A stretch of 64,000 bases of DNA, from positions 122,343 through 186,342 of IMG/VR virus record IMGVR_UViG_3300020173_000943; one strand, 5' to 3'. Positions 1 through 64,000 of this stretch are shown piece after piece (the first letter of the stretch is position 1; the number at the start of each line of letters is the position of its first letter). The translations under genes were made by a program, and so were the position numbers. The stretch is from a virus. Below the pieces are notes generated by a model. The model was not told where the DNA came from. It did no database searches and worked only from the letters and a program-made list of their open reading frames with translations.

Positions 1-255
1 GGTATTGCAAGTATGACTGGATCTGCACAAAGATCACAGCATTGTGGCGATAGAGGACTACAATTTGTTCCTACTGCTCCAATGGCACAAGCAGGACCAA
101 AGATTGGACCAAATGGTTGTTGTGCAAGAGGCGGTGAGTGTCAAGGATTTGGTGCATGGCCAGGTGGCGCAGGCGAAGCAGGTCAAACAATGGGCGGCGG
201 ATGCTGTTGTGGTTCACCAGGTGCTGAAGGCGCAGTATATGTGGTATATTATTAA
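1..255 (+). CDS. Glycine-rich C-terminus of a virion structural protein (5' end outside window)
   Basis: The frame is open from the first base and ends with TAA at 253-255, so only the C-terminal ~84 residues are visible. They are very rich in Gly, Cys and Ala and finish in a short beta-like hydrophobic tail (GAVYVVYY). Phage fibre and tail proteins often end in this way, with a Gly-rich stretch before a final strand. The gene lies directly upstream of another tail gene on the same strand. An overlapping frame (44-268) is also open but has an unconvincing composition. The Cys clusters (GCC, GCCCG) are unusual. The identity of the full protein cannot be told. Confidence 0.55.
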   Translation, partial: GIASMTGSAQRSQHCGDRGLQFVPTAPMAQAGPKIGPNGCCARGGECQGFGAWPGGAGEAGQTMGGGCCCGSPGAEGAVYVVYY

Positions 256-277
256 AGGTAACAATTAGGAAAAGAAT

Positions 278-1648
278 ATGATAGATCCAAATGCACAAAA
301 TAGAGTTATTGAAATTGATGTAGATTTCTCTTATGATATGCCAGATGCATATCTTTATCAGACTACAACATTAGGTAAAGTAGGGCAGTGGACGTATCAA
401 GGTCCAAGAGAAATGTGGGTATTCCTACGTAAACGTGACAACAAGCGTACAGGCGAAGTTAAATTTAGCTACGAAGTTGAAGATGATTATGTGCCAAACG
501 TTGGTGAATACATGGTTAAAGTTAACTGTGAAGAAAATCCTTTGTTATGTGAATTAATGGAAACTGATCAAGACACACTATTTTTAGAAGGTAGAGCAAA
601 AGTAAGTGAAACACTTCCAATTAATGATTGGGAAGGTAATCCATTTGTACACATTGAGCCTGAAGTTCCAACACCAGACCATACATACGATAGAGATGAA
701 ATTACTTATGATCCGGTTGCACAACAATGGAATACACCATATCCGTTTATTAAACCGCACACAGATTGGGAAGCAATTAAAAGAGTACGTTGGGGTAAAT
801 TAGCGGCGGCTGATGGTCATGTATCAGAAGATATGCCAGCATCATTACTAACTGCTTGGCAAGATTACAGAACAACTTTAAGAAATTTACCAGCTACATA
901 CGGTGCGGCTTGGACAGTAACTATTGCAACAGCAGGAACAGGATACGCAGTAGGCGATAACTTTAATGTTGACGCAAGTGTATTTGGTTTTTCAAATGCA
1001 GACGTGGGTACATTAGACGATTTATGTCAACCAATGGGAAAAAGACCAGGATTTGATTTTGAAGCGGCAACTAGTGGTCAAGACGATACTGCTATTGTTA
1101 ACGAAAACGATTCATTAGATGTAAACATTATTGTTACATCAGTTGATTCAGATGGTGCAATTACAGGTGTTAGAACACGTAATGCATTTAACGCAAGACA
1201 TATTAAAGAAGCAAGAACACTTGACGCAGTAGCAACTACACCAACAACAGATGCTGGTTCAGGTGCTACATTTAATCTAAGTAAAGTAGCTAGAATTGAT
1301 CCTTGGAAGGTAAGATTTCCACAAAGTCCAAACGCGGCTAGACCAGGTGTATATGGTGAAAGAGACCAATTCCCGGGTGCAATAGGACGTTACACAAGTG
1401 AAGAAGATCGTAACAACCCTGCAGATGGCTGGTTAATGGATCATACATATCATCCTGCAACTGGACACTTTATTCCACCTGAATCAGGCGGCAACTATAT
1501 GGCAAATGATCTGGCTAGATTAGGTCTAAGCACAGACGGTACACCATATGATGATGGCATTGCAGATGGGCTTCCAACACCTCCTACAGATTCAAGAGGC
1601 AATACACGTATTGCTGGAACTATTACAGCCAGAAAACAAACAAGCTAA
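278..1648 (+). CDS. Tail/fibre structural protein with tail-assembly-chaperone-like segment
   Basis: 456 residues. Around residues 165-205 there is a segment ending in AWQDYRTTLRNLP. It has the W-x-YR-x-x-LR-x-LP signature of the Phage_tail_APC-type domain found in many phage tail proteins. Residues ~215-330 contain GTGYAVGD and then VNIIVTSVDSDGAITGV, which matches the repeat unit of the giant protein at 8193-15902, with a longer insertion between the two halves. The C-terminal part is Asp/Gly/Pro-rich without a recognised fold. The start has upstream GGAAAAG spacing. It sits in the tail-fibre cluster and is probably a virion component. The exact role (adhesin, fibre hinge or chaperone) is not determinable here. 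Confidence 0.7.
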   Translation: MIDPNAQNRVIEIDVDFSYDMPDAYLYQTTTLGKVGQWTYQGPREMWVFLRKRDNKRTGEVKFSYEVEDDYVPNVGEYMVKVNCEENPLLCELMETDQDTLFLEGRAKVSETLPINDWEGNPFVHIEPEVPTPDHTYDRDEITYDPVAQQWNTPYPFIKPHTDWEAIKRVRWGKLAAADGHVSEDMPASLLTAWQDYRTTLRNLPATYGAAWTVTIATAGTGYAVGDNFNVDASVFGFSNADVGTLDDLCQPMGKRPGFDFEAATSGQDDTAIVNENDSLDVNIIVTSVDSDGAITGVRTRNAFNARHIKEARTLDAVATTPTTDAGSGATFNLSKVARIDPWKVRFPQSPNAARPGVYGERDQFPGAIGRYTSEEDRNNPADGWLMDHTYHPATGHFIPPESGGNYMANDLARLGLSTDGTPYDDGIADGLPTPPTDSRGNTRIAGTITARKQTS

Positions 1649-1658
1649 ACTGATCTAC

Positions 1659-1666
1659 ATTAAATA
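1659..1666 (+). promoter_or_regulatory. Possible weak T4-type late promoter (ATTAAATA)
   Basis: ATTAAATA lies 39 bases before the start at 1706 and matches the late consensus TATAAATA at 6 of 8 positions. It sits in a 57-base intergenic gap, followed by a ribosome-binding site (GAAGGA) next to the start. It is weaker than the other late promoters in the window. Confidence 0.3.
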
Positions 1667-1705
1667 TCTATACAAGCAATTACACGAATTGTAGAAGGAT
1701 ATAAA

Positions 1706-2701
1706 ATGACAGATAAAAGAAATACGGCTATTTTTATCAATGGTGGTGCTGGCAGAGTTCTTGCTAGTATTCCAGCACTTGAAAAGTTTGCAGAAGAAAA
1801 TCCAGAAGACAACTTTATCATTGTATGCGAAGGCGGTACTGACTTTTATAAAGGTCATCCAGTACTACATGCAAAGGCATATGATCACTGGCACAAGAAT
1901 CTCTTCCAAGATAAACTTAAAGACATGAATTTATTAACACCTGAACCATACAGGGTGTTTGAGTACTATAATCAACAATGTAGTATTGCAGAAGCATACG
2001 ATATTCAAATTAATAATAAAGGATTACGTAAACTACAAAGACCTATCTTAAAATTATCAAGAGAAGAAATGCTATTTGGTAAAAAGTTAGTTGATGAAGT
2101 TAGAGAAAAAACTAAAAAAGATAAAGTAGTTGTGTTCCAACCATTTGGAAGAGCAGTTCAACACGACAACGGTGTTATTACTGACTGGAGTGGCAGAAGT
2201 TTTGAAGCTGAAAACTCGGTCAACATTGTTAAGTCACTTTCAAAGAAATATGCTGTAGTACATATGGCAGAATTTGGTATTGATTTTTCAAAACACGGTT
2301 GTAAAGAACCTGTAGCAAGTCCAATGGGTGCAGACCTAAGACATTGGGCAGGCATTATTGCAAACGCAGATTACTTTTTAGGGTGTGATAGTGTAGGACA
2401 GCATATTGCTCATGCACTAGATAAGAAGTGTACAGTAGTAATAGGATCAACTTTTCCAATTAATGTTTCATATCCAGAAGATAAAAACTTTGATATTTTA
2501 GATATGGGCGAAGGTGCTAGAGTATATTCACCTATTAGAGTTACAACAGACGAATATGCAGACAGAACCAACGACGGTATTATGGCAATGAACGAAAAAG
2601 TTGAAAGTGTCATTTGTGAATCAGTAACAGCAGGAATTAGAAATAAGAAAAAAGTTGGTGAAAAGTACCAAGCTACTGAAGAAACAACTGTAACTGCTTA
2701 A
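1706..2701 (+). CDS. GT9-like (heptosyltransferase family) glycosyltransferase
   Basis: 331 residues with GT-B features. The N-terminus reads GGAGRVLASIPALEKF, like the G-x-GR-x-L-x-x-IPAL start of ADP-heptose:LPS heptosyltransferases. A second-domain motif, ADYFLGCDSVGQHIAHAL, followed by VVIGST, matches the family's conserved nDSgp-HlAaAlg...v-lfG-t region. The product would transfer a sugar from a nucleotide donor. Heptosyltransferases use ADP-heptose, and this window encodes two ADP-heptose synthesis enzymes on the other strand (17426-19497). It is followed within 2 bases by an SGNH-like gene and then by a carbamoyltransferase, forming a small glycan operon between structural genes. The GT-B/GT9 assignment is fairly firm. 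Donor and acceptor are unknown. Confidence 0.7.
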   Translation: MTDKRNTAIFINGGAGRVLASIPALEKFAEENPEDNFIIVCEGGTDFYKGHPVLHAKAYDHWHKNLFQDKLKDMNLLTPEPYRVFEYYNQQCSIAEAYDIQINNKGLRKLQRPILKLSREEMLFGKKLVDEVREKTKKDKVVVFQPFGRAVQHDNGVITDWSGRSFEAENSVNIVKSLSKKYAVVHMAEFGIDFSKHGCKEPVASPMGADLRHWAGIIANADYFLGCDSVGQHIAHALDKKCTVVIGSTFPINVSYPEDKNFDILDMGEGARVYSPIRVTTDEYADRTNDGIMAMNEKVESVICESVTAGIRNKKKVGEKYQATEETTVTA

Positions 2702-2703
2702 TA

Positions 2704-3534
2704 ATGAAACGTTTATTTGTGTTTGGATGTTCCTATACATCATGGAATTGGCCTACATATGCAGACATATATGCACAAGATTTCGATGAATATCAAAACT
2801 GGGGACACGCAGGTTTAGGTAACAGAGCCATTGCTGAACGTGTTGCAGAATGCCATGCTACAAATGAAATTGACAAAGACGATACAGTAATCGTACAATG
2901 GTCAAGTCATTTACGTTACGACTATCTTAACTTTAAGCACAAAGAACCTTGGCAAACTAAAGGTAGTATATTCAGTTATCAGAATAAAGAAGTATTTGAT
3001 GATAAATGGATAGAAACTTTTTATGATGAGAAAGCATTGTTTTTACATACAATGAATAACATCATACTTACTAAAGGATTATTAAAAGATACTAATTGCA
3101 AGTTTTATTTTACAAGTATTAGTAACTTAGAAACGTTAGGTACTGATATACCGCATCAAAAAGGACATGGAGAAAATTTAAGAAATACTCCCGAACTTGC
3201 TGATGCATTTAAAGAATTTAATTTAGAACAATATAGATATGTGTTAGAAGGACCTGAATGGTTAGAACCTTTAGGGTTACATGCTTGGAATAGTCCAGAA
3301 CACAGTTGGTGGTTTGAAGAAAACGGTGAAAAATGGGTAGAGTTACACCCTAGTCCAACACAACATTTAAGTTTTGTGCAGTCATATTTAAACCAGAACT
3401 TAGATGATACAACGAAAAAAATGATAGATACTGTTATAGAGTGTAAAACTAATGACTATAAACAAACTATTAAAAATATTACTAAGTTAGTAAATTGGGA
3501 TAGAAGTTACAGAGGAATAAAAGATGCCAACTAA
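2704..3534 (+). CDS. SGNH-hydrolase-like protein
   Basis: 276 residues. The N-terminal FVFGCSYT resembles SGNH block I (GDS replaced by GCS). GLGNRAIAERV fits block II, VIVQWSS fits the block III region, and ELHPSPTQH near the C-terminus could supply the distal His. SGNH enzymes are esterases or acyltransferases acting on acylated sugars and lipids. The gene starts 2 bases after the GT9-like gene and overlaps the next gene by 11 bases, so it is probably co-translated with glycan-modifying partners. A similar protein is encoded at 60455-61219. Because the Ser context is Cys-Ser rather than Asp-Ser, catalytic activity is uncertain. Confidence 0.5.
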   Translation: MKRLFVFGCSYTSWNWPTYADIYAQDFDEYQNWGHAGLGNRAIAERVAECHATNEIDKDDTVIVQWSSHLRYDYLNFKHKEPWQTKGSIFSYQNKEVFDDKWIETFYDEKALFLHTMNNIILTKGLLKDTNCKFYFTSISNLETLGTDIPHQKGHGENLRNTPELADAFKEFNLEQYRYVLEGPEWLEPLGLHAWNSPEHSWWFEENGEKWVELHPSPTQHLSFVQSYLNQNLDDTTKKMIDTVIECKTNDYKQTIKNITKLVNWDRSYRGIKDAN

Positions 3535-5335
3535 AAAGCCAGTATGGATTGCAGGAATCGCTAGAGGACACAACGGCGGAGTATGTTTATTAAAAGATGG
3601 TGAAATTGTTTTTTCAATTGAAGAAGAACGATTAACTAGACAAAAGTATGATGGCGGGCCATATGCAAGTATGGTTAAAATACTTGAATACACTGATACA
3701 TTAGATTTTTTAGTTGTTGCACATACACAAAATTTAGATCAAACTGCTGGTAAAGTAGACTTTAGTGGAGACGATGTTTATACAGGTCTTGCACGTAAGT
3801 TAGGATTAATTAAAAGATTACCTTACACTGGTACATCTCATCCACAAGTAATTGACATGTCAAATATTCATCACAAGTTACATGCGGCTTGTGCATTTTA
3901 TCGTTCAGGATTTGAAGATGCAGTAGCACTTATTGTAGATGGTGCAGGAACTTTTATTACATTAGATATTGGCGGGCAACCTACTACTGTTTGGGAAACT
4001 GAAAGTATTTACGATTGTAATTATCCTGACAATTTTAAAACATTATACAAGCACATTGGTGCTAACGGTCCTTTAATGGGTGCTTGGATACCTGAGTTTT
4101 CAAGTGAAATGTATGACGAAGATAAAGAAGCTACACATGAGTTAGTTATTTCAGAAAATGCTGGAATTGTTAAAGCATATGAGGCAGTAACAGAATACTG
4201 TGGATTTAGTTTTATTGAAGCAGGCAAGACTATGGGACTATTTCCATATGGAAAAGCTGATACTGCACCAAAAATCTTTAGACATGATACATTAACTTCA
4301 CAAGCAGATAGACATGTTATTGTTCCAACATATCCTAATGGAGCTCATGTTAATTACAATATGCACCCTTACTTAACTGACCACGGCGACAATCCAGAAA
4401 CGCAAGACGTAACCTATTTAGAAAATAGACGCAACATGGCATATAATATTCAAACTGAAAGCCAAGAAGAAGTTGTTAAATTAATTCGTAAAGCAGTTCA
4501 AATGTCAGGAAAAAATAAAGTAGTTATTAGTGGAGGATATGGACTTAACTGTGTTGCTAACTATCATTATTTAGAAGCATTAAAAGATGACGGAATTGAA
4601 ATCTATGTTGAGCCAGTAAGTAACGATGCAGGTACAGCCATGGGCGGTGCAATGTTAATGCACAGACGTTTAACTAAAAGTAACAAAGTTCAAAAACAAC
4701 AAGAAACATTATATGAAGGACCGGCTTACTGTTATTCTGAAGATGATATTAACAAAGTAGTAGAAAAATACGAAGCAACTGTTGAAGATTGCGACAACGC
4801 AAAAGCAGTAGAATTATTAGTAGATAGAAAAATCGTTACATTATTCCAAGGACGTTCAGAAAACGGACCACGTGCATTAGGTAATAGAACTATTATGTAC
4901 GATCCAACAGATCCTAATGGTAAAGATTATGTAAACAAAGTTAAAAGACGTGAATACTTTCGTCCGTTTGCAGGATCTATTTTAGAAGAAGATGTACATG
5001 AATGGTTTGACCTACGTGGAATGAAAAGTTCACCAACAATGATGTATGCTGTAAACTGCCAAGACGGCATTGCAGATAAGATTCCAAGTATTATTCATGT
5101 TGACGGAACATGTCGTATTCAAACTGTTAATAGAGATCAAAATAAACACTACTATGATGTAATTAAAGCATTTAAAGAACGCACAGGTATTAGTATTATC
5201 TTTAATACAAGTTTTAATTTAGGTGGCGAGCCTTTAGTTGAAACACTTGATGATGCAGTACGTACACTTGCTAATAGTGACATCGAATATCTTTATCTAC
5301 CTGAATATCAAAAGCTAGTAACATTAAAAAATTAG
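3524..5335 (+). CDS. Full-length NodU/CmcH-family O-carbamoyltransferase
   Basis: 603 residues, normal length for the family. The N-terminal Kae1-like domain opens with WIAGIARGHNGGVCLL and carries HHKLHA (HxxxH metal site, ~residue 115), LIVDGAG and SNDAGTAMGGA. The C-terminal YrdC-like domain carries GRSENGPRALGNRTI and YFRPFAGSILEED, the family's most conserved block. The enzyme transfers a carbamoyl group from carbamoyl phosphate, through carbamoyl-AMP, to a hydroxyl of a sugar or other small molecule. It ends the GT9/SGNH/carbamoyltransferase operon, suggesting that a transferred sugar is carbamoylated. Carbamoyltransferases are known in T4-like marine phages. The substrate cannot be read from the sequence. 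Confidence 0.9.
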   Translation: MPTKKPVWIAGIARGHNGGVCLLKDGEIVFSIEEERLTRQKYDGGPYASMVKILEYTDTLDFLVVAHTQNLDQTAGKVDFSGDDVYTGLARKLGLIKRLPYTGTSHPQVIDMSNIHHKLHAACAFYRSGFEDAVALIVDGAGTFITLDIGGQPTTVWETESIYDCNYPDNFKTLYKHIGANGPLMGAWIPEFSSEMYDEDKEATHELVISENAGIVKAYEAVTEYCGFSFIEAGKTMGLFPYGKADTAPKIFRHDTLTSQADRHVIVPTYPNGAHVNYNMHPYLTDHGDNPETQDVTYLENRRNMAYNIQTESQEEVVKLIRKAVQMSGKNKVVISGGYGLNCVANYHYLEALKDDGIEIYVEPVSNDAGTAMGGAMLMHRRLTKSNKVQKQQETLYEGPAYCYSEDDINKVVEKYEATVEDCDNAKAVELLVDRKIVTLFQGRSENGPRALGNRTIMYDPTDPNGKDYVNKVKRREYFRPFAGSILEEDVHEWFDLRGMKSSPTMMYAVNCQDGIADKIPSIIHVDGTCRIQTVNRDQNKHYYDVIKAFKERTGISIIFNTSFNLGGEPLVETLDDAVRTLANSDIEYLYLPEYQKLVTLKN

Positions 5336-5401
5336 TAAATTACACCCATTAGACCTGCGATATTTAGGTATTTCTCATAACTCGTAACAGTCTGCAAATT
5401 A

Positions 5402-5409
5402 GGTAAATA
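5402..5409 (+). promoter_or_regulatory. T4-type late promoter (GGTAAATA)
   Basis: GGTAAATA lies in the 100-base gap before 5436 and matches TATAAATA at 6 of 8 positions. The gap also holds AAGAGGAA and AAAAGG purine stretches that serve as ribosome-binding sites. It would separately drive the following fibre genes. Confidence 0.5.
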
Positions 5410-5435
5410 TACTAAAGAGGAATGTAAAAGGTAAA

Positions 5436-7130
5436 ATGAGCTTCGATATCACCAAATATTTTAGACGTGGACAAAACAGTACAATTGAGTTTCGTAACGG
5501 AACCAACTTGTCTTACGCAGGTCCAAGTTATACACTAGTAGAATCAGGAACAGAATTAGATCGCTGGTATGTAGGAAGTTATTTCGGTGTTGAATATACT
5601 GTTGCGTGTGATGTAAACAGTGAACGCAAAGAAGTTCTTAAGTGTTTAGCAACTGCTAGTACTAGTGAAGCAAATATTGTTGTATATGGACGTAGTAATT
5701 TAGGAAACGATCTAATACAATTAGAAGTTGAAGTTACAGATTCATTCTTTAAATTAGTAGCATATCCAAGAGTACAAGATGACTCAACAGCTATCCAAGG
5801 TGCAAAAGTAATTTATTCAGCAAATTATTATGCGACACAAAACGAACCTACAGCAACATTGTTAGGATCAAGCAGAGCGGCCGACGCACCAGTTTATACA
5901 CTTAACCCAAGTACTACAAACACAGGCGAACTTGGACAAACAGTTACAATAACATTAGTTACATCAAATGTACTTGCAGGTACAGTATTACCTTATACAA
6001 TTTCAGGAATACAAAGTGCAGACATAGGCGGATTTAATCTTACAGGATCATTTATTGTTGGTACTACTGATATTCTTAGTTTTCCAATTACTGTTGATTC
6101 AACTTCAGAAGGACAAGAAGTACTGCAAATTAAACTTGACAACAACCAAGCTACTACAAGTATTGTTATTCAAGATACAAGTACAACACCATCTGTTAGT
6201 TACGGACTTACATCAACAGCGGCAAGTGTTAACGAAGGTGAATCATTTACAATTACTCTAACAGCAGAAAATGTTGAAGAAGGAACTTTAGTTGGATATA
6301 CAATTACTGGCGTTGACAGTTCAGACATAGGCGGCGCTGATCTATCTGGAAACTTTGAAGTAGGAACTACAGAATCTATTGTGTTTACTGCGGCTGAAGA
6401 TTTAAATACTGACGGCGACGAAACTTTTGTAATGTCAATTGACGGTACTGCTACAACAGTTGAAGTTGCGTTTGGCGACACAAGTTTAAGTCCTTTAATT
6501 CCAAGTTATACTTTAGGATCAACACAGACAACAGTTAACGAAGGAAACGCATTTACAATTACACTTAGCACTTCAAATGTTGACAATGGTACAGTACTAC
6601 CTTATACAATTACAGGTGTTACTAGTGCAGATTTAGCAGGAGCTTCTTTAACAGGTAACTTTGTTGTTGGTACAACAGACTCATTAACATTTACTGCAAC
6701 TGCTGATGCAACAACAGAAGGCGATGAAGGATTTGTAATTTCATTAGATAATGGCGAATCAACATTTAACTTAGCTATTGTCGACACAAGTACAACACCA
6801 GGAGATAGCTATACAATTAATACAACTAATGACGGGTCAGGTGCATATGTATTATCAGGCACAGACGCATTAGGAGCAGTTTCCGGAAATAATCAAACAG
6901 TTACAGTTAGTGTTGGCGATACACTTACATTTGCTGTTAATGCTCCAGGACATCCGTTCTACATTAAGACAGTAAACTCAACAGGTACTGGCAATGTTGT
7001 TTCACCAGCGGCTACAGGCCAAGGTTCAACATCAGGAAATGTAGTTTGGGAACCTACTGCGGCAGGAACATATCATTATAATTGTCAATTCCATGGTGCA
7101 ATGCATGGATTAATAGTAGTACAAAACTAG
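5436..7130 (+). CDS. Fibre/virion protein with three Ig-like repeats and a C-terminal cupredoxin-like domain
   Basis: 564 residues. Residues ~1-150 form an N-terminal domain, probably for virion attachment. Three ~95-residue repeats follow (about 150-250, 250-355, 355-460), each with a Y-T-L/V start, a NEGE/NEGN-x-FTITL-type strand and the PYTITGV-S-AD-x-GG pattern, like Calx-beta/Ig-like modules. The last ~60 residues look like a cupredoxin: GHPFYIKT (His ~505), then GTYHYNCQFHGAMHG with Cys ~549, His ~552 and Met ~555 in type-1 copper spacing. A late-promoter-like element precedes the gene. It is likely a displayed fibre. The copper site is predicted, not proven. Confidence 0.7.
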   Translation: MSFDITKYFRRGQNSTIEFRNGTNLSYAGPSYTLVESGTELDRWYVGSYFGVEYTVACDVNSERKEVLKCLATASTSEANIVVYGRSNLGNDLIQLEVEVTDSFFKLVAYPRVQDDSTAIQGAKVIYSANYYATQNEPTATLLGSSRAADAPVYTLNPSTTNTGELGQTVTITLVTSNVLAGTVLPYTISGIQSADIGGFNLTGSFIVGTTDILSFPITVDSTSEGQEVLQIKLDNNQATTSIVIQDTSTTPSVSYGLTSTAASVNEGESFTITLTAENVEEGTLVGYTITGVDSSDIGGADLSGNFEVGTTESIVFTAAEDLNTDGDETFVMSIDGTATTVEVAFGDTSLSPLIPSYTLGSTQTTVNEGNAFTITLSTSNVDNGTVLPYTITGVTSADLAGASLTGNFVVGTTDSLTFTATADATTEGDEGFVISLDNGESTFNLAIVDTSTTPGDSYTINTTNDGSGAYVLSGTDALGAVSGNNQTVTVSVGDTLTFAVNAPGHPFYIKTVNSTGTGNVVSPAATGQGSTSGNVVWEPTAAGTYHYNCQFHGAMHGLIVVQN

Positions 7131-7131
7131 T

Positions 7132-7139
7132 GATAAATA
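7132..7139 (+). promoter_or_regulatory. T4-type late promoter (GATAAATACTATT)
   Basis: GATAAATA followed by CTATT differs at one position from the extended T4 late consensus TATAAATACTATT. A GGAG ribosome-binding site follows, then ATG at 7156. This is one of the best late promoters in the window. Confidence 0.8.
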
Positions 7140-7155
7140 CTATTGGAGAACATAA

Positions 7156-8184
7156 ATGGCAGTAATTAAATCACCCTTTCAAGCACAGTATGGATTTACT
7201 AGTCCAGGGTTTGAAGTTGACGAAGTTGGTAATGTTAGTGTACGCACATTAACATATACCGTTGTCGACGAGGTTGTTGATACAGCTGGCGATTTCTTAT
7301 TTAGACAAGCAGGTAACGGATTTACTATTGACGAAGTATATAATCCAGACGAACCAGATGAGTTATTACTAAATCCACCAATTGAGCTTGTTCGAGGAAG
7401 TAGTTATGTTTTTAACTTATTTTTAAGAGAATTAAATGAAGCTGGTGATATAACTGGTGACATCACAATGAATATATTCAGCTTTGATGGTAGTGTATAT
7501 TCTAACTTTAATACAGGGCTAACACATACTTCTAAAGACGGTCTTACAACACTTACAGGCAATGATGCACAAAGTAAATTTGAAGGTAAAATAACCTTTG
7601 CAGTTCCAGATAATGCACCAGCAACATTATGGTATGGTGACGGTGACCAAATACCTTTAGTAGAAATTACAGTTATTGATCCACTAGTTAGTGGTATTGG
7701 TAATTTTAGTAGAATTACAACAACCGGTAACTTAACAGCCCAGGGTGAGAATGCAGTTATTACACTATCTCCAACTGGAAGTTCAGGAACAGTAGTAATA
7801 AATCCATCAAACGGTGGAACACTTAATAACATGGATATTACTGCTAACTTATTAACAGTAACAGATACTGCAAACTTTACAGGTTTAAATGCGAATGTAA
7901 ATGTAAGCCCAACAGGTAGTGGTAGATTAACTATTGCACCAGCAGGTGGCGGCAATATAGATGGTGTAAGTATTGGTTCGACTAAGCCAGGGTCAGTTAT
8001 CACTAACAACCTAACAGCAACCGCAGGAACAATAAATAACACTACAATTGGAGCAGTAACTCCGGCTAATGCAACGTTTGCTTCGGCACAAGTACAAGCA
8101 AACCCAACAACAGCTACAACAGTTACTAACAAAAAATATGTAGACAGTAGGGCATCAGCAATGGCTGTTGCTTTCGGAATGTAG
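7156..8184 (+). CDS. Tail fibre/virion structural protein
   Basis: 342 residues. The N-terminal half (to ~185) is a mixed domain ending in WYGDGDQIPLVEITV. The C-terminal half is a Gly/Thr/Asn-rich beta-repeat region with regularly spaced T-G-N-L-T, SPTGS and G-G-x-I-x-N/D patterns, typical of trimeric fibre shafts. It ends with TNKKYVDSRASAMAVAFGM, a helical 'KKYVD' tail found in many marine myovirus fibre proteins before a foldon or junction. A good GGAG site is present and a late promoter lies just upstream. The next gene starts 8 bases after the stop. It probably forms part of the fibre or baseplate with the giant protein downstream. Confidence 0.65.
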   Translation: MAVIKSPFQAQYGFTSPGFEVDEVGNVSVRTLTYTVVDEVVDTAGDFLFRQAGNGFTIDEVYNPDEPDELLLNPPIELVRGSSYVFNLFLRELNEAGDITGDITMNIFSFDGSVYSNFNTGLTHTSKDGLTTLTGNDAQSKFEGKITFAVPDNAPATLWYGDGDQIPLVEITVIDPLVSGIGNFSRITTTGNLTAQGENAVITLSPTGSSGTVVINPSNGGTLNNMDITANLLTVTDTANFTGLNANVNVSPTGSGRLTIAPAGGGNIDGVSIGSTKPGSVITNNLTATAGTINNTTIGAVTPANATFASAQVQANPTTATTVTNKKYVDSRASAMAVAFGM

Positions 8185-8192
8185 GAAAACAG

Positions 8193-11100
8193 ATGGCAAA
8201 GAAAAAAATTGACTCGTATATATTTCAACCAGGAATTCCTATTAGTGAAAATAGATTTCCGTATGCATACAGTCTAATAAAATCAAACATTAACTTTATT
8301 GTTGAAGAACTGTCAGCATGGCTTACTGCACAAGTTGCGGCAAATACAGGTAATCCAGGATCAATATGGTACAACTACACATACAATGATGTACTATGTA
8401 GACGAGATACACGATACAATTTAGAAGGTACAGACGGAGCAACCGGCGTACTTTGGGATTTGCGTTATGGCGGAAATTATCAAGCACGTTTCTTAGCAAG
8501 TAAGTATTGGATTAATTCAACTCCGCAGATTGATGGTGATAGAGCTCCTGAAATTGCGGCTAAGAACTTTGTTGTTAGTTTAATTAATAACTACATTCTA
8601 CCACAAGTTCCTTACACAAGTTTACAATCAGAACCACCAGCACAAGTGCAAGTTTATGACAACGGCAGTAACTATGAAACAGGTACTGATGCAAGAATAA
8701 CAGAACTAATGGGAATCATTACAACTGTTATTGCAGGCGGCTTAGATGTTATTCCTCCACTACAGAGATCACAAATTTCAAGTGTTAAAATTCAAACTCG
8801 TGTTCCTGCAAACGATTTATTGTTGATTACAGATTCAACAAACAACGAAATTTTATATAACTTTAGTGACCCTGATTTAGGTGCGTCAACTGCATTCCAA
8901 ACAGATGATACTTCACAGTTAACTAAAGGTATTGAAGAAGACTTTCCAAAGTTCCTTGAAAGAACTGGTACAGTTACTACAGTATACCTAAAGAAAGATA
9001 CAGATAATAGAGTTTATTCTCCAAAAGCAGTAGCACTATTAGAAGCAAACTTAGAGTTTTTAAAGAAAGAAACTGTTGCTTGGATTGCAGGTAAAGTTGC
9101 GGCAAGTACAAGATTTACTCCAACTGCGGCAACATTTAGTCCAGCAAGTGGCCAAATGGTTTTAACAATTCCTAGTCATACGTTTTATAGAGGAGATTAT
9201 ATTAGAATTGCTCCTGGTGGTTTAACATTTACTTGTGCTAAAGATAATCATGCTACTGAACATGCATATCCAAGAGCAAGTGGTGTGCCTAATGATACAG
9301 GAACAGATCCAACTTATAATAAACCAATTTTAATTGAAAGTTCTACTACAGACACAGTTACAATTAATGTTGGTATTTCATCTGATACTTCAGATCACAT
9401 ATTTGTATCAGCAACAGCTAATGCAATTTCAGATGTATGGTACAACTATACATACAATACTGCTAAGTGTGAAAGAGATATGGGATTTAATATTGAAGGA
9501 ATTACACACGATATTAAATATTCTGGAAATACAAAAACACATTACAATGCTAGTAAGTATTGGGTACAAACTACGCCACAAATTGACGGCGATAGAATGC
9601 CAGAAATTTTAGCAAAACATTTTGCTAGAGATGTAATTAACAATTACATTTTTTCAAATACACTATACCCAACAGAACAAGTTGGTGCAGGTGCAATTTC
9701 ACAAAATACTATTTTACAAATTAGTGAATTAAATGTTAGTCAAAGAGTAACAGAACTATTTGGTGTTATTACAAACGTTATTGAAAACGGATTAAATGTA
9801 TTACCAATCAAAGAAGAAGTTAAACAATTTTACGATACAGATGATATTCAAATCTTTATTGATCAAGGTGATGTTATTACTAGACCACATGACTTTGGTA
9901 CAGATGCTATTGAACGTATGCGTGTTAGTAACTCAGTATCTATGCTTGATGCTGACTTTGAATACGGGTTACAGCCCACTAAATGGCAAGCGATTGCTAT
10001 GCAAAGAGGATATCCAAGTATTTACGAAGTACCAGGTACTGATACACAAGTATCATCAGTTGTAACAGATGCATCAGTTGGAACTGATGGTATTGGCCAA
10101 AGTAAAATTACTGTAACAACAGTTGGACCACATGGTATTACGGCAGGTACTCCTATTACAATTAAAGCATTAGAAAATAGTGTTGCTGGAGCAAGTAGAG
10201 CAGAAGGATCATTTGTAGTTTCAACTGTTCCAACAGATAATACATTTACATTTTTTGCAAAATCAAAAGTTGGTGTTACTAACGGTGAAGTATTATCAAC
10301 ATTCTACACACAATTAAGACAAGCTGGATTTTATACAGGTGCGGCAATTGGCCAACCACAGTTTAGTATCTTATCACAAGGTGCTGAAGGAACATTTGTC
10401 AACCCATTAACGGCGGCAGAAGGTGCAAATATTATTACATGGTCTGGTGTTGCTCCAGAAGTTGGTTCTCCAGTGGTTAACGAAAGCGGACAAGTATCAA
10501 CTGTTGGTACATATGGAGCGGCTGATGCTTCACGTTTAGCAGGAACATATTCAGTAAGCACAGGTAGTTCCGATAGTATTGCGGCGGATTTAATTGTAGG
10601 TACATATACTATTGTTGTTGACGGCACAGGTGCCGCGACAGTTACAGCAATTGAAAATCCAGGACGAAATAATGCTCCAGGAGATATTATTACTATTTCA
10701 GATGCATCATTAGGAAACGGCGGTGGTGCTGATTGGACTTTTGTTGTTGCAACGGTTGCTACCGGAGCAGGCATTGCAGTTGGCGCTCAGGTTACAAGTT
10801 TAACTGGTGGCGGAGTAGGATTTGAAAACGGTGGTACATTAAATACTTTAGACGTTAGCGGAGATTTTCCAGCAGGCTCTAATGCTATTGATGTTGTTGA
10901 TGCAACAGGTATTGTACAAGGTGAAGCAATTGATAGAGGTGACGGAACAGCGATTCATGTTACTACTATTGTAGGAAATACACTTAACTTTGATGGAAAT
11001 ACTACAGCAAACATTGTAGGAAATACAGTTAGTTACACAGGAATAACTGGTACTAATTATACATCATTGGGATCAGGCGCAACATTTAATATTGATAGAG

Positions 11101-14100
11101 GAAATCCTACTTTAGGACAATATACTGTTTCACTACAAACCGCAGGTATTAATTTTGAAGCAGGCGATGTATTAATTGTTGACGGACAACAATTAGGTGG
11201 TATATCAAATACTAATGATCTTAGAATTACAGTTGATACAGTTGACGGTAGTGGTGCAATTTTAACATTTAGCTTTACAGGTTCAGCGTTTGATGGTAAT
11301 GCAGTATTTACAAATGTAACAGGTACTAATCTTAACGGCTTAGGTACTGGATTAATTCTTGATGTTACTAGTAGTGCTGGAACTTATACAGCAGTTACAG
11401 ATAATCCAACATACACTGATTTACCTCCAGAAACCCAAATTGGCGGAACTGGTGCGGCTTGGGACGTTGTATTAACAAATAACATTTACACAACTACAAA
11501 AAATGCAGGCTCACTTGATGCTGGATACACAGTTGGATCAGTTATTAGAATTCCAGGTACTGTGTTTGGCGGAGCAAGTCCAACAAACGATTTAGATATT
11601 ACTGTTGATTCAGTAGATGGCGCTGGTGCAATTTTAACATTCACTGATTCAGGAATTGGTGGCGATGCTGTAGCAAACTATTCCGCTGTACCATTTACTA
11701 CAAGTTCAATTGGTACTGGAGCTGAAATTAACATAGGGTTTACAGGAAATGTATATACAGTTACCGCTCCTGGTGCAGGATCAGGATACACACAAGGTGA
11801 AACTTTACTAGTTCTTGGTTCTGATTTAGGTGGCGCAAGTCCAGGAAACGATGCAACAGTTACTATCGACAGCGTTGGTGGTAGTGGTGAAATTACAGGA
11901 GTTTCAGTTACAGGTACGGCTGTTAATAGTGCAACATTTACTAATATTGTATCAGGATTTAATGTCTTTGGTACTGGAGCAACATTTAATGTTACTCAAA
12001 ACGCTGACACAACTTATACTGTTGTATTAGGTTCAACAGCTGGAGATAGTTATGCTCAAGGTTCAACACTTACAATACTAGGTTCTAACGTTGGCGGTAC
12101 ATCACCAACCAACGATATTACTATTACAATTACATCAGTAGATGGCGCAGGAACAATTTTAAGTATTACACATACAGGTACATCAGCGGCTCCTACGCAG
12201 GGATTTGCAGTTGGCGACAGAATGTTTATTATAGGAGACACATTCCCAGGTGGAAGTAGTCCAACTAACGATGCACTCATAGAAGTAACATCTGTAAATT
12301 CTGGTGTTATTACCGGATTTACTATTACTGGTACAGGACCAAATGCTAACGAAACATATCCAAGTGTAACGTATACATATCCAGCAGGAGCAGGTGTTGG
12401 TGCAGACTTCAGTGTTACAAAAACTGCAACAGTTTATGGAGTAAACATTACTAATGCAGGCGGCGGTTACTTAGTTGGCGAAACATTTGTAGTAGCAGGT
12501 ACCGAACTAGGTGGTGCAACTCCAGCAAACGATGCAACAATTACTGTACTAACTATTGACAGTGGCGGAGAGATCCTAACTGTAAGTATTTCAGGAACAG
12601 GTAATGATGAGGTTGTATACCAAGATATATCACAATCAGCAGGACAGATAACAACATTATCTGGTAGTACTGCAACATTTGATATTACAATTAGTAACCA
12701 AGTATATTCAGCAGTAGTTAATACTCCAGGAACTGGATACTTTCCAGATCAAAACATACGTGTTCCGGGTACACAACTAGGTGGCGAAAGCCCAGCAAAC
12801 GATTTAACAATTAATATTCTTACTACAGATAATAGCGGAACAAGAACCGGAGAAGGTTCAATTGCTTCAGTATCTACCGCAGGTACAGGACCAAGTGGAG
12901 TAGGATCATATGTTGATGTTGGTCCAACACCATTAGGAAACTTTGGTTCAAATGCAGAATTTACTATTCAAAGAACTAGTAGCAGTTATAGTAATCCAAT
13001 AATTACAGTTGATGGTGAATCTTATGTAGCTGGTAATAAAATTAAAGTAGCAGGTACAGAGTTAGGAGGTACATCACCAACTAACGATGCAACAATTACT
13101 ATTGCTGAAGTAGCAACAGACGGTAGTATTGTTGACGCAAGTATTGTAGGAACAGCAGTTGCAGGAGATACAACAGTAACGTATGCAACAGTAACTATGT
13201 CAGAATTAATAACTGCTCAAATACCAGCTAGAACATTAATTGGATTTGCGGCGTTGGCAACTACAGAAGTTTCATTTGCATCAGCACATGGATTGATTCC
13301 AGGAGATGCATTTATTGTTACAGTTAACTCAGACGATGGCGTTAACAATCATACACTATTAGAAGGACCGTTCTTTGCACAACAGGTTCCAACTACAACA
13401 AGTTTAAGATATCAGTGTAGAGCTCCAGGTACTATTACACAAACAGGTGATATTAGTGCAACGCTTTATCCAAGACCAGATAGTTTCTTTGTACACAGAC
13501 CATATGATGGTGGAGTTATGCTTGGAACAGGAGGACCGCAACACGGTGCTCAAGCAATTAGACAGAGTAAAAAATATATTAGATACCAGTCAGGTAAAGG
13601 TATTATGTATACCACTGGTGCGTTGTTTGCTCCAAGTTACGATCTATTAGATGTAACAGCAGACGATCTACTAGCAGGTACTTTCATTACAGTTACAACA
13701 GATGACGTTGACCATGGACTACAAGTTGGTGGACAAATTAGATTAATTGGTATTGAAACTCCAGGATATAATGGAAATTACACAGTAGCAAGTATTGTAA
13801 GTGAAAGAACATTTAAAGTTATTTCGCAAATTGCTCCTGCTTCATTAACACCAGTATTAAGTACAAGAGCCCAAGTATCATTACTTAACTGGCACGGTGC
13901 AACTGTGCGTTCAGGTGCATTTGATGATCAAAACGGAATCTTTATGGAGTACGATGGAACAAACTTTAGTGCAGTACAAAGAACTGCTACACTACAGTTA
14001 GCAGGTACTGTTGCAATTAATGTTGATTCAAACACATGTACAGGGTCAGGAACAAGATTTAGAGATCAGTTAAAAGCTGGTGATAGAATTGTTATTAAAG

Positions 14101-15902
14101 GAATGACACACGTTGTTTCACAGATTACAGCAGATAATGCTATGACAGTAACACCTGACTTTAGAGGTAATTCAAATGCTACTGGTGTGAAATTATGTTT
14201 GATTAGTGATAAGAAAACTAAACAAGCTGACTTTAACAAAGACACACTAGACGGTCTAGGAAGTAGTGGATATATCATGGACATCAGTAAGATGCAGATG
14301 ATTGGTATTCAGTACAGTTGGTACGGTGCTGGATTTATTGACTACATGCTACGTGGTGATGATGGTAACTTTATTTTCTATCACAGAATGCGTAACTCAA
14401 ACATTAACACAGAAGCATTTATGCGTACTGGTAACATGCCTGTGCGTTATGAAGTTACTAACGAAGGTCCAAATGATAGGCTAGCGACGGCAATGGATGC
14501 AACACAAAATACAATTCCATTAATTACATCTTCATTCTTCCCAACAACTGGTACAGTTATTATTGATAACGAAATGATATCTTATACTGGTGTAACAGGT
14601 GATACCCTAACAGGGTGTACTAGAAGTGCTCCACTAACAAACTTTGCGGCAGGTGCAACAAGAACTTATACAGCAGGTGGTGCTGTACCACATGACGAGC
14701 GAACTGGTGTAATTTTGATTAGTAATACAATTACTCCAATCATATCACACTGGGGTTCAGCGTTCCTAACAGACGGTGGATTTGATGAAGACCGTGGTTA
14801 TATTTTCTCATACGCTTCTGCAGGTAACGATATTAGTACATTAAGAAATACTGTGTTTATGTTAAGACTAGCACCTAGTGTTAGTAACGCTATTGTTGGT
14901 GACTTAGGTGAAAGAGAACTACTAAACAGAGCTCAGTTGCTACTAGAAGGTATTGAAATTACATCAGACGGATATGACAGTTCAAATAATCCAATTACTG
15001 GCGGTATTGTTGTTGAAGGAATTTTGAATCCACAAAACTATCCAATTAATCCAAATGATGTTGGTTGGTCTGCACTAACTGGTGCGGCGGCTGGTGGACA
15101 ACCGAGCTTTGCTCAAGTTGCTCCGGGAGGTTCTGTTGTATGGTCAACTGGTGCTACACAGGTTATTAGAAGTGCAACAGTACAAGGTCCAATGACACAA
15201 ACTGCTGAATTCTTATACGGTAATAGAAATAGTAGATATCAGTATTTGTCAACAGCAGAGTTTGCCGCTTTAAATGGCGAAGTTACAACAGGTGTGCAGG
15301 TTACTGCATCAGGTAGTAACGACTATACAAGTAATCCAAGAACTATTGAAGAAGTTTATCAAGAACCATGGTACGGTAGAGTACGTTTAAGATTTAATCA
15401 AAATATTCTAGTACAAAATGCTGATCCAACAGTAACATTTAGAATTGGTGGAGATTTAACTGGTTCTAACTACTTGTTCTTTACAGAAACAACCTGGAAC
15501 GCAACAGGCGCTATTGCAGGCGACATTGTTGAAGACTCTAAGTTCTCAGCGGGTACTGCGGTTGCTGGTGTGCAAGAACTATCATTTGGTTCAACAACAT
15601 ATTACAGAGTAACGTTTACACAGAGTTCAAATGCAACGATAACAGCAGGTGATACGGTAGGGTTCTTATTTGGACAACCACCTTATGCACAGCCAGGTGA
15701 AACTGTATTCTCCTTTATTGCAACACCAGGACAATCAAGTTCATTATCTCTAAGCTCATTGAAAGAGTTAACTAATACCACACTAGGTGGTAGAGGAACT
15801 TATCCAAATGGTCCAGACGTATTAGCAATCAACGTTTATAAAACAGGTGGTACAGATACTAAAGCGAACATTATTCTAAGATGGGGTGAAGCTCAGGCTT
15901 AA
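8193..15902 (+). CDS. Giant 2,569-residue virion protein with duplicated N-domain and ~88-residue repeats
   Basis: The N-terminal region contains two related ~150-residue domains. The first has WYNYTYNDVLCRRD and later SKYWINSTPQIDGDRAPEI; the second has WYNYTYNTAKCERD and SKYWVQTTPQIDGDRMPEI. Residues ~956-1656 hold at least eight repeats with the core LGG-x-x-P-x-ND-x-TI followed by VD-x-x-G-x-I and a T-G-T turn, with cores near 11189, 11561, 11823, 12087, 12239, 12504, 12774 and 13060. The usual period is ~265 bases, with one short interval (~150 bases) between copies 4 and 5. The last ~800 residues form a different, more globular region containing GGPQHGAQAIRQSKKYIRYQSGKG. Such giants occur in marine T4-like phages as fibre or baseplate-associated proteins. 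Its stop overlaps the convergent gene by 4 bases. Confidence 0.8.
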   Translation: MAKKKIDSYIFQPGIPISENRFPYAYSLIKSNINFIVEELSAWLTAQVAANTGNPGSIWYNYTYNDVLCRRDTRYNLEGTDGATGVLWDLRYGGNYQARFLASKYWINSTPQIDGDRAPEIAAKNFVVSLINNYILPQVPYTSLQSEPPAQVQVYDNGSNYETGTDARITELMGIITTVIAGGLDVIPPLQRSQISSVKIQTRVPANDLLLITDSTNNEILYNFSDPDLGASTAFQTDDTSQLTKGIEEDFPKFLERTGTVTTVYLKKDTDNRVYSPKAVALLEANLEFLKKETVAWIAGKVAASTRFTPTAATFSPASGQMVLTIPSHTFYRGDYIRIAPGGLTFTCAKDNHATEHAYPRASGVPNDTGTDPTYNKPILIESSTTDTVTINVGISSDTSDHIFVSATANAISDVWYNYTYNTAKCERDMGFNIEGITHDIKYSGNTKTHYNASKYWVQTTPQIDGDRMPEILAKHFARDVINNYIFSNTLYPTEQVGAGAISQNTILQISELNVSQRVTELFGVITNVIENGLNVLPIKEEVKQFYDTDDIQIFIDQGDVITRPHDFGTDAIERMRVSNSVSMLDADFEYGLQPTKWQAIAMQRGYPSIYEVPGTDTQVSSVVTDASVGTDGIGQSKITVTTVGPHGITAGTPITIKALENSVAGASRAEGSFVVSTVPTDNTFTFFAKSKVGVTNGEVLSTFYTQLRQAGFYTGAAIGQPQFSILSQGAEGTFVNPLTAAEGANIITWSGVAPEVGSPVVNESGQVSTVGTYGAADASRLAGTYSVSTGSSDSIAADLIVGTYTIVVDGTGAATVTAIENPGRNNAPGDIITISDASLGNGGGADWTFVVATVATGAGIAVGAQVTSLTGGGVGFENGGTLNTLDVSGDFPAGSNAIDVVDATGIVQGEAIDRGDGTAIHVTTIVGNTLNFDGNTTANIVGNTVSYTGITGTNYTSLGSGATFNIDRGNPTLGQYTVSLQTAGINFEAGDVLIVDGQQLGGISNTNDLRITVDTVDGSGAILTFSFTGSAFDGNAVFTNVTGTNLNGLGTGLILDVTSSAGTYTAVTDNPTYTDLPPETQIGGTGAAWDVVLTNNIYTTTKNAGSLDAGYTVGSVIRIPGTVFGGASPTNDLDITVDSVDGAGAILTFTDSGIGGDAVANYSAVPFTTSSIGTGAEINIGFTGNVYTVTAPGAGSGYTQGETLLVLGSDLGGASPGNDATVTIDSVGGSGEITGVSVTGTAVNSATFTNIVSGFNVFGTGATFNVTQNADTTYTVVLGSTAGDSYAQGSTLTILGSNVGGTSPTNDITITITSVDGAGTILSITHTGTSAAPTQGFAVGDRMFIIGDTFPGGSSPTNDALIEVTSVNSGVITGFTITGTGPNANETYPSVTYTYPAGAGVGADFSVTKTATVYGVNITNAGGGYLVGETFVVAGTELGGATPANDATITVLTIDSGGEILTVSISGTGNDEVVYQDISQSAGQITTLSGSTATFDITISNQVYSAVVNTPGTGYFPDQNIRVPGTQLGGESPANDLTINILTTDNSGTRTGEGSIASVSTAGTGPSGVGSYVDVGPTPLGNFGSNAEFTIQRTSSSYSNPIITVDGESYVAGNKIKVAGTELGGTSPTNDATITIAEVATDGSIVDASIVGTAVAGDTTVTYATVTMSELITAQIPARTLIGFAALATTEVSFASAHGLIPGDAFIVTVNSDDGVNNHTLLEGPFFAQQVPTTTSLRYQCRAPGTITQTGDISATLYPRPDSFFVHRPYDGGVMLGTGGPQHGAQAIRQSKKYIRYQSGKGIMYTTGALFAPSYDLLDVTADDLLAGTFITVTTDDVDHGLQVGGQIRLIGIETPGYNGNYTVASIVSERTFKVISQIAPASLTPVLSTRAQVSLLNWHGATVRSGAFDDQNGIFMEYDGTNFSAVQRTATLQLAGTVAINVDSNTCTGSGTRFRDQLKAGDRIVIKGMTHVVSQITADNAMTVTPDFRGNSNATGVKLCLISDKKTKQADFNKDTLDGLGSSGYIMDISKMQMIGIQYSWYGAGFIDYMLRGDDGNFIFYHRMRNSNINTEAFMRTGNMPVRYEVTNEGPNDRLATAMDATQNTIPLITSSFFPTTGTVIIDNEMISYTGVTGDTLTGCTRSAPLTNFAAGATRTYTAGGAVPHDERTGVILISNTITPIISHWGSAFLTDGGFDEDRGYIFSYASAGNDISTLRNTVFMLRLAPSVSNAIVGDLGERELLNRAQLLLEGIEITSDGYDSSNNPITGGIVVEGILNPQNYPINPNDVGWSALTGAAAGGQPSFAQVAPGGSVVWSTGATQVIRSATVQGPMTQTAEFLYGNRNSRYQYLSTAEFAALNGEVTTGVQVTASGSNDYTSNPRTIEEVYQEPWYGRVRLRFNQNILVQNADPTVTFRIGGDLTGSNYLFFTETTWNATGAIAGDIVEDSKFSAGTAVAGVQELSFGSTTYYRVTFTQSSNATITAGDTVGFLFGQPPYAQPGETVFSFIATPGQSSSLSLSSLKELTNTTLGGRGTYPNGPDVLAINVYKTGGTDTKANIILRWGEAQA
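11060..13160 (+). repeat. Eight tandem ~88-residue coding repeats (LGGxxPxND modules)
   Basis: Seen directly in the translation. The module runs from a G-Y-x-x-G-D/E strand, through the L-G-G-x-S/T-P-x-N-D core, to a V-D-S/G-x-G-x-I-L strand. Copy spacing is about 375, 262, 264, 152, 265, 270 and 286 bases. The short interval suggests loss of part of one module. DNA identity between copies is moderate, so this is an old protein repeat and not a recent amplification. Confidence 0.8.
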
Positions 15903-16474
15903 CGTACTACGTTAAATGCTATAGTAGTTCGAACAACGTTTTTACTACTAGGCATTACTGCATGTTTTAAGTAAGAAGGGAAAAGTAATAACTTGCCCTT
16001 TATAGGTTGGAATTCGAATTGTCGGCGGCCGTACTGTGAGTTTTCGTTATGTGCATATTCAACATATGGATTAGGATTTCTAAAACATAACCCACCAGCG
16101 TTTTCATTAGCTCTTACCCAATACACTCCTGATATCTTATTCATACCATGTTCGTGTTCAGTATGTATATCGCCTTCGTGATAGTCTTGTGTCCACCAAG
16201 TGTATTGATTAACGTCATGTAAATGTTTAATACTAGATTGTTGTTGAAATCTATTAACACAATCTTGTATCTCACCAAATAATTCAGGCACATCGTTGAT
16301 TAGATGTACTACTTTTTTATCTTCAAAGTAATCAGTAGCGTGGGGAGCATTGTTATCAGGTCTTGGAATTAAAGACAGTCTTGGCACTACAAACTGTTCA
16401 ACTTCATTTGCAATGCGTTCTGGAACACTATGTTCCAATATAGGAATAGAAAATAATTCTCTAAAGACTGACAT
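15899..16474 (-). CDS. 2OG-Fe(II) oxygenase family protein
   Basis: 191 residues, a compact double-stranded beta-helix oxygenase of the type annotated as 'putative 2OG-Fe(II) oxygenase' (TIGR02466-like). The metal-site region is GDIHTEHEHGMNKISGVYWV (His104/His107/His109), then GGLCFRNP. KGKLLLFPSYLKHAV supplies the distal His (~171), and RTTIAFNV supplies the 2-oxoglutarate-binding Arg (~182). Enzymes of this fold hydroxylate proteins, nucleic acids or small molecules. It is the last gene of the minus-strand heptose block and overlaps its upstream neighbour by 14 bases. The substrate is unknown; the position suggests sugar or precursor modification. Confidence 0.7.
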   Translation of the reverse strand: MSVFRELFSIPILEHSVPERIANEVEQFVVPRLSLIPRPDNNAPHATDYFEDKKVVHLINDVPELFGEIQDCVNRFQQQSSIKHLHDVNQYTWWTQDYHEGDIHTEHEHGMNKISGVYWVRANENAGGLCFRNPNPYVEYAHNENSQYGRRQFEFQPIKGKLLLFPSYLKHAVMPSSKNVVRTTIAFNVVR

Positions 16475-17048
16475 AGTAATTAAGTTTATTACCTATTTCT
16501 TGTAACACAGTTTCTCTAGGTTGTATATTAAATGCAATAGTAATACGAGGATCATCTTGTTCCCAATCACTAGTCATATGTTCAACGCCTTTGCTATTAG
16601 TAATAACTAGTTGACCATTTTTGTTTTCAACGCTAGTAATTTCTTCTTCGCCTATATTGCGATATAATGTTTGTGAAGGCTCACTGTGTACACCTAAGTA
16701 TCCGTGGAAACAATTATCATTATCTCCGTATTCATGACCGTGCCATTCTAGTGTACGACCTTTATTAGGCCAATAGTTTAACCAACCAACGATCCAATAT
16801 TCTAAACTAGTGTCATGCTCGATGTTTTTAAATTCTTCTCTTATTGAACGTTGTAGTTCAAACATCCCAGGCATAATACTTGTAAATAAATTATAATACT
16901 GACTTACTGCGGTAGGTATTGAAGTATGTTGTGTTTCAAGACTTAGGTTAGGTATTGCAATTTCGTTTATAATTTGTTGATAAACAAAACTGCAATTATG
17001 TTTTAACTGAGATAAATTTAAATCTAAATTAGCCTTGTGGATTTGCAT
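16461..17048 (-). CDS. 2OG-Fe(II) oxygenase-like protein
   Basis: 195 residues with the same architecture as the downstream oxygenase but low sequence similarity. WHGHEYGDND gives His103 and His105, HGYLGVHSEPSQTLYRN follows, then NGQLVITNSKGVEHM with the distal His (~157) and DDPRITIAFNI with the Arg (~168). The proximal carboxylate of a normal HxD pair is not obvious; the motif reads H-G-H-E. It could therefore be an unusual ligand set or a non-catalytic cupin-like fold. It overlaps both neighbours (20 bases upstream, 14 downstream), so translation is coupled along the block. Confidence 0.6.
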   Translation of the reverse strand: MQIHKANLDLNLSQLKHNCSFVYQQIINEIAIPNLSLETQHTSIPTAVSQYYNLFTSIMPGMFELQRSIREEFKNIEHDTSLEYWIVGWLNYWPNKGRTLEWHGHEYGDNDNCFHGYLGVHSEPSQTLYRNIGEEEITSVENKNGQLVITNSKGVEHMTSDWEQDDPRITIAFNIQPRETVLQEIGNKLNYYVSL

Positions 17049-17442
17049 CTGAAGTAGCCTCTGGTTGTACTATAACACCTTGACTATCACCTGGAATAAT
17101 TCTAAAATTATCTTCAATAGAATCGGGTGTACTTACTTCAGTAATACTACTACCCGCTTCAAGTGCTTCTAATTGGTGCGGCATCAATGGTGGATTTCTC
17201 CATGTGTCTCCTGGACCTAAAATCTTTTCCATAACTGTAGCTGTTTGCGTATCAATATAACGCAATTTAAATGATCCAGCATTTACAAACCATGATTCAT
17301 CTTTTTCTTTATGAAAGTGCATACTAAACTTTGCACCAACCTTTTCAAAAACCATAATTTTTCCACAATATAAATCATTGGTTGCCCAAATTAATTCATA
17401 TCCCCAACCTTTATCTACTTTACCACTATGTCTTGCTGGCAT
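17029..17442 (-). CDS. Cupin-domain protein (sugar-phosphate-isomerase-like)
   Basis: 137 residues, a single cupin. KGWGYELIWA at the start, GAKFSMHFHKEKDESWFV (cupin motif 1, HxH...E) and PGDTWRNPPLMPHQLEAL (motif 2, G-D...P...H) resemble the type II mannose-6-phosphate isomerase domain and small sugar-nucleotide cupins. It sits between HldD and the oxygenases, overlapping HldD by 17 bases. It may therefore be a sugar isomerase or epimerase in the same pathway, or a regulatory cupin. Function beyond the fold is not established. Confidence 0.65.
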   Translation of the reverse strand: MPARHSGKVDKGWGYELIWATNDLYCGKIMVFEKVGAKFSMHFHKEKDESWFVNAGSFKLRYIDTQTATVMEKILGPGDTWRNPPLMPHQLEALEAGSSITEVSTPDSIEDNFRIIPGDSQGVIVQPEATSDANPQG

Positions 17443-18244
17443 TTACATACTCCTCAATTGTTCTAAAATTATGAACACCTATACTATTAATTAACTTGTT
17501 ATTGTCTGAACAGGTGTAATACTGGTATTGTCCTTTAAGCTCTTCTGGCATAGGAATTTCTTCAATTTTAGCATTATACTTTTTGGCATACAGTTCAGCA
17601 ATATCCATAAATGAACGAGGTGTACCTGTACCAACATTCCATATATCTGTATTGTCAACATCAATAAACTTTTCGATAATTTCACATACATCGCCAACAT
17701 GAATAAAATCTCTTTCAATTTTATCACTGCCTTCAAACACTTTGATAACTCCTGTTTCTTTGGCTTGTTTTTCAAACTTGCCAAATACACTTTGTTGGTC
17801 ACCTTTGTGTTCTTCACCTGGTCCATATACATTAAAGAATCTAAAACCTTGTACATTAATCATAAACTCTGGAACTTGCATTACAAATCTATCAAACAAA
17901 TATTTGCTCCATGCATATGCACTCTGTGGTTGTAGTTTAGAATTTTCTACAAACGTATCACCATATACACCAGCAGTACTAGCATACATCATTGATGTTC
18001 CTTTTTGATCACATAGTTGTAACAAACGCATTGAAAACTCATAGTTTTGTTCCATAATTTTTTCAATGTCTCGTTCAGTAGTGCTACTAATAGCACCTAA
18101 ATGGATTACCCTATCATATGGTTCAGGATCAGGAATAACATTAGGCTTCCATTCAAACCCTTCAACATTGTGTCCTTTATGTTGTAAGTACGATCCAAGA
18201 TGTTTACCAATAAAACCTTCATGTCCTGTAATTAAAATATTCAT
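17426..18244 (-). CDS. hldD: HldD-like ADP-glycero-manno-heptose 6-epimerase
   Basis: 272 residues, an extended short-chain dehydrogenase. The NAD(P) site is GHEGFIG (residues 7-13). Tyr110-x-x-x-Lys114 (YAWSK) is the catalytic pair. Several stretches match HldD/RfaD specifically: SSTTERD near residue 55, RFFNVYGPGEEHKG, VFEGSDKIERDFIHVGDV and EELKGQYQ near the end. HldD converts ADP-D-glycero-beta-D-manno-heptose to the L-glycero form, the donor for LPS core heptose. The family is usually ~310 residues, so this is a slightly trimmed version. Its start overlaps the HldE stop in an ATGA arrangement, which supports a two-step pathway made as one unit. A related sugar epimerase specificity is possible but less likely given the HldE neighbour. 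Confidence 0.8.
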   Translation of the reverse strand: MNILITGHEGFIGKHLGSYLQHKGHNVEGFEWKPNVIPDPEPYDRVIHLGAISSTTERDIEKIMEQNYEFSMRLLQLCDQKGTSMMYASTAGVYGDTFVENSKLQPQSAYAWSKYLFDRFVMQVPEFMINVQGFRFFNVYGPGEEHKGDQQSVFGKFEKQAKETGVIKVFEGSDKIERDFIHVGDVCEIIEKFIDVDNTDIWNVGTGTPRSFMDIAELYAKKYNAKIEEIPMPEELKGQYQYYTCSDNNKLINSIGVHNFRTIEEYVNASKT

Positions 18245-19497
18245 TCTGCAACCTCGTTCATTTTGTCTATAAGTTTAGTTGTACTCGCACCGGCAATAGT
18301 TGGAAATATAACTACATCAGCTAAATGGTTTCCTACTACTGTGTCAACTGTATAATCTCCGCCTTTAACAATTATATTGGGCAAGACATTTTGTAAAGTT
18401 TCTAATGGAGTATCTTCATCAAATATAATTACCTCATCAATAAACCCTAATTCTAACAAAGCGGCTTTACGGGTTTGTTCATCGTTAATGGGTCTAGTTT
18501 CGCCTTTTAAACGCTTTACACTTGCATCGCTATTAATGCCCACCACGAGGCGCTTTCCAAGCGTGTGTGCGTGTCTTAGTAGCTTTAAATGGCCTATATG
18601 TAGTATATCAAACACTCCGTTAGTCCATACAATTCCAGTTGATAAATCGTTTTTGGTTACAACAGCAACACCACGTTTTTCAACAATACGTGCCGCCCCA
18701 TAACATGCTAATTTACATGATTCAACTACATCTCTTCCTTGTTCAATACCATATGCAATGATAGCAAGTACAGTATCACCAGCACCTGTTACGTCAGCAA
18801 CTTCTCTCACTTCTTCTTTACAATGCCAACTTTCTTGTGCATTAATTATATGCATACCGTTAGCACCATCAGTTACAACAAGCCATTCCCAACCATATGT
18901 TTGCAAATTTTGTTGAGCATCTCTAATATCAAATTCGCCAAACCATTCTACATATTCTTTCATGTTTGGTTTAACCAGGTACGCATTTGTGTAATAACTA
19001 GGATGTTGTTTAGGATCTACTAAAACTTTGCATTTACGTTTTAATAGTTTTTCTACTGTTTGCTCACGTACTGTACCTTTTGCATAATCACTTACACAAA
19101 CAATATCGTCAGCAGTTAGTGAATCAAGTAGTCTATGTAAACTACTTGTACCTATATATGTTTCTTCACGGTCCCAACGCATAATGTGTTGCCCACCTTG
19201 TCCAACTAGTCTAGTTTTAGTTGTTGTGACAGCATGATCAGATGCAATGTTTGCTTCAATTTTTGTGTTACCAATCATTTCAAGTAGTTTATATCCGTCA
19301 TCGTCTTGACCGATACTACCATATAATGCAACGTCTCCATTGATAGATTTAATATTAAGAGCCAAATTTCCTGCCCCACCAATGCTATATTGTTGGGCTT
19401 CTTCAAGTAAAACAGGTACAGGTGCTTCTGGACTTATTCTATTTGTATTACCCAAAATCCATCGGTCTAACATTATGTCGCCGTAAACTTTAATCAT
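18241..19497 (-). CDS. hldE: HldE-like bifunctional heptose-7-phosphate kinase / heptose-1-phosphate adenylyltransferase
   Basis: 418 residues with both domains in the bacterial order. The PfkB-type kinase (about 1-285) opens with GDIMLDRWI, continues with RISPEAPVPVL and GGAGNLALNI, and has the catalytic DVTGAGDT near 235-241. The nucleotidyltransferase (about 290-418) has TNGVFDILHIGHLKLL with the HxGH motif (~301), then GINSDASVKRLKG, RPIN and VKGGDY, all characteristic of HldE domain II. Bacterial HldE is ~475 residues; here the N-terminal lead and some kinase loops are shorter. The product would be ADP-D-glycero-beta-D-manno-heptose. It starts immediately after the Nudix stop (TAAATG) with GGAAAG as ribosome-binding site. 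GmhA and GmhB, which supply substrate, are not seen in this window. Confidence 0.88.
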   Translation of the reverse strand: MIKVYGDIMLDRWILGNTNRISPEAPVPVLLEEAQQYSIGGAGNLALNIKSINGDVALYGSIGQDDDGYKLLEMIGNTKIEANIASDHAVTTTKTRLVGQGGQHIMRWDREETYIGTSSLHRLLDSLTADDIVCVSDYAKGTVREQTVEKLLKRKCKVLVDPKQHPSYYTNAYLVKPNMKEYVEWFGEFDIRDAQQNLQTYGWEWLVVTDGANGMHIINAQESWHCKEEVREVADVTGAGDTVLAIIAYGIEQGRDVVESCKLACYGAARIVEKRGVAVVTKNDLSTGIVWTNGVFDILHIGHLKLLRHAHTLGKRLVVGINSDASVKRLKGETRPINDEQTRKAALLELGFIDEVIIFDEDTPLETLQNVLPNIIVKGGDYTVDTVVGNHLADVVIFPTIAGASTTKLIDKMNEVAE

Positions 19498-19944
19498 TTA
19501 ACTTTCCGATTCTTGTAATAATGATACTAGTTGAAATACTGTTTGAAGTTTTGTTAAGTTTTGTTTATTTTGGAGTGTGTTACGCAATCCCATATGCAAC
19601 GGCTTTGGCCAATTTTGAAAACTAACCCATGCATATCCATTATGTTCATCATTTAGAACAGGGAGAAATTCATCCTTTACAACACACAAGTAAGTATGAA
19701 ATTGAAATTTATCATCGTTACTTACAAACGTTTCTAACGGTATTGATTTGATAATTTTTGGAACACTACCAAGTTCTTCTTCAACTTCACGTAGTAGAGC
19801 TTTATAAGGGATTTCTTTATCTTCGTTGGTTCCGCCAACAAGACCCCAAACATTGTTTTGTTTTGATTGTGTGCGATGTAAGAATAAGAAACGTTGTGTT
19901 GTCAACGAATAGAATAATGCACCACTACAAATAATTTGTTCCAT
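19498..19944 (-). CDS. Nudix hydrolase
   Basis: 148 residues with a complete Nudix box at 38-59 (Gx5Ex7REVEEELG). GTNEDKE, then LLREVEEELG, provides all metal-binding glutamates. These enzymes cleave nucleoside diphosphates linked to another group, such as nucleotide sugars. It heads the HldE-HldD block and could tune nucleotide-sugar pools, but it could equally be a general housecleaning enzyme. It is 12 bases downstream of the gp15 stop. There is no Shine-Dalgarno before ATG; instead a late-promoter-like TCTAAATA overlaps the gp15 stop codon. Confidence 0.85.
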   Translation of the reverse strand: MEQIICSGALFYSLTTQRFLFLHRTQSKQNNVWGLVGGTNEDKEIPYKALLREVEEELGSVPKIIKSIPLETFVSNDDKFQFHTYLCVVKDEFLPVLNDEHNGYAWVSFQNWPKPLHMGLRNTLQNKQNLTKLQTVFQLVSLLQESES

Positions 19945-19953
19945 ACAAGTACT

Positions 19954-19961
19954 TATTTAGA
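19954..19961 (-). promoter_or_regulatory. Late-promoter-like element (TCTAAATA) before the Nudix-HldE-HldD block
   Basis: On the minus strand TCTAAATA overlaps the gp15 stop, 9 bases from the Nudix ATG. It matches TATAAATA at 6 of 8 positions including the core TAAATA. No ribosome-binding site lies between it and the ATG. Confidence 0.4.
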
Positions 19962-21375
19962 GTACTAAGCGCCAGCTTCCTTTTCGATATTCGCCTTCAA
20001 AGGATAGTGTCCATTCTGTACCATCCCATTTGTATTGGATACCTGAAGTTAAATTGGTTGTGTATGTAACATCAGTTGCTGGGTTATTTTTTGTGCTTGA
20101 GTCAAATACTATTTGCCATTGTGTTCCACTCCATTCGATAATGTCGTTTTCACTAGCAACTAGTGTGTCATTACCACTAGAGTCTTTCCAAGCATCGGCA
20201 CCATCTGTGTTTGCTGTAGCACCAATATCACCTAATAAAAGTATTCTAGTGCCAGCTACTTTTAAGTTAACTGGGTTAACTCTAGTCGGATCAATAATTG
20301 CATCAATAGTTCCTTTTTGTGGACTATTTGGTAATCCTAATACTGTATTAGTTGGAATAGTATCTTCGTCCCAATTAACAATAATTTGTGTTTCGTCTAA
20401 GTTGTTAAGTGCAAATGTACCTACAACCGGTGCGGCCAAGTCAATTCTATTTAAATATATTTTACTTAATCCTGCGGCATACTCACCAGGTTCAGATTCA
20501 AGTACTTCTCTCCAATTAATTTCTCCACTAATTCCATTTTTACCAAGTTGAACAATAGTGTTAGTAACAATAGCATCATAGCCTGACGCTGTTGTAACTT
20601 GAAGATGTATTCTACCATCTGCATCTTTGTTTTTAATAGAGTTGCCCCAGCTATCATCGTATGCATTAAGTTCTGGCATTGACTGTCCTAAGTCAATAGT
20701 TCCTTTAGTTTCATCAAAGATACTCATTATAACATTTGTAATAACTCCTAACTTCTTAACCTTAGCAGGAGGACTAATAAAAATAGGTGTTTGAAATCCT
20801 AGTGTAGCAACATCAATTTCAGTGTCAACTCCCATAGGAATACTTCTTGAACTAAAATTAATATTTTCTAAATTAACAACTGATAACGAAGTCCAATCTA
20901 CATAGTTGTCTGTAGTTTGTATTTCTAAACTTGGATTAAACAACATTAATATCTGTTCTAAAATCTGTAATTTTTGTTCTGTGTTAGTTGACCAAATATC
21001 GCAATTAATATTCAACATATAAGGTGTTGGCATTAATCGTTCAACAGTATAGTTTGAACCTTGAGTATTTAAATACTCGTTACTGTTTTCATCATAAGTA
21101 CGTTCTCTAAGATGCACCTTACCTGTATAGGTTGCGTCAGCAGTTCTTGTACGATCCATTTCCATGCCAGTAACATACACCCCAATGCGTGGCGCACTTG
21201 GTATTTTATTTTCACTATTGTCTTTTATAATAGCACCAACTTGTCTTGTAATGTCTCCATACATGACTGGAATTTGTGTTAAGTTACCTTTGCTATCAGC
21301 ATAAGAAAAATTACTCAGTAGTCTTACCATTTGAGTAATGTATCTTCTTATTTGTCCATCATAGAAGTGTTGCAT
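19957..21375 (-). CDS. 15: gp15-like tail sheath stabiliser/completion protein
   Basis: 472 residues. The N-terminus (HFYDGQIRRYITQMVRLLSNF, then GNLTQIPVMYGD) aligns well with T4 gp15 (FGYFYNSSFRRYATLMGDLFSN...). A later segment, TPYMLNINCDIWSTN...QILEQILMLFNP, matches the gp15 NPSPIKMIYELSIFTR...QIVEQILPYFQP region. T4 gp15 is 272 residues, so this protein carries ~200 extra residues at its C-terminus, including two repeated 'W.GT.W..VF/SF' elements. gp15 hexamers cap the tail and form the head-tail interface. Its ATG overlaps the gp14 stop (TAATG). Confidence 0.85.
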   Translation of the reverse strand: MQHFYDGQIRRYITQMVRLLSNFSYADSKGNLTQIPVMYGDITRQVGAIIKDNSENKIPSAPRIGVYVTGMEMDRTRTADATYTGKVHLRERTYDENSNEYLNTQGSNYTVERLMPTPYMLNINCDIWSTNTEQKLQILEQILMLFNPSLEIQTTDNYVDWTSLSVVNLENINFSSRSIPMGVDTEIDVATLGFQTPIFISPPAKVKKLGVITNVIMSIFDETKGTIDLGQSMPELNAYDDSWGNSIKNKDADGRIHLQVTTASGYDAIVTNTIVQLGKNGISGEINWREVLESEPGEYAAGLSKIYLNRIDLAAPVVGTFALNNLDETQIIVNWDEDTIPTNTVLGLPNSPQKGTIDAIIDPTRVNPVNLKVAGTRILLLGDIGATANTDGADAWKDSSGNDTLVASENDIIEWSGTQWQIVFDSSTKNNPATDVTYTTNLTSGIQYKWDGTEWTLSFEGEYRKGSWRLVL

Positions 21376-22532
21376 TAATTATCTGCCTTTGGTTTGAGTG
21401 CTTTACTCAATGGTTGTCTTTCTGTTACAGTTTCGCCACCAATAATATTACTAGTAGTATTGTTAACAAAAGTACCTTTTTGTGTAGCACGTGAATCTGT
21501 ATTTGTCAATGTCATACGTACATTATCTTCTTGTTTGACCCATCGACTTCCGTCTTGTCTAAATAATCTATTAGGCATAAAATCTGTCCTTAGGAAATAA
21601 TCTCCTTCAATTGAATTTGTAGGGAAACTTGCCCCATGTCCAAACGCTTCTCCGTTAGGTGGAATACCATCGCCAAGTAAGTAACCTTGATATCCTGTAC
21701 GTTCTGGAGTTTGATTAATTCTGTCAGCTAATAATTCTTGTGAACTAGAATCCAAATCATTCATATCAACTGTAACTAGATCAGGCTTGCCGTCTTTGTT
21801 TACAGCTAACGTGTATAAGTTTGTAGTATCGTATCCTGACTTAGGTGCATCAGCTTCTGCTTGTGCAACTACTGCATTATTAATTTGCATCTCTTTTTCG
21901 TATGTACTAAGAACATCACGTAGTGTGTTTGTACTTCCTTCTTCTGAAGGTAAATCAAGTATTTCTTTAAACTCTTGTGAATCAACAATTTGTTTTAATT
22001 TAATTCTGTATAAATGTGGATACCAAGTTTGTGTAAATCCTTCAGCGGCTCTGTTTACGTCTTCTACAACATAGAAACGTTTTAGTGCTACAGTATAATC
22101 ATTAAGTGCATATTCGTCTTTTAAATGCGGAAGTTCAATAACATCTCCTGGCATAATTTTACGCCCTAGTGTTCTAACACTATAGTTGATTGGAATTGTC
22201 ATAAACAATGTATCGTTTTGTAAAAATAGACCAAATTGACTCATATCAAAATCAATATCTTGAATATTGTAAATGCCACGTATTGTATAAATGTCTGGAT
22301 CGTATTTGCGATCTCTATTTTCTAAGAATAACATATCCTGTATGTTAGTTTCTTTAACAGCATCATAGCGAGGTTGTGCAGGCGTAGCGTCTGCTTCGTC
22401 TGGATTTGAAGGGCCTAGATACTTGTGTACAAAGACATCTGTACCACCAACTGTAAACATTTCGGTGATTGTTTTGTCTAAGAAATCGTAATCGTTGCCC
22501 TTTTCGGGTTTGTATAAACTGAGTCTTGGCAT
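21375..22532 (-). CDS. 14: gp14-like neck protein
   Basis: 385 residues from the ATG at 22532 (MPRLSLYKPEKGNDY). An in-frame ATG at 22592 would run into the opposing gp13 start region and gives an unlikely leader, so I rejected it. Central motifs (DMLFLENRDRKYDPDIYTIRGIYNIQDID and MPGDVIELPHLKDEYALND) correspond to the T4 gp14 region around its '[20 protein letters not shown]' segment. gp14 joins gp13 in the neck that connects head and tail. T4 gp14 is 256 residues; the extra length lies mostly at the C-terminus. A late promoter lies 8 bases upstream, leaving almost no leader and no Shine-Dalgarno. Confidence 0.8.
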   Translation of the reverse strand: MPRLSLYKPEKGNDYDFLDKTITEMFTVGGTDVFVHKYLGPSNPDEADATPAQPRYDAVKETNIQDMLFLENRDRKYDPDIYTIRGIYNIQDIDFDMSQFGLFLQNDTLFMTIPINYSVRTLGRKIMPGDVIELPHLKDEYALNDYTVALKRFYVVEDVNRAAEGFTQTWYPHLYRIKLKQIVDSQEFKEILDLPSEEGSTNTLRDVLSTYEKEMQINNAVVAQAEADAPKSGYDTTNLYTLAVNKDGKPDLVTVDMNDLDSSSQELLADRINQTPERTGYQGYLLGDGIPPNGEAFGHGASFPTNSIEGDYFLRTDFMPNRLFRQDGSRWVKQEDNVRMTLTNTDSRATQKGTFVNNTTSNIIGGETVTERQPLSKALKPKADN

Positions 22533-22540
22533 AGTATAAG

Positions 22541-22548
22541 TATTTATC
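22541..22548 (-). promoter_or_regulatory. T4-type late promoter for gp14 (GATAAATA, minus strand)
   Basis: GATAAATA on the minus strand ends 8 bases before the gp14 ATG, followed by CTTATACT. It is back to back with the gp13 late promoter in a 46-base divergent gap. Confidence 0.7.
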
Positions 22549-22553
22549 GTTAG

Positions 22554-22561
22554 CATAAATA
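22554..22561 (+). promoter_or_regulatory. T4-type late promoter for gp13 (CATAAATACTAGT)
   Basis: CATAAATA followed by CTAGT, then a GGAG ribosome-binding site and ATG at 22579. It lies only 5 bases from the opposing gp14 promoter. Confidence 0.75.
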
Positions 22562-22578
22562 CTAGTGGAGAACAAGAA

Positions 22579-23334
22579 ATGGCATTAAGCACACAAAAAC
22601 AAGAGGTATTCGATTACGTAAACGCTATGTTAGGCGGTGGTATGATCGATGTTGAACTTGACCCTATTCATTATGAAACTGCACTAGAAAAAGCCTTTGG
22701 CAAATTTAGACAGCGTAGTGATAACTCAGTAGAAGAGTCATATCTTTTTATGCCTACTATACTTGATCAAAATGAATATACACTACCGCAAGAAGTAGTT
22801 GAGGTGAGAAAATTATTTAGACGTTCAATTGGTTCACGTTCAGGTGGCGGAGATGGTGGCACATTATTTGAACCATTTAACATGGCATACACAAACACTT
22901 ATTTGTTATCAAGTTCAAACATGGGCGGACTAGCAACATACGATATGTTCAGTCAATACCAAGAATTAGTAGGACGAATGTTTGGTAGCTTTATTGAATT
23001 TAATTGGAATACTACAACTAAAAAATTAACACTACTACAACGCCCAAGAGCAGAAGAAACATTACTGCTATATGTTTACAATCACAGACCAGATAGTGAA
23101 TTACTTAATGACTATCTTGCAAAGCAATGGATTAAAGATTATACCCTTGCAAGTTGTAAGTATATGCTAGGCGAAGCACGTTCAAAGTTTGCTACTATTG
23201 CAGGTCCACAAGGAGGTTCAACTCTGAATGGCGATGCACTAAAAGCCGAAGCACAAGCTGAAATGGAAAAGCTAGAAGAAGAACTAAGAATGCAAGTAGC
23301 AGGCGGCGTAGGCTACGGATTCACAATCGGCTAA
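22579..23334 (+). CDS. 13: gp13-like neck protein
   Basis: 251 residues. The conserved neck-protein pattern is visible: an N-terminal helix (QEVFDYVNAMLGGGMIDVELDPIHYETALEKAFGKFR region), YTLPQEVVEVRKLFRR, then MFSQYQELVGRMFG and LLYVYNHRPDSELLNDYLAKQWIKDYTLASCKYMLGEARSKF. This matches T4-like gp13, which fastens the head portal vertex to gp14. T4 gp13 is 309 residues. In T4 genes 13, 14 and 15 run in the same direction; here 14 and 15 diverge from 13. The start has a good GGAG site. Confidence 0.85.
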   Translation: MALSTQKQEVFDYVNAMLGGGMIDVELDPIHYETALEKAFGKFRQRSDNSVEESYLFMPTILDQNEYTLPQEVVEVRKLFRRSIGSRSGGGDGGTLFEPFNMAYTNTYLLSSSNMGGLATYDMFSQYQELVGRMFGSFIEFNWNTTTKKLTLLQRPRAEETLLLYVYNHRPDSELLNDYLAKQWIKDYTLASCKYMLGEARSKFATIAGPQGGSTLNGDALKAEAQAEMEKLEEELRMQVAGGVGYGFTIG

Positions 23335-23341
23335 TAAACAC

Positions 23342-23370
23342 TTGACTTCCTGATAAATCTATTGTATAAT
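23342..23370 (+). promoter_or_regulatory. Sigma70-type promoter (TTGACT-N17-TATAAT)
   Basis: TTGACT at 23342-23347 and TATAAT at 23365-23370 with exactly 17 bases between them, in the gap before the dNMP kinase gene. A leader of ~20 bases with TAAGGAG follows. It is presumably used by host RNA polymerase early in infection. Confidence 0.85.
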
Positions 23371-23396
23371 AGTTTTAATTTATAAGGAGTTAACCT

Positions 23397-23990
23397 GTGA
23401 TTATTGGTGTATGTGGTTTAATTGGTAGTGGTAAAGATACTATTGCTGACTATTTAATTAGTGAGCATAATTTCCAAAAAATATCATTTGCAGATAAACT
23501 TAAAGATAGCGTAGGCGTTATGTTTGGGTGGAGCAGAGATATGCTTGATGGTAAAACAATCGAATCTAGAGAATGGCGTGAGAAAGTAGACGAGTTTTGG
23601 TCAAAAGAAACTGGACGTACAATTACTCCTAGACTAGTATTACAAGAATTTGGTACAGAATGTATGCGTAACGGATTCTATGATGGTATTTGGGTATCTC
23701 TAGTAAAACAAAAAATTACTGACAATCCAGATATTAATTGGGTATTACCGGATACACGTTTTCCTAATGAAGCAAAAATGCTACATGAAGTAGGCGGACA
23801 TGTATGGCGTGTAAAACGTGGAGAAGATCCTAAATGGTTTACAGAGTATCTTGAGTTTGATACAGAGCCTACTGATATTCATCCTAGCGAATGGGCTTGG
23901 GCTCATACTAAATTTTCACAAACATTAGAAAACAACGGTACTATTGCTGAGCTTAGAAGTCAGGTCGCAGATCACCTTGCTTCCATCTAA
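23397..23990 (+). CDS. 1: gp1-like deoxynucleoside monophosphate kinase
   Basis: 197 residues, GTG start chosen because TAAGGAG lies 7-8 bases upstream. Walker A is GLIGSGKDT (residues 7-15). ISFADKLKDSVGVMFGW, then RLVLQEFGTECMR and VLPDTRFPNEAKML match T4 gp1 and related phage dNMP kinases, which phosphorylate dTMP, dGMP and hydroxymethyl-dCMP for DNA synthesis. It has its own strong sigma70-type promoter, unlike the late genes on both sides. The final 38 bases overlap the convergent HNH-like gene. Confidence 0.85.
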   Translation: MIIGVCGLIGSGKDTIADYLISEHNFQKISFADKLKDSVGVMFGWSRDMLDGKTIESREWREKVDEFWSKETGRTITPRLVLQEFGTECMRNGFYDGIWVSLVKQKITDNPDINWVLPDTRFPNEAKMLHEVGGHVWRVKRGEDPKWFTEYLEFDTEPTDIHPSEWAWAHTKFSQTLENNGTIAELRSQVADHLASI

Positions 23991-24291
23991 ATCCTTCTTT
24001 GTAAATAATTTTAGTGCAATTAGCACATATTGTTTTTAGATTACTAAACCTTATATTATTAAGATCACCGTCAATGTAGTACACTGAAAACTGCTCCGGG
24101 TGTTTGCTTTTAAACCCACACTTGTCACATTCTGTTTTCTTTTCATACCCTGATTGTTTCCATTTAGAAGCACCGTGTATAGGCTTGCCGTGTCTAGTAC
24201 ATGACTCGCATTTACTTCTATAAAAGGGTTTTCCGTTTTTGTAGTAGTTTATAGCTACAGGTTTAGTGCCGCATTTACATAAAGGTCTCAT
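23953..24291 (-). CDS. HNH-endonuclease-like zinc protein
   Basis: 112 residues from ATG 24291. A GTG at 24342 would give 129 residues, but a late-promoter-like GGTAAATA sits 5 bases before the ATG, inside that extension. Four Cys-pair zinc knuckles are visible: CKCG, CESC, CDKCG and CANC. The stretch FSVYYIDGDLNNIRFSNL followed by TICANC has the D-G-x-x-x-N...NL...C-x-x-C pattern of small phage HNH homing-endonuclease-like proteins. It is inserted opposite to its neighbours between dNMP kinase and gp18, a common position type for free-standing homing genes. The catalytic first His of HNH is not clear (Y-Y-I-D), so activity is uncertain. Confidence 0.6.
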   Translation of the reverse strand: MRPLCKCGTKPVAINYYKNGKPFYRSKCESCTRHGKPIHGASKWKQSGYEKKTECDKCGFKSKHPEQFSVYYIDGDLNNIRFSNLKTICANCTKIIYKEGFRWKQGDLRPDF

Positions 24292-24296
24292 ATATG

Positions 24297-24304
24297 TATT
24301 TACC
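24297..24304 (-). promoter_or_regulatory. Late-promoter-like element fused to the HNH-like start (GGTAAATA-N5-ATG)
   Basis: On the minus strand GGTAAATA is followed by CATAT and then ATG at 24291. The predicted +1 is the A of ATG. There is no Shine-Dalgarno at normal spacing. Confidence 0.5.
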
Positions 24305-24359
24305 TGCCCTTTTTGGTCCCTTTTTCTCGGTTGATTATACACCTATTTTAGCAAAATGG

Positions 24360-24367
24360 TATAAATA
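24360..24367 (+). promoter_or_regulatory. Perfect T4 late promoter (TATAAATA) for gp18
   Basis: An 8 of 8 match to TATAAATA, followed by ATAGT. A ~30-base leader with CAGGAG precedes ATG 24402. Confidence 0.85.
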
Positions 24368-24401
24368 ATAGTAACATGCTATATCAACAGGAGAAAATAA
24401 A

Positions 24402-27400
24402 ATGGCTTTAGTATCACCAGGAGTACAGGTCAGCGTTATAGACGAAAGTTTCTATACACCAGCTGAGCCAGGTACAGTACCAATGATTTTTGTTGTTTCC
24501 GCACAAGACAAAACGAACGGTGCTGGAACAGGAACAGCCGCAGGTACAACAGCGGCAAATGCAGGCAAACCATATTTGGTTACCTCACAAAGAGAATTAA
24601 CAGACTTGTTTGGAGATCCAACTTTCTATACGGACACAAACAACAATGCACTACACGGTAGTGAATTAAACGAATACGGGTTACAAGCGGCCTACTCATA
24701 CTTAGGAGTAGCTAACAGAGCTTATGTAACTAGAGCATCATTAAACACTAAAGAACTAATGGCATCTGCTACAGCACCAGCGGCTAATCCAGCAGACGGC
24801 ACTTATTGGTTTGATACAGCAAATAGTGTGTTTGGTATTTTTGAATGGAACGGCGCATCGGCTAGTGTTACTGGCGGACAGAGCTTTACTAACAAAATTC
24901 CAACAGTGATTACAGATACAACTAAAGTAACAGGCGGCGCACCAAAAACTTCTGTTGGCGCAATTGGTGACTACGCTATCGTTGCAACTACAACACTTAA
25001 CAAGTTATACTACAAAAAATCCGATGGTACATGGGTACAAGTAGGAACTACAGCATGGATTAGTTCATGGGCAACTGTTACTGGTACGGTTTCCAACGCA
25101 ACAATTACTAACGGTGCTTCGATGAGCATTAACGGAACTGTAGTAACTAGTGGCGGAACAGCATTAAGTGATGTTGTAAGTGCTATTGGTTCAGCAGGTA
25201 TTGCTGGAGTTACTTCAGCAGTAGTTAACAACAAATTAGAGATTTATTCAACAGGCGTAGACGTTGTATTAGCAACTAACGCTTCAACACTATTAGCAGA
25301 GATTGGTTTAACAGCGGCTACTTTTAAAGCACCGAAGTTAAGTATTGCTCCGCATACTAGTGTACCTGAATATAAGTCAACTGACACAAGTCCACGTCCA
25401 ACAGGAAGTATCTGGGTTAAAACTACACAACCTAATTTAGGTGCTAACTGGAAAGTTAAAATGTGGAACGGCACAACTAGCTTGTGGGAAACTAAGTCAG
25501 CTCCAATGTATGCAACACCTGAAGCGGCGTTGTTTGCATTAGATAAAGCAGGCGGCGGTAAAAACTTACCTGTAGGCGCAGTTTACATCAAAACTAATAA
25601 TGATGAAGCAACTGATCCAATTGGTGACTTTAAGATTCACAGAAGACAAGCAACTGGTAATACTAAAATTATTTCAGATATTATCACAACACAACTAGTA
25701 ACTGGAACTTATGCTTTTGATATTGCAGAAACTAGTCCAGCAAGTGCTGTACTAAGTGCGGCAGTTACAGTAAGTGTTACAACAAACGGTAATGCAGATG
25801 ATGCAGATGATGTTGCAGGAGCAATTAACTCCGCAGGATTAACTAACGTTGTAGCAAGTGTTGATGCTTCAAACAGAATTGTTATTGAACACAATGACGG
25901 TGGTGACATCCACATTACAGATACTAACAGCGGATTAGCTTTAGCAGGATTTGTAGCTTACAATGGCTCAAATGCGGCAACAGCAACACCAAACTTGTAT
26001 ACAGATGCCGCAGGCAATGCATACGATATGGTTGCTAGTAACTGGAAATACTTAACATATACTGCAAGTACATTGGCTCCAACAGCATTAACAACTGATG
26101 GTGCATTATGGTACAACAGTATTGTTGACGAAGTAGACTTAATGATTCATAACGGTACTACATGGGTAGGTTATCAAGATTCAACTGCACCTTTTTATAA
26201 TGCAGTAAGTGGTGATAAAACAGATCCAGCAGGACCAATTGTTTCAGCTACTGAGCCAACTAAGCAATCAGATGGAACTGATCTTAAAAATGGCGACATT
26301 TGGATTAGTACAGCAGACTTAGAAAATTATCCTAAGATTTACAAATACAATGGCACTTCATTGAAGTTCATTGCACTTGATACAGGCGACCAAACTACTG
26401 AAGACGGTATTTTGTTTGCTGATGCACGTTATGGCATTTCAGGTGTTAAAGGTGATACAGCAGGAACTATTGCTGAATTACTAGTAAGTAACTTCTTAGA
26501 CTTTGACGCTCCAGATCCGGCACTATATCCAAAAGGTATGTTGCTTTGGAATACTAGACGTTCAGGATTTAACGTTAAGAAATATGTACGTAACTACATT
26601 GATACTACAGGACTTAATATTAGATTTAACAACGACGAGTCAATGAGTGCATACGCAACTAACAGATGGGTAACTGAATCAGCTAACCAAGAAAATGGTG
26701 CAGGCTCTTTTGGTAGAAAAGCTCAACGTAAAGTTGTAGTACAAGCATTACAAGCAATGGTTAACAGCAATGCTGATATTAGAGATGATAATTCAAGAAT
26801 CTTTAACTTGATGGCAACACCTGGTTACTCAGAGCTAATTGGTGAAATGAAAACACTTAACTATGATAGAGGCATTAGTGCATTTGTTGTAGGTGACTTA
26901 CCGTTTAGATTAACACCAGATGCAACTTCATTGAACGAATATGCAACTAACGTAAAAGGTGCAGTTGAAGACAATGACGATGGACTTGTAACATACGATG
27001 AATACTTAGGTGTGTTTTATCCAAGTTTATTCACAAGTGATAACGCAGGTAACAACGTAGTTGTTCCAGCTTCACATGGTATCTTACGCACAATGGCACT
27101 AAGCGATCAAGTATCGTTTCCATGGTTTGCTCCAGCAGGAACAAGACGTGGTGGAATTACAAATGCTTCAAGTGCAGGATACATTACAAGCGAAGGTGAA
27201 TTCCAAAGCGTAGCACTTAACGAAGGACAGCGTGATACATTGTACAGCAATGCTATTAACCCTGTAACGTTCTTAAGTGGTGCAGGACTTGTTAACTTTG
27301 GTCAAAAGACAAGAGCTAAAAATGCTAGTGCTTTAGACAGAATCAACGTTGCAAGACTAGTAATTTACTTACGTTCACAGTTTAACAAACTTGCTAAACC

Positions 27401-27653
27401 TTATATCTTTGAGCCAAATGACAAAATCACACGTGATGAGATTAAAGCACAAGCAGATAGTTTACTATTAGAGTTAGTAGGTCAAAGAGCATTATATGAC
27501 TTCTTAGTAGTGTGTGATGAATCAAACAACACACCAACTAGAATTGATAGAAATGAGCTTTACTTAGATATAGCAATTGAACCAGTGAAAGCTGTGGAGT
27601 TTATTTACATTCCATTAAGACTTAAAAACACTGGTGAGATAGCAGGACTTTAA
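24402..27653 (+). CDS. 18: gp18-like tail sheath protein with a very large insertion
   Basis: 1,083 residues against 659 in T4. Sheath signatures are at both ends: MALVSPGVQVSVIDES and a domain to ~112 (LTDLFGDP, GLQAAYSYLGVANRAYVTRA), then from ~676 to the end (ESANQENGAGSFGRKAQR, FPWFAPAGTRRGG, NPVTFLSGAGLVNFGQKT, then the C-terminal YIPLRLKNTGEIAGL). Residues ~113-675 are inserted. They contain at least four 'DG-x-x-W-x...W/HNG-x-x-W' modules (near 132, 335, 566, 631) and two stretches like the flagellin-hook IN motif (near 228-300 and 452-515: 'SMSINGTVVTSGG...AIGSAGIAGV' and 'AGAINSAGLTNVVASV'). The inserted domains should decorate the outside of the sheath. It has a perfect late promoter. 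Confidence 0.92.
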   Translation: MALVSPGVQVSVIDESFYTPAEPGTVPMIFVVSAQDKTNGAGTGTAAGTTAANAGKPYLVTSQRELTDLFGDPTFYTDTNNNALHGSELNEYGLQAAYSYLGVANRAYVTRASLNTKELMASATAPAANPADGTYWFDTANSVFGIFEWNGASASVTGGQSFTNKIPTVITDTTKVTGGAPKTSVGAIGDYAIVATTTLNKLYYKKSDGTWVQVGTTAWISSWATVTGTVSNATITNGASMSINGTVVTSGGTALSDVVSAIGSAGIAGVTSAVVNNKLEIYSTGVDVVLATNASTLLAEIGLTAATFKAPKLSIAPHTSVPEYKSTDTSPRPTGSIWVKTTQPNLGANWKVKMWNGTTSLWETKSAPMYATPEAALFALDKAGGGKNLPVGAVYIKTNNDEATDPIGDFKIHRRQATGNTKIISDIITTQLVTGTYAFDIAETSPASAVLSAAVTVSVTTNGNADDADDVAGAINSAGLTNVVASVDASNRIVIEHNDGGDIHITDTNSGLALAGFVAYNGSNAATATPNLYTDAAGNAYDMVASNWKYLTYTASTLAPTALTTDGALWYNSIVDEVDLMIHNGTTWVGYQDSTAPFYNAVSGDKTDPAGPIVSATEPTKQSDGTDLKNGDIWISTADLENYPKIYKYNGTSLKFIALDTGDQTTEDGILFADARYGISGVKGDTAGTIAELLVSNFLDFDAPDPALYPKGMLLWNTRRSGFNVKKYVRNYIDTTGLNIRFNNDESMSAYATNRWVTESANQENGAGSFGRKAQRKVVVQALQAMVNSNADIRDDNSRIFNLMATPGYSELIGEMKTLNYDRGISAFVVGDLPFRLTPDATSLNEYATNVKGAVEDNDDGLVTYDEYLGVFYPSLFTSDNAGNNVVVPASHGILRTMALSDQVSFPWFAPAGTRRGGITNASSAGYITSEGEFQSVALNEGQRDTLYSNAINPVTFLSGAGLVNFGQKTRAKNASALDRINVARLVIYLRSQFNKLAKPYIFEPNDKITRDEIKAQADSLLLELVGQRALYDFLVVCDESNNTPTRIDRNELYLDIAIEPVKAVEFIYIPLRLKNTGEIAGL

Positions 27654-27656
27654 TAT

Positions 27657-27664
27657 GATAAATA
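27657..27664 (+). promoter_or_regulatory. T4-type late promoter for gp19 (GATAAATACTAAT)
   Basis: GATAAATA starts just after the gp18 stop and is followed by CTAAT, then GCAGGAG and ATG 27687. Confidence 0.75.
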
Positions 27665-27686
27665 CTAATAAGCAGGAGATATTATA

Positions 27687-28316
27687 ATGGCAATTTCAAC
27701 ACTAAGCAAAATTACAGTACCTTTGGATTCTAGCTCTTCAGCTAGTAACCAAGGTTTGTTGATGCCGAAACTACAATACCGCTTTAGAGTGAGTCTTGAA
27801 AATTTTGGAGTATCAACACCAACAACAGAACTAACTAAACAGGTTGTAGACGTAACAAGACCTAACGTAAGTTTTGAACAAATTACAGTAGATGTGTATA
27901 ACTCACGTGTATACCTAGCAGGTAAACACACTTGGGAACCAATTACACTTAACCTACGTGAAGATGTTTCAAACAACGTACAAAAACTTGTTGGCGAGCA
28001 ACTACAGAAACAATTTGACTTCTTTGAACAAAGTTCGGCGGCGTCAGGTAGCGATTACAAATTCGTTACAAGAATTGAAATATTAGACGGTGGTAACGGT
28101 GCTAATACAGCAAGTGTACTAGAGACATTTGAATTGTATGGTTGTTACTTAGAGTCAGCAAACTACAATAGCTTGTCTTACTCTACTAACGATCCAGTAA
28201 CTGTTGCACTAGCGATACGTTATGACAACGCTATCCAAAGCCCACAAGGAACAGGCATAGGAACAGCAATCGGACGTACAGTTAACACAGCTATTACAGG
28301 CGGCGGCGCTAGTTAA
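27687..28316 (+). CDS. 19: gp19-like tail tube protein
   Basis: 209 residues. The tube-protein pattern is clear: LQYRFRVSLENFG near the start, KQVVDVTRPNVSFEQITVDVYNSRVY, HTWEPITLNLREDVSN, then FVTRIEILDGGN and FELYGCYLESANYNSLSYSTNDPVTVALAIRYDNAIQ at the C-terminus. T4 gp19 is 163 residues; the extra residues are mainly at the N-terminus and in a Gly-rich tail. It follows the sheath gene as in T4 and ends at a strong terminator. Confidence 0.9.
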   Translation: MAISTLSKITVPLDSSSSASNQGLLMPKLQYRFRVSLENFGVSTPTTELTKQVVDVTRPNVSFEQITVDVYNSRVYLAGKHTWEPITLNLREDVSNNVQKLVGEQLQKQFDFFEQSSAASGSDYKFVTRIEILDGGNGANTASVLETFELYGCYLESANYNSLSYSTNDPVTVALAIRYDNAIQSPQGTGIGTAIGRTVNTAITGGGAS

Positions 28317-28345
28317 TAACAATAACAATATTTCCTGAAGTATAT

Positions 28346-28381
28346 AAAAAGGGTGTCTTTAATTAGGCATCCTTTTTTTTT
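28346..28381 (+). terminator. Rho-independent terminator after gp19
   Basis: The stem AAAAAGGGTGTC pairs with GGCATCCTTTTT (12 pairs including two G-U) around an 8-base loop, followed by a run of T (28373-28381). It closes the gp18-gp19 transcription unit. Confidence 0.85.
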
Positions 28382-28403
28382 ATCTACGCACTTAATTATA
28401 TTA

Positions 28404-28411
28404 GATAAATA
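28404..28411 (+). promoter_or_regulatory. T4-type late promoter (GATAAATATTAGT)
   Basis: GATAAATA just after the gp19 terminator, followed by TTAGT and then a GAGGAA site before ATG 28442. Confidence 0.75.
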
Positions 28412-28441
28412 TTAGTATAAGAGTATGAGGAATACGTAAAA

Positions 28442-29800
28442 ATGGCAAATAAACTTAACGGTTTTTTAAACAACTTAATAAGCGGAGCATTGAGTCCTAA
28501 AGGAAACCTAGGCGATGCGGCTCACGCGGCAAGACTTTATGTTGATGATGCACATAGATTAAGTCCTAAATCTAAATTTCTTTATCATGTAACATTTAAT
28601 TTAAATCCAGAAGCTGTAGCATTAATTCCTCAATTAAAAACACAAGAAATTAATATGCTTGTTAAACAAGTTGACTTACCTAAGTATCAAATTGCAACAA
28701 CGCTAAAACATCAATACAACCAAAAAAGAAATTTACAAACAAGATTAGATTACGATCCAATTAATGTTACATTCCACGATGATAACTATGGTCAGACAAC
28801 TGCTATGTGGGAAGCATATTATAGATATTATTTTAAAGATGGAAACTATGCAAGTGTAGATGGTAGTTCTAATCCTAACACTTCAAACGCGGCCTACAAC
28901 AGAGGTAATACGTACCAAGGTGAATTGTCAAATAGTTATAGATACGGAATGGACAATGATAGTTTCAAACCGTTCTTTGAAAGTATTCAAATTTATCAAA
29001 TGTCAAGAAAGCGTTATACTTGTTTTACTTTAGTTAATCCAATAATTAGTGCTTGGGAACATGATAGTTTAGATAACAGTTCAAGTGATACAGTACAAAA
29101 TTCAATGACAGTTCAATACGAAACTGTATGGTATGCTAGAGGTCCAGTTAAAGACGGCATTGCTCCTAAGAGCTTTGGTAGTGCTAGTGGACATTATGAT
29201 CAAACACCAAGTCCTAATTCATTAGCAGGTGGAGGAACATCAAGTGTGTTTGGCATTGGCGGCATTGCAGGAGGCATAGCAGATGTCTTTGGAGACATTA
29301 GTAGCGGCGCGGCATTTAGTAGTCCGGCAAACTTTTTAGGAACAGTATTAAAAGCAACTAGCATTACACAAAATGCTAAAAATTTAGGATCAGATGGATT
29401 ACGCCAAGAAGGATTTGGTATCTTAAAAGACCAAATTGGCAAAGCTACAGGTATTGATGTTAGTGGCGTTGCAAACGTTGCATTTCCTAAATCAAGTGGA
29501 CTAGGTGGAGACTTTAGTACTATTGCTACAGTTGCAGGAGTGGCTGGATTAGCCGGCATTGCTTCTGGAAAAATACCAAACCCACTAAGTAGTGTTACTA
29601 ACTTCTTAAGTGGTAATAAAGGAGCGGCTGATTCATTAGCTAAAGCAACAGCATTTAAGAAAAGTCATATTAACAATGGAGGCAGTCCAATACCGCAAAT
29701 GATAACTGCGGCATACAATGCACAAAGTGAAGCAAACAAAGTTAAAGCACGATCGGCGGCTATTGCAAATGCTAACGGATCAAGCCTAGACTTTACATAG
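28442..29800 (+). CDS. Tail-tube-fold/baseplate protein, possibly gp54-like
   Basis: 452 residues. The first ~250 residues resemble a tail-tube or tube-initiator fold: FLYHVTFNLNPEA, LVKQVDLPKYQIATT, DYDPINVTFHDDNYGQTTAMWEAYYRYYF, then IYQMSRKRYTCFTLVNPIISAWEHDSLD and QNSMTVQYETVWYARG. The remaining ~200 residues are Gly/Ala/Ser-rich with hydrophobic stretches (SVFGIGGIAGGIADVFGDI; VAGVAGLAGIASG). Position after gp19 and length fit a tube-initiator or baseplate-tube protein comparable to T4 gp54, but there is no decisive motif. The Ala/Gly-rich C-terminus could be a tape-measure-contacting or membrane-active segment. Confidence 0.5.
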   Translation: MANKLNGFLNNLISGALSPKGNLGDAAHAARLYVDDAHRLSPKSKFLYHVTFNLNPEAVALIPQLKTQEINMLVKQVDLPKYQIATTLKHQYNQKRNLQTRLDYDPINVTFHDDNYGQTTAMWEAYYRYYFKDGNYASVDGSSNPNTSNAAYNRGNTYQGELSNSYRYGMDNDSFKPFFESIQIYQMSRKRYTCFTLVNPIISAWEHDSLDNSSSDTVQNSMTVQYETVWYARGPVKDGIAPKSFGSASGHYDQTPSPNSLAGGGTSSVFGIGGIAGGIADVFGDISSGAAFSSPANFLGTVLKATSITQNAKNLGSDGLRQEGFGILKDQIGKATGIDVSGVANVAFPKSSGLGGDFSTIATVAGVAGLAGIASGKIPNPLSSVTNFLSGNKGAADSLAKATAFKKSHINNGGSPIPQMITAAYNAQSEANKVKARSAAIANANGSSLDFT

Positions 29801-29809
29801 GAATAAATT

Positions 29810-30196
29810 ATGCCATCAACGCCAACAAACTTATACGGTAACCTTCCTGCAAAAACAGGAGATAGTGCTACATCAGTAAAACAATTCTTTGATCAATATT
29901 ATACAAAACCGTTTGAATTTTCAAGCAATGAAGTTGATGCAACAGTTGGGTTCTTTGCTAAAAGAGGGTTTGATGAAGTTAGTTCAACTAGTGTTGCTAC
30001 TATTGTTATGCAACAAGCAAAGATAGACAATGTAAAAATATTTGAATTATTAGACACTCTAGGAGGGTTTGATGATATACAGTTGAGTACTGTAATTACA
30101 GAAATTTTAAATTATAATAGAGCAAAAATTAGTACACTAGGTTATAAAGTGGACCAAGCAACTAATAAACTAGAAACTAGAAACATAGTGGTATAA
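29810..30196 (+). CDS. Conserved phage protein of unknown function
   Basis: 128 residues. Recognisable features are FFDQYYTKPFEFSSNEVDATVGFFAKRGFDE, a helical stretch VATIVMQQAKIDNVKIFELLDTLGGF and LSTVITEILNYNRAKIS. I have the impression that such proteins are conserved beside gp4/gp16 in marine T4-like phages, but I know no function. It is mostly helical by appearance, has no membrane segment, and lies 9 bases after the preceding gene and 4 bases before gp4. This suggests a virion or head-completion role. Confidence 0.65.
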   Translation: MPSTPTNLYGNLPAKTGDSATSVKQFFDQYYTKPFEFSSNEVDATVGFFAKRGFDEVSSTSVATIVMQQAKIDNVKIFELLDTLGGFDDIQLSTVITEILNYNRAKISTLGYKVDQATNKLETRNIVV

Positions 30197-30200
30197 TGCT

Positions 30201-30638
30201 ATGGGTAAGTTTGCTCAAGGTCGCTATTCATTAAAGTTTCCTGAAAAATACTTAGGTACAAAAACACCATTGTATAGAAGTAGTTGGGAATTTGCATTTA
30301 TGAAATTCTGTGACGAAAGTCCTAGTGTTAGTAAATGGGCAAGTGAGAGTGTTAAAATTCCATATAGAAATCCATTAACAGGCAAGCACACAGTTTATGT
30401 TCCAGACTTCTTAATACAGTACAGCGATAAAAATGGTAGACCACATGTTGAACTAATTGAAGTTAAGCCTGATAACCAAACTATGAAAGAGAATGTTGGA
30501 CGTGATAAATGGCGTCAAGCACAGTATATCCAAAATGTTGCCAAATGGGAAGCCGCAAGAGCATGGTGTAAACAGAAGAAAATATTCTTTAGGGTTATAA
30601 CCGAAAAAGACATTTTCCACTCAGGCAAGAGAAAATAG
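30201..30638 (+). CDS. 4: gp4-like head completion nuclease-fold protein
   Basis: 145 residues with a TnsA/PD-(D/E)XK-like core: YRSSWEFAFMKFCDE (Glu), YVPDFLIQY (Asp) and ELIEVKPDNQ (E-V-K). T4 gp4 (150 residues; gp50/65-type head completion) shares this fold and is added to full heads before tail joining. The gene begins 4 bases after the preceding stop with no clear ribosome-binding site, so translation is probably coupled. Packaging genes follow, as expected. Confidence 0.8.
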   Translation: MGKFAQGRYSLKFPEKYLGTKTPLYRSSWEFAFMKFCDESPSVSKWASESVKIPYRNPLTGKHTVYVPDFLIQYSDKNGRPHVELIEVKPDNQTMKENVGRDKWRQAQYIQNVAKWEAARAWCKQKKIFFRVITEKDIFHSGKRK

Positions 30639-30646
30639 GATAAATA
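30639..30646 (+). promoter_or_regulatory. T4-type late promoter for gp16 (GATAAATAATAGT)
   Basis: GATAAATA overlaps the gp4 stop and is followed by ATAGT, the same extension as at gp18 and gp17. Confidence 0.75.
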
Positions 30647-30672
30647 ATAGTAGTATATAATGGAAAACCAAA

Positions 30673-31161
30673 ATGACTAAAAAACTAGAAGAATTACTCA
30701 ATTTGCCTGAAAGCCAAGAGATTATTCAAGAAGAAAAGTCAAAGTCTAACAATGTAGTTAAAGCAAGTACTGACGAAGACTTTAGAGACATTGCAGAGCT
30801 TGATAAGATTACTGCGGCATTACCAGCTGTAAAAGGTCTAGGAGAATTAGCAGATAAAGAACTCAACGAGATTGCACTAAAAGCTACTACAGCATATGAC
30901 GACTTAATGGATTTAGGCATGAACGTGGAGGCAAGGTATAGTGGCAGAGTATTTGAAGTGGCTGGAGGAATGCTTAAAACGGCTCTCGATGCCAAAGTTG
31001 CGAAACTAGATAAAAAATTAAAAATGATCGACTTGCAACTTAAAAAAGAAAAGCAAGACAAAGACAGTGGATTTGAAGATTCAGGACTTGTAAATGGCGA
31101 AGGTTACGTAGTAACAGACCGTAATAGTTTGCTTGAAAAATTGAAAAACATGGATAAATAA
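30673..31161 (+). CDS. 16: gp16-like small terminase subunit
   Basis: 162 residues, the usual size for gp16. It has an acidic, disordered N-terminus and a central helical pair (ALKATTAYDDLMDLGMNVEARYSGRVFEVAGGMLKTALDAKVAKLDKKLKMIDLQL) corresponding to the gp16 coiled-coil oligomerisation domain. The C-terminal VVTDRNSLLEKLKNM corresponds to the gp16 'VFMGSPTELMDEI' segment. gp16 forms rings that regulate the gp17 motor and recognise packaging ends. It lies two genes upstream of gp17 with small proteins between. Confidence 0.7.
   Translation: MTKKLEELLNLPESQEIIQEEKSKSNNVVKASTDEDFRDIAELDKITAALPAVKGLGELADKELNEIALKATTAYDDLMDLGMNVEARYSGRVFEVAGGMLKTALDAKVAKLDKKLKMIDLQLKKEKQDKDSGFEDSGLVNGEGYVVTDRNSLLEKLKNMDK
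31153..31160 (+). promoter_or_regulatory. T4-type late promoter (GATAAATA) overlapping the gp16 stop
   Basis: GATAAATA is embedded in the last codons of gp16. AAGGAA then precedes ATG 31179. Confidence 0.6.
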
Positions 31162-31178
31162 ACATATAAGGAACTGAT

Positions 31179-31745
31179 ATGAAGACATTTGCAGATTATT
31201 TAACAGAGTCTAAAAAGACTTATAAATTTAAAATTGGTATTGCCGGAGAGCTACCTGAAGGGTGCATGGACACCATGGAAACTGCACTACAGAAGTTTGG
31301 CGTTATTAACATGACTGATTGCAAACGTACACCAATTACAGAACGTCCATTAGATTTTCCTCAATTACAAAATACAGAAGTTAACTATTGCGAAGCTGAA
31401 TTAGCATATCCAACTATTGCACCAGTAGTAGCAGAATACCTAACACAAACATGCGGACTACCAGAGTCACATTTAATTGTAAGAAATTTAGATGCTCCAC
31501 AAGAACAGTATCAAGATGCAGAATACAATAAAGTTTACGAGCCAAATTTAGGAAGCGATTTACCAGAATCAGATCCAGCAGTTCACAAGACAGTAACAGG
31601 CGAAAGAATTATGGGACTATTAGCAGAGTTAGAACAAGCACGTAAAGAAAGAGAAAACGATCCAATTGGATCTGTTGCAGTTAACAAAGAACAAATTCAA
31701 GATATGGGCGAACCAGGTAACACTAGCCCTATGGGGAGCAAATAA
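31179..31745 (+). CDS. Conserved phage protein of unknown function (packaging region)
   Basis: 188 residues. The opening MKTFADYLTESKKTYKFKI is typical of proteins found beside virion genes in marine T4-like phages. It continues with GIAGELPEG, CKRTPITERPLDFPQLQN and EYLTQTCGLPESHLIVRNLDAP, which looks like a ferredoxin-like alpha/beta domain. The final ~60 residues are polar and probably disordered. It lies between the terminase subunits and is driven by late promoters, so it is probably a virion or packaging component. No function is known to me. Confidence 0.65.
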   Translation: MKTFADYLTESKKTYKFKIGIAGELPEGCMDTMETALQKFGVINMTDCKRTPITERPLDFPQLQNTEVNYCEAELAYPTIAPVVAEYLTQTCGLPESHLIVRNLDAPQEQYQDAEYNKVYEPNLGSDLPESDPAVHKTVTGERIMGLLAELEQARKERENDPIGSVAVNKEQIQDMGEPGNTSPMGSK

Positions 31746-31746
31746 C

Positions 31747-32328
31747 ATGAAACTAGAAGACATTTATAAAAAAATTGATGCACTTAACGAAGCGGCATCA
31801 ATGAATATTTCATTAACAGGTGATAGTCCACAAGAAGTAGGCGAACTGTTTAAGGTATTAGGCGATAAAGATATTAATCCAGCACCGGCACCAAGTTTAG
31901 GTATGCGTGGTGACATTGAGAAATCAATGGCGGCAATTAAAGGATTAGACGAGCCTATGGGACCACCAAGCGACATGGATGATCTTAAACCTGGAATGCA
32001 AAAAGCACCATGCAAGATTTGTGGCAAGCAACATATTGGTGCAAGTAGTTGTAATGATAGTGTTGAAGCAGAAGATTATGACAATAGCCCAGATGAGCAA
32101 CACCAAGATACTAAGTACATGACTAAAGATTTAAGTGGTGGACTTAACAAACAAAAAGGTTCTTACCCAGCAACAGCTGGAGGTGACAATCCAATGTCAC
32201 TTGAAGATGAGATTAAAGAAGAACTAAAAAACAAATATGCCGAACTAATGGGCGAAGGTAAATGTCCAGAATGTGGTAAAAATACCAAGAAGAAGCTAAT
32301 GGCTTGTTCAAGTTGCGGCTGTAGTTAA
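31747..32328 (+). CDS. Zinc-ribbon-containing phage protein, unknown function
   Basis: 193 residues from ATG 31747, one base after the previous stop. An upstream in-frame ATG (31666) lies inside the previous gene and is unlikely. MKLEDIYKKIDALNEA looks like the short helical N-terminus shared by small phage virion proteins. There are two Cys groups: CKICGKQH...C near residue 95, and a C-terminal CPECG...CSSCGC that forms a plausible zinc ribbon. It precedes the terminator before terminase. Possibly a structural or DNA-contacting protein; no family recognised. Confidence 0.6.
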   Translation: MKLEDIYKKIDALNEAASMNISLTGDSPQEVGELFKVLGDKDINPAPAPSLGMRGDIEKSMAAIKGLDEPMGPPSDMDDLKPGMQKAPCKICGKQHIGASSCNDSVEAEDYDNSPDEQHQDTKYMTKDLSGGLNKQKGSYPATAGGDNPMSLEDEIKEELKNKYAELMGEGKCPECGKNTKKKLMACSSCGCS

Positions 32329-32358
32329 GAATAATAATAAAGTTAAAACGTCAAACTC

Positions 32359-32385
32359 AATACCCGCTCCGGCGGGTATTTTTTT
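32359..32385 (+). terminator. Rho-independent terminator before gp17
   Basis: AATACCCGC pairs with GCGGGTATT (9 pairs) around the loop TCCG, followed by seven T (32379-32385). It is the strongest terminator in the window and lies directly before the gp17 late promoter. Confidence 0.93.
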
Positions 32386-32386
32386 G

Positions 32387-32394
32387 AGTAAATA
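32387..32394 (+). promoter_or_regulatory. Late promoter fused to the gp17 start (AGTAAATA-N5-ATG)
   Basis: AGTAAATA, then ATAGT, then ATG at 32400. The predicted +1 coincides with the A of ATG. No Shine-Dalgarno is present. Confidence 0.65.
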
Positions 32395-32399
32395 ATAGT

Positions 32400-33989
32400 A
32401 TGGCAACAAAGAGTTTAGATGGTGTCTTAACAAAAAAGGCACATACCAGAGATACATATACTGAGGCGCAGATTGAAGACCTACGCAGATGCATGGATCC
32501 AAAAGATGGATACTTGTACTTTGCTAAGAAGTTTGCATTCATTCAGCACCCTGTAAAAGGTAAATTATTATTTGATCCGTTTGCATATCAAGAACGGTTA
32601 CTACAGAGTTATCACGACTTCCGTTTTAATATTAATATGTTACCAAGACAAACTGGTAAAACTACTACTGCCGCAATTTACTTGTGTTGGTATGCTATGT
32701 TCCATCCAGATCAAACTATTCTAATTGCCGCACACAAATACACAGGCGCACAGGAAATTATGCAACGTATTAGATACGTGTACGAAATGTGTGCTGATCA
32801 TATTAGAGCAGGAGTAACAAACTACAACAAAGGTAGTATGGAATTTGAAAACGGTTCACGTATTGTAAGTGCTACTACAACAGGAAACACAGGACGTGGT
32901 ATGTCCATATCATTACTATACTGTGACGAGTTTGCATTTGTTAATCCTAATATTGCAGAAGAATTTTGGACATCAATATCACCTACACTAGCAACAGGTG
33001 GTAGAGCTATTATTACAAGTACACCTAACTCAGACGAAGATACGTTTGCTATTATTTGGAAAGAGTCTGCAGATAAGTTTGACGAACACGGTAACGAATC
33101 AGATATTGGTAAGAATGGCTTTCATGGATTTACATGTAGTTGGGACGAACATCCTGACAGAGATGAAGAATGGAGGAAGAATGAAATTGGTCGTATTGGT
33201 GAAGAAAAGTTTCGCCGTGAGTATGGTTGCGAATTTTTAATCTATGATGAAACACTTATTAATAGTATTAAGTTAGCATCAATGGAAGGCAAAGATCCAA
33301 TACTTAACATGGGCCAAACACGTTGGTATAAAAAACCAACAGGGGACAATAGTTACGTTGTTGCACTTGATCCTAGTATGGGTACAGGTGGAGACTTTGC
33401 CGCAATACAAGTATTTGAAGTACCAAGTTATAAGCAAGTAGCAGAGTGGAGACACAATGAAACTGCTATACCAGGACAAATTAGAGTTTTAAAAGATATA
33501 TGTGATTACATTAAAGAATGTTGTAATAACAACGGATCAAATATATATTGGAGTGTAGAGAACAATAGTATTGGAGAAGGTGCATTAATTGTTATTAGAG
33601 ATCTTGGAGAAGAGAATATACCAGGGCTACTTACAAGTGAGCCTATGCGTAAAGGACATGTACGCAAGTTCCGTAAAGGATTTAACACAACACACAGTAC
33701 AAAAATTAGTGCTTGTAGTCGTTTAAAGACTATGATTGAGAACGATAAACTAGAAGTAAACAGTAAAGTATTACTATCAGAGCTTAAAGGATTTGTAGCA
33801 AGTGGTAGTAGTTATAAAGCAAAACCCGGAGAAACGGACGATTTAGTTAGTGCAACACTACTAAGTATGCGTATAATTGCAGTATTAAAAGACTGGGATC
33901 CAAGAGTGTACGAATCGTTTAATCAAGCAGAAGCGGCCGAAGATTACGAACCGCCCATGCCTATATTCGTTTCGACTAATATGAGATAA
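32400..33989 (+). CDS. 17: gp17-like large terminase (ATPase-nuclease)
   Basis: 529 residues. The ATPase domain has Walker A PRQTGKTT (82-89) and Walker B LLYCDEFAF (~172-180), followed by coupling motif TSTPN. The C-terminal RNase H-like nuclease has ALDPSMGTGGDFAA (~322), VENNSIGEGAL and TDDLVSATLLSM supplying acidic residues. The enzyme powers DNA packaging and cuts concatemers. T4 gp17 is 610 residues, so the N-terminal lead is shorter here. The gene is isolated by a terminator upstream, and its promoter is positioned to give a leaderless mRNA. Confidence 0.95.
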   Translation: MATKSLDGVLTKKAHTRDTYTEAQIEDLRRCMDPKDGYLYFAKKFAFIQHPVKGKLLFDPFAYQERLLQSYHDFRFNINMLPRQTGKTTTAAIYLCWYAMFHPDQTILIAAHKYTGAQEIMQRIRYVYEMCADHIRAGVTNYNKGSMEFENGSRIVSATTTGNTGRGMSISLLYCDEFAFVNPNIAEEFWTSISPTLATGGRAIITSTPNSDEDTFAIIWKESADKFDEHGNESDIGKNGFHGFTCSWDEHPDRDEEWRKNEIGRIGEEKFRREYGCEFLIYDETLINSIKLASMEGKDPILNMGQTRWYKKPTGDNSYVVALDPSMGTGGDFAAIQVFEVPSYKQVAEWRHNETAIPGQIRVLKDICDYIKECCNNNGSNIYWSVENNSIGEGALIVIRDLGEENIPGLLTSEPMRKGHVRKFRKGFNTTHSTKISACSRLKTMIENDKLEVNSKVLLSELKGFVASGSSYKAKPGETDDLVSATLLSMRIIAVLKDWDPRVYESFNQAEAAEDYEPPMPIFVSTNMR

Positions 33990-33992
33990 ATA
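33985..33992 (+). promoter_or_regulatory. Late promoter fused to the next start (GATAAATA-N5-ATG)
   Basis: GATAAATA overlaps the gp17 stop, then TTAAC, then ATG 33998. The geometry is the same as at gp17, with no Shine-Dalgarno. Confidence 0.65.
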
Positions 33993-33997
33993 TTAAC

Positions 33998-35830
33998 ATG
34001 AGCAACTTAGAACCAGTGTCAGAAAAACTATTCGCTAAAATTAGAGGCAGATTTCCATCTGTAACAATTGGTGATGAAATGGGTACAGTAACAGACGAGC
34101 CTAAATTAGCAAAGTATTTTGACTTTGACTATAAAGAAGGCAATAATGTACTTGGAAAAGTTAGTATTACACTAGATGAAAAATCAGGCATTACTGTATT
34201 ATATAATCAAGACTTTATGGCTGAAGCTGGAGAAGCTGAAAAAAACAATTGGTATAACTTTTTAAAAGAAATTAGAATTTTTTCTAAAAAACATATGCTA
34301 AACTTTGATACAAGAGATATTACTAAAAGTAATCTTGATAAACGAGATTACGCACACTTAACAAAAACTGCCGGAGAAACACAAATGAGTGAGTCAAACA
34401 TGTACGGTACGAGTAGAACAAGTTTCGAAAATATCGATACTGCTCGCTTAGTACTTAAACACACCAAACCAGTAAACTTAGAAGTTCCTGGATCAAGAAC
34501 ACAAAATGTACACAGTATGTATATTGAAAGTGAAGCTGGCGAAAGATTTAAATATCCGTTCAGACATTTAAATGGTGCAAGAGCAATGGCAAGACATGTT
34601 GCCGAAGGCGGAAATCAATACGACGAGTTTGGTAAACATATTGTTGAGATGTCAACAGAATTAAACAAACTACGCAAGTTTAAAACTTACATGAACCGTT
34701 CAAGCGTAATGGCAGAAGGCTTAAAAGGTTATATGGAAGCCGTAGATGTAAGACTAGAAAATATTAAAACAGAAGTAATGAAACTACAACGTAGTGCGTA
34801 TTACAAAGAAGCATTTGAAAACTTTACTCCAGTAGTAAATGAAAATGTTCCAGAAGACGTTGCAGAAAATTGGATTGACCAATTAACTATTAGATCTTTT
34901 AACGAAGAATTAAAAGATGTATTTCCATATGTATACAGGTTAGTAAGTGAAGTAACAACGGCAAAAGAAGTATCGCCAGAAGACTTTGTTACAGAAACTG
35001 AAGTAGAGGCAGAAGTAGAAGTTTCAGAAGTACAAACTCCAGAAATGGAATTTGAAAGGGCGTTAGATTCAATCGTAGGAGAGGAAGACAATGCATTAAT
35101 TGACGGTGACGAAGAAGCACAAGCGGCCGCGGTTAAACAAATTAATGGCTTAATGGCTCAACATTTTCCTGCCGGAATAAACGGCACGAATGCAATCGAA
35201 AGCATGAAGGGCATTATAGATGACCCAATGCTACTAGACATGTTCAAAAAAGTTGGACAAAAAGATGCAGATACATGTGTCCGTCCATTAGTAATGAAAT
35301 ACTTAAAAGGAAAAAATCCAAGTATATTAACAAAAATTGATACAGGTGATCTTGAAACAGAATCACAGTATACACCAACTAAAGACAAAGATGACTACGA
35401 TGCTAAACAAAAAGCATTACAAGATTTACAAATAGATCCGGAGACATCAAAAGATCCAGAACTTAAAAAAGAACTAATGAAGCGTAAAGCATCATTAGAA
35501 AAAGATGCTGACAAATATGAAGATGACGATACTATGGATGTCAAAATCAATAGTAAAGGTCAAATGATGAAAGCTGATACTCCGGACGACATGGACGGAG
35601 AAGAACAAGATACAAGAACAGCAGGTGAGAAGTTAGAAGAGCTAGTTAAAAGTTATTATGACTACACAACTAACAACTTTCCAAAAGGCGAGCAGGCAGT
35701 AGTAACTGCATGTGAAAAAGAATTTGGTGAAGAAAGCGTACCAGTAGCTGAGAAGATGATTGCAAGATTAGTGCAAGGAAAAGATGGTGAGATGGAAAGA
35801 ATCAAATCACTAGCAGGCATTAATAACTAA
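33998..35830 (+). CDS. Large conserved phage protein of unknown function, acidic C-terminus
   Basis: 610 residues. The N-terminal ~300 residues look folded: YFDFDYKEGNNVLGKVSITLDEKSGITVLYN, then WYNFLKEIRIFSKKHMLNFDTRDITKSNLDKRDYAHL and YIESEAGERFKYPFRHLNGARAMARHVAEGG. From ~340 on it is acidic and Lys/Glu-rich (SPEDFVTETEVEAEVEVSEVQ; DKDDYDAKQKALQDLQ), probably disordered, with a helical tail. I believe it belongs to a family conserved beside terminase in marine T4-like phages, but its role is not known to me. Late promoter control argues for a virion or internal-head protein. Confidence 0.6.
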   Translation: MSNLEPVSEKLFAKIRGRFPSVTIGDEMGTVTDEPKLAKYFDFDYKEGNNVLGKVSITLDEKSGITVLYNQDFMAEAGEAEKNNWYNFLKEIRIFSKKHMLNFDTRDITKSNLDKRDYAHLTKTAGETQMSESNMYGTSRTSFENIDTARLVLKHTKPVNLEVPGSRTQNVHSMYIESEAGERFKYPFRHLNGARAMARHVAEGGNQYDEFGKHIVEMSTELNKLRKFKTYMNRSSVMAEGLKGYMEAVDVRLENIKTEVMKLQRSAYYKEAFENFTPVVNENVPEDVAENWIDQLTIRSFNEELKDVFPYVYRLVSEVTTAKEVSPEDFVTETEVEAEVEVSEVQTPEMEFERALDSIVGEEDNALIDGDEEAQAAAVKQINGLMAQHFPAGINGTNAIESMKGIIDDPMLLDMFKKVGQKDADTCVRPLVMKYLKGKNPSILTKIDTGDLETESQYTPTKDKDDYDAKQKALQDLQIDPETSKDPELKKELMKRKASLEKDADKYEDDDTMDVKINSKGQMMKADTPDDMDGEEQDTRTAGEKLEELVKSYYDYTTNNFPKGEQAVVTACEKEFGEESVPVAEKMIARLVQGKDGEMERIKSLAGINN

Positions 35831-35856
35831 GAATCACTTTTTTGGCAACCTAGTGG

Positions 35857-35885
35857 TTGACTTTACTAAGTAACTGTAGTAGTAT
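35857..35885 (+). promoter_or_regulatory. Sigma70-type promoter for gp32 (TTGACT-N17-TAGTAT)
   Basis: TTGACT at 35857-35862 and TAGTAT at 35880-35885 with a 17-base spacer, 80 bases before the gp32 start. The predicted leader is long (~75 bases) and structured, in contrast to the short or absent leaders elsewhere. Confidence 0.7.
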
Positions 35886-35890
35886 ATAAC

Positions 35891-35939
35891 ATGTGCTACT
35901 ACAAACAGGCACAGCGGAATGTTCCGCATTAAAGCACAT
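35891..35939 (+). promoter_or_regulatory. Structured leader of gp32 mRNA (possible autoregulatory element)
   Basis: ATGTGCT (35891-35897) can pair with AGCACAT (35933-35939), enclosing a second perfect stem GCGGAA (35914-35919) with TTCCGC (35922-35927). A Shine-Dalgarno (AGGAGG) follows before ATG 35967. T4 gp32 represses its own translation by binding a folded leader and the unstructured region after it. The position here is similar, but function is inferred only. Confidence 0.5.
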
Positions 35940-35966
35940 AGGCTTAACATATAGGAGGCAATAACT

Positions 35967-36932
35967 ATGGCAACATTAGCAGAGATCAGAGCTAAACTTA
36001 AAGAACAAGAGTCACGCACAGGTGGTTCTAATAACAACAGCGGCGGCGATAACGCAATTTACCCATTTTGGAATTTGAAGGAAGGACAGACTGCAACAGT
36101 TCGTTTCTTACCTGATGGTGACGAAAATAATACATTTTTCTGGCAAGAACGTTTGATGATCAAACTTCCATTTGCTGGAATTAAAGGCGAGACAGACTCT
36201 CGTCCAGTACAGGTACAAGTACCATGTATGGAAATGTATGGGGAAACTTGTCCAGTACTTTCAGAAGTACGTGGCTGGTTTAAAGATCCAAAGTTAGAGG
36301 ATATGGGTCGTAAGTATTGGAAAAAGCGTTCATACGTATTCCAAGGCTTCGTAACTGATAATCCACTTTCAGAGGATACAACACCTGAAAACCCAATCAG
36401 ACGTTTCATTATTGGTCCACAAATCTTCCAAATTATTAAGGGAGCATTAATGGATCCAGATATGAACGAACTACCTACAGACTACACAGCAGGTGTAGAC
36501 TTTAGAATCGCTAAAACATCCAAAGGTGGATATGCTGATTACTCAACATCAAACTGGGCTCGTAGAGAGCGTCCGTTAGATGAAGCTGAGTATAAGGCTA
36601 TCGAAGACCACGGCTTGTTTAACATGACAGACTACTTGCCTAAGAAACCTGAAGCAGTAGCAGTTGAAGTTATCAAGAAAATGTTTGAAGCATCAGTAGA
36701 TGGTGAAGCATACGACATGGAAGCATTTGGTCAATACTTTAGACCAGCAGGCGTAAGAGCGGCAACTGGTGATCCAGTTAAAGCAACTACACCAACTCCA
36801 GCGGCGGCACCAGCAGTAGCACCAGCAGAGGCTCCAGTAGCTGATGCAGTAGCACCTACGGCAACTGAAGCGGCAGGCGATGGCAACAAAGCAGAAGACA
36901 TCCTAGCGATGATCAGAAGCCGCCAAAGCTAG
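35967..36932 (+). CDS. 32: gp32-like single-stranded DNA-binding protein
   Basis: 321 residues, close to T4's 301. It has an N-terminal basic cooperativity segment (MATLAEIRAKLKEQESR), then the OB-fold core with YPFWNLKEGQTATVRFLPDGDENNTFFW, LPFAGIKGE, VPCMEMYGETCPV and KYWKKRSYVFQGFV. Next come GPQIFQIIKGALMDPDMNELPTDY and a C-terminal Pro/Ala linker ending in an acidic/basic tail (AEDILAMIRSRQS). In T4 the zinc ligands are one His and three Cys; here only two Cys are in the equivalent region, so zinc binding is doubtful. It coats ssDNA in replication and recombination. It is preceded by a long structured leader and followed by UvsX. Confidence 0.93.
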   Translation: MATLAEIRAKLKEQESRTGGSNNNSGGDNAIYPFWNLKEGQTATVRFLPDGDENNTFFWQERLMIKLPFAGIKGETDSRPVQVQVPCMEMYGETCPVLSEVRGWFKDPKLEDMGRKYWKKRSYVFQGFVTDNPLSEDTTPENPIRRFIIGPQIFQIIKGALMDPDMNELPTDYTAGVDFRIAKTSKGGYADYSTSNWARRERPLDEAEYKAIEDHGLFNMTDYLPKKPEAVAVEVIKKMFEASVDGEAYDMEAFGQYFRPAGVRAATGDPVKATTPTPAAAPAVAPAEAPVADAVAPTATEAAGDGNKAEDILAMIRSRQS

Positions 36933-36945
36933 TTTAATACTGAGT

Positions 36946-36970
36946 GGGTGTAGTAGTTTATGCTACACCC
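36946..36970 (+). other. RNA hairpin between gp32 and uvsX (GGGTGTAG/CTACACCC)
   Basis: A perfect 8-pair stem with a 9-base loop, just after the gp32 stop, not followed by a T run. It is more likely an mRNA 3'-end stabiliser or attenuating hairpin than a classic terminator. Confidence 0.6.
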
Positions 36971-36998
36971 TATTCAGACAATCTGATAAGGAGATACA

Positions 36999-38096
36999 AT
37001 GGCTAATAAAGCATTTGACGTTTCTAAGTTTCGTAAAAACTTAACTAAATCAATCACAGGCATGAGTAGTGGGTTTAATGACCCTACGGATTGGATTAGT
37101 ACAGGTAACTATGCCTTAAACTATCTTATTAGTGGCGACTTCCACAAAGGTGTTCCACTAGGTAAGGTAACTGTTTTTGCAGGAGAATCTGGTGCAGGTA
37201 AATCATATATCTGTGCAGGTAATATTGTAAAGGCGGCACAAGATCAAGGTATCTTTGTAGTTCTAATTGACTCAGAGAACGCACTTGATGAAAGTTGGTT
37301 GAAAGCTCTTGATGTAGATACATCAGAAGACAAACTACTAAAACTTAACATGTCAATGATTGATGACGTTGCTAAAACTATTAGTACGTTTATGATTGAC
37401 TACAAAGCAATGCCAGAGGAAGAACGTCCTAAGATTTTGTTTGTAGTTGATAGTTTGGGTATGTTGCTAACACCTACAGATGTTGATCAGTTTAACAAAG
37501 GTGATATGAAAGGTGATATGGGTCGTAAGCCTAAAGCACTAACATCACTTGTACGTAATACTGTTAACATGATTGGTAGTTGTAACGTAGGATTAGTTTG
37601 TACTAATCATACATATGCATCACAGGATATGTTTGACCCAGATGACAAGATCAGTGGTGGACAAGGTTTTATCTATGCATCAAGTATTGTTGTTGCAATG
37701 AAAAAACTAAAGCTAAAAGAAGACCTTGACGGTAATAAAATTAGCGAAGTGCGTGGTATTAGAGCAGGTTGTAAAGTAATGAAAACTCGTTATGCAAAAC
37801 CGTTCGAAGGCGTACAAGTTAAGATTCCTTATGAAACAGGTATGAATCCTTACAGTGGATTGGTTGACTTGTTTGAGAAAAAAGGATTACTTGTCAAAGA
37901 CGGAAATAGACTAAAGTACACTGATTCTAAAGGTAATGAAGTAAAAGAATATCGTAAAGTGTGGGAAGCAGGCGGTGACGCTCTTGACACAATTATGATG
38001 GACTGGAATAACATTGCAGAAGCAGTAGACATGGTTGAAGAATCAGTAGTCGAAACTGAAGTCAAAACTGAAGTCGAAACACAACCAACTGAATAA
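36999..38096 (+). CDS. uvsX: UvsX-like RecA recombinase
   Basis: 365 residues. Walker A is GESGAGKS (62-69), and Walker B is ILFVVDSLGML (~142-152). VVLIDSENALDESWL resembles the catalytic Glu-containing segment of UvsX/RecA. DMGRKPKALTSLVRNTVNMIG, then CTNHTYASQDMFDPDDKISGGQGFIYASS, forms the loop L1/L2 region typical of UvsX. The last ~25 residues are acidic (EESVVETEVKTEVETQ). It drives strand exchange and recombination-dependent replication with gp32. A TAAGGAG site precedes ATG. Confidence 0.95.
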   Translation: MANKAFDVSKFRKNLTKSITGMSSGFNDPTDWISTGNYALNYLISGDFHKGVPLGKVTVFAGESGAGKSYICAGNIVKAAQDQGIFVVLIDSENALDESWLKALDVDTSEDKLLKLNMSMIDDVAKTISTFMIDYKAMPEEERPKILFVVDSLGMLLTPTDVDQFNKGDMKGDMGRKPKALTSLVRNTVNMIGSCNVGLVCTNHTYASQDMFDPDDKISGGQGFIYASSIVVAMKKLKLKEDLDGNKISEVRGIRAGCKVMKTRYAKPFEGVQVKIPYETGMNPYSGLVDLFEKKGLLVKDGNRLKYTDSKGNEVKEYRKVWEAGGDALDTIMMDWNNIAEAVDMVEESVVETEVKTEVETQPTE

Positions 38097-38125
38097 CTAT
38101 AGCAGTATTAACTAAGGAGATTACA

Positions 38126-38359
38126 TTGGATACAGGTTCAAATATTATAGAAGTGTGGCAAGTGTTTAAAGAATATTTAGACAAAAAGCACATTGAAACT
38201 GTTGCTGAAAAGTTTGTTGATTTATGTGCTGATCTAGGTACTAGTGATGAAGCATTTAGAGAAGCATTAGGATCTGACAGCAACTTAGATAAAGCTATTG
38301 GTTATTATTTAGAAGAAGACGTTGACGAAGATTCGTACGATAACGAGGACGATTACTGA
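38126..38359 (+). CDS. Small acidic protein downstream of uvsX, unknown function
   Basis: 77 residues with a TTG start, chosen because AAGGAG lies 7-8 bases upstream and no ATG fits. It is helical, with VWQVFKEYLDKKHIETVAEKFVDLCADLG at the N-terminus and a very acidic tail (EEDVDEDSYDNEDDY). The stop overlaps the next start by one base, so the two are co-translated. It resembles small conserved genes beside uvsX in marine T4-like phages. The acidic tail could mimic DNA or contact gp32/UvsX. Confidence 0.6.
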   Translation: MDTGSNIIEVWQVFKEYLDKKHIETVAEKFVDLCADLGTSDEAFREALGSDSNLDKAIGYYLEEDVDEDSYDNEDDY

Positions 38360-38814
38360 TGGGATGGTATTCTGATATAGCTCGAGACATTAGTAACATT
38401 CCTAATGCTATCAACTACTATGAAGATCAATTAGTAGAAGCTAGAAAGGAATGTAAGATTAAAGGCAATGTTGAACGTGCATCAGCTGAGATGCCGGGTG
38501 TTGTTGAACAACGATTTAATCAACTACAAGAACTTGAAGCAATATTAGAATACCTAAACATCGAATTGCGTAGGTTACGTAGTTCGTTCTTTAAGAAATA
38601 TCTTGAAAGTTACCCGCGAGCATTGTCAAGTCGAGACGTTGAAAAATATGTAGACGGTGAAGCTGACGTTGTTGACTACGAAAAGATTATCAATGAGTTT
38701 GCACTAATGCGTAACAAATGGCTAGGAGTTTGTAAGGGCCTAGACCAAAAACAATGGCAACTTACTAATATTGTAAAACTAAGAGTAGCTGGCATGGAAG
38801 ATGCTAGTATATAA
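38359..38814 (+). CDS. Helical protein next to uvsX, possible UvsY-like recombination mediator
   Basis: 151 residues, almost entirely helical: INYYEDQLVEARKECKIKG, QRFNQLQELEAILEYLNIELRRLRSSFFKKYLE, then LSSRDVEKYVDGEADVVDYEKIINEFALMRNKWLGVCKGLDQKQWQLTNIVKLRVAG. UvsY (137 residues) has a similar layout: a basic coiled-coil half, a 'Y...L...D' middle and a C-terminal helix ending 'I..MR...AG'. UvsY loads UvsX onto gp32-covered DNA, and no other candidate is seen here. The assignment rests on layout and location, not on a strong motif. Confidence 0.45.
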   Translation: MGWYSDIARDISNIPNAINYYEDQLVEARKECKIKGNVERASAEMPGVVEQRFNQLQELEAILEYLNIELRRLRSSFFKKYLESYPRALSSRDVEKYVDGEADVVDYEKIINEFALMRNKWLGVCKGLDQKQWQLTNIVKLRVAGMEDASI

Positions 38815-38823
38815 CACACAGGA

Positions 38824-38831
38824 CTAAAATA
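38824..38831 (+). promoter_or_regulatory. Possible late promoter fused to the peroxiredoxin start (CTAAAATA-N5-ATG)
   Basis: CTAAAATA, then CGAAT, then ATG 38837. It is a weak match to the consensus (5 of 8, with AAATA intact) but has the same five-base spacing as the better examples. No Shine-Dalgarno at usual spacing. Confidence 0.35.
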
Positions 38832-38836
38832 CGAAT

Positions 38837-39421
38837 ATGAATTATCAATTACCAGGGGAAAGAAAAGCGATTGAGAAGTGGGACACACTTCCAGGCGATA
38901 TCAACTTTGTATTACGAGAAGGTGATGAAGTTGGTGATGATGGCGGCTGTGCATTAGGTGGTGCATGGGTTAAGAAAACTAGCCAAGAACTTTTTGGAAA
39001 TAAAAAAGTTGTTATCTTTGGATTACCAGGAGCGTTTACGCCAACCTGTAGTTCAGAACAACTACCAGCATACGAAAAAATGTACGAACAATTTAAAGCA
39101 GAAGGTGTCGATGAAGTTTATTGTGTAAGCGTTAACGATGCATTTGTAATGAATGCTTGGGCAAAAGAATTAGGTTGTACTAAAGTTAAATTACTAGCAG
39201 ATGGTAATGCAGACTTTACACATGCTATTGGTATGCTTTGTAATAAAAGAGATAAAGGCTTTGCAAATAGATCATGGAGATATGCTATGTATGTTGAGAA
39301 CATGATTGTTAGCGAAAGTTTTATTGAAGAAGGCTATAACAACGAAGGAACAGATAATGATCCTTACGAAATGTCAACACCTGAAAATGTAAACCAATAT
39401 ATACAAACTTTAAATCGTTAA
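38837..39421 (+). CDS. Peroxiredoxin (Prx5/AhpE-like redoxin fold)
   Basis: 194 residues. KKVVIFGLPGAFTPTCSSEQLPAYEKMYEQF places the peroxidatic Cys at ~71 in the P-x-x-x-TPTCS motif of Prx5-type peroxiredoxins. YCVSVNDAFVMNAWAKELG and KLLADGNADFTHAIGM follow in canonical order. Cys at ~115 and ~123 might resolve the disulfide, or the enzyme may be 1-Cys. It would reduce H2O2 or organic peroxides with a host thiol donor. The first ~35 residues are an extra lead. A redox gene between recombination and glycan genes is unusual and probably protects infected cells. Confidence 0.85.
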   Translation: MNYQLPGERKAIEKWDTLPGDINFVLREGDEVGDDGGCALGGAWVKKTSQELFGNKKVVIFGLPGAFTPTCSSEQLPAYEKMYEQFKAEGVDEVYCVSVNDAFVMNAWAKELGCTKVKLLADGNADFTHAIGMLCNKRDKGFANRSWRYAMYVENMIVSESFIEEGYNNEGTDNDPYEMSTPENVNQYIQTLNR

Positions 39422-39423
39422 AG

Positions 39424-39431
39424 TTTAAATA
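39424..39431 (+). promoter_or_regulatory. Late promoter fused to start (TTTAAATA-N5-ATG)
   Basis: TTTAAATA, then CTAGT, then ATG 39437. The 19-base stretch AAGTTTAAATACTAGTATG recurs exactly at 62332-62350, again ending in a start codon. Confidence 0.65.
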
Positions 39432-39436
39432 CTAGT

Positions 39437-40201
39437 ATGAGACACGTACTAGTAACAGGTGGCTTTGATCCACTACATTCAGGACACATTAACTATTTTA
39501 AGGCCGCAAAACAATTAGGTGATAAACTAATTGTTGGATTAAATTCAGATGAATGGCTGACTCGAAAAAAGGGTCGGCCATTTATGCCTTTTAAAGAACG
39601 TCTTGCTATCATTAAAGAACTAGCTATTGTAGATAAAGTTATCAGTTTTGATGACAGCGATGATAGTGCATGTGGTGCAATATTTCTTACTATGTCAACT
39701 ACCACAGGCAAAATTATATTTGCTAACGGTGGCGATAGAACAAACACTACAACTCCTGAGTATGCTACATACGGTGATCATCCGAGTGTAGAATTTGCAT
39801 TTGGAATTGGCGGCGAAAACAAAGCTAACAGTAGTAGTTGGATACTAGACGAGTGGAAAACACAAAAGACACAACGTGACTGGGGCTACTGGCGTGTACT
39901 TGATGACAAACCAGAAAAAGGTTACAAAGTAAAAGAGCTTGTAATTTATCCAGGGAAAGCACTAAGTAATCAAAAACATTTTAAACGTAGTGAACAATGG
40001 AATATATTAGAAGGCGAAGTTAAAATGGTAACTGAATGGGACGGCCGCACTGAGATTGCTTACCTAACGCCATCGAGTAGACCATATGAAATTAATAAAG
40101 AAGTTTGGCATTTACCAAGTAACCCAGGAACTGAAAATGCACATATATTAGAAATACAATGCGGCGAACAATGTGTTGAAGAAGATATAGAAAGGCGCTA
40201 A
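39437..40201 (+). CDS. Nucleotidyltransferase-cupin fusion (sugar-nucleotide metabolism)
   Basis: 254 residues with two domains. Residues 1-~145 are a cytidylyltransferase-like domain: VTGGFDPLHSGHINYFKAAKQLGDKLIVGLNSDEW contains the HxGH active site (HSGH), and the region resembles the HldE adenylyltransferase half. Residues ~146-254 are a cupin like the C-terminus of type II mannose-6-phosphate isomerase/GDP-mannose pyrophosphorylase: RDWGYWRVLDD, KVKELVIYPGKALSNQKHFKRSEQWNILEGEV, then EVWHLPSNPG. The fusion could couple sugar-phosphate isomerisation with activation. It opens the glycan island, and the next gene starts at its last base. The substrate is unknown. Confidence 0.75.
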   Translation: MRHVLVTGGFDPLHSGHINYFKAAKQLGDKLIVGLNSDEWLTRKKGRPFMPFKERLAIIKELAIVDKVISFDDSDDSACGAIFLTMSTTTGKIIFANGGDRTNTTTPEYATYGDHPSVEFAFGIGGENKANSSSWILDEWKTQKTQRDWGYWRVLDDKPEKGYKVKELVIYPGKALSNQKHFKRSEQWNILEGEVKMVTEWDGRTEIAYLTPSSRPYEINKEVWHLPSNPGTENAHILEIQCGEQCVEEDIERR

Positions 40202-40875
40202 TGGAGTTTATTCCAACTAAAAAAGAGCTTCGTATAGTAGAAGAAGTTGCTCCGTATACAATGACAAGCGGAAAACGTATAACGCAAACTATACGGGCTG
40301 TAAGAGACCTTGATGCTAATAATATTCCAGGTGATATTGTTGAGTGTGGAGTGTGGAAAGGCGGACAAATTATTAGTGCTTGGTTAGCTAATGATAAAAC
40401 AAAAAGAAACTTTTGGCTGTTTGATACATTTGAAGGTATGACTGAGCCAACTGTACATGATCATAAAGTAAATGAACTAAACGCTGTGTCACATGCAAGA
40501 CTTAGCCGAAAAGCAAAGCACGGATTTGATCAGTGGTGTAGAGCAGAAATTGGAGAAGTTAGTGAAAACGTATTTAAATATATTCCTCCACATCAATGCA
40601 ATTTTATTAAAGGTCCTTGTGAACAAACACTATTAGACCCAAACAATATACCCAAAAGTATTGCATTACTACGGTTGGATACTGATTGGTATGAAAGCAC
40701 ACTACAAGAAATATTAACACTATGGCCACGTTTAAATGTAGGTGGGTATATGGTATTGGACGACTATCATAGTTGGCGCGGCAGTAAAAAAGCCTTTCAT
40801 GAGGCGTTTGGAGACTCTCTCGAGATACATACTATTGATAGGTCGGCAGTATACGTAAGGAAAACTAAACAATGA
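40201..40875 (+). CDS. TylF/MycF-type sugar O-methyltransferase
   Basis: 224 residues. The SAM-binding stretch GDIVECGVWKGGQ (~44-56) is followed by FWLFDTFEGMTEP, ALLRLDTDWYESTLQ and GGYMVLDDYHSWRGSKKAFHEAFG. These are the diagnostic blocks of the macrocin O-methyltransferase (TylF) family, including the metal-binding DTD and DD acids. The family methylates hydroxyls of deoxysugars or glycans. It is tightly packed between the nucleotidyltransferase-cupin and a glycosyltransferase, so the target is probably the glycan built by this island. Confidence 0.85.
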   Translation: MEFIPTKKELRIVEEVAPYTMTSGKRITQTIRAVRDLDANNIPGDIVECGVWKGGQIISAWLANDKTKRNFWLFDTFEGMTEPTVHDHKVNELNAVSHARLSRKAKHGFDQWCRAEIGEVSENVFKYIPPHQCNFIKGPCEQTLLDPNNIPKSIALLRLDTDWYESTLQEILTLWPRLNVGGYMVLDDYHSWRGSKKAFHEAFGDSLEIHTIDRSAVYVRKTKQ

Positions 40876-41549
40876 ATAAAGTATTTGTAGGATACGATCC
40901 AAGAGAAGACATTGCTTATCAAGTATGTAAGCACAGTATTGAACAACATAGTTCTAATGTAAATGTGCAACCATTAAGACAAAGCGAACTACGAAGTGCA
41001 GGGTGGTATAATCGTCCTGTTGATAAACTAGCAAGTACTGAATTTACATTTACACGATTCTTAGTACCAGAACTTGCAAACTTTAAAGGCTGGGCTGTGT
41101 TTATGGATTGTGATATGATCCTTACTACAGACATACAAGAGTTATTTGATCAAGCAGACGACAAGTATGCTGTTATGTGTGTGCAACACGATTATAAAGT
41201 AACAGAAGATACAAAGATGGACGGACAAAAACAAACAGTCTATCCACGTAAGAATTGGAGTTCAATGGTACTATGGAACTGCGGACATCCAAGTAATGCT
41301 ATAGTAACACAAGACATGGTAAATGAGCCAGAACTTAATGGTGCACACTTTCATAGATTTAGTTGGCTCAAAGACGAAGAGATTGGTGAACTAGATCATA
41401 CTTGGAACTACCTAGTAGGAGTGTATAATGATATTGAAAAGCCTAAACTTATTCATTATACAGAAGGAGGCCCGTGGTTTGAAAATTACAGAAACTGTGA
41501 ATTTGCTCAATTATGGAAAGACAATTTATTTCAAATGATGGACAGATAA
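40872..41549 (+). CDS. GT-A-fold glycosyltransferase (GT8-like)
   Basis: 225 residues. It opens with VFVGYDPREDIAYQVCKHSI and has a DxD motif in AVFMDCDMILTTD (Asp79, Asp81). YPRKNWSSMVLWNC and the C-terminal LIHYTEGGPWFENYRNCEFAQLW (acid/His metal site) complete the family pattern. Such enzymes transfer a sugar from a nucleotide sugar, using Mn2+. The start overlaps the previous stop by 4 bases (ATGA). Donor and acceptor are unknown. Confidence 0.8.
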   Translation: MNKVFVGYDPREDIAYQVCKHSIEQHSSNVNVQPLRQSELRSAGWYNRPVDKLASTEFTFTRFLVPELANFKGWAVFMDCDMILTTDIQELFDQADDKYAVMCVQHDYKVTEDTKMDGQKQTVYPRKNWSSMVLWNCGHPSNAIVTQDMVNEPELNGAHFHRFSWLKDEEIGELDHTWNYLVGVYNDIEKPKLIHYTEGGPWFENYRNCEFAQLWKDNLFQMMDR

Positions 41550-41550
41550 C

Positions 41551-42558
41551 ATGGAACATGACATGGAACAAAATATAGGCGAATGGGATACACGAGTGAT
41601 TAGACCGCATTTAAAAGAAATGATCGATAAGATCTTACACAGCGTTGCATTAGGAGAACAGAGATTTGCAGTTGAAGCCGTTGCAGAAGTTTTCCAAGAA
41701 GTAAAAAACCCTCCGTTAATTTGTGTAGACAGTGGAATTAAAAAAGTAGAAAAGAAAGTCAAAGGGTCATTTGGACTTATTGATTCTTTTGTAATGGGCA
41801 TGGCATTAGGTAGTGGCGGTAAGTATATTCGTGCCGACGATGTTGATTGGGACGACGACACTCCATTATTAGTTAGAGGACTAGGCAAACAAAAACTAAT
41901 TAAGATGTGCATCGAGCGAGGTAGAGATTTTTACTTTATGGATACAGGGTATGTAGGCAACAACCCAAGTACACGTAATCCAAACGGTAAAAAAACTTAT
42001 CATAGAATTGTAAAAAATGCATTACAAAATTTACACATGCCTGATAGAGAGAAACCAGAATCGGATAAATGGTATGGAGGCGGCCGTTGGAATTCATTAG
42101 CAATTCCGTTTAAAGATGCAACACCAGGACGTAAGATTTTAGTTGTTCCTCCTAGTGAAAAGGTAATGAAATACTTTGATCAAGATCTAGAACAATGGAT
42201 TGATCAAACTATTGCTACCATTAGAAAGAACACTTCAAGACCAGTACAACTACGTAAGAAGCCAAGTAGAGAAGATCGTGTTAGTGTTAATACAATGGAA
42301 CAAGCACTTGCAGATGACGTACATTGTCTAGTAACATATAATAGTATTGCCGCACTTGAAGCAATGATATACGGCAAACCTGCTGTAGTGTTAGGACCAA
42401 ATTGTGCTCAAGACATTTGCGAAACTAGTTTAAAAAGAATTGAATTTGCAGAACATCCAGGAAGGAAACAGTTAACTTATTTGTGTAGATACCTAGCCAA
42501 CAATCAATTTACATACGACGAAATGTTAAGTGGATATGCCTGGAGCATAGTAAAATGA
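41551..42558 (+). CDS. GT-B-like capsule-type glycosyltransferase (paralogue 1 of 3)
   Basis: 335 residues. The C-terminal half has the pattern shared with the two related genes at 42555 and 44286: KILVVPPSEKVMKYFD, then RPVQLRKKPSRED and LVTYNSIAALEAMIYGKPAVVLG. The motif S-x-x-x-x-EA-x-x-G-x-P-x-V resembles the nucleotide-sugar site of KpsS/KpsC-type capsule glycosyltransferases. The N-terminal half is divergent (FVMGMALGSGGKYIRADDVDWDD). It probably adds a sugar in the island's glycan. The three copies imply serial sugar additions or divergent specificities. Confidence 0.55.
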   Translation: MEHDMEQNIGEWDTRVIRPHLKEMIDKILHSVALGEQRFAVEAVAEVFQEVKNPPLICVDSGIKKVEKKVKGSFGLIDSFVMGMALGSGGKYIRADDVDWDDDTPLLVRGLGKQKLIKMCIERGRDFYFMDTGYVGNNPSTRNPNGKKTYHRIVKNALQNLHMPDREKPESDKWYGGGRWNSLAIPFKDATPGRKILVVPPSEKVMKYFDQDLEQWIDQTIATIRKNTSRPVQLRKKPSREDRVSVNTMEQALADDVHCLVTYNSIAALEAMIYGKPAVVLGPNCAQDICETSLKRIEFAEHPGRKQLTYLCRYLANNQFTYDEMLSGYAWSIVK

Positions 42559-43484
42559 GAGTTATAGGATACACTAAAGTTATTCCTCCAGGGAAATCAC
42601 TTAAAGCAAATAAGCCTAATCATAAAATGGATATTATTAAAAATTTTATATCCGGAGTTAGAGTAAGTGGTGACAATGGATTAGTATATGACGGCTTTGA
42701 TGTAATGCAATGCGATGTAGCAGTAATGCAAGGTTGGATGCACGAAAACAGTCAAGCAGTACCGCATATCAATTTACGTAGAAGTATTGCTAGTAACACA
42801 GCTAACAAAAGATTTATTACAGCAGATGCTAATTTATTTTTGTTTAAAGCAAAAACAAACGAACCTCATCATTATTTAAGATATAGTTTTGACGGAGTAT
42901 TTGCTAATACCGCAGAGTATTGCAACGATGAATACGGTGACACGCAATGGGAAAAGATTCAACGTGACCTAGGTGTTAAATTGAAACCTTGGAACTATAA
43001 CGATAGAGAAAATATTTTATTGTGCTTACAACGTAATGGCGGCTGGAGTATGAAGGGTAAAGATGTTGTAACATGGGCTAATACTAAAATTGCAGAAATT
43101 AGACAGTATACTAATAAGCCTATTGTTATCAGACCACACCCTGGAGATAAAAAAGCACCTGAGTATGTAAAAAATATTGTAGGTAATAATATTAGAATTA
43201 GTTTTGCAAAAGACATCACACAAGACTTAGCAACTGCACATTGTTCTATTGTGTACAATAGTAGTCCAGGCGTAGCTAGTATCATAGAGGGTGTTCCAGT
43301 TATATGTGAAGATTGGCAAGCAAGTCAAGTACAAGAAGTATGCTTTCAAAGAATAGATGCATTACAAAAATTAAGACCTTTTGATAGAGAACAGTGGGTT
43401 AGAAAAATTGCACAATGCCATTGGAGTTTTGCAGACTTACGTAGCGGCGAAGCATGGGAATGGATGAGGAAATACGTAAAATGA
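42555..43484 (+). CDS. GT-B-like capsule-type glycosyltransferase (paralogue 2 of 3)
   Basis: 309 residues. N-terminal MRVIGYTKVIPPGKSLKANKPNHK, a central ILLCLQRNGGWSMKG...RQYTNKPIVIRPHPGDKKAPE and C-terminal CSIVYNSSPGVASIIEGVPVICEDWQA. The RPHP and NSSPG-x-x-SIIEGVP blocks match paralogue 3 closely and paralogue 1 more loosely. This is the layout of capsule-synthesis GT-B enzymes, with a His-Pro motif followed by a donor-binding loop. Starts and stops overlap with both neighbours (ATGA), so the genes are co-translated. Confidence 0.6.
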   Translation: MRVIGYTKVIPPGKSLKANKPNHKMDIIKNFISGVRVSGDNGLVYDGFDVMQCDVAVMQGWMHENSQAVPHINLRRSIASNTANKRFITADANLFLFKAKTNEPHHYLRYSFDGVFANTAEYCNDEYGDTQWEKIQRDLGVKLKPWNYNDRENILLCLQRNGGWSMKGKDVVTWANTKIAEIRQYTNKPIVIRPHPGDKKAPEYVKNIVGNNIRISFAKDITQDLATAHCSIVYNSSPGVASIIEGVPVICEDWQASQVQEVCFQRIDALQKLRPFDREQWVRKIAQCHWSFADLRSGEAWEWMRKYVK

Positions 43485-44296
43485 GAATAACCTGTATAAC
43501 TACATTTCACCAACCAGGACTAGAACAATATGGACAACGTCTTATTGATAGTTGGGCTAAAAATGTACACCCAGCTGTACACTTACGAGTGTATGCAGAG
43601 GATTGTATTCCTGTTGTTCCGCCAGGTGCAAATATTCAAGTTGTTGATGCTAAACAAGCATTACCAAAACTTAATGCATTTAAAGAACGTCATAAAGACG
43701 ATCCAAAAGCACACGGCAAATGTCCGTGGCCTGCTAGACGTCCAAGAGATCATCACAAAGAATTTAAATGGGACGCAGTACGTTTTGCAAACAAAACATA
43801 CGCAGTATTTGAAGCCGCTAAAGATCCTGATACAGATATCTTAGTTTGGATTGACGGCGACACATTTGTACACAGTCCTATTACTTACGGACAATTTAGA
43901 AACTTAGTACCTGCATCACAATGGCTACACTACTTAGGTAGAAACAAAAAATGGCCTGAATGTGGTTGGTACGGACTTACACTTAGAACTCCTGGATGCG
44001 ATGCATTTTTAAAAGAGTTTGAAAGAGTTTATGAAGAAGCAGATGATGGAATCTTTAAAATGGAAGAGTGGCATGACAGCTATGTATTTGATCAAGTATT
44101 AAAAAAGATTAGAATACAATACCCTAATATTAAAGACTTCAGTGGCCATCTTATAAATGGCGAAGGGCATCCACTAATCAACTGCGAACTTGGAGCATGG
44201 TTTGATCACTTAAAAGGTGTAAGAAAATCAGAAGGTCGAAGTAGAAAGAAAGACTTACTAGAACCTCGAAGCGAGTCTTATTGGAATGAAGTTTAG
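43481..44296 (+). CDS. GT-A-like glycosyltransferase with DxD motif
   Basis: 271 residues from ATG 43481, which overlaps the previous stop (ATGA). An in-frame ATG at 43454 lies inside the upstream gene and is unlikely. It opens with MRITCITTFHQPG. WIDGDTFVHSPI (~122-133) supplies the DxD. The segments HYLGRNKKWPECGWYGL and EEWHDSYVFDQVL are like acceptor- and metal-binding parts of bacterial GT-A enzymes. The substrate is unknown. Its location among four other glycosyltransferases supports a role in building a multi-sugar glycan. Confidence 0.65.
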   Translation: MRITCITTFHQPGLEQYGQRLIDSWAKNVHPAVHLRVYAEDCIPVVPPGANIQVVDAKQALPKLNAFKERHKDDPKAHGKCPWPARRPRDHHKEFKWDAVRFANKTYAVFEAAKDPDTDILVWIDGDTFVHSPITYGQFRNLVPASQWLHYLGRNKKWPECGWYGLTLRTPGCDAFLKEFERVYEEADDGIFKMEEWHDSYVFDQVLKKIRIQYPNIKDFSGHLINGEGHPLINCELGAWFDHLKGVRKSEGRSRKKDLLEPRSESYWNEV

Positions 44297-45137
44297 TTTA
44301 TTTACAGACTATGGCGCACTTAATAGTAAACCGGTGTTTGACTCTTTTGCAACTAGTTTGCACAATAGTGGCCATACCGTTAGTTTTAATGAGTGGGATT
44401 GCGATGTTGCTGTTATATGGAGTGTGCTTTGGTTTGGTCGAATGGCTGGAAACCAAAAAGTTTGGGAACACTTCCAAGCAATAAACAAACCTGTAATAGC
44501 ATTAGAAGTTGGTGGAATAAATAGAGGCGTAACGTGGAAAGTAGGTCTCAATGGAATCAATCGTGATGCTTATTTTGGGGATAGTGGTAATAATAATGCT
44601 CGTAGCAATGCTCTTGGGCTATTACTAAAACCTTGGCGCACCGACGGCGAGTACATTTTAATATGCGGACAGCATGATAAGAGTTTACAATGGCAAGGTA
44701 TGCCAAGCATGAGTAATTGGCTAATGCAAACTATTAGTGAAGTACGTAAACACACAGACCGTCCTATTATATTTCGACCACACCCAAGACGTCCATTACC
44801 GCATATAGAAAAAGAATTTAAAAACGTATACAGACAAGATCCACAACATGTCAAAGACACCTATGATGATTTTGATATGGGATTTAATAATGTATGGGCT
44901 ACTATCAGTTATTCGAGCAACCCGGGTATACATAGTATCATCGAGGGTGTGCCTGCTTTTGTTAGTACCCACAGTCTTGCTTATCCTGTAGGCAATGACA
45001 TTGATTTCTTACATGATATTGAACAGCCCGTAATGCCAGATAGAACACAATGGCTAAACGATTACGCTCACACTGAATGGACTTTGGATGAAATAGCTCA
45101 AGGGTTACCATTAAAGAACTTGACTTCTGAACTATAA
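44286..45137 (+). CDS. GT-B-like capsule-type glycosyltransferase (paralogue 3 of 3)
   Basis: 283 residues. ILICGQHDKSLQWQGM, RPIIFRPHPRRPLPH and WATISYSSNPGIHSIIEGVPAFVS align with paralogue 2. The N-terminal domain is shorter (YGALNSKPVFDSFATSLHNSGH). It is the last gene of the island; its start overlaps the GT-A gene by 11 bases. The C-terminal segment DRTQWLNDYAHTEWTLDEIAQG corresponds to paralogue 2's 'DREQWVRKIAQCHWSFADLRSG', which confirms the relationship over the full C-terminal half. Confidence 0.6.
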   Translation: MKFSLFTDYGALNSKPVFDSFATSLHNSGHTVSFNEWDCDVAVIWSVLWFGRMAGNQKVWEHFQAINKPVIALEVGGINRGVTWKVGLNGINRDAYFGDSGNNNARSNALGLLLKPWRTDGEYILICGQHDKSLQWQGMPSMSNWLMQTISEVRKHTDRPIIFRPHPRRPLPHIEKEFKNVYRQDPQHVKDTYDDFDMGFNNVWATISYSSNPGIHSIIEGVPAFVSTHSLAYPVGNDIDFLHDIEQPVMPDRTQWLNDYAHTEWTLDEIAQGLPLKNLTSEL

Positions 45138-45148
45138 TCAAGTATAAT
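45120..45148 (+). promoter_or_regulatory. Sigma70-type promoter fused to start (TTGACT-N17-TATAAT-N6-ATG)
   Basis: TTGACT at 45120-45125 and TATAAT at 45143-45148, spacer 17, then ATACAC and ATG 45155. The predicted +1 is at or within one base of the A of ATG. No Shine-Dalgarno. The promoter overlaps the end of the glycan island. Confidence 0.85.
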
Positions 45149-45154
45149 ATACAC

Positions 45155-46459
45155 ATGCTTAGAAAAGAACCAATCGACATTGCTGACCTTACCGTTGAAG
45201 ACTGCTTAGAACTAGTTGCTGGCATCAGTAACTTTAAGTTTAGTCGTAACAAAGAGTTAGCAGACTTACACTCATTTACGTTGCATGACGACAACCATAA
45301 GATTATGTTTAGTATTGCTAAACAATGTTTTAGAGGTACTGCACTCACGCCTAAGCAACACGAGCTTGTTAAAAAGCTATTAGTAGAGTACTACGCACCA
45401 CAGTTTACAAAGCATAACATTGAACTTAAGAACCATTTAGATAATTTAAGAACTCCGTTAAGAGAGATAGACAGTTCGCATTGGGTTAAAATACAAGAAG
45501 TTACATATGATAATGTAAAACAGCAAATGCTTGTTATTAGATTTCCGTTTAATAAAAAAGTTATTAATAGATTAGAAGAATTAAAAAACGGTAATAACAA
45601 AGATTATTTCTATGAAAAACACAAACACTTCTTTCCGTTAACTGAAAAATATGTTTGGAAGGTTGTAAATATTGCTAATAAGTTTCCTGCTAAGTTTGAT
45701 ATTTCTAACGAAGTTCAAGAAATATACAATGAGCTTAAAGTTATGGATACTAATGTTCACAAATTCCTTCCTGGCATTAAAGATTATAAATTTATTAATT
45801 ACAACGAACTTGGCATTACTGAATGTACAAAAGATCTAGGACAACCAAATGTTAACAACCTCTATCAATATTTTGACCGTAAAGGTCTTTATGGTCTCGA
45901 ATACTTTGATGACGTTGATGTCACAGAAAGTTTTAGAATTAATAACTGTGATACACTAGCAGTTAAGATTGCTAATAGAAGTAATCTTCAAATTTGTGTT
46001 AACAGTGATACATGGAACAGAGATCAACTTTGTTCTGCATTACAACAACTAGATAGGTTTCCGTTATTGGTAGTGTTAGATACACAAACTTGTTTAGATA
46101 ATATAATTGAATTACACAATTCATTTGTAAATTTTATTCCAAAAGAACAAATGAGTGTTATGTTTAGATTGGACAACAAAGAATTAGATTATGCTAAGGA
46201 ATTTAACCAATTCGTCCATGATAAGGGATTAAATAATTATGTTGACAATAAAACTAAAGTAGTGTATATTAGTAGTAATAAAGTTCCTAAGCCGTTATTT
46301 AAAAGTAATTGGAAACCAATAACATCGTTGTCTATAACAAGGCAACCTTTGAACCTTATTAATGAATGGATATGCGGAATTGATCTAACAATGACATATG
46401 ATGTTGGATCAATAGTAGCACCTTATAATAGATGGCAAGTTAAAGTAGAGAATATATGA
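45155..46459 (+). CDS. Unknown protein co-transcribed with UvsW
   Basis: 434 residues, no recognised domain. The N-terminus has LHDDNHKIMFSIAKQCFRGTALTPKQHELVKKLLVEYYAPQF, a pattern I associate with phage replication/recombination proteins (LT-x-x-Q-x-x-L-x-x-K-L). The middle (FNKKVINRLEELKNG, then the YVWKVVNIANKFPAKFDIS region) and end (LLVVLDTQTCLDNIIELHNSF; VYISSNKVPKPLF) look like alpha/beta domains without a Walker A. The last 4 bases overlap the UvsW start. It could be a helicase partner or a degenerate helicase-like protein. It is driven by a strong early-type promoter with a leaderless start. Confidence 0.6.
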   Translation: MLRKEPIDIADLTVEDCLELVAGISNFKFSRNKELADLHSFTLHDDNHKIMFSIAKQCFRGTALTPKQHELVKKLLVEYYAPQFTKHNIELKNHLDNLRTPLREIDSSHWVKIQEVTYDNVKQQMLVIRFPFNKKVINRLEELKNGNNKDYFYEKHKHFFPLTEKYVWKVVNIANKFPAKFDISNEVQEIYNELKVMDTNVHKFLPGIKDYKFINYNELGITECTKDLGQPNVNNLYQYFDRKGLYGLEYFDDVDVTESFRINNCDTLAVKIANRSNLQICVNSDTWNRDQLCSALQQLDRFPLLVVLDTQTCLDNIIELHNSFVNFIPKEQMSVMFRLDNKELDYAKEFNQFVHDKGLNNYVDNKTKVVYISSNKVPKPLFKSNWKPITSLSITRQPLNLINEWICGIDLTMTYDVGSIVAPYNRWQVKVENI

Positions 46460-47919
46460 CAAGTTGTAGAATTGTAATTCAAGATGAAGTAAACGTAAAA
46501 GTTGAAAACTTGCCTGTTGAAAATCGCAGAAAGATTGCTAACAAGTTAAAGTTTCAAGTTCCTTATGCACGTTACTTGCCTCAATATAAACTAGGACGTT
46601 GGGACGGAACTGTTGCGTTCTTTGGTATTGGTGGTACAGGATATGTTAACCATTTAGATACTATTGTTAACAGTCTTGTAGAGCAAGGTGTTGAAATATC
46701 TGAGATTGTAGACAACAGAGCAAAACACGATTTAACATTTACAGCAATTAATGAACGCTATTGGGCAGACCAAGGTGTATGTTGGCCTGAAGGACATATG
46801 GCCGCAGGCGAAGAAATTATTCTACGTGATTATCAAGTTGAAACTGTTAACGGATTTTTAAATAATCCACAAGCATTACAAGAAGTTGCAACTGGAGCAG
46901 GTAAAACAATTATTACTGCAACACTATCACACCTAATGGAAAAGTTAGGTCGGACGTTGGTTATTGTTCCTAACAAGAGTCTTGTTACACAAACAGAAGA
47001 AGATTATGTTAACTGCGGATTAGACGTAGGTGTTTACTTTGGTGATAGAAAAGAATTAGGCAAGACACATACTATTTGTACTTGGCAAAGTCTAAACATA
47101 CTAGATAAGAAAAGTAAAAACTATGACGATGTACTAACACTTGCAGAATTTTTAGATGGCGTACAAACAATTATTATTGACGAAGTACACCAAGCAAAAG
47201 CAGAAGTGCTTAAAAAATTACTTACACAAAATTTAAAACATGCACCTATACGTTGGGGCTTAACTGGAACAGTACCTAAAGAACAGTTTGAGTTTCAAAG
47301 TATCTTAGCAAGTATAGGGCCAGTCATTGGCAACATTAGTGCAAAAGAATTACAAGACAAGGGCGTACTATCAAACTGTCATGTTAACATTGTACAAATG
47401 ATTGACATTAAAAGTTTTGCAGGCTATCCAGAAGAATTAAAGTTTCTAGTAACAGATGCAGAAAGAATAAAATACATAGGCAAATTATTAAACACAGTTT
47501 CACAATCAGGCAATACACTTATTCTAGTTGATAGAATTAGTGCAGGAGAAATGTTACAGGAAATTATTCCTGATAGCGTGTTTGTTAAAGGTGATATGAA
47601 ATTAAAAGATAGAAAGGAACAGTATGACGAAGTTAAAGAAGCAACTAATAAGGTTATTATTGCAACGTACGGGGTTGCCGCTGTTGGTATTAATATCCCT
47701 AGGATCTTTAACCTTGTTCTTATTGAGCCTGGCAAGTCTTTTGTAAGAGTAATTCAAAGTATAGGCAGAGGTGTTCGTAAGGCAGAAGATAAAGACTTTG
47801 TGCAAATTTGGGATATAACTAGCACATGTAAATACGCAAAAAGGCATTTAACATCAAGAAAGAAGTTTTACAAAGAAGCACAGTATCCATTTACTATAGA
47901 GAAAGTGGATTGGAATTAA
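46456..47919 (+). CDS. uvsW: UvsW-like SF2 DNA/RNA helicase
   Basis: 487 residues (T4 UvsW 502). Walker A is VATGAGKTI (~144-152), TLVIVPNKSLVTQTEEDY is motif Ia, IIIDEVHQAKA is the DEVH box (~239-248), and GLTGTVPKE is motif III. The helicase C domain has NTLILVDRISAGEML, VFVKGDMK, VIIATYGVAAVGINIPR and VIQSIGRGVRKAEDK. The N-terminal ~100 residues form the small substrate-binding domain (KLGRWDGTVAFF). UvsW unwinds branched DNA and R-loops and shifts replication from origin- to recombination-dependent. The preceding gene overlaps it by 4 bases. Confidence 0.93.
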   Translation: MTSCRIVIQDEVNVKVENLPVENRRKIANKLKFQVPYARYLPQYKLGRWDGTVAFFGIGGTGYVNHLDTIVNSLVEQGVEISEIVDNRAKHDLTFTAINERYWADQGVCWPEGHMAAGEEIILRDYQVETVNGFLNNPQALQEVATGAGKTIITATLSHLMEKLGRTLVIVPNKSLVTQTEEDYVNCGLDVGVYFGDRKELGKTHTICTWQSLNILDKKSKNYDDVLTLAEFLDGVQTIIIDEVHQAKAEVLKKLLTQNLKHAPIRWGLTGTVPKEQFEFQSILASIGPVIGNISAKELQDKGVLSNCHVNIVQMIDIKSFAGYPEELKFLVTDAERIKYIGKLLNTVSQSGNTLILVDRISAGEMLQEIIPDSVFVKGDMKLKDRKEQYDEVKEATNKVIIATYGVAAVGINIPRIFNLVLIEPGKSFVRVIQSIGRGVRKAEDKDFVQIWDITSTCKYAKRHLTSRKKFYKEAQYPFTIEKVDWN

Positions 47920-47941
47920 TTATGAAAACAAAGGAAAATAA

Positions 47942-48448
47942 ATGAGAATATTAACATTAGATAACGAATGTTATAAACTCGAGCATCTACCTGACGAATT
48001 AACTGACGATATTAGATTTGCGGTTTTGGATAATAGTAATCCAAAAGAACCTGACTTCTTTTATGTTCCTTTGATTTTTTTGGAGTCATTTAACTCACCT
48101 GCTATGGTAATGGAAATTGGAGGCAAAGAAATTACTATGCCTATCGATTGGCATCTAGCAGTTGGTGACAGTGGCGGTGCTGGAGATATTGAAGTACTAC
48201 CATTAACAAGTTTAAACGATAGAGGCTTTGAAGCCTTCTTGTTTAATCCGTTAACTAGTACAATGATGAATTGGGGTGAAGTAAAAATTACCAATTTTTA
48301 CAATGATGTAAAATGGTATTTCCCTAAAATGAAAAATGGACAACTATTAGGTGTACCTTTAACTGACGGTGATAACCCACAATGTGCATGGTTTGTAAAA
48401 GACATTAGTAGACAAAGTGAAGTAATTGATTATGGGATTCTTATCTAA
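47942..48448 (+). CDS. Conserved T4-like phage protein of unknown function
   Basis: 168 residues. Its most characteristic stretches are FYVPLIFLESFNSPAMVMEIGG, then MPIDWHLAVGD and EVLPLTSLNDRGFEAFLFNPLTS, and DVKWYFPKMKNGQLLGVPLTDG with CAWFVKDISRQSE. This is a compact all-beta-looking protein that I recognise as common in marine T4-like phages near uvsW, without assigned function. AAGGAAA precedes ATG. Possibly a transcription or replication accessory factor, but nothing in the sequence proves it. Confidence 0.65.
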   Translation: MRILTLDNECYKLEHLPDELTDDIRFAVLDNSNPKEPDFFYVPLIFLESFNSPAMVMEIGGKEITMPIDWHLAVGDSGGAGDIEVLPLTSLNDRGFEAFLFNPLTSTMMNWGEVKITNFYNDVKWYFPKMKNGQLLGVPLTDGDNPQCAWFVKDISRQSEVIDYGILI

Positions 48449-49151
48449 AAGTATTAAAGTAGACGTATACACAAACCAACAATATGCGTATGATCAATGT
48501 AAACCGCAGTTGGCTAAGAAGTATATTCCTGAATGGTGGAAAGGGTTACCAGCAAGTAGACCCACACACCAAGCCTACTATAACGACTTACCGATAAGTT
48601 CAATGAAACAATGTCCTGCAATTAATGACATATTAAAAGCAGGTATTATTTTCCCTAGTTGGTGTGAACTACACATGCGGGTAAACGAACATGGAGAAAA
48701 GGAAGTAAGAGTCTTTCCTGATTTTATTCCTGCAATACCGCATGACGAACGTGACTTTGATTTTCATAAACCCGGACTTGCACATGTTAAGTTAGGATCA
48801 CCTTGGTTTATTAAAGAGACTACAGGTGTAAAGTGGGTATGGATTAAAACAGACTGGCATACTAAGAATCCATTAGCGTATTGGGGAGTTCCGGGTATTA
48901 CAGAGTATAAGTATCAACATAGTGTATTAAATAATATTATGGTACCGTATAACAGTGAAGTTAAGATTCAAGTTGGTGATCCTTGGTTACAATTAATTCC
49001 AATGAGTGAAAAACCTATTGATCTTAATGTCCACTTAGTAGACGCTGAAACTATGAATAATTTAAATACAGTTAATATTTCCTCAGTAGGGAGTTATTTA
49101 AAAACCATACGCAATATAAGTAAGCAAAGGAAGTTAGATGAAAACAATTAG
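48432..49151 (+). CDS. Unknown protein, paralogue of 53705-54424
   Basis: 239 residues from ATG 48432 (MGFLSKSIKVDV); an in-frame TTG at 48426 is less likely. The pattern KKYIPEWWKGLP, then MKQCPAINDILKAGIIFPSWCEL, then SPWFIKETTGVKWVWI and GDPWLQLIPMS parallels the gene at 53705 (FWPEWFKNQ, RRCPAVLDVLGMGYIIPLWCD, PWMLRTPPGYSSLII, PLAQVIPF). It is an alpha/beta protein with conserved Cys and Trp. Its position before two methyltransferases and a 2OG oxygenase suggests a modification pathway. I know no function for this family. Confidence 0.6.
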   Translation: MGFLSKSIKVDVYTNQQYAYDQCKPQLAKKYIPEWWKGLPASRPTHQAYYNDLPISSMKQCPAINDILKAGIIFPSWCELHMRVNEHGEKEVRVFPDFIPAIPHDERDFDFHKPGLAHVKLGSPWFIKETTGVKWVWIKTDWHTKNPLAYWGVPGITEYKYQHSVLNNIMVPYNSEVKIQVGDPWLQLIPMSEKPIDLNVHLVDAETMNNLNTVNISSVGSYLKTIRNISKQRKLDENN

Positions 49152-49704
49152 TGAAGAGTACGCTCGTCAGTTAGCACAACTACATGATGAAAAAGCAAGT
49201 TTTGGTGATGCTAAAGGATTGAAAGCAATTGAAAAATGGATTAAGGAATTTAAACCAGAATCTATTTTAGATTATGGATGTGGCAAAGGCGGTGTTGTAC
49301 TAGCACTTAAAGAAGCCTATCCAGAAATTAATGCAATTGGATGGGATCCGGGAATGCCAGATTTTAACATTCCTGATAATAAAAAGCCAGCTGATATGCT
49401 TATTAGTACAGATGTATTAGAACATATCGAACCTTTCTTTTTAGATGACGTATTAAAAGATATTCACAACTTGTTTCAGAAAAATGCATTCCTTATTATT
49501 GCAACTAGCCCTGCTAAGAAATTTTTGCCAGACGGACGTAATGCACATTTAATTGTAGAAACTCCAGGTTGGTGGAAAGAAAAGATTGAAACTAATATGC
49601 CAGGCGTAAAAATTATACATCATGAGTTCTTTGAGAAAACAAGAACAGACAAGCGTGGTGGCGTACATGAAAATAACAAATACATAGTAGTGTTAGGAAA
49701 ATAA
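49138..49704 (+). CDS. SAM-dependent methyltransferase
   Basis: 188 residues with a class I methyltransferase core. SILDYGCGKGGVVLAL (motif I, ~42-57), then AIGWDPGMPDFNI (acidic loop, motif II), ADMLISTDVLEHIEPF (motif III/IV) and FLIIATSPAKKFLPDG. The target is not defined. It overlaps the preceding gene by 14 bases and lies 1 base before the next methyltransferase-like gene. DNA, protein or sugar methylation are all possible. Confidence 0.8.
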   Translation: MKTISEEYARQLAQLHDEKASFGDAKGLKAIEKWIKEFKPESILDYGCGKGGVVLALKEAYPEINAIGWDPGMPDFNIPDNKKPADMLISTDVLEHIEPFFLDDVLKDIHNLFQKNAFLIIATSPAKKFLPDGRNAHLIVETPGWWKEKIETNMPGVKIIHHEFFEKTRTDKRGGVHENNKYIVVLGK

Positions 49705-49705
49705 T

Positions 49706-50425
49706 ATGAGCTTTACTAATTTAATTACAGAAGCTATTGATTCCGTATACGACGATATCAAAGCAAACAAAACTCCTACAGTCTGTGAGATGGGTAATCA
49801 ACGTTTAAAGAATAATAAGTCACGAGCTAAAATTTTTAATGCACGTGGTATTCATAAACATGCTAACACAACTAAAGAATACTTTGAAGCATTAGGCTTT
49901 GGAAGATATCTTGCTATTGATGTTAACACAGAAAAAGATGCTATTGCAATGGATCTTAATTTGGATTGCAAACAAGCATATAATTTTACTGAGCAGTTTG
50001 ACCTAGTAACTAACAACGGCACAGGCGAACATGTATTCAATCAGTACACAGTATTTAAAAACATACACGACATGACCAAAGTAGGTGGATATATGATCCA
50101 TGTGCTTCCTTTTTATCGTTGGGTTGATCACGGCTTTTATAGCTTTCATCCTAACTTATTTTTCTGTCTAGCACATCAAAACGATTATGAAATGCATGGT
50201 GTATGGATTGGCACTAGTGACGGTGCTCACATTGAAAAGCTAGGACAAAAGTTATCACGTGACAAAGGTTACAGAGGTAAGTTTGGATTAGATCAATGGG
50301 AAAGAGATCCTATGGTTGTTGCTATTATGAAACGCAAAACTGATGCAGAATTTGAGATGCCACAGCAACACTTGTATGCAGGTGATAATATATCTAGCGA
50401 TGAGATTGCGAACCGTTACAAATGA
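49706..50425 (+). CDS. Methyltransferase-like protein (degenerate SAM motif)
   Basis: 239 residues. PTVCEMGNQRLKNNK occupies the motif I position but lacks the G-x-G-x-G. YLAIDVNTEKDAIAMDLN resembles motif II, and DLVTNNGTGEHVFNQYTVFKNIHDMTKVGGYMIHVLPF is a typical methyltransferase motif IV-V block. It may be a cousin with a modified cofactor site or a non-catalytic partner of the methyltransferase directly upstream. Its stop overlaps the oxygenase start by 4 bases (ATGA). Confidence 0.6.
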   Translation: MSFTNLITEAIDSVYDDIKANKTPTVCEMGNQRLKNNKSRAKIFNARGIHKHANTTKEYFEALGFGRYLAIDVNTEKDAIAMDLNLDCKQAYNFTEQFDLVTNNGTGEHVFNQYTVFKNIHDMTKVGGYMIHVLPFYRWVDHGFYSFHPNLFFCLAHQNDYEMHGVWIGTSDGAHIEKLGQKLSRDKGYRGKFGLDQWERDPMVVAIMKRKTDAEFEMPQQHLYAGDNISSDEIANRYK

Positions 50426-51192
50426 ACCAATATAGTGTATTACAAAACTTTAAACCAGAAAACTTAAGAATGGATCCTTTTCCTTATGTTGTAATTGAGG
50501 AAGTGCTACCTTGGGACTTGTATGAAAAGTTAGAAGCAGAGTATCCAGAAACATTTATTTCTAAAGGCGAAACAACCGGCTTTGGAACTGCACGTTATTT
50601 AGATCATGACTTTGATAAATCCGCAGTAGTAAGTCAAGCATGGCAAGAATTTAGTGCATATGCAACTAGTAGAGAATTTAAAGACGAAGTTATTAGAGTA
50701 TTTAGACCAGGTCTTGAACAACACTACCCACCGGGACAGTTTTGCCCTGAAGGTTTATACACCAAGTATATACGTAGTGATGTTGCACCAAGACGTGCTC
50801 CTAAGAGCGGATCAATAAGAATGGAAATGCAGTTTGTTATGAATGCAATAGATAACATACAAATTAGAACTCCACATGTTGATCAAAGTAAAGAATTGTT
50901 TGCATGTCTATTTTATTTTAAGAAGCCTGAAGATAAAAATACTGATGGCGGACTAAATGTATATAGAAATGTAGCAGGCAAGCAATGGCGTAGAATAACA
51001 GGACGTGAAGCAGTAGCAGACGATATTGAAGTAGTTGAACATGTACCTTACAAGCGTAACACTATGGTTATGTTTTTAAACACAGTGAATAGTTTACATG
51101 GAGTAACTCCGCGTGATAATCCAAATACTATTAGACGGTATGTAAACATTGATGCACATGTACAAGAGAAATTATTTAAATTCGTTGATTAG
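50422..51192 (+). CDS. 2OG-Fe(II) oxygenase (prolyl-hydroxylase-like)
   Basis: 256 residues with a clear HxD...H...R set. RTPHVDQSKELFACLFYF gives His~152 and Asp~154. LNTVNSLHGVTPRDNPNTIRRYVNI gives the distal His (~227) and the 2-oxoglutarate Arg. VIEEVLPWDLYEKLEAEYP at the start is a usual N-terminal helix of phage hydroxylases. These enzymes hydroxylate protein, nucleotide or antibiotic-like substrates. It lies in a run with methyltransferases and a cupin. This is the best-preserved of the four oxygenase-like genes here. Confidence 0.8.
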   Translation: MNQYSVLQNFKPENLRMDPFPYVVIEEVLPWDLYEKLEAEYPETFISKGETTGFGTARYLDHDFDKSAVVSQAWQEFSAYATSREFKDEVIRVFRPGLEQHYPPGQFCPEGLYTKYIRSDVAPRRAPKSGSIRMEMQFVMNAIDNIQIRTPHVDQSKELFACLFYFKKPEDKNTDGGLNVYRNVAGKQWRRITGREAVADDIEVVEHVPYKRNTMVMFLNTVNSLHGVTPRDNPNTIRRYVNIDAHVQEKLFKFVD

Positions 51193-51201
51193 GAGATAAT
51201 T

Positions 51202-51552
51202 ATGAAAGCAGGCAAAATTTGGGGTCAAACAGAATTGATCCATGCGAACGGTGTATTAGAATTTCATCGTATCGAATATAAAGCAGGATACAAATGTTCA
51301 GAACATGAACATCAATATAAATGGAACGGATTCTTTGTTGAATCGGGCAAGATGCTTGTTCGTGTTTGGCAAGATGATCAAGGACTAGTTGATGAAACTA
51401 TTCTTGAAGCTGGAGACTTTACACAAGTGAAGCCAGGAAAGATTCACCAGTTTGAAGGTTTAGAAGACGGAGTCGCTTTTGAACTATACTGGGCAGAATT
51501 TAATCACGATGACATTGTTCGTCGTACTAGCGGCTCAACTGTAAAAAAATAA
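51202..51552 (+). CDS. Small cupin-domain protein
   Basis: 116 residues, one cupin: FHRIEYKAGYKCSEHEHQYKWNGFFVESGKML (motif 1, HxH) and LEAGDFTQVKPGKIHQFEGLEDG (motif 2). The fold is used by isomerases, dioxygenases and sugar-binding regulators. It follows the oxygenase by 9 bases with a good GGAG site. No substrate can be proposed with confidence. Confidence 0.7.
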   Translation: MKAGKIWGQTELIHANGVLEFHRIEYKAGYKCSEHEHQYKWNGFFVESGKMLVRVWQDDQGLVDETILEAGDFTQVKPGKIHQFEGLEDGVAFELYWAEFNHDDIVRRTSGSTVKK

Positions 51553-51563
51553 GGAGATATATT

Positions 51564-51749
51564 ATGGGAATGTGGGATTCAATTAAAAAGACAACAAGTA
51601 AAATAACTAAATCAATTATGCCTAACCCTACTGAGGTTGGTGAGATTGTTGCGGCAGAACAAAAGAAGCCAGTGCCAAAGCCAAAGCCTAAGAGTACAAA
51701 ACCTAAGAATACAGCAGGCACAGTAAAAGTAAAACCCAAGAAGAAATAA
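51564..51749 (+). CDS. Small basic Lys/Pro-rich protein
   Basis: 61 residues, preceded by AAGGAGATATATT, which is an excellent ribosome-binding site. An amphipathic start (MGMWDSIKKTTSKITKSIM) is followed by a Lys/Pro/Thr tail (KKPVPKPKPKSTKPKN, then VKVKPKKK). The charge (strongly positive) and low complexity suggest nucleic-acid or membrane contact. Very small proteins with such a tail are common beside tail genes in marine phages. No function is known. Confidence 0.6.
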   Translation: MGMWDSIKKTTSKITKSIMPNPTEVGEIVAAEQKKPVPKPKPKSTKPKNTAGTVKVKPKKK

Positions 51750-51760
51750 TCTTGACTAAG

Positions 51761-52018
51761 ATGCTTCCAGGTGAAGCACTGATATATGAGCGTAGCGATG
51801 GTATTGTCTACGCTCGTTATCGTGACCCTCCACACAATAAGATTCCTCGTTGGATTATTGGTGGTGATTCTGACGCAATCAAAAAGCATGAAGGACGCCT
51901 GGACTTTGAAGAATATTTGGATATGGTTGATTGCGCCAAAACAAATTATACACTCAAAAAACAACTTGACAAAGCACTTATAATATGGTATACTATACGT
52001 AATGAAACAGAAAAATAA
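51761..52018 (+). CDS. Conserved small phage protein of unknown function
   Basis: 85 residues from ATG 51761 (MLPGEALIYERSDG). An in-frame TTG 9 bases earlier is possible. LPGEALIYERSDGIVYARYRDPPHNKIPRWIIGG is a distinctive block that I recognise from marine T4-like phages, though the function is unknown to me. It contains the promoter of the next gene in its last codons and overlaps it by 17 bases. No membrane segment or catalytic motif. Confidence 0.6.
   Translation: MLPGEALIYERSDGIVYARYRDPPHNKIPRWIIGGDSDAIKKHEGRLDFEEYLDMVDCAKTNYTLKKQLDKALIIWYTIRNETEK
51966..51994 (+). promoter_or_regulatory. Sigma70-type promoter fused to start (TTGACA-N17-TATACT-N7-ATG)
   Basis: TTGACA at 51966-51971 and TATACT at 51989-51994, spacer 17, then 7 bases and ATG 52002. 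The whole element lies inside the upstream coding sequence. No Shine-Dalgarno lies before the start. Confidence 0.8.
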
Positions 52019-52469
52019 ACTACCTTTAAGTGAGATCTTTATGGCTTTGGATATGGATGCCAAAGGTGCATATAAAGAATGGACTGAAGAAGAGCGTAAA
52101 GAATTAAACTTTTGGTTGCTTAATCGTTATGCAAGTAGTGTAAGCGGATCACAAGACGCAAAAGAATGGGCAGTTATTGCCACTAATGAATATTATAACA
52201 AGAATTGGAATGTACTAGGAACAAGACATCCACAGCTACAATGGCAACTGTTGTGTGCAACACATAACGCAACACGTAAAAGCAGACACCATCAATGGTT
52301 AGGATTAAAACAAAAAGGCTCTGATAACAAGGCTGTTAAGTTTCTTAAAGAAATGTTTCCTAATATGAAAATAGACGAGGTAGAATTACTTGCTAGAATA
52401 TCTACAACAAAAGAACTTAAAGAGCTTGCCGAGCAACACGGGATGGATAAAAAAGATGTCAAAGTCTAA
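52002..52469 (+). CDS. Conserved phage protein, unknown function (weakly clamp-loader-small-subunit-like)
   Basis: 155 residues, all-helical. Blocks are EERKELNFWLLNRYASSVSG, NEYYNKNWNVLGTRHPQLQWQLLCAT and KAVKFLKEMFPNMKIDEVELLARISTTKELKELAEQHG. The helical layout and 'F-x-x-NR' plus C-terminal helix pair are reminiscent of gp62, but the gp44/gp45/gp43 neighbours are absent, so I do not assign it. It has its own strong promoter and is followed by a zinc-finger gene and a DnaE-like gene, suggesting a DNA-metabolism role. Confidence 0.6.
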   Translation: MKQKNKLPLSEIFMALDMDAKGAYKEWTEEERKELNFWLLNRYASSVSGSQDAKEWAVIATNEYYNKNWNVLGTRHPQLQWQLLCATHNATRKSRHHQWLGLKQKGSDNKAVKFLKEMFPNMKIDEVELLARISTTKELKELAEQHGMDKKDVKV

Positions 52470-53145
52470 CGAAGGATTTGAATGTCCATACTGTAAAGTA
52501 TCGTACACAAGAGAAAAAACTCTTGCAGTACATATGTGTGAAAAGAAACGTAGAGCTTTACAAAAAGACGAGAAACGTGTACAACTAGGGTACTTAACGT
52601 TTAATAGATTTTATAAACTATGTCAACGCTTTGATGGTGTTAAAACATATGAACAGTTTTGCAATAGTCAGTACTACAATGCATTTGTAAAATTTGGTAG
52701 CTTTGTTAGTAACGTAAGACCGTTATACCCAGAGAAGTATATTGACTATGTAGTTACAAGCGGAGTTAAACTAGACCATTGGTGTAGAGAAGAACTATAT
52801 GAAAAGTATGCACTTGATCTTATTCGTAAGGAAGGTGTTGAAACTGCTCTTGAACGTAGTGTTAAAAACATGATGGAATGGGGTGACGACAACGAAGCTA
52901 GGTGGCAAGACTACTTTAACTATGTAAGTTTAAATAGAGTATGTCAAGATATAGTAGACGGCAAAGTAAGTCCGTGGTTGATATTAAATTGCAAGTCTGG
53001 TAAAGAGATGGTGTCTAAAATGAATGATGAACAATTACAAATTGTATATGCTATTCTTGATCCAAGTCATTGGAGTACACGATTTAAAAGAAGTCCAGTA
53101 GATGTTGAACTAGTAAAAGAAATTGTAAAGAAAGCAGGATTATAA
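52456..53145 (+). CDS. Zinc-finger phage protein, unknown function
   Basis: 229 residues from ATG 52456; an earlier in-frame ATG (52390) lies inside the previous gene. The N-terminal FECPYCKVSYTREKTLAVHMCEKKRR is a C2H2/C2HC-like zinc finger (Cys-x2-Cys...His-x-x-Cys). The rest is helical, with LGYLTFNRFYKLCQRF, YYNAFVKFGSFVSNVRPLYPEKYIDYV and LDHWCREELYEKYALDL. WLILNCKSGKEMVSKMNDEQLQIVYAILDP closes the protein. Conserved in marine T4-like phages in my recollection, with unknown function. DNA binding through the finger is likely. Confidence 0.65.
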   Translation: MSKSNEGFECPYCKVSYTREKTLAVHMCEKKRRALQKDEKRVQLGYLTFNRFYKLCQRFDGVKTYEQFCNSQYYNAFVKFGSFVSNVRPLYPEKYIDYVVTSGVKLDHWCREELYEKYALDLIRKEGVETALERSVKNMMEWGDDNEARWQDYFNYVSLNRVCQDIVDGKVSPWLILNCKSGKEMVSKMNDEQLQIVYAILDPSHWSTRFKRSPVDVELVKEIVKKAGL

Positions 53146-53148
53146 TAT

Positions 53149-53721
53149 ATGCCAGATATTGATATTGACTTTGCAGACAGACAAATTATACTCGATAAAT
53201 TAAAACATCGTGTAGCAAAGTTAAACACAGGTAAAAAGCATAACACAGGAATTTACGCAACTGAGATTCCACATAATCCTATTGACTTATTAAGCACAGT
53301 TGATCACGACACAGCAGAAGAAAGAGGATACTTTAAATTAGACTTTTTAAATGTATCAATCTATGACGAAGTAAAAAACGAAGAACATCTAAACGAACTA
53401 ATGGAAAGGAAACCACTATGGCAACTTCTGGAACACGAAGACTTCAGCGAAAAAGTCTTTCATCTAAACGGGCACAGCAGTCTATTAAAAGTCTTGAAGC
53501 CCAGCTCGGTATTAGAATTGGCGGCGACACTAGCGATAATAAGACCAGCGAAGAGACATCTAGCGAACAAGAGTTGGGAAGAGATACACAAGGAAGTGTG
53601 GACAAAGCCAACTGATGGAGCATACTACTTTAAGAAAGCACACGCAGTAGCTTACGCACATGCTATTATTGTTCACATGAACTTATTGTGCGAAAGGATT
53701 AAACATGACAACGAAGATTAA
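53149..53721 (+). CDS. Miniature DNA polymerase III alpha (DnaE)-like protein
   Basis: 190 residues. It begins with PDIDIDFADR, the catalytic aspartate motif of DnaE, then jumps to fragments in DnaE order: RGYFKLDFLNVSIYDEV (cf. K-D-x-LG...), LWQLLEHEDFSEKVFHLNG, LKPSSVLELAATLAIIRPAKR (cf. the 'AL-x-RPG' block) and YYFKKAHAVAYAHAIIVHM (cf. 'FNKSHA-x-AYA'). A full DnaE is ~1,160 residues, so fingers, thumb and the PHP domain are missing. It therefore cannot be a normal polymerase. It might be a regulator or decoy of the host replicase, or a repurposed nucleotidyltransferase core. Similar mini-genes occur in marine T4-like phages. A second open frame (53418-53615) is nested in it. Confidence 0.75.
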   Translation: MPDIDIDFADRQIILDKLKHRVAKLNTGKKHNTGIYATEIPHNPIDLLSTVDHDTAEERGYFKLDFLNVSIYDEVKNEEHLNELMERKPLWQLLEHEDFSEKVFHLNGHSSLLKVLKPSSVLELAATLAIIRPAKRHLANKSWEEIHKEVWTKPTDGAYYFKKAHAVAYAHAIIVHMNLLCERIKHDNED

Positions 53722-54424
53722 ATTTTTCACAGGGTACGAAGAACTAGAACAAACATTACCAGTATTGCCTGCATCAAAGTTTTGGCCTGAATGGTTTAAA
53801 AATCAAAGAGCTAATACAGATGACAGTAAAGAATATCGTAGAGAGTCAAGCACCTTAAGACGTTGTCCGGCTGTACTTGACGTACTAGGTATGGGTTATA
53901 TTATTCCATTGTGGTGTGATTATAAAGTAACACAAGTTAAAAACATGCAAGGTACTGAAGTACGTTATGCGACTCCGCCTAACGTTTCAAGTATGTTTAC
54001 TGCACAGCTTCATCCAGAAGAACAAATGGACAACTATCCATTTCATAAAGATAGTTACAGAGGCGCATTTAAGTTTATGAATCCTTGGATGTTAAGAACT
54101 CCTCCTGGATATAGTTCATTAATTATAACTCCTACATATTCAAAAAATGATAACTTAGAAGTAATGCATGGAGTAGTTGATACAGATATCTATCATGAAC
54201 TACACGTCAATACAATTTTTACTGCACCTATTGACAAAGAAATTACATTTGAGAGAGGAATGCCTTTAGCTCAAGTTATTCCTTTTAAGCGTGAAACATT
54301 TGAAATGGAGACGGCGGTTGGCGATTATCGAAGCTCACATAGTAAGATTACGCAATTCATACATAACAGCCTGTTTAAGGCTCAGCACTATAGACCAAAA
54401 CTTTTAACTAAACGCTACAAGTAG
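53705..54424 (+). CDS. Unknown protein, paralogue of 48432-49151
   Basis: 239 residues. KFWPEWFKNQ, RRCPAVLDVLGMGYIIPLWCDY, FMNPWMLRTPPGYSSLIITPTYSKND, then VDTDIYHELHVNTIFTAP and GMPLAQVIPFKRE define the family. Two copies exist in this window but with low identity, so the duplication is old. The all-beta C-terminal half with PxxQxIPF could be a jelly-roll. Overlaps the DnaE-like gene by 17 bases. The role is unknown; co-occurrence with 2OG enzymes is noted. Confidence 0.6.
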   Translation: MTTKIKFFTGYEELEQTLPVLPASKFWPEWFKNQRANTDDSKEYRRESSTLRRCPAVLDVLGMGYIIPLWCDYKVTQVKNMQGTEVRYATPPNVSSMFTAQLHPEEQMDNYPFHKDSYRGAFKFMNPWMLRTPPGYSSLIITPTYSKNDNLEVMHGVVDTDIYHELHVNTIFTAPIDKEITFERGMPLAQVIPFKRETFEMETAVGDYRSSHSKITQFIHNSLFKAQHYRPKLLTKRYK

Positions 54425-54426
54425 AT

Positions 54427-54795
54427 TTATTTGGGTTTACGTACTAGTTGAACACTCTTACGTTTTACTCTTTTAATTGCTAAGTTTCCTAAGTTTACAA
54501 CCGGTCCTACTGTTACTTTTACATCTTTAGTATTCATTGTCATTAGACAATGTCTAAATGCAGGAAACTCTTTCGGTAGAAAGATACTGATCGGTATTGT
54601 TCGATTACTTTCAAACCACCATGCTTCTCCAAGATCGAGAAATGCTTTTTTTGATTCGTCTGTATTCAATGCGGTATAAACATACATGCTTGTTACATAA
54701 TTATCCTGGTTGTTAATGATACCAACATACTCGTTGCCACCATACTGTACGATGCTTAAGAACGGGAAGTTAGTTTCGATATCTTTTAGTAACAT
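54427..54795 (-). CDS. Conserved phage protein of unknown function (minus strand)
   Basis: 122 residues. FLSIVQYGGNEYVGIINNQDNYVTSMYVY, AWWFESNRTIPISIFLPKEFPAF, and a basic C-terminus (VGPVVNLGNLAIKRVKRKSVQLVRKP). The block 'WWFESNR-x-IPI-x-IFL' resembles conserved small marine-phage proteins that I cannot assign. It is convergent with the 53705 gene (2-base gap) and divergent from 54826. The Lys/Arg-rich tail suggests RNA binding. The start has AAGAGA as ribosome-binding site. Confidence 0.6.
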   Translation of the reverse strand: MLLKDIETNFPFLSIVQYGGNEYVGIINNQDNYVTSMYVYTALNTDESKKAFLDLGEAWWFESNRTIPISIFLPKEFPAFRHCLMTMNTKDVKVTVGPVVNLGNLAIKRVKRKSVQLVRKPK

Positions 54796-54812
54796 TGTTT
54801 CTCTTTAAGTTG

Positions 54813-54820
54813 AATAAATA
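54813..54820 (+). promoter_or_regulatory. Late promoter fused to start (AATAAATA-N5-ATG)
   Basis: AATAAATA, then TGTAT, then ATG 54826. An alternative ATG at 54820 would overlap the promoter itself, so 54826 is preferred as the translation start. No Shine-Dalgarno. Confidence 0.6.
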
Positions 54821-54825
54821 TGTAT

Positions 54826-55617
54826 ATGTCCCAATTAACATACAGATATTTAGCAAGTAATAGAGTTGGCCTAGTTGCGGATTTGGCTAATAACATAACG
54901 GAGTATAGACCAGTGTACCAGAGAACCCTACAAATATATCGAGGTATTGATAACACAATATCTTTTGAGATTAAAAATTCAGATCAAAAACCTGTAAGCA
55001 TACTTAATACTTACACACCTAAGCTAATGGCATTCGATGAAAACAATGTATTAATTCTAGAGAAGACTGGTACCATCCTAGAAACAAGTACACCGTCAAA
55101 GAAAGGTCAGTTCTCTATACTAATTACTGCTAATGATTTGTTAGATGTTAAACAACAGTATGTAAGTTATAATGTATTCTTAACTAAGGACAGCGACAAT
55201 ACTAACGTAGTAACATATGCTGATAGTCACTTTGGTGTTAAAGGCACTATAATGATTAGCTCAGAAGCATTTCCAGGACCAAGTGCAACGTACAGTATTG
55301 ATACGTTTACTGAAACTAATCCAAGCACAGGGAATTATGTTAGTGAAGCAATTACTGCTGAAGCAACACGTAATGGTAATTCAGCACTACACACAGCGGC
55401 AGTTTACTCAACAAACTTTACAGGTGATATAGAAATACAAGGCACGTTAGATAACCAAGTTACTAATGGAACACCGTGGGGTACTATTGCAACCGTAAGT
55501 TTAGCCAACGAAACACAACCAAAATATGTAAACTTTAACGGAGTTTACTCACACTTAAGAATAGCATATACTACTCCGGGATCGGGTACATTGGATAAAA
55601 TTCTAGTAAGAAACTAG
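54826..55617 (+). CDS. Virion structural protein (tail/fibre attachment domain)
   Basis: 263 residues from ATG 54826. The N-terminal half (TYRYLASNRVGLVADLANNITEYRPVYQRTLQIYRGIDNTISFEIKNSDQKPVSIL) is a beta-sandwich with the 'IYRG-x-D-x-x-x-F-x-IKN' pattern of phage baseplate/BppU-like N-domains. The C-terminal half (HTAAVYSTNFTGDIEIQGTLDN...YVNFNGVYSHLRIAYTTPGSGTLDKILVRN) looks like a discoidin/jelly-roll binding module. It is probably a tail-associated protein. A late promoter fused to the start supports this. Confidence 0.65.
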   Translation: MSQLTYRYLASNRVGLVADLANNITEYRPVYQRTLQIYRGIDNTISFEIKNSDQKPVSILNTYTPKLMAFDENNVLILEKTGTILETSTPSKKGQFSILITANDLLDVKQQYVSYNVFLTKDSDNTNVVTYADSHFGVKGTIMISSEAFPGPSATYSIDTFTETNPSTGNYVSEAITAEATRNGNSALHTAAVYSTNFTGDIEIQGTLDNQVTNGTPWGTIATVSLANETQPKYVNFNGVYSHLRIAYTTPGSGTLDKILVRN

Positions 55618-55646
55618 TTGACTTTTATCTAGACTTATAGTATAAT
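55618..55646 (+). promoter_or_regulatory. Sigma70-type promoter fused to start (TTGACT-N17-TATAAT-N6-ATG)
   Basis: TTGACT at 55618-55623 and TATAAT at 55641-55646, spacer 17, then AATACT and ATG 55653. The geometry is identical to the 45155 gene: predicted +1 at ATG, no Shine-Dalgarno. Confidence 0.85.
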
Positions 55647-55652
55647 AATACT

Positions 55653-56636
55653 ATGAGCGGAATCGTACACGAAACTATATTAGCACACTTGCCTGCGAAG
55701 CGTAAAACTACACCAAGTGGTTGGACCAGCTTCAATGCTCCTTGTTGCGTACACAATGGTACAGGTGCTGATACTAGACAACGTGGTGGACTAATCCAAA
55801 ATGCAGAAGAAGGTGTAAGCTATCATTGTTTCAATTGTGGCTACACAGCAAGTTGGAATAAAGGTAGACGTATTACCTACAAGATGAAAAAGTTCTTGCA
55901 ATGGATTAACGTTAGCGATGATGCTATTAATAAACTATCCCTAGCAGTATTACAATTTGAATCCGACGAAGCTCTACAAGCAATAACACGTATGCCAGAG
56001 TTTAAGACAGTAGAACTGCCAGAAGGTGCAAAGCCAATAAGCGAATATACTGATACTACTGACGCTCATTTAATTAAAGTATTAGAGTATATGAAGTCAA
56101 GACAGTTGTACTTAGAAGACTACAACTTTCATTGGACACCTAAGATTGGATACAGAGATAGATTAATAGTTCCGTTTTATTTTAACAATCAAATAGTAGG
56201 ATACACAGCAAGGAAAGTTACTGATGGTGCTCCAAAATATATGAGTGAGCAACAGCCTGGTTATGTGTTTAATATGGATCAACAAGACTATCGTAGACAG
56301 TTTGTTATTGTAGTTGAAGGACCTATGGATGCTATTGGCATAGAAGGACTAGCACTACTAGGTAGCGAAGTCAAAGATCAACAGCACCTACTCATCAAGT
56401 CGTTAAATAAGCAAGTAATACTAGTTCCAGATAGAGATGAAGCAGGACATAAACTAATTGATCAAGCAATAGAATTTGGTTGGAGTGTTAGTATGCCGGA
56501 CTGGGATCAAGACATTAATGATGTGAACGATGCAATTACAAAGTATGGAAGAATATATACACTACATCAAATTGTAACACATTCAGAAAGCTCATCATTA
56601 AAGATTAAACTTAGGAGTAAAAAATGGTTTGGTTAA
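55653..56636 (+). CDS. 61: gp61-like DNA primase
   Basis: 327 residues. The zinc-binding domain has Cys31/Cys32/His34 and CFNCG (Cys59, Cys62). YMKSRQLYLEDY and GYRDRLIVPFYFNNQIVGYTARKV follow. The TOPRIM domain has VVEGPMDAIGI (~220-230) and VPDRDEAGHK (~258-267). It makes RNA primers with gp41 (59023). T4 gp61 is 342 residues. Leaderless start from a perfect sigma70-type promoter. Confidence 0.9.
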   Translation: MSGIVHETILAHLPAKRKTTPSGWTSFNAPCCVHNGTGADTRQRGGLIQNAEEGVSYHCFNCGYTASWNKGRRITYKMKKFLQWINVSDDAINKLSLAVLQFESDEALQAITRMPEFKTVELPEGAKPISEYTDTTDAHLIKVLEYMKSRQLYLEDYNFHWTPKIGYRDRLIVPFYFNNQIVGYTARKVTDGAPKYMSEQQPGYVFNMDQQDYRRQFVIVVEGPMDAIGIEGLALLGSEVKDQQHLLIKSLNKQVILVPDRDEAGHKLIDQAIEFGWSVSMPDWDQDINDVNDAITKYGRIYTLHQIVTHSESSSLKIKLRSKKWFG

Positions 56637-56746
56637 AAGACAAGTTACTATCTCCAATTAGATGGTACAAGAAATGGCAGAAGAATAGAAAATTTAAACA
56701 GAGGATTAAGGAACTTCAAAAGAAAGATCCTTTCATTTACAAATAA
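56624..56746 (+). CDS. Small basic 40-residue protein between primase and oxygenase
   Basis: 40 codons, ATG 56624 preceded by TTAGGAGTAAAA (a strong ribosome-binding site), overlapping the primase end by 13 bases. The stop TAA and the next ATG overlap at 56746. The protein begins MVWLKDKLLSPIRWYKK and ends in KKDPFIYK, with 15 Lys/Arg. I recall similar tiny proteins with an 'SPIRYY...KKDPFIY' pattern in marine T4-like phages. It may contact nucleic acid or the helicase-primase complex; no proof. Confidence 0.7.
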   Translation: MVWLKDKLLSPIRWYKKWQKNRKFKQRIKELQKKDPFIYK

Positions 56747-57411
56747 TGGATTATGAATTAATTAGACCTTTTGGTCCTACTATCTATCGTAGCACTATGA
56801 GTAGCGAACTAATGACATTGCTACATAAGTGTGCAACGTGGACACGTGATGTAAAAGAAAACGTGGGCAGTGATCTAGCAGGTAACATTGATGACCAACT
56901 ACAAGCAATTATGGATCCTGATCAACAACAGGAGTTTATGAAGTTAGTAAGTAAGCATTTAGCTACATACATGCAAACAGATTGGGATCATAGACAAACA
57001 CATATGATTAACCCATCAACTGAAACACCTGACTTTGCAAGTATGAATTTTAATTTAAACACTGGACCGTGGATTAACTTTCAAAAGGCAAATGAATTTA
57101 ATCCTATGCACAGTCACTCAGGAATGATTAGTGCAATATTATATATTGATGTGCCAGAAGTAATTGCAGAAGAAGCAAATGATAATTTAAGAAGTAATAT
57201 GCGTTGCCCAGGGCAATTAGAATTCTTTTATGGTTCTGACGTGTTAGGCGTTAACGGAACACATAAAGTAATACCAAAGACCGGAGACATACTATTGTTT
57301 AATGCAGGACTAAAGCATAGTGTGTATCCATTTAAAAGCGATGTTGAACGAATAAGCATGAGCTTTAACGTATGGAACGTTGAGCCAAATCATAACCAAG
57401 GAGAAGAATAG
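56746..57411 (+). CDS. 2OG-Fe(II) oxygenase family protein (TIGR02466-like)
   Basis: 221 residues. WINFQKANEFNPMHSHSGMISAILYID provides the N-terminal metal segment (His~122/His~124), QLEFFYG the strand that follows, and VIPKTGDILLFNAGLKHSVYPF the distal His (~190). ERISMSFNV completes the Arg-containing strand. The same family as the oxygenase at 15899. It lies between primase and ClpP. Substrate unknown; two further oxygenase-like proteins (16461, 50422) are in the window. Confidence 0.75.
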   Translation: MDYELIRPFGPTIYRSTMSSELMTLLHKCATWTRDVKENVGSDLAGNIDDQLQAIMDPDQQQEFMKLVSKHLATYMQTDWDHRQTHMINPSTETPDFASMNFNLNTGPWINFQKANEFNPMHSHSGMISAILYIDVPEVIAEEANDNLRSNMRCPGQLEFFYGSDVLGVNGTHKVIPKTGDILLFNAGLKHSVYPFKSDVERISMSFNVWNVEPNHNQGEE

Positions 57412-57996
57412 ATGTTAGTACCAATGGTAGTAGAATCTACAAGCAAAGGCGAAAGAGCATATGACATTTACAGTCGACTACTAAAAGATAGAATTGTAAT
57501 GTTAAATGGTCCAGTAGACGATCATAGTGCAAACGTTGTAGTAGCACAAATGCTTTTCTTAGAAAGTCAAGCACCAGAAAAAACAATTAACTTTTATATT
57601 AACAGCCCAGGCGGTGTTATTACTAGTGGCATGGCTATCTATGATACTATGCAATATATTAAAAGTGATGTTAGCACAATAGTATTAGGACAAGCATGTA
57701 GCATGGGATCATTCCTTGCACAAGCAGGCACACCAGGTAAGCGTATCCTATTACCAAATGCACGTACAATGATTCATCAGCCAAGCGGCGGTGCTTCGGG
57801 TATGGCAAGTGATATTGAAATACGTTACAAAGAGATTCAATACCTAAAAGAGAATCTAACTGACTTGTATGTTAAGCACAACTCAGCAGGCAAGACACGA
57901 GAAGACTTTATGAAAGACATGGATCGTGATTACTTTATGAGTGCCGAAGAAGCAGTTGCATACGGACTTGCAGATAAGATCTCGGAGAAAAGATAA
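57412..57996 (+). CDS. clpP: ClpP-like serine protease
   Basis: 194 residues, full bacterial length. The catalytic triad is intact at the same numbering as mature E. coli ClpP: Ser97 (QACSMGSF), His122 (RTMIHQP) and Asp171 (DMDRDYFM). INSPGG (~64-68) forms the oxyanion-hole region, and the handle helix ([13 protein letters not shown]) is present. ClpP forms a tetradecameric barrel fed by ClpA/ClpX ATPases; none is seen here, so it would use host unfoldases or act alone. It starts immediately after the oxygenase and is directly followed by the carbamoyltransferase. Possible roles are head maturation, or selective degradation of host proteins. Confidence 0.93.
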
Positions 57997-59007
57997 ATGA
58001 TTATTTGGGGTATGGTTGGTAACAGTCACGATGCTAGTTTAGCAGTCTTTGAGAAAGGACCGTTTGACGATCTACAATGTCTGTGGGCTAGTCTTGCAAA
58101 AGACTTTAGTGACGTACCAGGAGATCCTAAACACAGTGACGAACAAATTGCAATGGCACGTAAACTATACGGCGAGCCAGACAAAGTTGTTTGGTACGAA
58201 CTACCATACCTTAAATCATTTAGACAATGGCGAGCAGGACAAGGCACAGTACGTGAAGTGCTTATGGAAAACAATATCACAAACTATCTAAAACAATGGG
58301 ACATCAAATGCCCTGTTAGGTTTGCTAAACATCATACTAGTCATGCCGCATATGGATTCTACACACAAGCAGAACCGAATGCAGTTGTAATGTGTTTAGA
58401 CTCTATTGGTGAGTTTGAAACATTTACTATTTGGCATAGTGATAAGAATCGTAAACTTAAAAAAGTTTACAGTCAAGGATATCCACACAGCATTGGATTG
58501 TTCTATAGTGCAATGACACAACGTATGGGCCTTGTAGCAAACAGAGATGAGTATCTAGTATCACAAATGGGTAATGACATTGCTACGTCAGAAAATTTAG
58601 AATTGATCAATCACATGGTTGATACATTCATTGATGGACCATTAGATGGTAGTGTACCAGGTGTCAAGTTTAAACACAATCTACACCGTGGTGCTAGTTG
58701 GTACAAGTCAGACCTAACCACTGAATATGATATGAAAAGACTTGCTAATGCAACACAGTTTGTATTTGAATTGATTATTAAAAGTCAAAGTACTTGGTGT
58801 AAAAATAATCTTCAAAGTCGAAATTTAATTCTCACAGGCGGATGTGCATTAAATAGAGATGCAGTAAATAGAATCAAACAAGATTGGAATTCAATTTACG
58901 TACCGCCAAACCCAGGTGATCCTGGAAGTTGTATTGGTGCAGTACTTGCATTGGAGAAACGAACGATTGACTTTGATCCAACAATGTGGTATAATAGTAA
59001 AGCATAA
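57997..59007 (+). CDS. Short carbamoyltransferase-like protein (Kae1-like domain only)
   Basis: 336 residues. It matches the N-terminal (Kae1-like) domain of NodU/CmcH enzymes: MVGNSHDASLAVFEKG, then FAKHHTSHAAYGFYTQ with the HxxxH metal site, VMCLDSIGEFETF, and LTGGCALNRDAVNRI, ending in NPGDPGSCIGAVLAL. The C-terminal YrdC-like domain (the NGPRALGNR block of the 3524 gene) is absent, so it may not make carbamoyl-AMP itself. It could work with that full-length enzyme or act as a Kae1/TsaD-type variant. The gene starts 1 base after ClpP, and a promoter for gp41 lies in its last codons. Confidence 0.75.
   Translation: MIIWGMVGNSHDASLAVFEKGPFDDLQCLWASLAKDFSDVPGDPKHSDEQIAMARKLYGEPDKVVWYELPYLKSFRQWRAGQGTVREVLMENNITNYLKQWDIKCPVRFAKHHTSHAAYGFYTQAEPNAVVMCLDSIGEFETFTIWHSDKNRKLKKVYSQGYPHSIGLFYSAMTQRMGLVANRDEYLVSQMGNDIATSENLELINHMVDTFIDGPLDGSVPGVKFKHNLHRGASWYKSDLTTEYDMKRLANATQFVFELIIKSQSTWCKNNLQSRNLILTGGCALNRDAVNRIKQDWNSIYVPPNPGDPGSCIGAVLALEKRTIDFDPTMWYNSKA
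58967..58995 (+). promoter_or_regulatory. Sigma70-type promoter inside the carbamoyltransferase gene (TTGACT-N17-TATAAT)
   Basis: TTGACT at 58967-58972 and TATAAT at 58990-58995, spacer 17, within the last codons of the upstream gene. It drives gp41, whose start at 59023 has a short leader and AAGGAA site. Confidence 0.8.
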
Positions 59008-59022
59008 CAAAGGAATAACTGC

Positions 59023-60462
59023 GTGAAACAAAATACTGATTACGGATTTGATATCCAAAAAACATATTTAGAAATTATGTTAAGCGATGCACAAACATTT
59101 GTGCGTTGTCAGGGTATCTTTGATCCAGAAAGTTTTGACCGTAATCTACAAGCAGGTGCTACATTTATTAGAGACTTTGTTGCAGAACACAACACACTTC
59201 CTACAGAACAAATTGTTAATAGTGCATGTCCAGGTACTAATTTAAAAATTCCAACAGGACTTAATGAACAACACTATGATTGGTTATTGAATGACTTTGA
59301 AACATTTAGTAGGCACAAAGCATTAGAGAAAGCAATTTTAACAAGTGCTGACTTGATTGAAAAAGGTGAGTATGGTCAGTGCGAGAGTCTAGTCAAAGAA
59401 GCAGTACAGATTGGATTACAAAAAGACTTAGGTATTGACTACTTTAAAGATCCTAAAGGTAGACTGCTAGGACTAAAAGACAACAACGGACAAGTAAGCA
59501 CAGGCTGGGAAGCACTAGACAAGAAACTGTTTGGTGGCTTTAACAAAGGCGAGCTTAATATATTTGCAGGTGGATCAGGTGCAGGTAAGAGTTTGTTCTT
59601 GGCTAACCTAGGAGTTAACTGGGCAACACAAGGTATGAATGTTGTGTATCTAAGTTTAGAACTTAGTGAAGCACTAGTAAGTATGCGTATTGACAGTATG
59701 ATGACTGAGATACCTAGCAGAGAAATATTTAAAGATCTTGACGGTGTTGAAATGAAAGTCAAGATGATGGGCAAGAAATCAGGTGCATTACAAGTCAAGT
59801 ATATGCCAAGTGGTAAGACAACCAATGATGTAAGAAGTTATATCAAAGAGTATGAAGTTAAAACAGGACGCAAAGTAGACGTACTATTGATTGACTATTT
59901 GGATTTGCTTATGCCAATAGGACAAAAGATTAGTGCAGAGAACTTGTATGTTAAAGACAAATATGTAAGTGAAGAACTACGTAACTTGGCAATGGAACTG
60001 GGTTGTATTTTTGTTACAGCATCGCAGTTGAATAGATCAAGTGTAGAAGAAATTGAATTTGATCACAGTCACATCAGTGGTGGACTTAGTAAGATTCAAA
60101 CTGCTGATAACGTGATTGGTATCTTTACAAGTAGAGCTATGCGTGAACGTGGTAGATATCAAATACAGCTAATGAAGACACGTTCATCAAGTGGTGTAGG
60201 TGCAAAGATTGATCTAGAGTTTGACATTGATTGTTTGCGTATTAGAAACTTAGATGAGGATGATGACGGCAGTGGTTATGGTGCGGCTCCGCAGAGTAGT
60301 ATTATGGACAGTCTAAAACGTAACACTAATGTTACCACAGACAAAGAACCAGACACACCAAAAGAACCCAACGAAGGTGCTCCAATAGGCAAAGTAAGAG
60401 CACAAACAGACAGTACTAAACTTAGAAGCTTCCTTGCTAATCTAGGTGATGACGATGAGTAG
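59023..60462 (+). CDS. 41: gp41-like replicative helicase (DnaB family)
   Basis: 479 residues, GTG start with AAGGAATAACT upstream. Walker A is GGSGAGKS (~184-191), Walker B is DVLLIDYLDLL (~285-295), and FVTASQLNRSSVEE (~330) is the RecA-fold sensor. SAGGLSK-like HISGGLSKIQTADNVIG with the R-finger region completes the motor. The N-terminal ~160 residues are the linker/primase-interaction domain. The C-terminal tail is acidic and disordered (DEDDDGSG...). It unwinds the fork with gp61 primase (55653). Confidence 0.93.
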   Translation: MKQNTDYGFDIQKTYLEIMLSDAQTFVRCQGIFDPESFDRNLQAGATFIRDFVAEHNTLPTEQIVNSACPGTNLKIPTGLNEQHYDWLLNDFETFSRHKALEKAILTSADLIEKGEYGQCESLVKEAVQIGLQKDLGIDYFKDPKGRLLGLKDNNGQVSTGWEALDKKLFGGFNKGELNIFAGGSGAGKSLFLANLGVNWATQGMNVVYLSLELSEALVSMRIDSMMTEIPSREIFKDLDGVEMKVKMMGKKSGALQVKYMPSGKTTNDVRSYIKEYEVKTGRKVDVLLIDYLDLLMPIGQKISAENLYVKDKYVSEELRNLAMELGCIFVTASQLNRSSVEEIEFDHSHISGGLSKIQTADNVIGIFTSRAMRERGRYQIQLMKTRSSSGVGAKIDLEFDIDCLRIRNLDEDDDGSGYGAAPQSSIMDSLKRNTNVTTDKEPDTPKEPNEGAPIGKVRAQTDSTKLRSFLANLGDDDE

Positions 60463-61219
60463 AAAGATTTATTTCTTTGGCGACAGCTTTACAGTAGACT
60501 ACGAAACAGATTGGACTTGGACAAGACAACTTGCAGAGAAACTGCATGTGGACGGATTAGTCAATCACAGTATGGTAGGTACCAGCAATGACTGGATACT
60601 AATGAAGCTACGTGAATGTATTCCAACACTAACTGCCAATGATGTAGTTGTAGTAGTTACTACAAGTTTATATCGTCATTGGTTCATCAAAGACTTTCCA
60701 GAACTATCAAACTATATGATCGGCAACTGGTCACAGATGGCCGCAAAAGAACACATCGATCAAGATGTAATTGATAGTGTACAAGGTTATGCTGTAAATC
60801 TACAACGCAACGACATTGATCAGTTTAGATTTGAAACACAGGTAGCATGGTTAAAGGGTGTACAAACAACTGTAGGTTGTAGTCTGTTGTTGATACCGGG
60901 TTTTGAAATGCCCATTGACTTTAAAGGATTGGTTAGAGTACACGGTGATATGACCAATACACTAAGCAACAATGAATTCGTTACACTAGAACAAAGAGAC
61001 TTATGGTACCGACGAGGCATTGACACTCGCTACAATCATATGATTCGTGACAACCATGACTCGCTATCAGACAAGTGTGTCAACAGCATACTCACAGGAA
61101 ATGATTTGGATCTAACTGACGGATTCAAAATACATCAGCTACACAGCGATGACAAAGACACACACAAACAAATTGGACCTAAACTAGTAGAACTAAACAA
61201 ACAGCTATACGGGAGTTAA
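60455..61219 (+). CDS. SGNH-hydrolase-like protein
   Basis: 254 residues from ATG 60455 (MSRKIYFFGDSFT); an in-frame ATG at 60446 is less likely. FFGDSFTVDYETDW is block I with the nucleophile Ser, GTSNDWI fits block II, and VVVVTTSLYRHWF block III. RDNHDSLSDKCVNSIL could be the distal Asp-x-x-His region. It probably acts as an esterase/acyltransferase on a glycan or lipid, with the same logic as the gene at 2704. It overlaps the helicase end by 8 bases, an odd place for such a gene. Confidence 0.6.
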   Translation: MSRKIYFFGDSFTVDYETDWTWTRQLAEKLHVDGLVNHSMVGTSNDWILMKLRECIPTLTANDVVVVVTTSLYRHWFIKDFPELSNYMIGNWSQMAAKEHIDQDVIDSVQGYAVNLQRNDIDQFRFETQVAWLKGVQTTVGCSLLLIPGFEMPIDFKGLVRVHGDMTNTLSNNEFVTLEQRDLWYRRGIDTRYNHMIRDNHDSLSDKCVNSILTGNDLDLTDGFKIHQLHSDDKDTHKQIGPKLVELNKQLYGS

Positions 61220-61220
61220 T

Positions 61221-61565
61221 ATGCAAGTACATATCAAAGACATCGGTGGTGAAATTGTAAAAGAAGACGATCGCTACATAGTCAAAGACAATACAAGTCT
61301 ACGTAACCTAGCATTGAGCAGTACGTTTCTTACAGCAGGTAAGAGTACTACAGGACATGCACACGTAGGACAAGAAGAAGTATACTACTTTGTAGAAGGT
61401 GTAGGTGAAATGGAATTGATTTCAACCAACGGAGAACGCACACTAGAGACTGTTGGTCCTGGAAGCGTGGTACTAATTCAAGATGGTTACTTTCATAGAG
61501 TACACAACACAGGCGACTATGGCTTGTACTTTGTGTGCGTATTTGACGGCACACGAAAGATCTAA
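61221..61565 (+). CDS. Small cupin-domain protein
   Basis: 114 residues, one cupin: TTGHAHVGQEEVYYFVEGVGEMELI (motif 1 with H-x-H...E) and GPGSVVLIQDGYFHRVHNTGDYGLYFVCVF (motif 2). It is close to the sugar-phosphate-isomerase or ring-binding single-domain cupins. It lies directly after the SGNH-like gene (1-base gap). Likely part of small-molecule or glycan handling, but the substrate is unknown. Confidence 0.75.
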   Translation: MQVHIKDIGGEIVKEDDRYIVKDNTSLRNLALSSTFLTAGKSTTGHAHVGQEEVYYFVEGVGEMELISTNGERTLETVGPGSVVLIQDGYFHRVHNTGDYGLYFVCVFDGTRKI

Positions 61566-61570
61566 TTTAA

Positions 61571-62281
61571 ATGTATTCAATGATCCCTATGACTGCGGAT
61601 GAAATCCGTGACCTACTAGAACAAACTACTTTGGATAATTTACAAATTGAATTAGAAAGTAGAATTGGTCCTAATCGCAAAGATCTAGAAAAGGGTCGCC
61701 CTTTTCAAATTGCAAAAGAAGCATGGGAGTATGCTCTTGCAGATGCACTAGAATGGAAAGGTGGTAAGTGGGTAGGTCATGGAAACAATCCTGAAGACGT
61801 TCGTGTACACGACCATGTGCATTATGATGTAAAAGGACTTAGTGGATCATGGACTGGAACCAGCAGTGAAGCAAGTATTAAACAAAGTTTAAAAACTGAA
61901 TTTCGAATTGATGAAAACTTTCAAAAAGAAAATAGTCAAGAACTTTGGAACAGTACTGTGGACCCGTGGATTAAAAAAGTGTTTGACAAAGACAACTATT
62001 ACATTAGTGTGTTTTGGCGGCACAATAAAGATTTAAATATTAGGTTGGTTATGTTTCGAATAGATGCAGGTACTATGCCCAACTACGATAGCACACAATG
62101 CTGTTTTAATCCTAGTGGAACCACAATGAATATTCTAAACATTGCAGATCCAACACATGCTAAAATTTATGTACTAAAAAGTAAAAAACGCATGGAACTA
62201 CGCATCAAGGGAAAATTCTTTAATGATGCTCATTGGTATGTGCCAGTATACGATTTTACCCAAACTCCCATTGTAGAGTAA
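61571..62281 (+). CDS. Unknown protein, possible nuclease-like DVK motif
   Basis: 236 residues; a start at 61580 is also possible (TTTAAATG-N6-ATG, a weak promoter-fused geometry). Residues ~75-90 read DVRVHDHVHYDVKGLSG. The order of Asp, His and D-V-K is reminiscent of restriction-like (PD-(D/E)XK) cores, but I cannot place the first acidic residue with confidence. The last third is beta-rich (ISVFWRHNKDLNIRLVMFRID; KIYVLKSKKRMELRIKGKFF). No RNA or membrane features. It lies beside the region where gene orientation switches. Function unknown. Confidence 0.5.
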   Translation: MYSMIPMTADEIRDLLEQTTLDNLQIELESRIGPNRKDLEKGRPFQIAKEAWEYALADALEWKGGKWVGHGNNPEDVRVHDHVHYDVKGLSGSWTGTSSEASIKQSLKTEFRIDENFQKENSQELWNSTVDPWIKKVFDKDNYYISVFWRHNKDLNIRLVMFRIDAGTMPNYDSTQCCFNPSGTTMNILNIADPTHAKIYVLKSKKRMELRIKGKFFNDAHWYVPVYDFTQTPIVE

Positions 62282-62334
62282 AAAAAAATTGATCAAAAAA
62301 AATTTCACAAGTACTTGGTGTTTTTGCCACGAAG

Positions 62335-62342
62335 TTTAAATA
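62335..62342 (+). promoter_or_regulatory. Late promoter fused to start (TTTAAATA-N5-ATG)
   Basis: TTTAAATA, then CTAGT, then ATG 62348. Identical over 19 bases (from 62332) to the element before 39437. An A-rich stretch (62281-62303) lies ~35 bases upstream. Confidence 0.65.
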
Positions 62343-62347
62343 CTAGT

Positions 62348-62806
62348 ATGCTTAGACTACAAGGACATGGATTCAAACACTATGGCAGTGAATGGCCTGA
62401 CATAGAACAAGAAGTTGAATGGCACTTTCAAGAAGCCACAAAGACCAACGGACATCCTGTACGCATTGAGTTTGTACATAGTGCTCTAACAGTTACAGCT
62501 AGTTTGGATCAGCTACAGTGGATAGACGAACTCAAAGAACACTACGGTGTAGTTGTAGAGCTGAGTCACACACAAGATCAAACACTTCCCCCAAACAGTC
62601 TAACACCAGACTATGACGTATACTTGGACAGGGTGATATTTTGGATAGCCAACAATCCTGAATGGCGTGATCATGCACAGGTCTACAAGGACATGCTCAA
62701 CAGTTTGGGAGATGCGCCATTGCCCACACAACTAATACCCAACCAGGACAAGCATCCAGAACTTGCACATTGGTTTGCATGTGCAGACAAAGCCGCGAAG
62801 CGGTAA
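62348..62806 (+). CDS. Unknown protein
   Basis: 152 residues from ATG 62348 (MLRLQGHGFKHYG); a longer in-frame start at 62315 would include the promoter. The sequence reads GSEWPDIEQEVEWHFQEATKTNGHPVRIEFVHSALTV, then DYDVYLDRVIFWIANNPEWRDHAQVYKDMLNSLGD, and a His/Trp/Pro-rich C-terminus. Helical content is high, with no motif that I recognise. It sits at the end of the plus-strand run before a ~250-base gap. Confidence 0.55.
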   Translation: MLRLQGHGFKHYGSEWPDIEQEVEWHFQEATKTNGHPVRIEFVHSALTVTASLDQLQWIDELKEHYGVVVELSHTQDQTLPPNSLTPDYDVYLDRVIFWIANNPEWRDHAQVYKDMLNSLGDAPLPTQLIPNQDKHPELAHWFACADKAAKR

Positions 62807-63054
62807 AGCCATTTAGAGCCTTTAGGCGATCGCGGTAATTTTAGAGCACGAAGTGCAGTACGCAAAATTTTATCCACCTCTTAAATCACAATGTAAACCT
62901 CTTTCGTGGGTGTTTTTTACCATGCATTTACGGTGTCTGTAGTGTGCCTAAATCCAGCCTAAATGGCTCTTATTTTGCACTTAAGGTGTTTTAGGGTACA
63001 CATACTGCTCAGACGTGGAAACAAGCGTATAACGCTGTTTAAATGCGTTTAAAC
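62807..63054. other. Non-coding gap between convergent genes
   Basis: 248 bases with no convincing reading frame on either strand and no T-run terminator that I can support. The short palindrome GCCTTTAGGC near 62817-62826 and several direct CTAAATNNNNC repeats are visible but unexplained. Confidence 0.5.
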
Positions 63055-63276
63055 CTAGTGATCGTATAGGGTCTTAGTGTTGCTATTAATGTACACAGGC
63101 TTGCAGTAAGCAGTTATTCTATGCTCTGCAGGTACTAGGTGTTTGCTACCATAATTGCCGTATTGACGTGGTACACGTGCCGCATAGTATTGGCATACAT
63201 CTATGCTACGAAAATACATTGGATTTGGTTGTGGAACGTCAGCTATGAGCACCATCAACATGAACGCATGTAGCAT
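63055..63276 (-). CDS. Small secreted or membrane-anchored protein
   Basis: 73 residues with a hydrophobic N-terminus (MLHAFMLMVLIADVP) that could act as a short signal or anchor. RSIDVCQYYAARVPRQYGNYGS and HRITAYCKPVYI follow, with two Cys likely to pair. Its start is immediately after the upstream stop (TAAATG). A conserved CxxYxAxR...AYCKPV pattern is familiar from small marine T4-like phage proteins of unknown role. It is probably in the periplasm or on the virion exterior. Confidence 0.6.
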   Translation of the reverse strand: MLHAFMLMVLIADVPQPNPMYFRSIDVCQYYAARVPRQYGNYGSKHLVPAEHRITAYCKPVYINSNTKTLYDH

Positions 63277-63759
63277 TTACCAGCGTCCTTGCCCTAGACC
63301 CACAGCGTATACAATACCGCCGATGACAACACACATCGCTATGATCATAGCCCCTATGGTCACAGCTTCAATAAACGCTCGTTGACGTTGTTCTTGTGCG
63401 TATACAGTAGCTTCTCGCTTGGCACGTATCTTACGTCTCATCTGTACTAGTTCATCCCATGTGCCCCAGCCATAACGCATGTTGAGCATCTGCTGTAGTT
63501 CTTTTTCTTGTTCTGCTATTTTCTTTTCGTGTACTAGTAGTGCTAGTGCTTCTTCCTCTACACTACCCGCGGCAAACAGTTTTTTAAACAATGGTGGGTT
63601 CTTGGCCTGCTGTTGTGCATGTCTAAAGTCACTCACACTAGTATACCACTTGCCCATTTGACCAAGTGTGTTCTCTAGTTCTTGTCCTGCATGTACAAAC
63701 TTCTTAACAGTATTGAATGCAGTGGTAGCCGCCGCTATGGCTGTGAACGGATCGATAAT
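63277..63759 (-). CDS. Virion-associated protein with coiled coil and C-terminal TM segment, apparent ATT start
   Basis: 160 residues if translation begins at ATT 63759; only 126 from the first ATG (63657). The frame between them encodes coherent sequence (after the initiator IDPFTAIAAATTAFNTVKK, then FVHAGQELENTLGQMGKW), typical of this family's N-terminus. AGGGGG lies 8 bases before ATT, and no ATG, GTG or TTG exists in frame before the upstream TAG. NPPLFKKLFAAGSVEEEALALLV follows. A coiled coil (KKIAEQEKELQQMLN; MRRKIRAKREATVYAQEQRQRAFIEA) precedes a TM helix (VTIGAMIIAMCVVIGGIVYAVG). The family looks structural. A late promoter (63804-63811) lies upstream. Confidence 0.65.
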   Translation of the reverse strand: MIDPFTAIAAATTAFNTVKKFVHAGQELENTLGQMGKWYTSVSDFRHAQQQAKNPPLFKKLFAAGSVEEEALALLVHEKKIAEQEKELQQMLNMRYGWGTWDELVQMRRKIRAKREATVYAQEQRQRAFIEAVTIGAMIIAMCVVIGGIVYAVGLGQGRW

Positions 63760-63773
63760 TGACTTAGCCCCCT
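63757..63773 (-). promoter_or_regulatory. Shine-Dalgarno AGGGGG with ATT initiation codon
   Basis: On the minus strand AGGGGG (63773-63768) is followed by 8 bases and ATT (63759-63757). This is the only standard-looking ribosome-binding site for the open frame extending 34 codons beyond the first ATG. Confidence 0.55.
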
Positions 63774-63803
63774 AAATAGATTACCCTGACTGTGTACTAG
63801 TAG

Positions 63804-63811
63804 TATTTAAA
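63804..63811 (-). promoter_or_regulatory. T4-type late promoter (TTTAAATACTACT) on minus strand
   Basis: TTTAAATA then CTACT on the minus strand. It leaves a leader of ~38 bases that includes AGGGGG before the proposed ATT start at 63759. Confidence 0.6.
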
Positions 63812-63828
63812 CCTGTGTGCGTATCATT

Positions 63829-64000
63829 ATGTATACACTTAACAACACACACATTGACACTTGCATGTGTAGCGACTATACTAGTACTACACGCGAGGCA
63901 CTCTTAGCGTATGCTATTGAGTTTGTCTTTGATGCTAGTAGTAGCTGTACGAGTAGTAGTAGTCGTATGACTGCTAGTGTGTGCAGTAGTATGACTAGTG
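63829..64000 (+). CDS. Ser/Thr-rich protein, partial at window edge
   Basis: ATG 63829 opens a frame that runs to the end of the window (57 codons) with no stop. The encoded start is MYTLNNTHIDTCMCSDYTSTTREALLAYAIEF, then repeated AGT serine codons (DASSSCTSSSSR). There is no recognised family, and no good ribosome-binding site. It diverges from the minus-strand operon. Could be a real gene or a low-complexity open frame. Confidence 0.35.
   Translation, partial: MYTLNNTHIDTCMCSDYTSTTREALLAYAIEFVFDASSSCTSSSSRMTASVCSSMTS

Follow-up and report, generated by a model that had tools for sequence, protein, structure and literature searches.

Late promoters fused to start codons predict leaderless mRNAs in a T4-type phage and its relatives

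The window and its late starts

The window is the whole stretch of DNA analysed here, 64,000 nucleotides that make up positions 122343-186342 of an IMG/VR virus record of 186,342 bases. The record is that of a T4-type phage with a GC content of about 36%. Among phage records, the best match to its terminase is found in Pseudomonas phage sp. 30-2 (53.6%), and 80 close terminase loci (identity 78-100%) are present in IMG/VR among the matches listed. Bacterial contigs are uninformative on the host, as the four loci found on them belong to three MAGs from three phyla.

A number of genes in the window have TAAATA, the core of T4-type late promoters, exactly five bases (N5) ahead of their ATG, and others have a sigma70-type promoter at a similar distance (Table 1). 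Genes for the terminase, the tail tube, a baseplate wedge and virion structural proteins stand behind TAAATA or its variant TAAGTA, as does one of a family labelled NAD synthetase; many others are without a family match, and no common function of the predicted leaderless genes is apparent from the family matches.

Table 1. Predicted promoters, their start codons and the terminator in the window, in window coordinates
Feature	Position	Strand	Remark
Late promoter TAAATA, N5, ATG of terminase large subunit (32400-33989)	32389..32402	+	No earlier in-frame start; a stop closes the frame 15 nt upstream
Late promoter TAAATA, N5, ATG of virion structural gene (33998-35830)	33987..34000	+	Promoter overlaps terminase stop codon
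Late promoter TAAATA, N5, ATG of nucleotidyltransferase gene (39437-40201)	39426..39439	+	
Late promoter TAAATA, N5, ATG of virion structural gene (54826-55617)	54815..54828	+	
Late promoter TAAATA, N5, ATG of gene 62348-62806, function unassigned	62337..62350	+	
Late promoter TAAATA, N5, ATG of conserved 112-aa protein (24291)	24289..24302	-	
Variant late promoter TAAGTA, N5, ATG of 148-aa protein (19944)	19942..19955	-	Additional to the earlier list
Late promoter TAAATA, N8, ATG of 385-aa gene (22532)	22530..22546	-	Additional to the earlier list
Contrast: leadered late promoter TAAATA, N16 with GGAG, ATG	7134..7158	+	
Contrast: leadered late promoter, N17 with GGAG	22556..22581	+	Back to back with the promoter at 22546(-)
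Intrinsic terminator: 9-bp stem, 4-nt loop, TTTTT	32359..32385	+	Ends 3 nt before the terminase late promoter
Sigma70-type promoter TTGACT-N17-TATAAT, N6, ATG of 434-aa protein, function unassigned (45155)	45120..45157	+	
Sigma70-type promoter TTGACT-N17-TATAAT, N6, ATG of DNA primase gene (55653)	55618..55655	+	
Sigma70-type promoter TTGACA-N17-TATACT, N7, ATG of unassigned gene (52002)	51966..52004	+	

Seven late starts had been listed in the earlier note, and six of them, at 24291(-), 32400, 33998, 39437, 54826 and 62348, are exact cases of TAAATA-N5-ATG. The seventh, at 38837, reads TAAAATACGAATATG without TAAATA and was dropped as a late-promoter start; among orthologs that share the start, AGGA lies upstream in 7/7 and TAAATA in one only (L019, N4).

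Some sites are weaker than others. At 54826, an in-frame ATG lies 6 nt upstream at 54820 and overlaps the promoter motif, in-frame TTG and GTG codons precede 62348, and an in-frame GTG precedes 24291(-).

The arrangement at 33998, 39437 and 24291(-) is kept, as N4 or N5 and at times N6 or N7, in nearly all relatives shown (42-100% identity). For 33998, dozens of relatives down to 42% identity have mostly N5 with some N4, N6 and N7, and the PA5oct ortholog is without the promoter arrangement. For 39437, the arrangement is kept in relatives of 51-100% identity with the exception of L055, and for 24291(-), N5 or N4 is seen in 19/19 distinct sequences shown. The 19944(-) layout is the same in the ortholog of the relative G002 (79% identical). 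Orthologs of 22532(-), which itself has N8, have N5 in 4/6 cases (G005, G007, G008 and G010) and N8 in G002 and G011, and those of 54826 have N4 in G005 and N8 in G010. The gene at 62348 matched its own record alone in the set searched.

Spacing in the record, its relatives and outgroups

The spacing k is the distance between each unmasked TAAATA and the in-frame ATG that comes first in the next open reading frame, and chance was estimated from 100 dinucleotide shuffles of the 60 nt upstream. The gene caller was a crude one (longest non-overlapping ORFs), and true sites such as 22579 and 52002 were masked by it. Some records entered the spacing counts in part: G008 (40 of 71 kb), KVP40 (200 of 245 kb), XaC1 (240 of 349 kb), S-8S56 (160 of 176 kb), G005 (60 of 66 kb), G016 (200 of 202 kb) and immuto (160.0 of 160.4 kb).

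In the whole 186-kb record, 10 of 38 TAAATA promoters have a spacing of exactly 5 nt to the ATG of an open reading frame. These are 10 of 266 candidate ATGs, compared to 0.44 on average and at most 2 in the shuffles, which confirms that late promoters are fused to ATG at a fixed spacing. Other spacings occur once each at k=6, 8 and 9, the rest fall at 16-43, and none of the 38 is found at k=0-4 or k=10-15. Within k=0-12, 10 of 13 promoters stand at k=5 (binomial p 2e-9 against a uniform distribution). The control motifs TAATAA and TATAAA show no peak of the size seen for TAAATA; ATAAAT peaks one base off and AAATAT peaks at k=4 because both overlap TAAATA.

The observation is real and extends beyond the window. 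The 78 promoters of the 357-kb relative G010 include 18 at k=5, with a further 8 at k=4. Counts at k=5 are 6/20 in G002 and 5/28 in G011, G005 has four at k=5 and two at k=4 of 15, and G007 is weak, with three at k=5 and two at k=4 of 39. The share at k=4-5 is 13-40% per record in this close group, which comprises these five records and the window's own. Two other relatives, G015 and G016, have a broader cluster at k=4-8 (34/103 and 13/45), which would imply leaders of 0-3 nt.

The pattern is also present in cultured phages. In the Pelagibacter phage HTVC008M, 11 of 35 promoters are at k=5, and all 11 ATGs are RefSeq CDS starts, among them those of the DNA end protector, head closure, baseplate tail tube cap, baseplate wedge subunit and tail completion genes. 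Mosig has 6/33 at k=5 (shuffle maximum 2), and Melnitz is weaker, as its 3/35 equals the shuffle maximum of 3. Shuffle means at k=5 are 0.28-0.83 across the window's own record, G010, HTVC008M, G015, Mosig, Melnitz and G016. HTVC008M, Mosig and Melnitz share k=5 at the DNA end protector gene. For a gp25-type wedge gene, the spacing is 5 or 4 in the window's own record, G010 and HTVC008M, even though the wedge protein of the own record is merely 27% identical to that of HTVC008M. A TAAATA at k=0-3 cannot serve that start as a promoter; there are six such cases in HTVC008M (k=0-2), four in Mosig and three in Melnitz, several of them beside SD words.

The trait is not a general one of T4-type phages or of phages with alphaproteobacterial hosts. 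There are no k=5 sites in T4, C48C1 and the parts counted of KVP40, S-8S56 and XaC1, and no k=5 peak in PA5oct (2/70, shuffle mean 1.39) or immuto (1/31). A cyanophage is among the T4-type outgroups without the peak, and TAARTA-N5-ATG is entirely absent from phiM12 and Cr30. When TAAATA-N5-ATG is compared to the backwards pattern, the counts are 90 versus 18 in 14 related records, some of them near-duplicates, and 46 versus 50 in nine outgroup phages.

The terminase start was followed across relatives. Duplicates in the upstream sequence were collapsed, leaving 59 of 80 close loci and 67 of 83 more distant ones; the latter came from a PA5oct-seeded search together with three MAG loci, and L285, which is cut at its start, was excluded. 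The close loci, among the matches listed, have N5 in 46 cases, N4 in nine, N7 or N8 in three and no motif in one. The more distant loci have N5 in 41, N4 in three, N6-N8 in six, at least 18 nt in eight and no motif in nine, and the motif is found at the terminase start in 0/9 reference phages. The 5-nt spacers are of 39 different kinds, which means that the length of the spacer is conserved while its letters vary. The earlier suggestion that the spacing is selected rather than random is supported by the k=5 excess over shuffles and by the keeping of N5 across diverged relatives. Nor is the spacing random in relatives: it is fixed in close and distant ones, in HTVC008M and in Mosig, and weaker in Melnitz.

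At 45155, 52002, 55653 and some orthologs, the -35 and -10 hexamers of the second, sigma70-type class have a separation within the 16-18 bp expected of sigma70 promoters, and the distance of 6-7 bases to the ATG agrees with the earlier note. Orthologs of 45155 have N6 in G002 and N7 in G010, and those of 55653 have N6 in G010 and N7 in G005. The G002 ortholog of 52002 has the same elements, and none was found in the G005 and G010 stretches examined. Both promoter classes exist as had been proposed, but with the author-set cut-offs used for sigma70 and SD scoring, the sigma70 class stands out numerically only in the two 350-kb relatives, with nine cases at k=6 or 7 in G010 (shuffle mean 0.29, maximum 2) and seven in G015 (mean 0.18, maximum 1). 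The window's own record has two, under the shuffle maximum of 3 (mean 0.17), and HTVC008M has two, equal to the shuffle maximum (mean 0.26).

Where the transcripts would begin

The genes at k=5 very probably give mRNAs that are leaderless or have leaders of at most 3 nt, to judge from the sequence. A T4-type late holoenzyme with a gp55-like sigma would recognise the TAAATA (or TAAGTA) core, and RNA would start six bases after TAAATA, on the A of the AUG, if the exact +1 is as predicted. A second set of genes would be read from sigma70-type promoters whose -10 box is followed by the ATG after 6-7 nt. The ribosome would then initiate at the 5'-terminal AUG without SD pairing, as in leaderless translation. 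Other genes in the same genome would have this late promoter too, but leaders of at least about 8 nt that mostly include an SD, and intermediate lengths would be rare. The own record carries a gp55-family late sigma (C1:79528-79839, E 4e-23), and so do G010, G007, G011 and PA5oct; G002, a partial record, gave no match. The search for gp45 through PHROG 223 matched T4 alone among seven records and missed PA5oct too, and phage-encoded IF3 had no match in seven records.

A pyrimidine (C or T) directly precedes the ATG at 45/46 k=5 starts, compared to 54/134 leadered starts. Transcription starts prefer a pyrimidine followed by a purine, so this fits the A as +1. According to PMC1524935, T4 TATAAATA covers -13 to -6, and with N5 this places +1 on the A of the ATG; the earlier prediction of a +1 on or near that base is supported by the spacing together with this rule. 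In the window's own record and in relatives, the spacing puts the predicted +1 at the A of the AUG or right next to it. The first T of TATAAATA is not conserved in this group. In seven records of the group, 33/47 k=5 starts have no in-frame ATG, GTG, TTG or CTG upstream.

SD-like words of at least 4 nt are found at 11/46 k=5 starts, 108/134 leadered late starts and 327/480 other starts, and since the promoter fills -11 to -6, which is part of the SD window, the missing SD is only partly a test. In the own record, distinct starts at least 13 nt from TAAATA have an SD word in 22/24 cases. With regard to the earlier statement that these starts have no SD, SD words are far rarer there than at leadered starts, partly owing to the position of the promoter, and 3/10 k=5 starts of the own record carry a 4-nt SD-like word.

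It is quite unlikely that these genes are instead translated from longer polycistronic readthrough mRNAs, with the ATG-proximal promoter merely adding a compact, secondary start that yields poorly translated RNA. Readthrough is extensive in T4-type genomes, several of the genes closely trail the preceding gene, and the 33998 promoter overlaps the upstream stop codon, all of which speak for it. However, a hairpin with a T-run stands directly before the terminase promoter in 58/106 distinct loci (44/58 close ones, among the matches listed, and 14/48 more distant ones, leaving out 19 loci without the motif and three at contig edges), and in 57 of these 58 its stem stops 7-9 nt short of the motif. 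Where present, terminator, promoter and start codon form a compact unit, which counts against a dependence on readthrough. The rarity of SD words relative to leadered genes also counts against it, though partly by construction, and compactness alone would not hold the spacing at five across diverged sequences.

A start one to three bases upstream, giving mRNAs with tiny leaders rather than none, is very unlikely: it draws on the k=6-8 cases in G015, G016 and some terminase loci, but k=5 is the commonest spacing in the close group, followed by k=4, and the pyrimidine at -1 is nearly universal. Mechanistically, it differs little, because an SD fits in neither case. Chance has next to no claim on the class as a whole, since the shuffles and backwards controls refute it and T4 and XaC1 are equally AT-rich without a peak, but TAAATA and ATG are common in AT-rich intergenic DNA at this GC content, and for single weak sites such as 62348, indistinguishable from chance on their own, this explanation survives.

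Leaderless late mRNAs could also be part of a late-infection translation switch, in which ribosomes remodelled by a phage bS21 prefer phage messages over SD-led host messages; this is an unlikely extension of the leaderless reading. The bS21 protein is held loosely by the 30S subunit and acts at initiation. A bS21 gene is found in 6/6 leaderless-type records of 141-357 kb (G010, G015, G016, HTVC008M, Mosig and Melnitz, the last with a borderline pattern) and in 2/15 T4-type phages without the pattern (PA5oct and Phosso), 8 of the 15 being judged by the pattern against its backwards control only. The association gives a Fisher p of 0.0005 with kinship ignored and eight shorter group records excluded; in the eight other group records (66-186 kb), the window's own 186-kb record included, bS21 had no match. 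Peptides of the HTVC008M bS21 were detected in ribosome preparations, according to PMC6375957. In PMC12186496, bS21 is missing from E. coli ribosomes with a preference for leaderless mRNA, which counts against the switch. The bS21 link is a lead rather than a result.

Meaning and known systems

The pattern predicts leaderless genes, many of which are virion genes, at single-base precision in aquatic phages, and two of these phages, HTVC008M and Mosig, are cultured on SAR11. The calling of starts and of late promoters in these genomes should change. Late-promoter prediction was unsuccessful in pelagimyophages, as stated in a passage of PMC7029224, and the fusion of promoter to ATG may be one reason. 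It also raises the question of why terminase and baseplate genes would be read without SD pairing and other late genes with it.

The T4-type late promoter and the leaderless mRNA are each known. A search of open-licence PMC, with subscription journals outside its scope, found no report of leaderless T4-type late genes, that is, of the fusion of the two in T4-type phages. Phage transcripts are described as "often leaderless" in an extract of PMC5312081, yet the leaders of AR9 given there are 26-491 nt long.

The promoters described here are like T4 late promoters, which depend on gp55, gp33 and gp45, in their TAAATA core, in the gp55-family sigma and in the virion genes downstream. As in T4, leadered members mostly have an SD (108/134 here and 27/33 in T4). 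They differ in that none of the 42 TAAATA promoters of T4 is at k=4-8, in contrast to the share at k=4-5 in the close group.

Leaderless phage mRNAs are known from lambda cI and from the Thermus phages phiYS40 and P23-45. The likeness is a phage mRNA that starts, here by prediction, at the start codon, but those cases use other promoter types and belong to other phage groups. Bacterial leaderless genes in which a -10-like signal precedes the start by about 12 bp are described in PMC3160421. There, too, the distance to the promoter makes the AUG the +1, and there as here this was deduced from position and shuffles. The boxes looked for in that work were of the sigma70 type and in cells, whereas here a phage-type late promoter stands beside the sigma70 class.

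Divergent late promoters and a terminase region

Two divergent genes of the window are each served by one of two back-to-back late promoters separated by 9 bp, of which the (+) promoter is leadered and the (-) promoter stands eight bases from its ATG (N8). In the related phage records G005, G007 and G008, an opposed TATTTA also adjoins the TAAATA at the start orthologous to that of the window's (-) gene.

The same phage terminase region is present at 76% identity on two contigs (L282 and L283) of one MAG labelled Candidatus Neomarinimicrobiota, and its terminase start is leadered, with TAAGTA followed by ATG 19 nt on.

Coordinates of the features discussed
Feature	Location	Remark
Back-to-back late promoters	window 22541-22561	
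Peroxiredoxin (Redoxin/AhpC-TSA) family phage gene	window 38837-39421	adjoins nucleotidyltransferase gene
Single phage protein	window 39437-40201	cytidylyltransferase-like domain and mannose-6-phosphate isomerase C-terminal domain
bS21 gene (L290)	G010:C1:332212-332364	357-kb relative

Ribosomal protein bS21 and the PA5oct primase

Ribosomal protein bS21 is encoded by the longer phage genomes with promoters fused to the ATG (loci L290, L342, L344, L345, L386 and L387), and also by PA5oct and Phosso, T4-type phages lacking this spacing pattern. In the PA5oct primase ortholog, an in-frame GTG directly follows TATAAT, with a second GTG 6 nt further; this arrangement is possibly a remnant of the sigma70 leaderless start.
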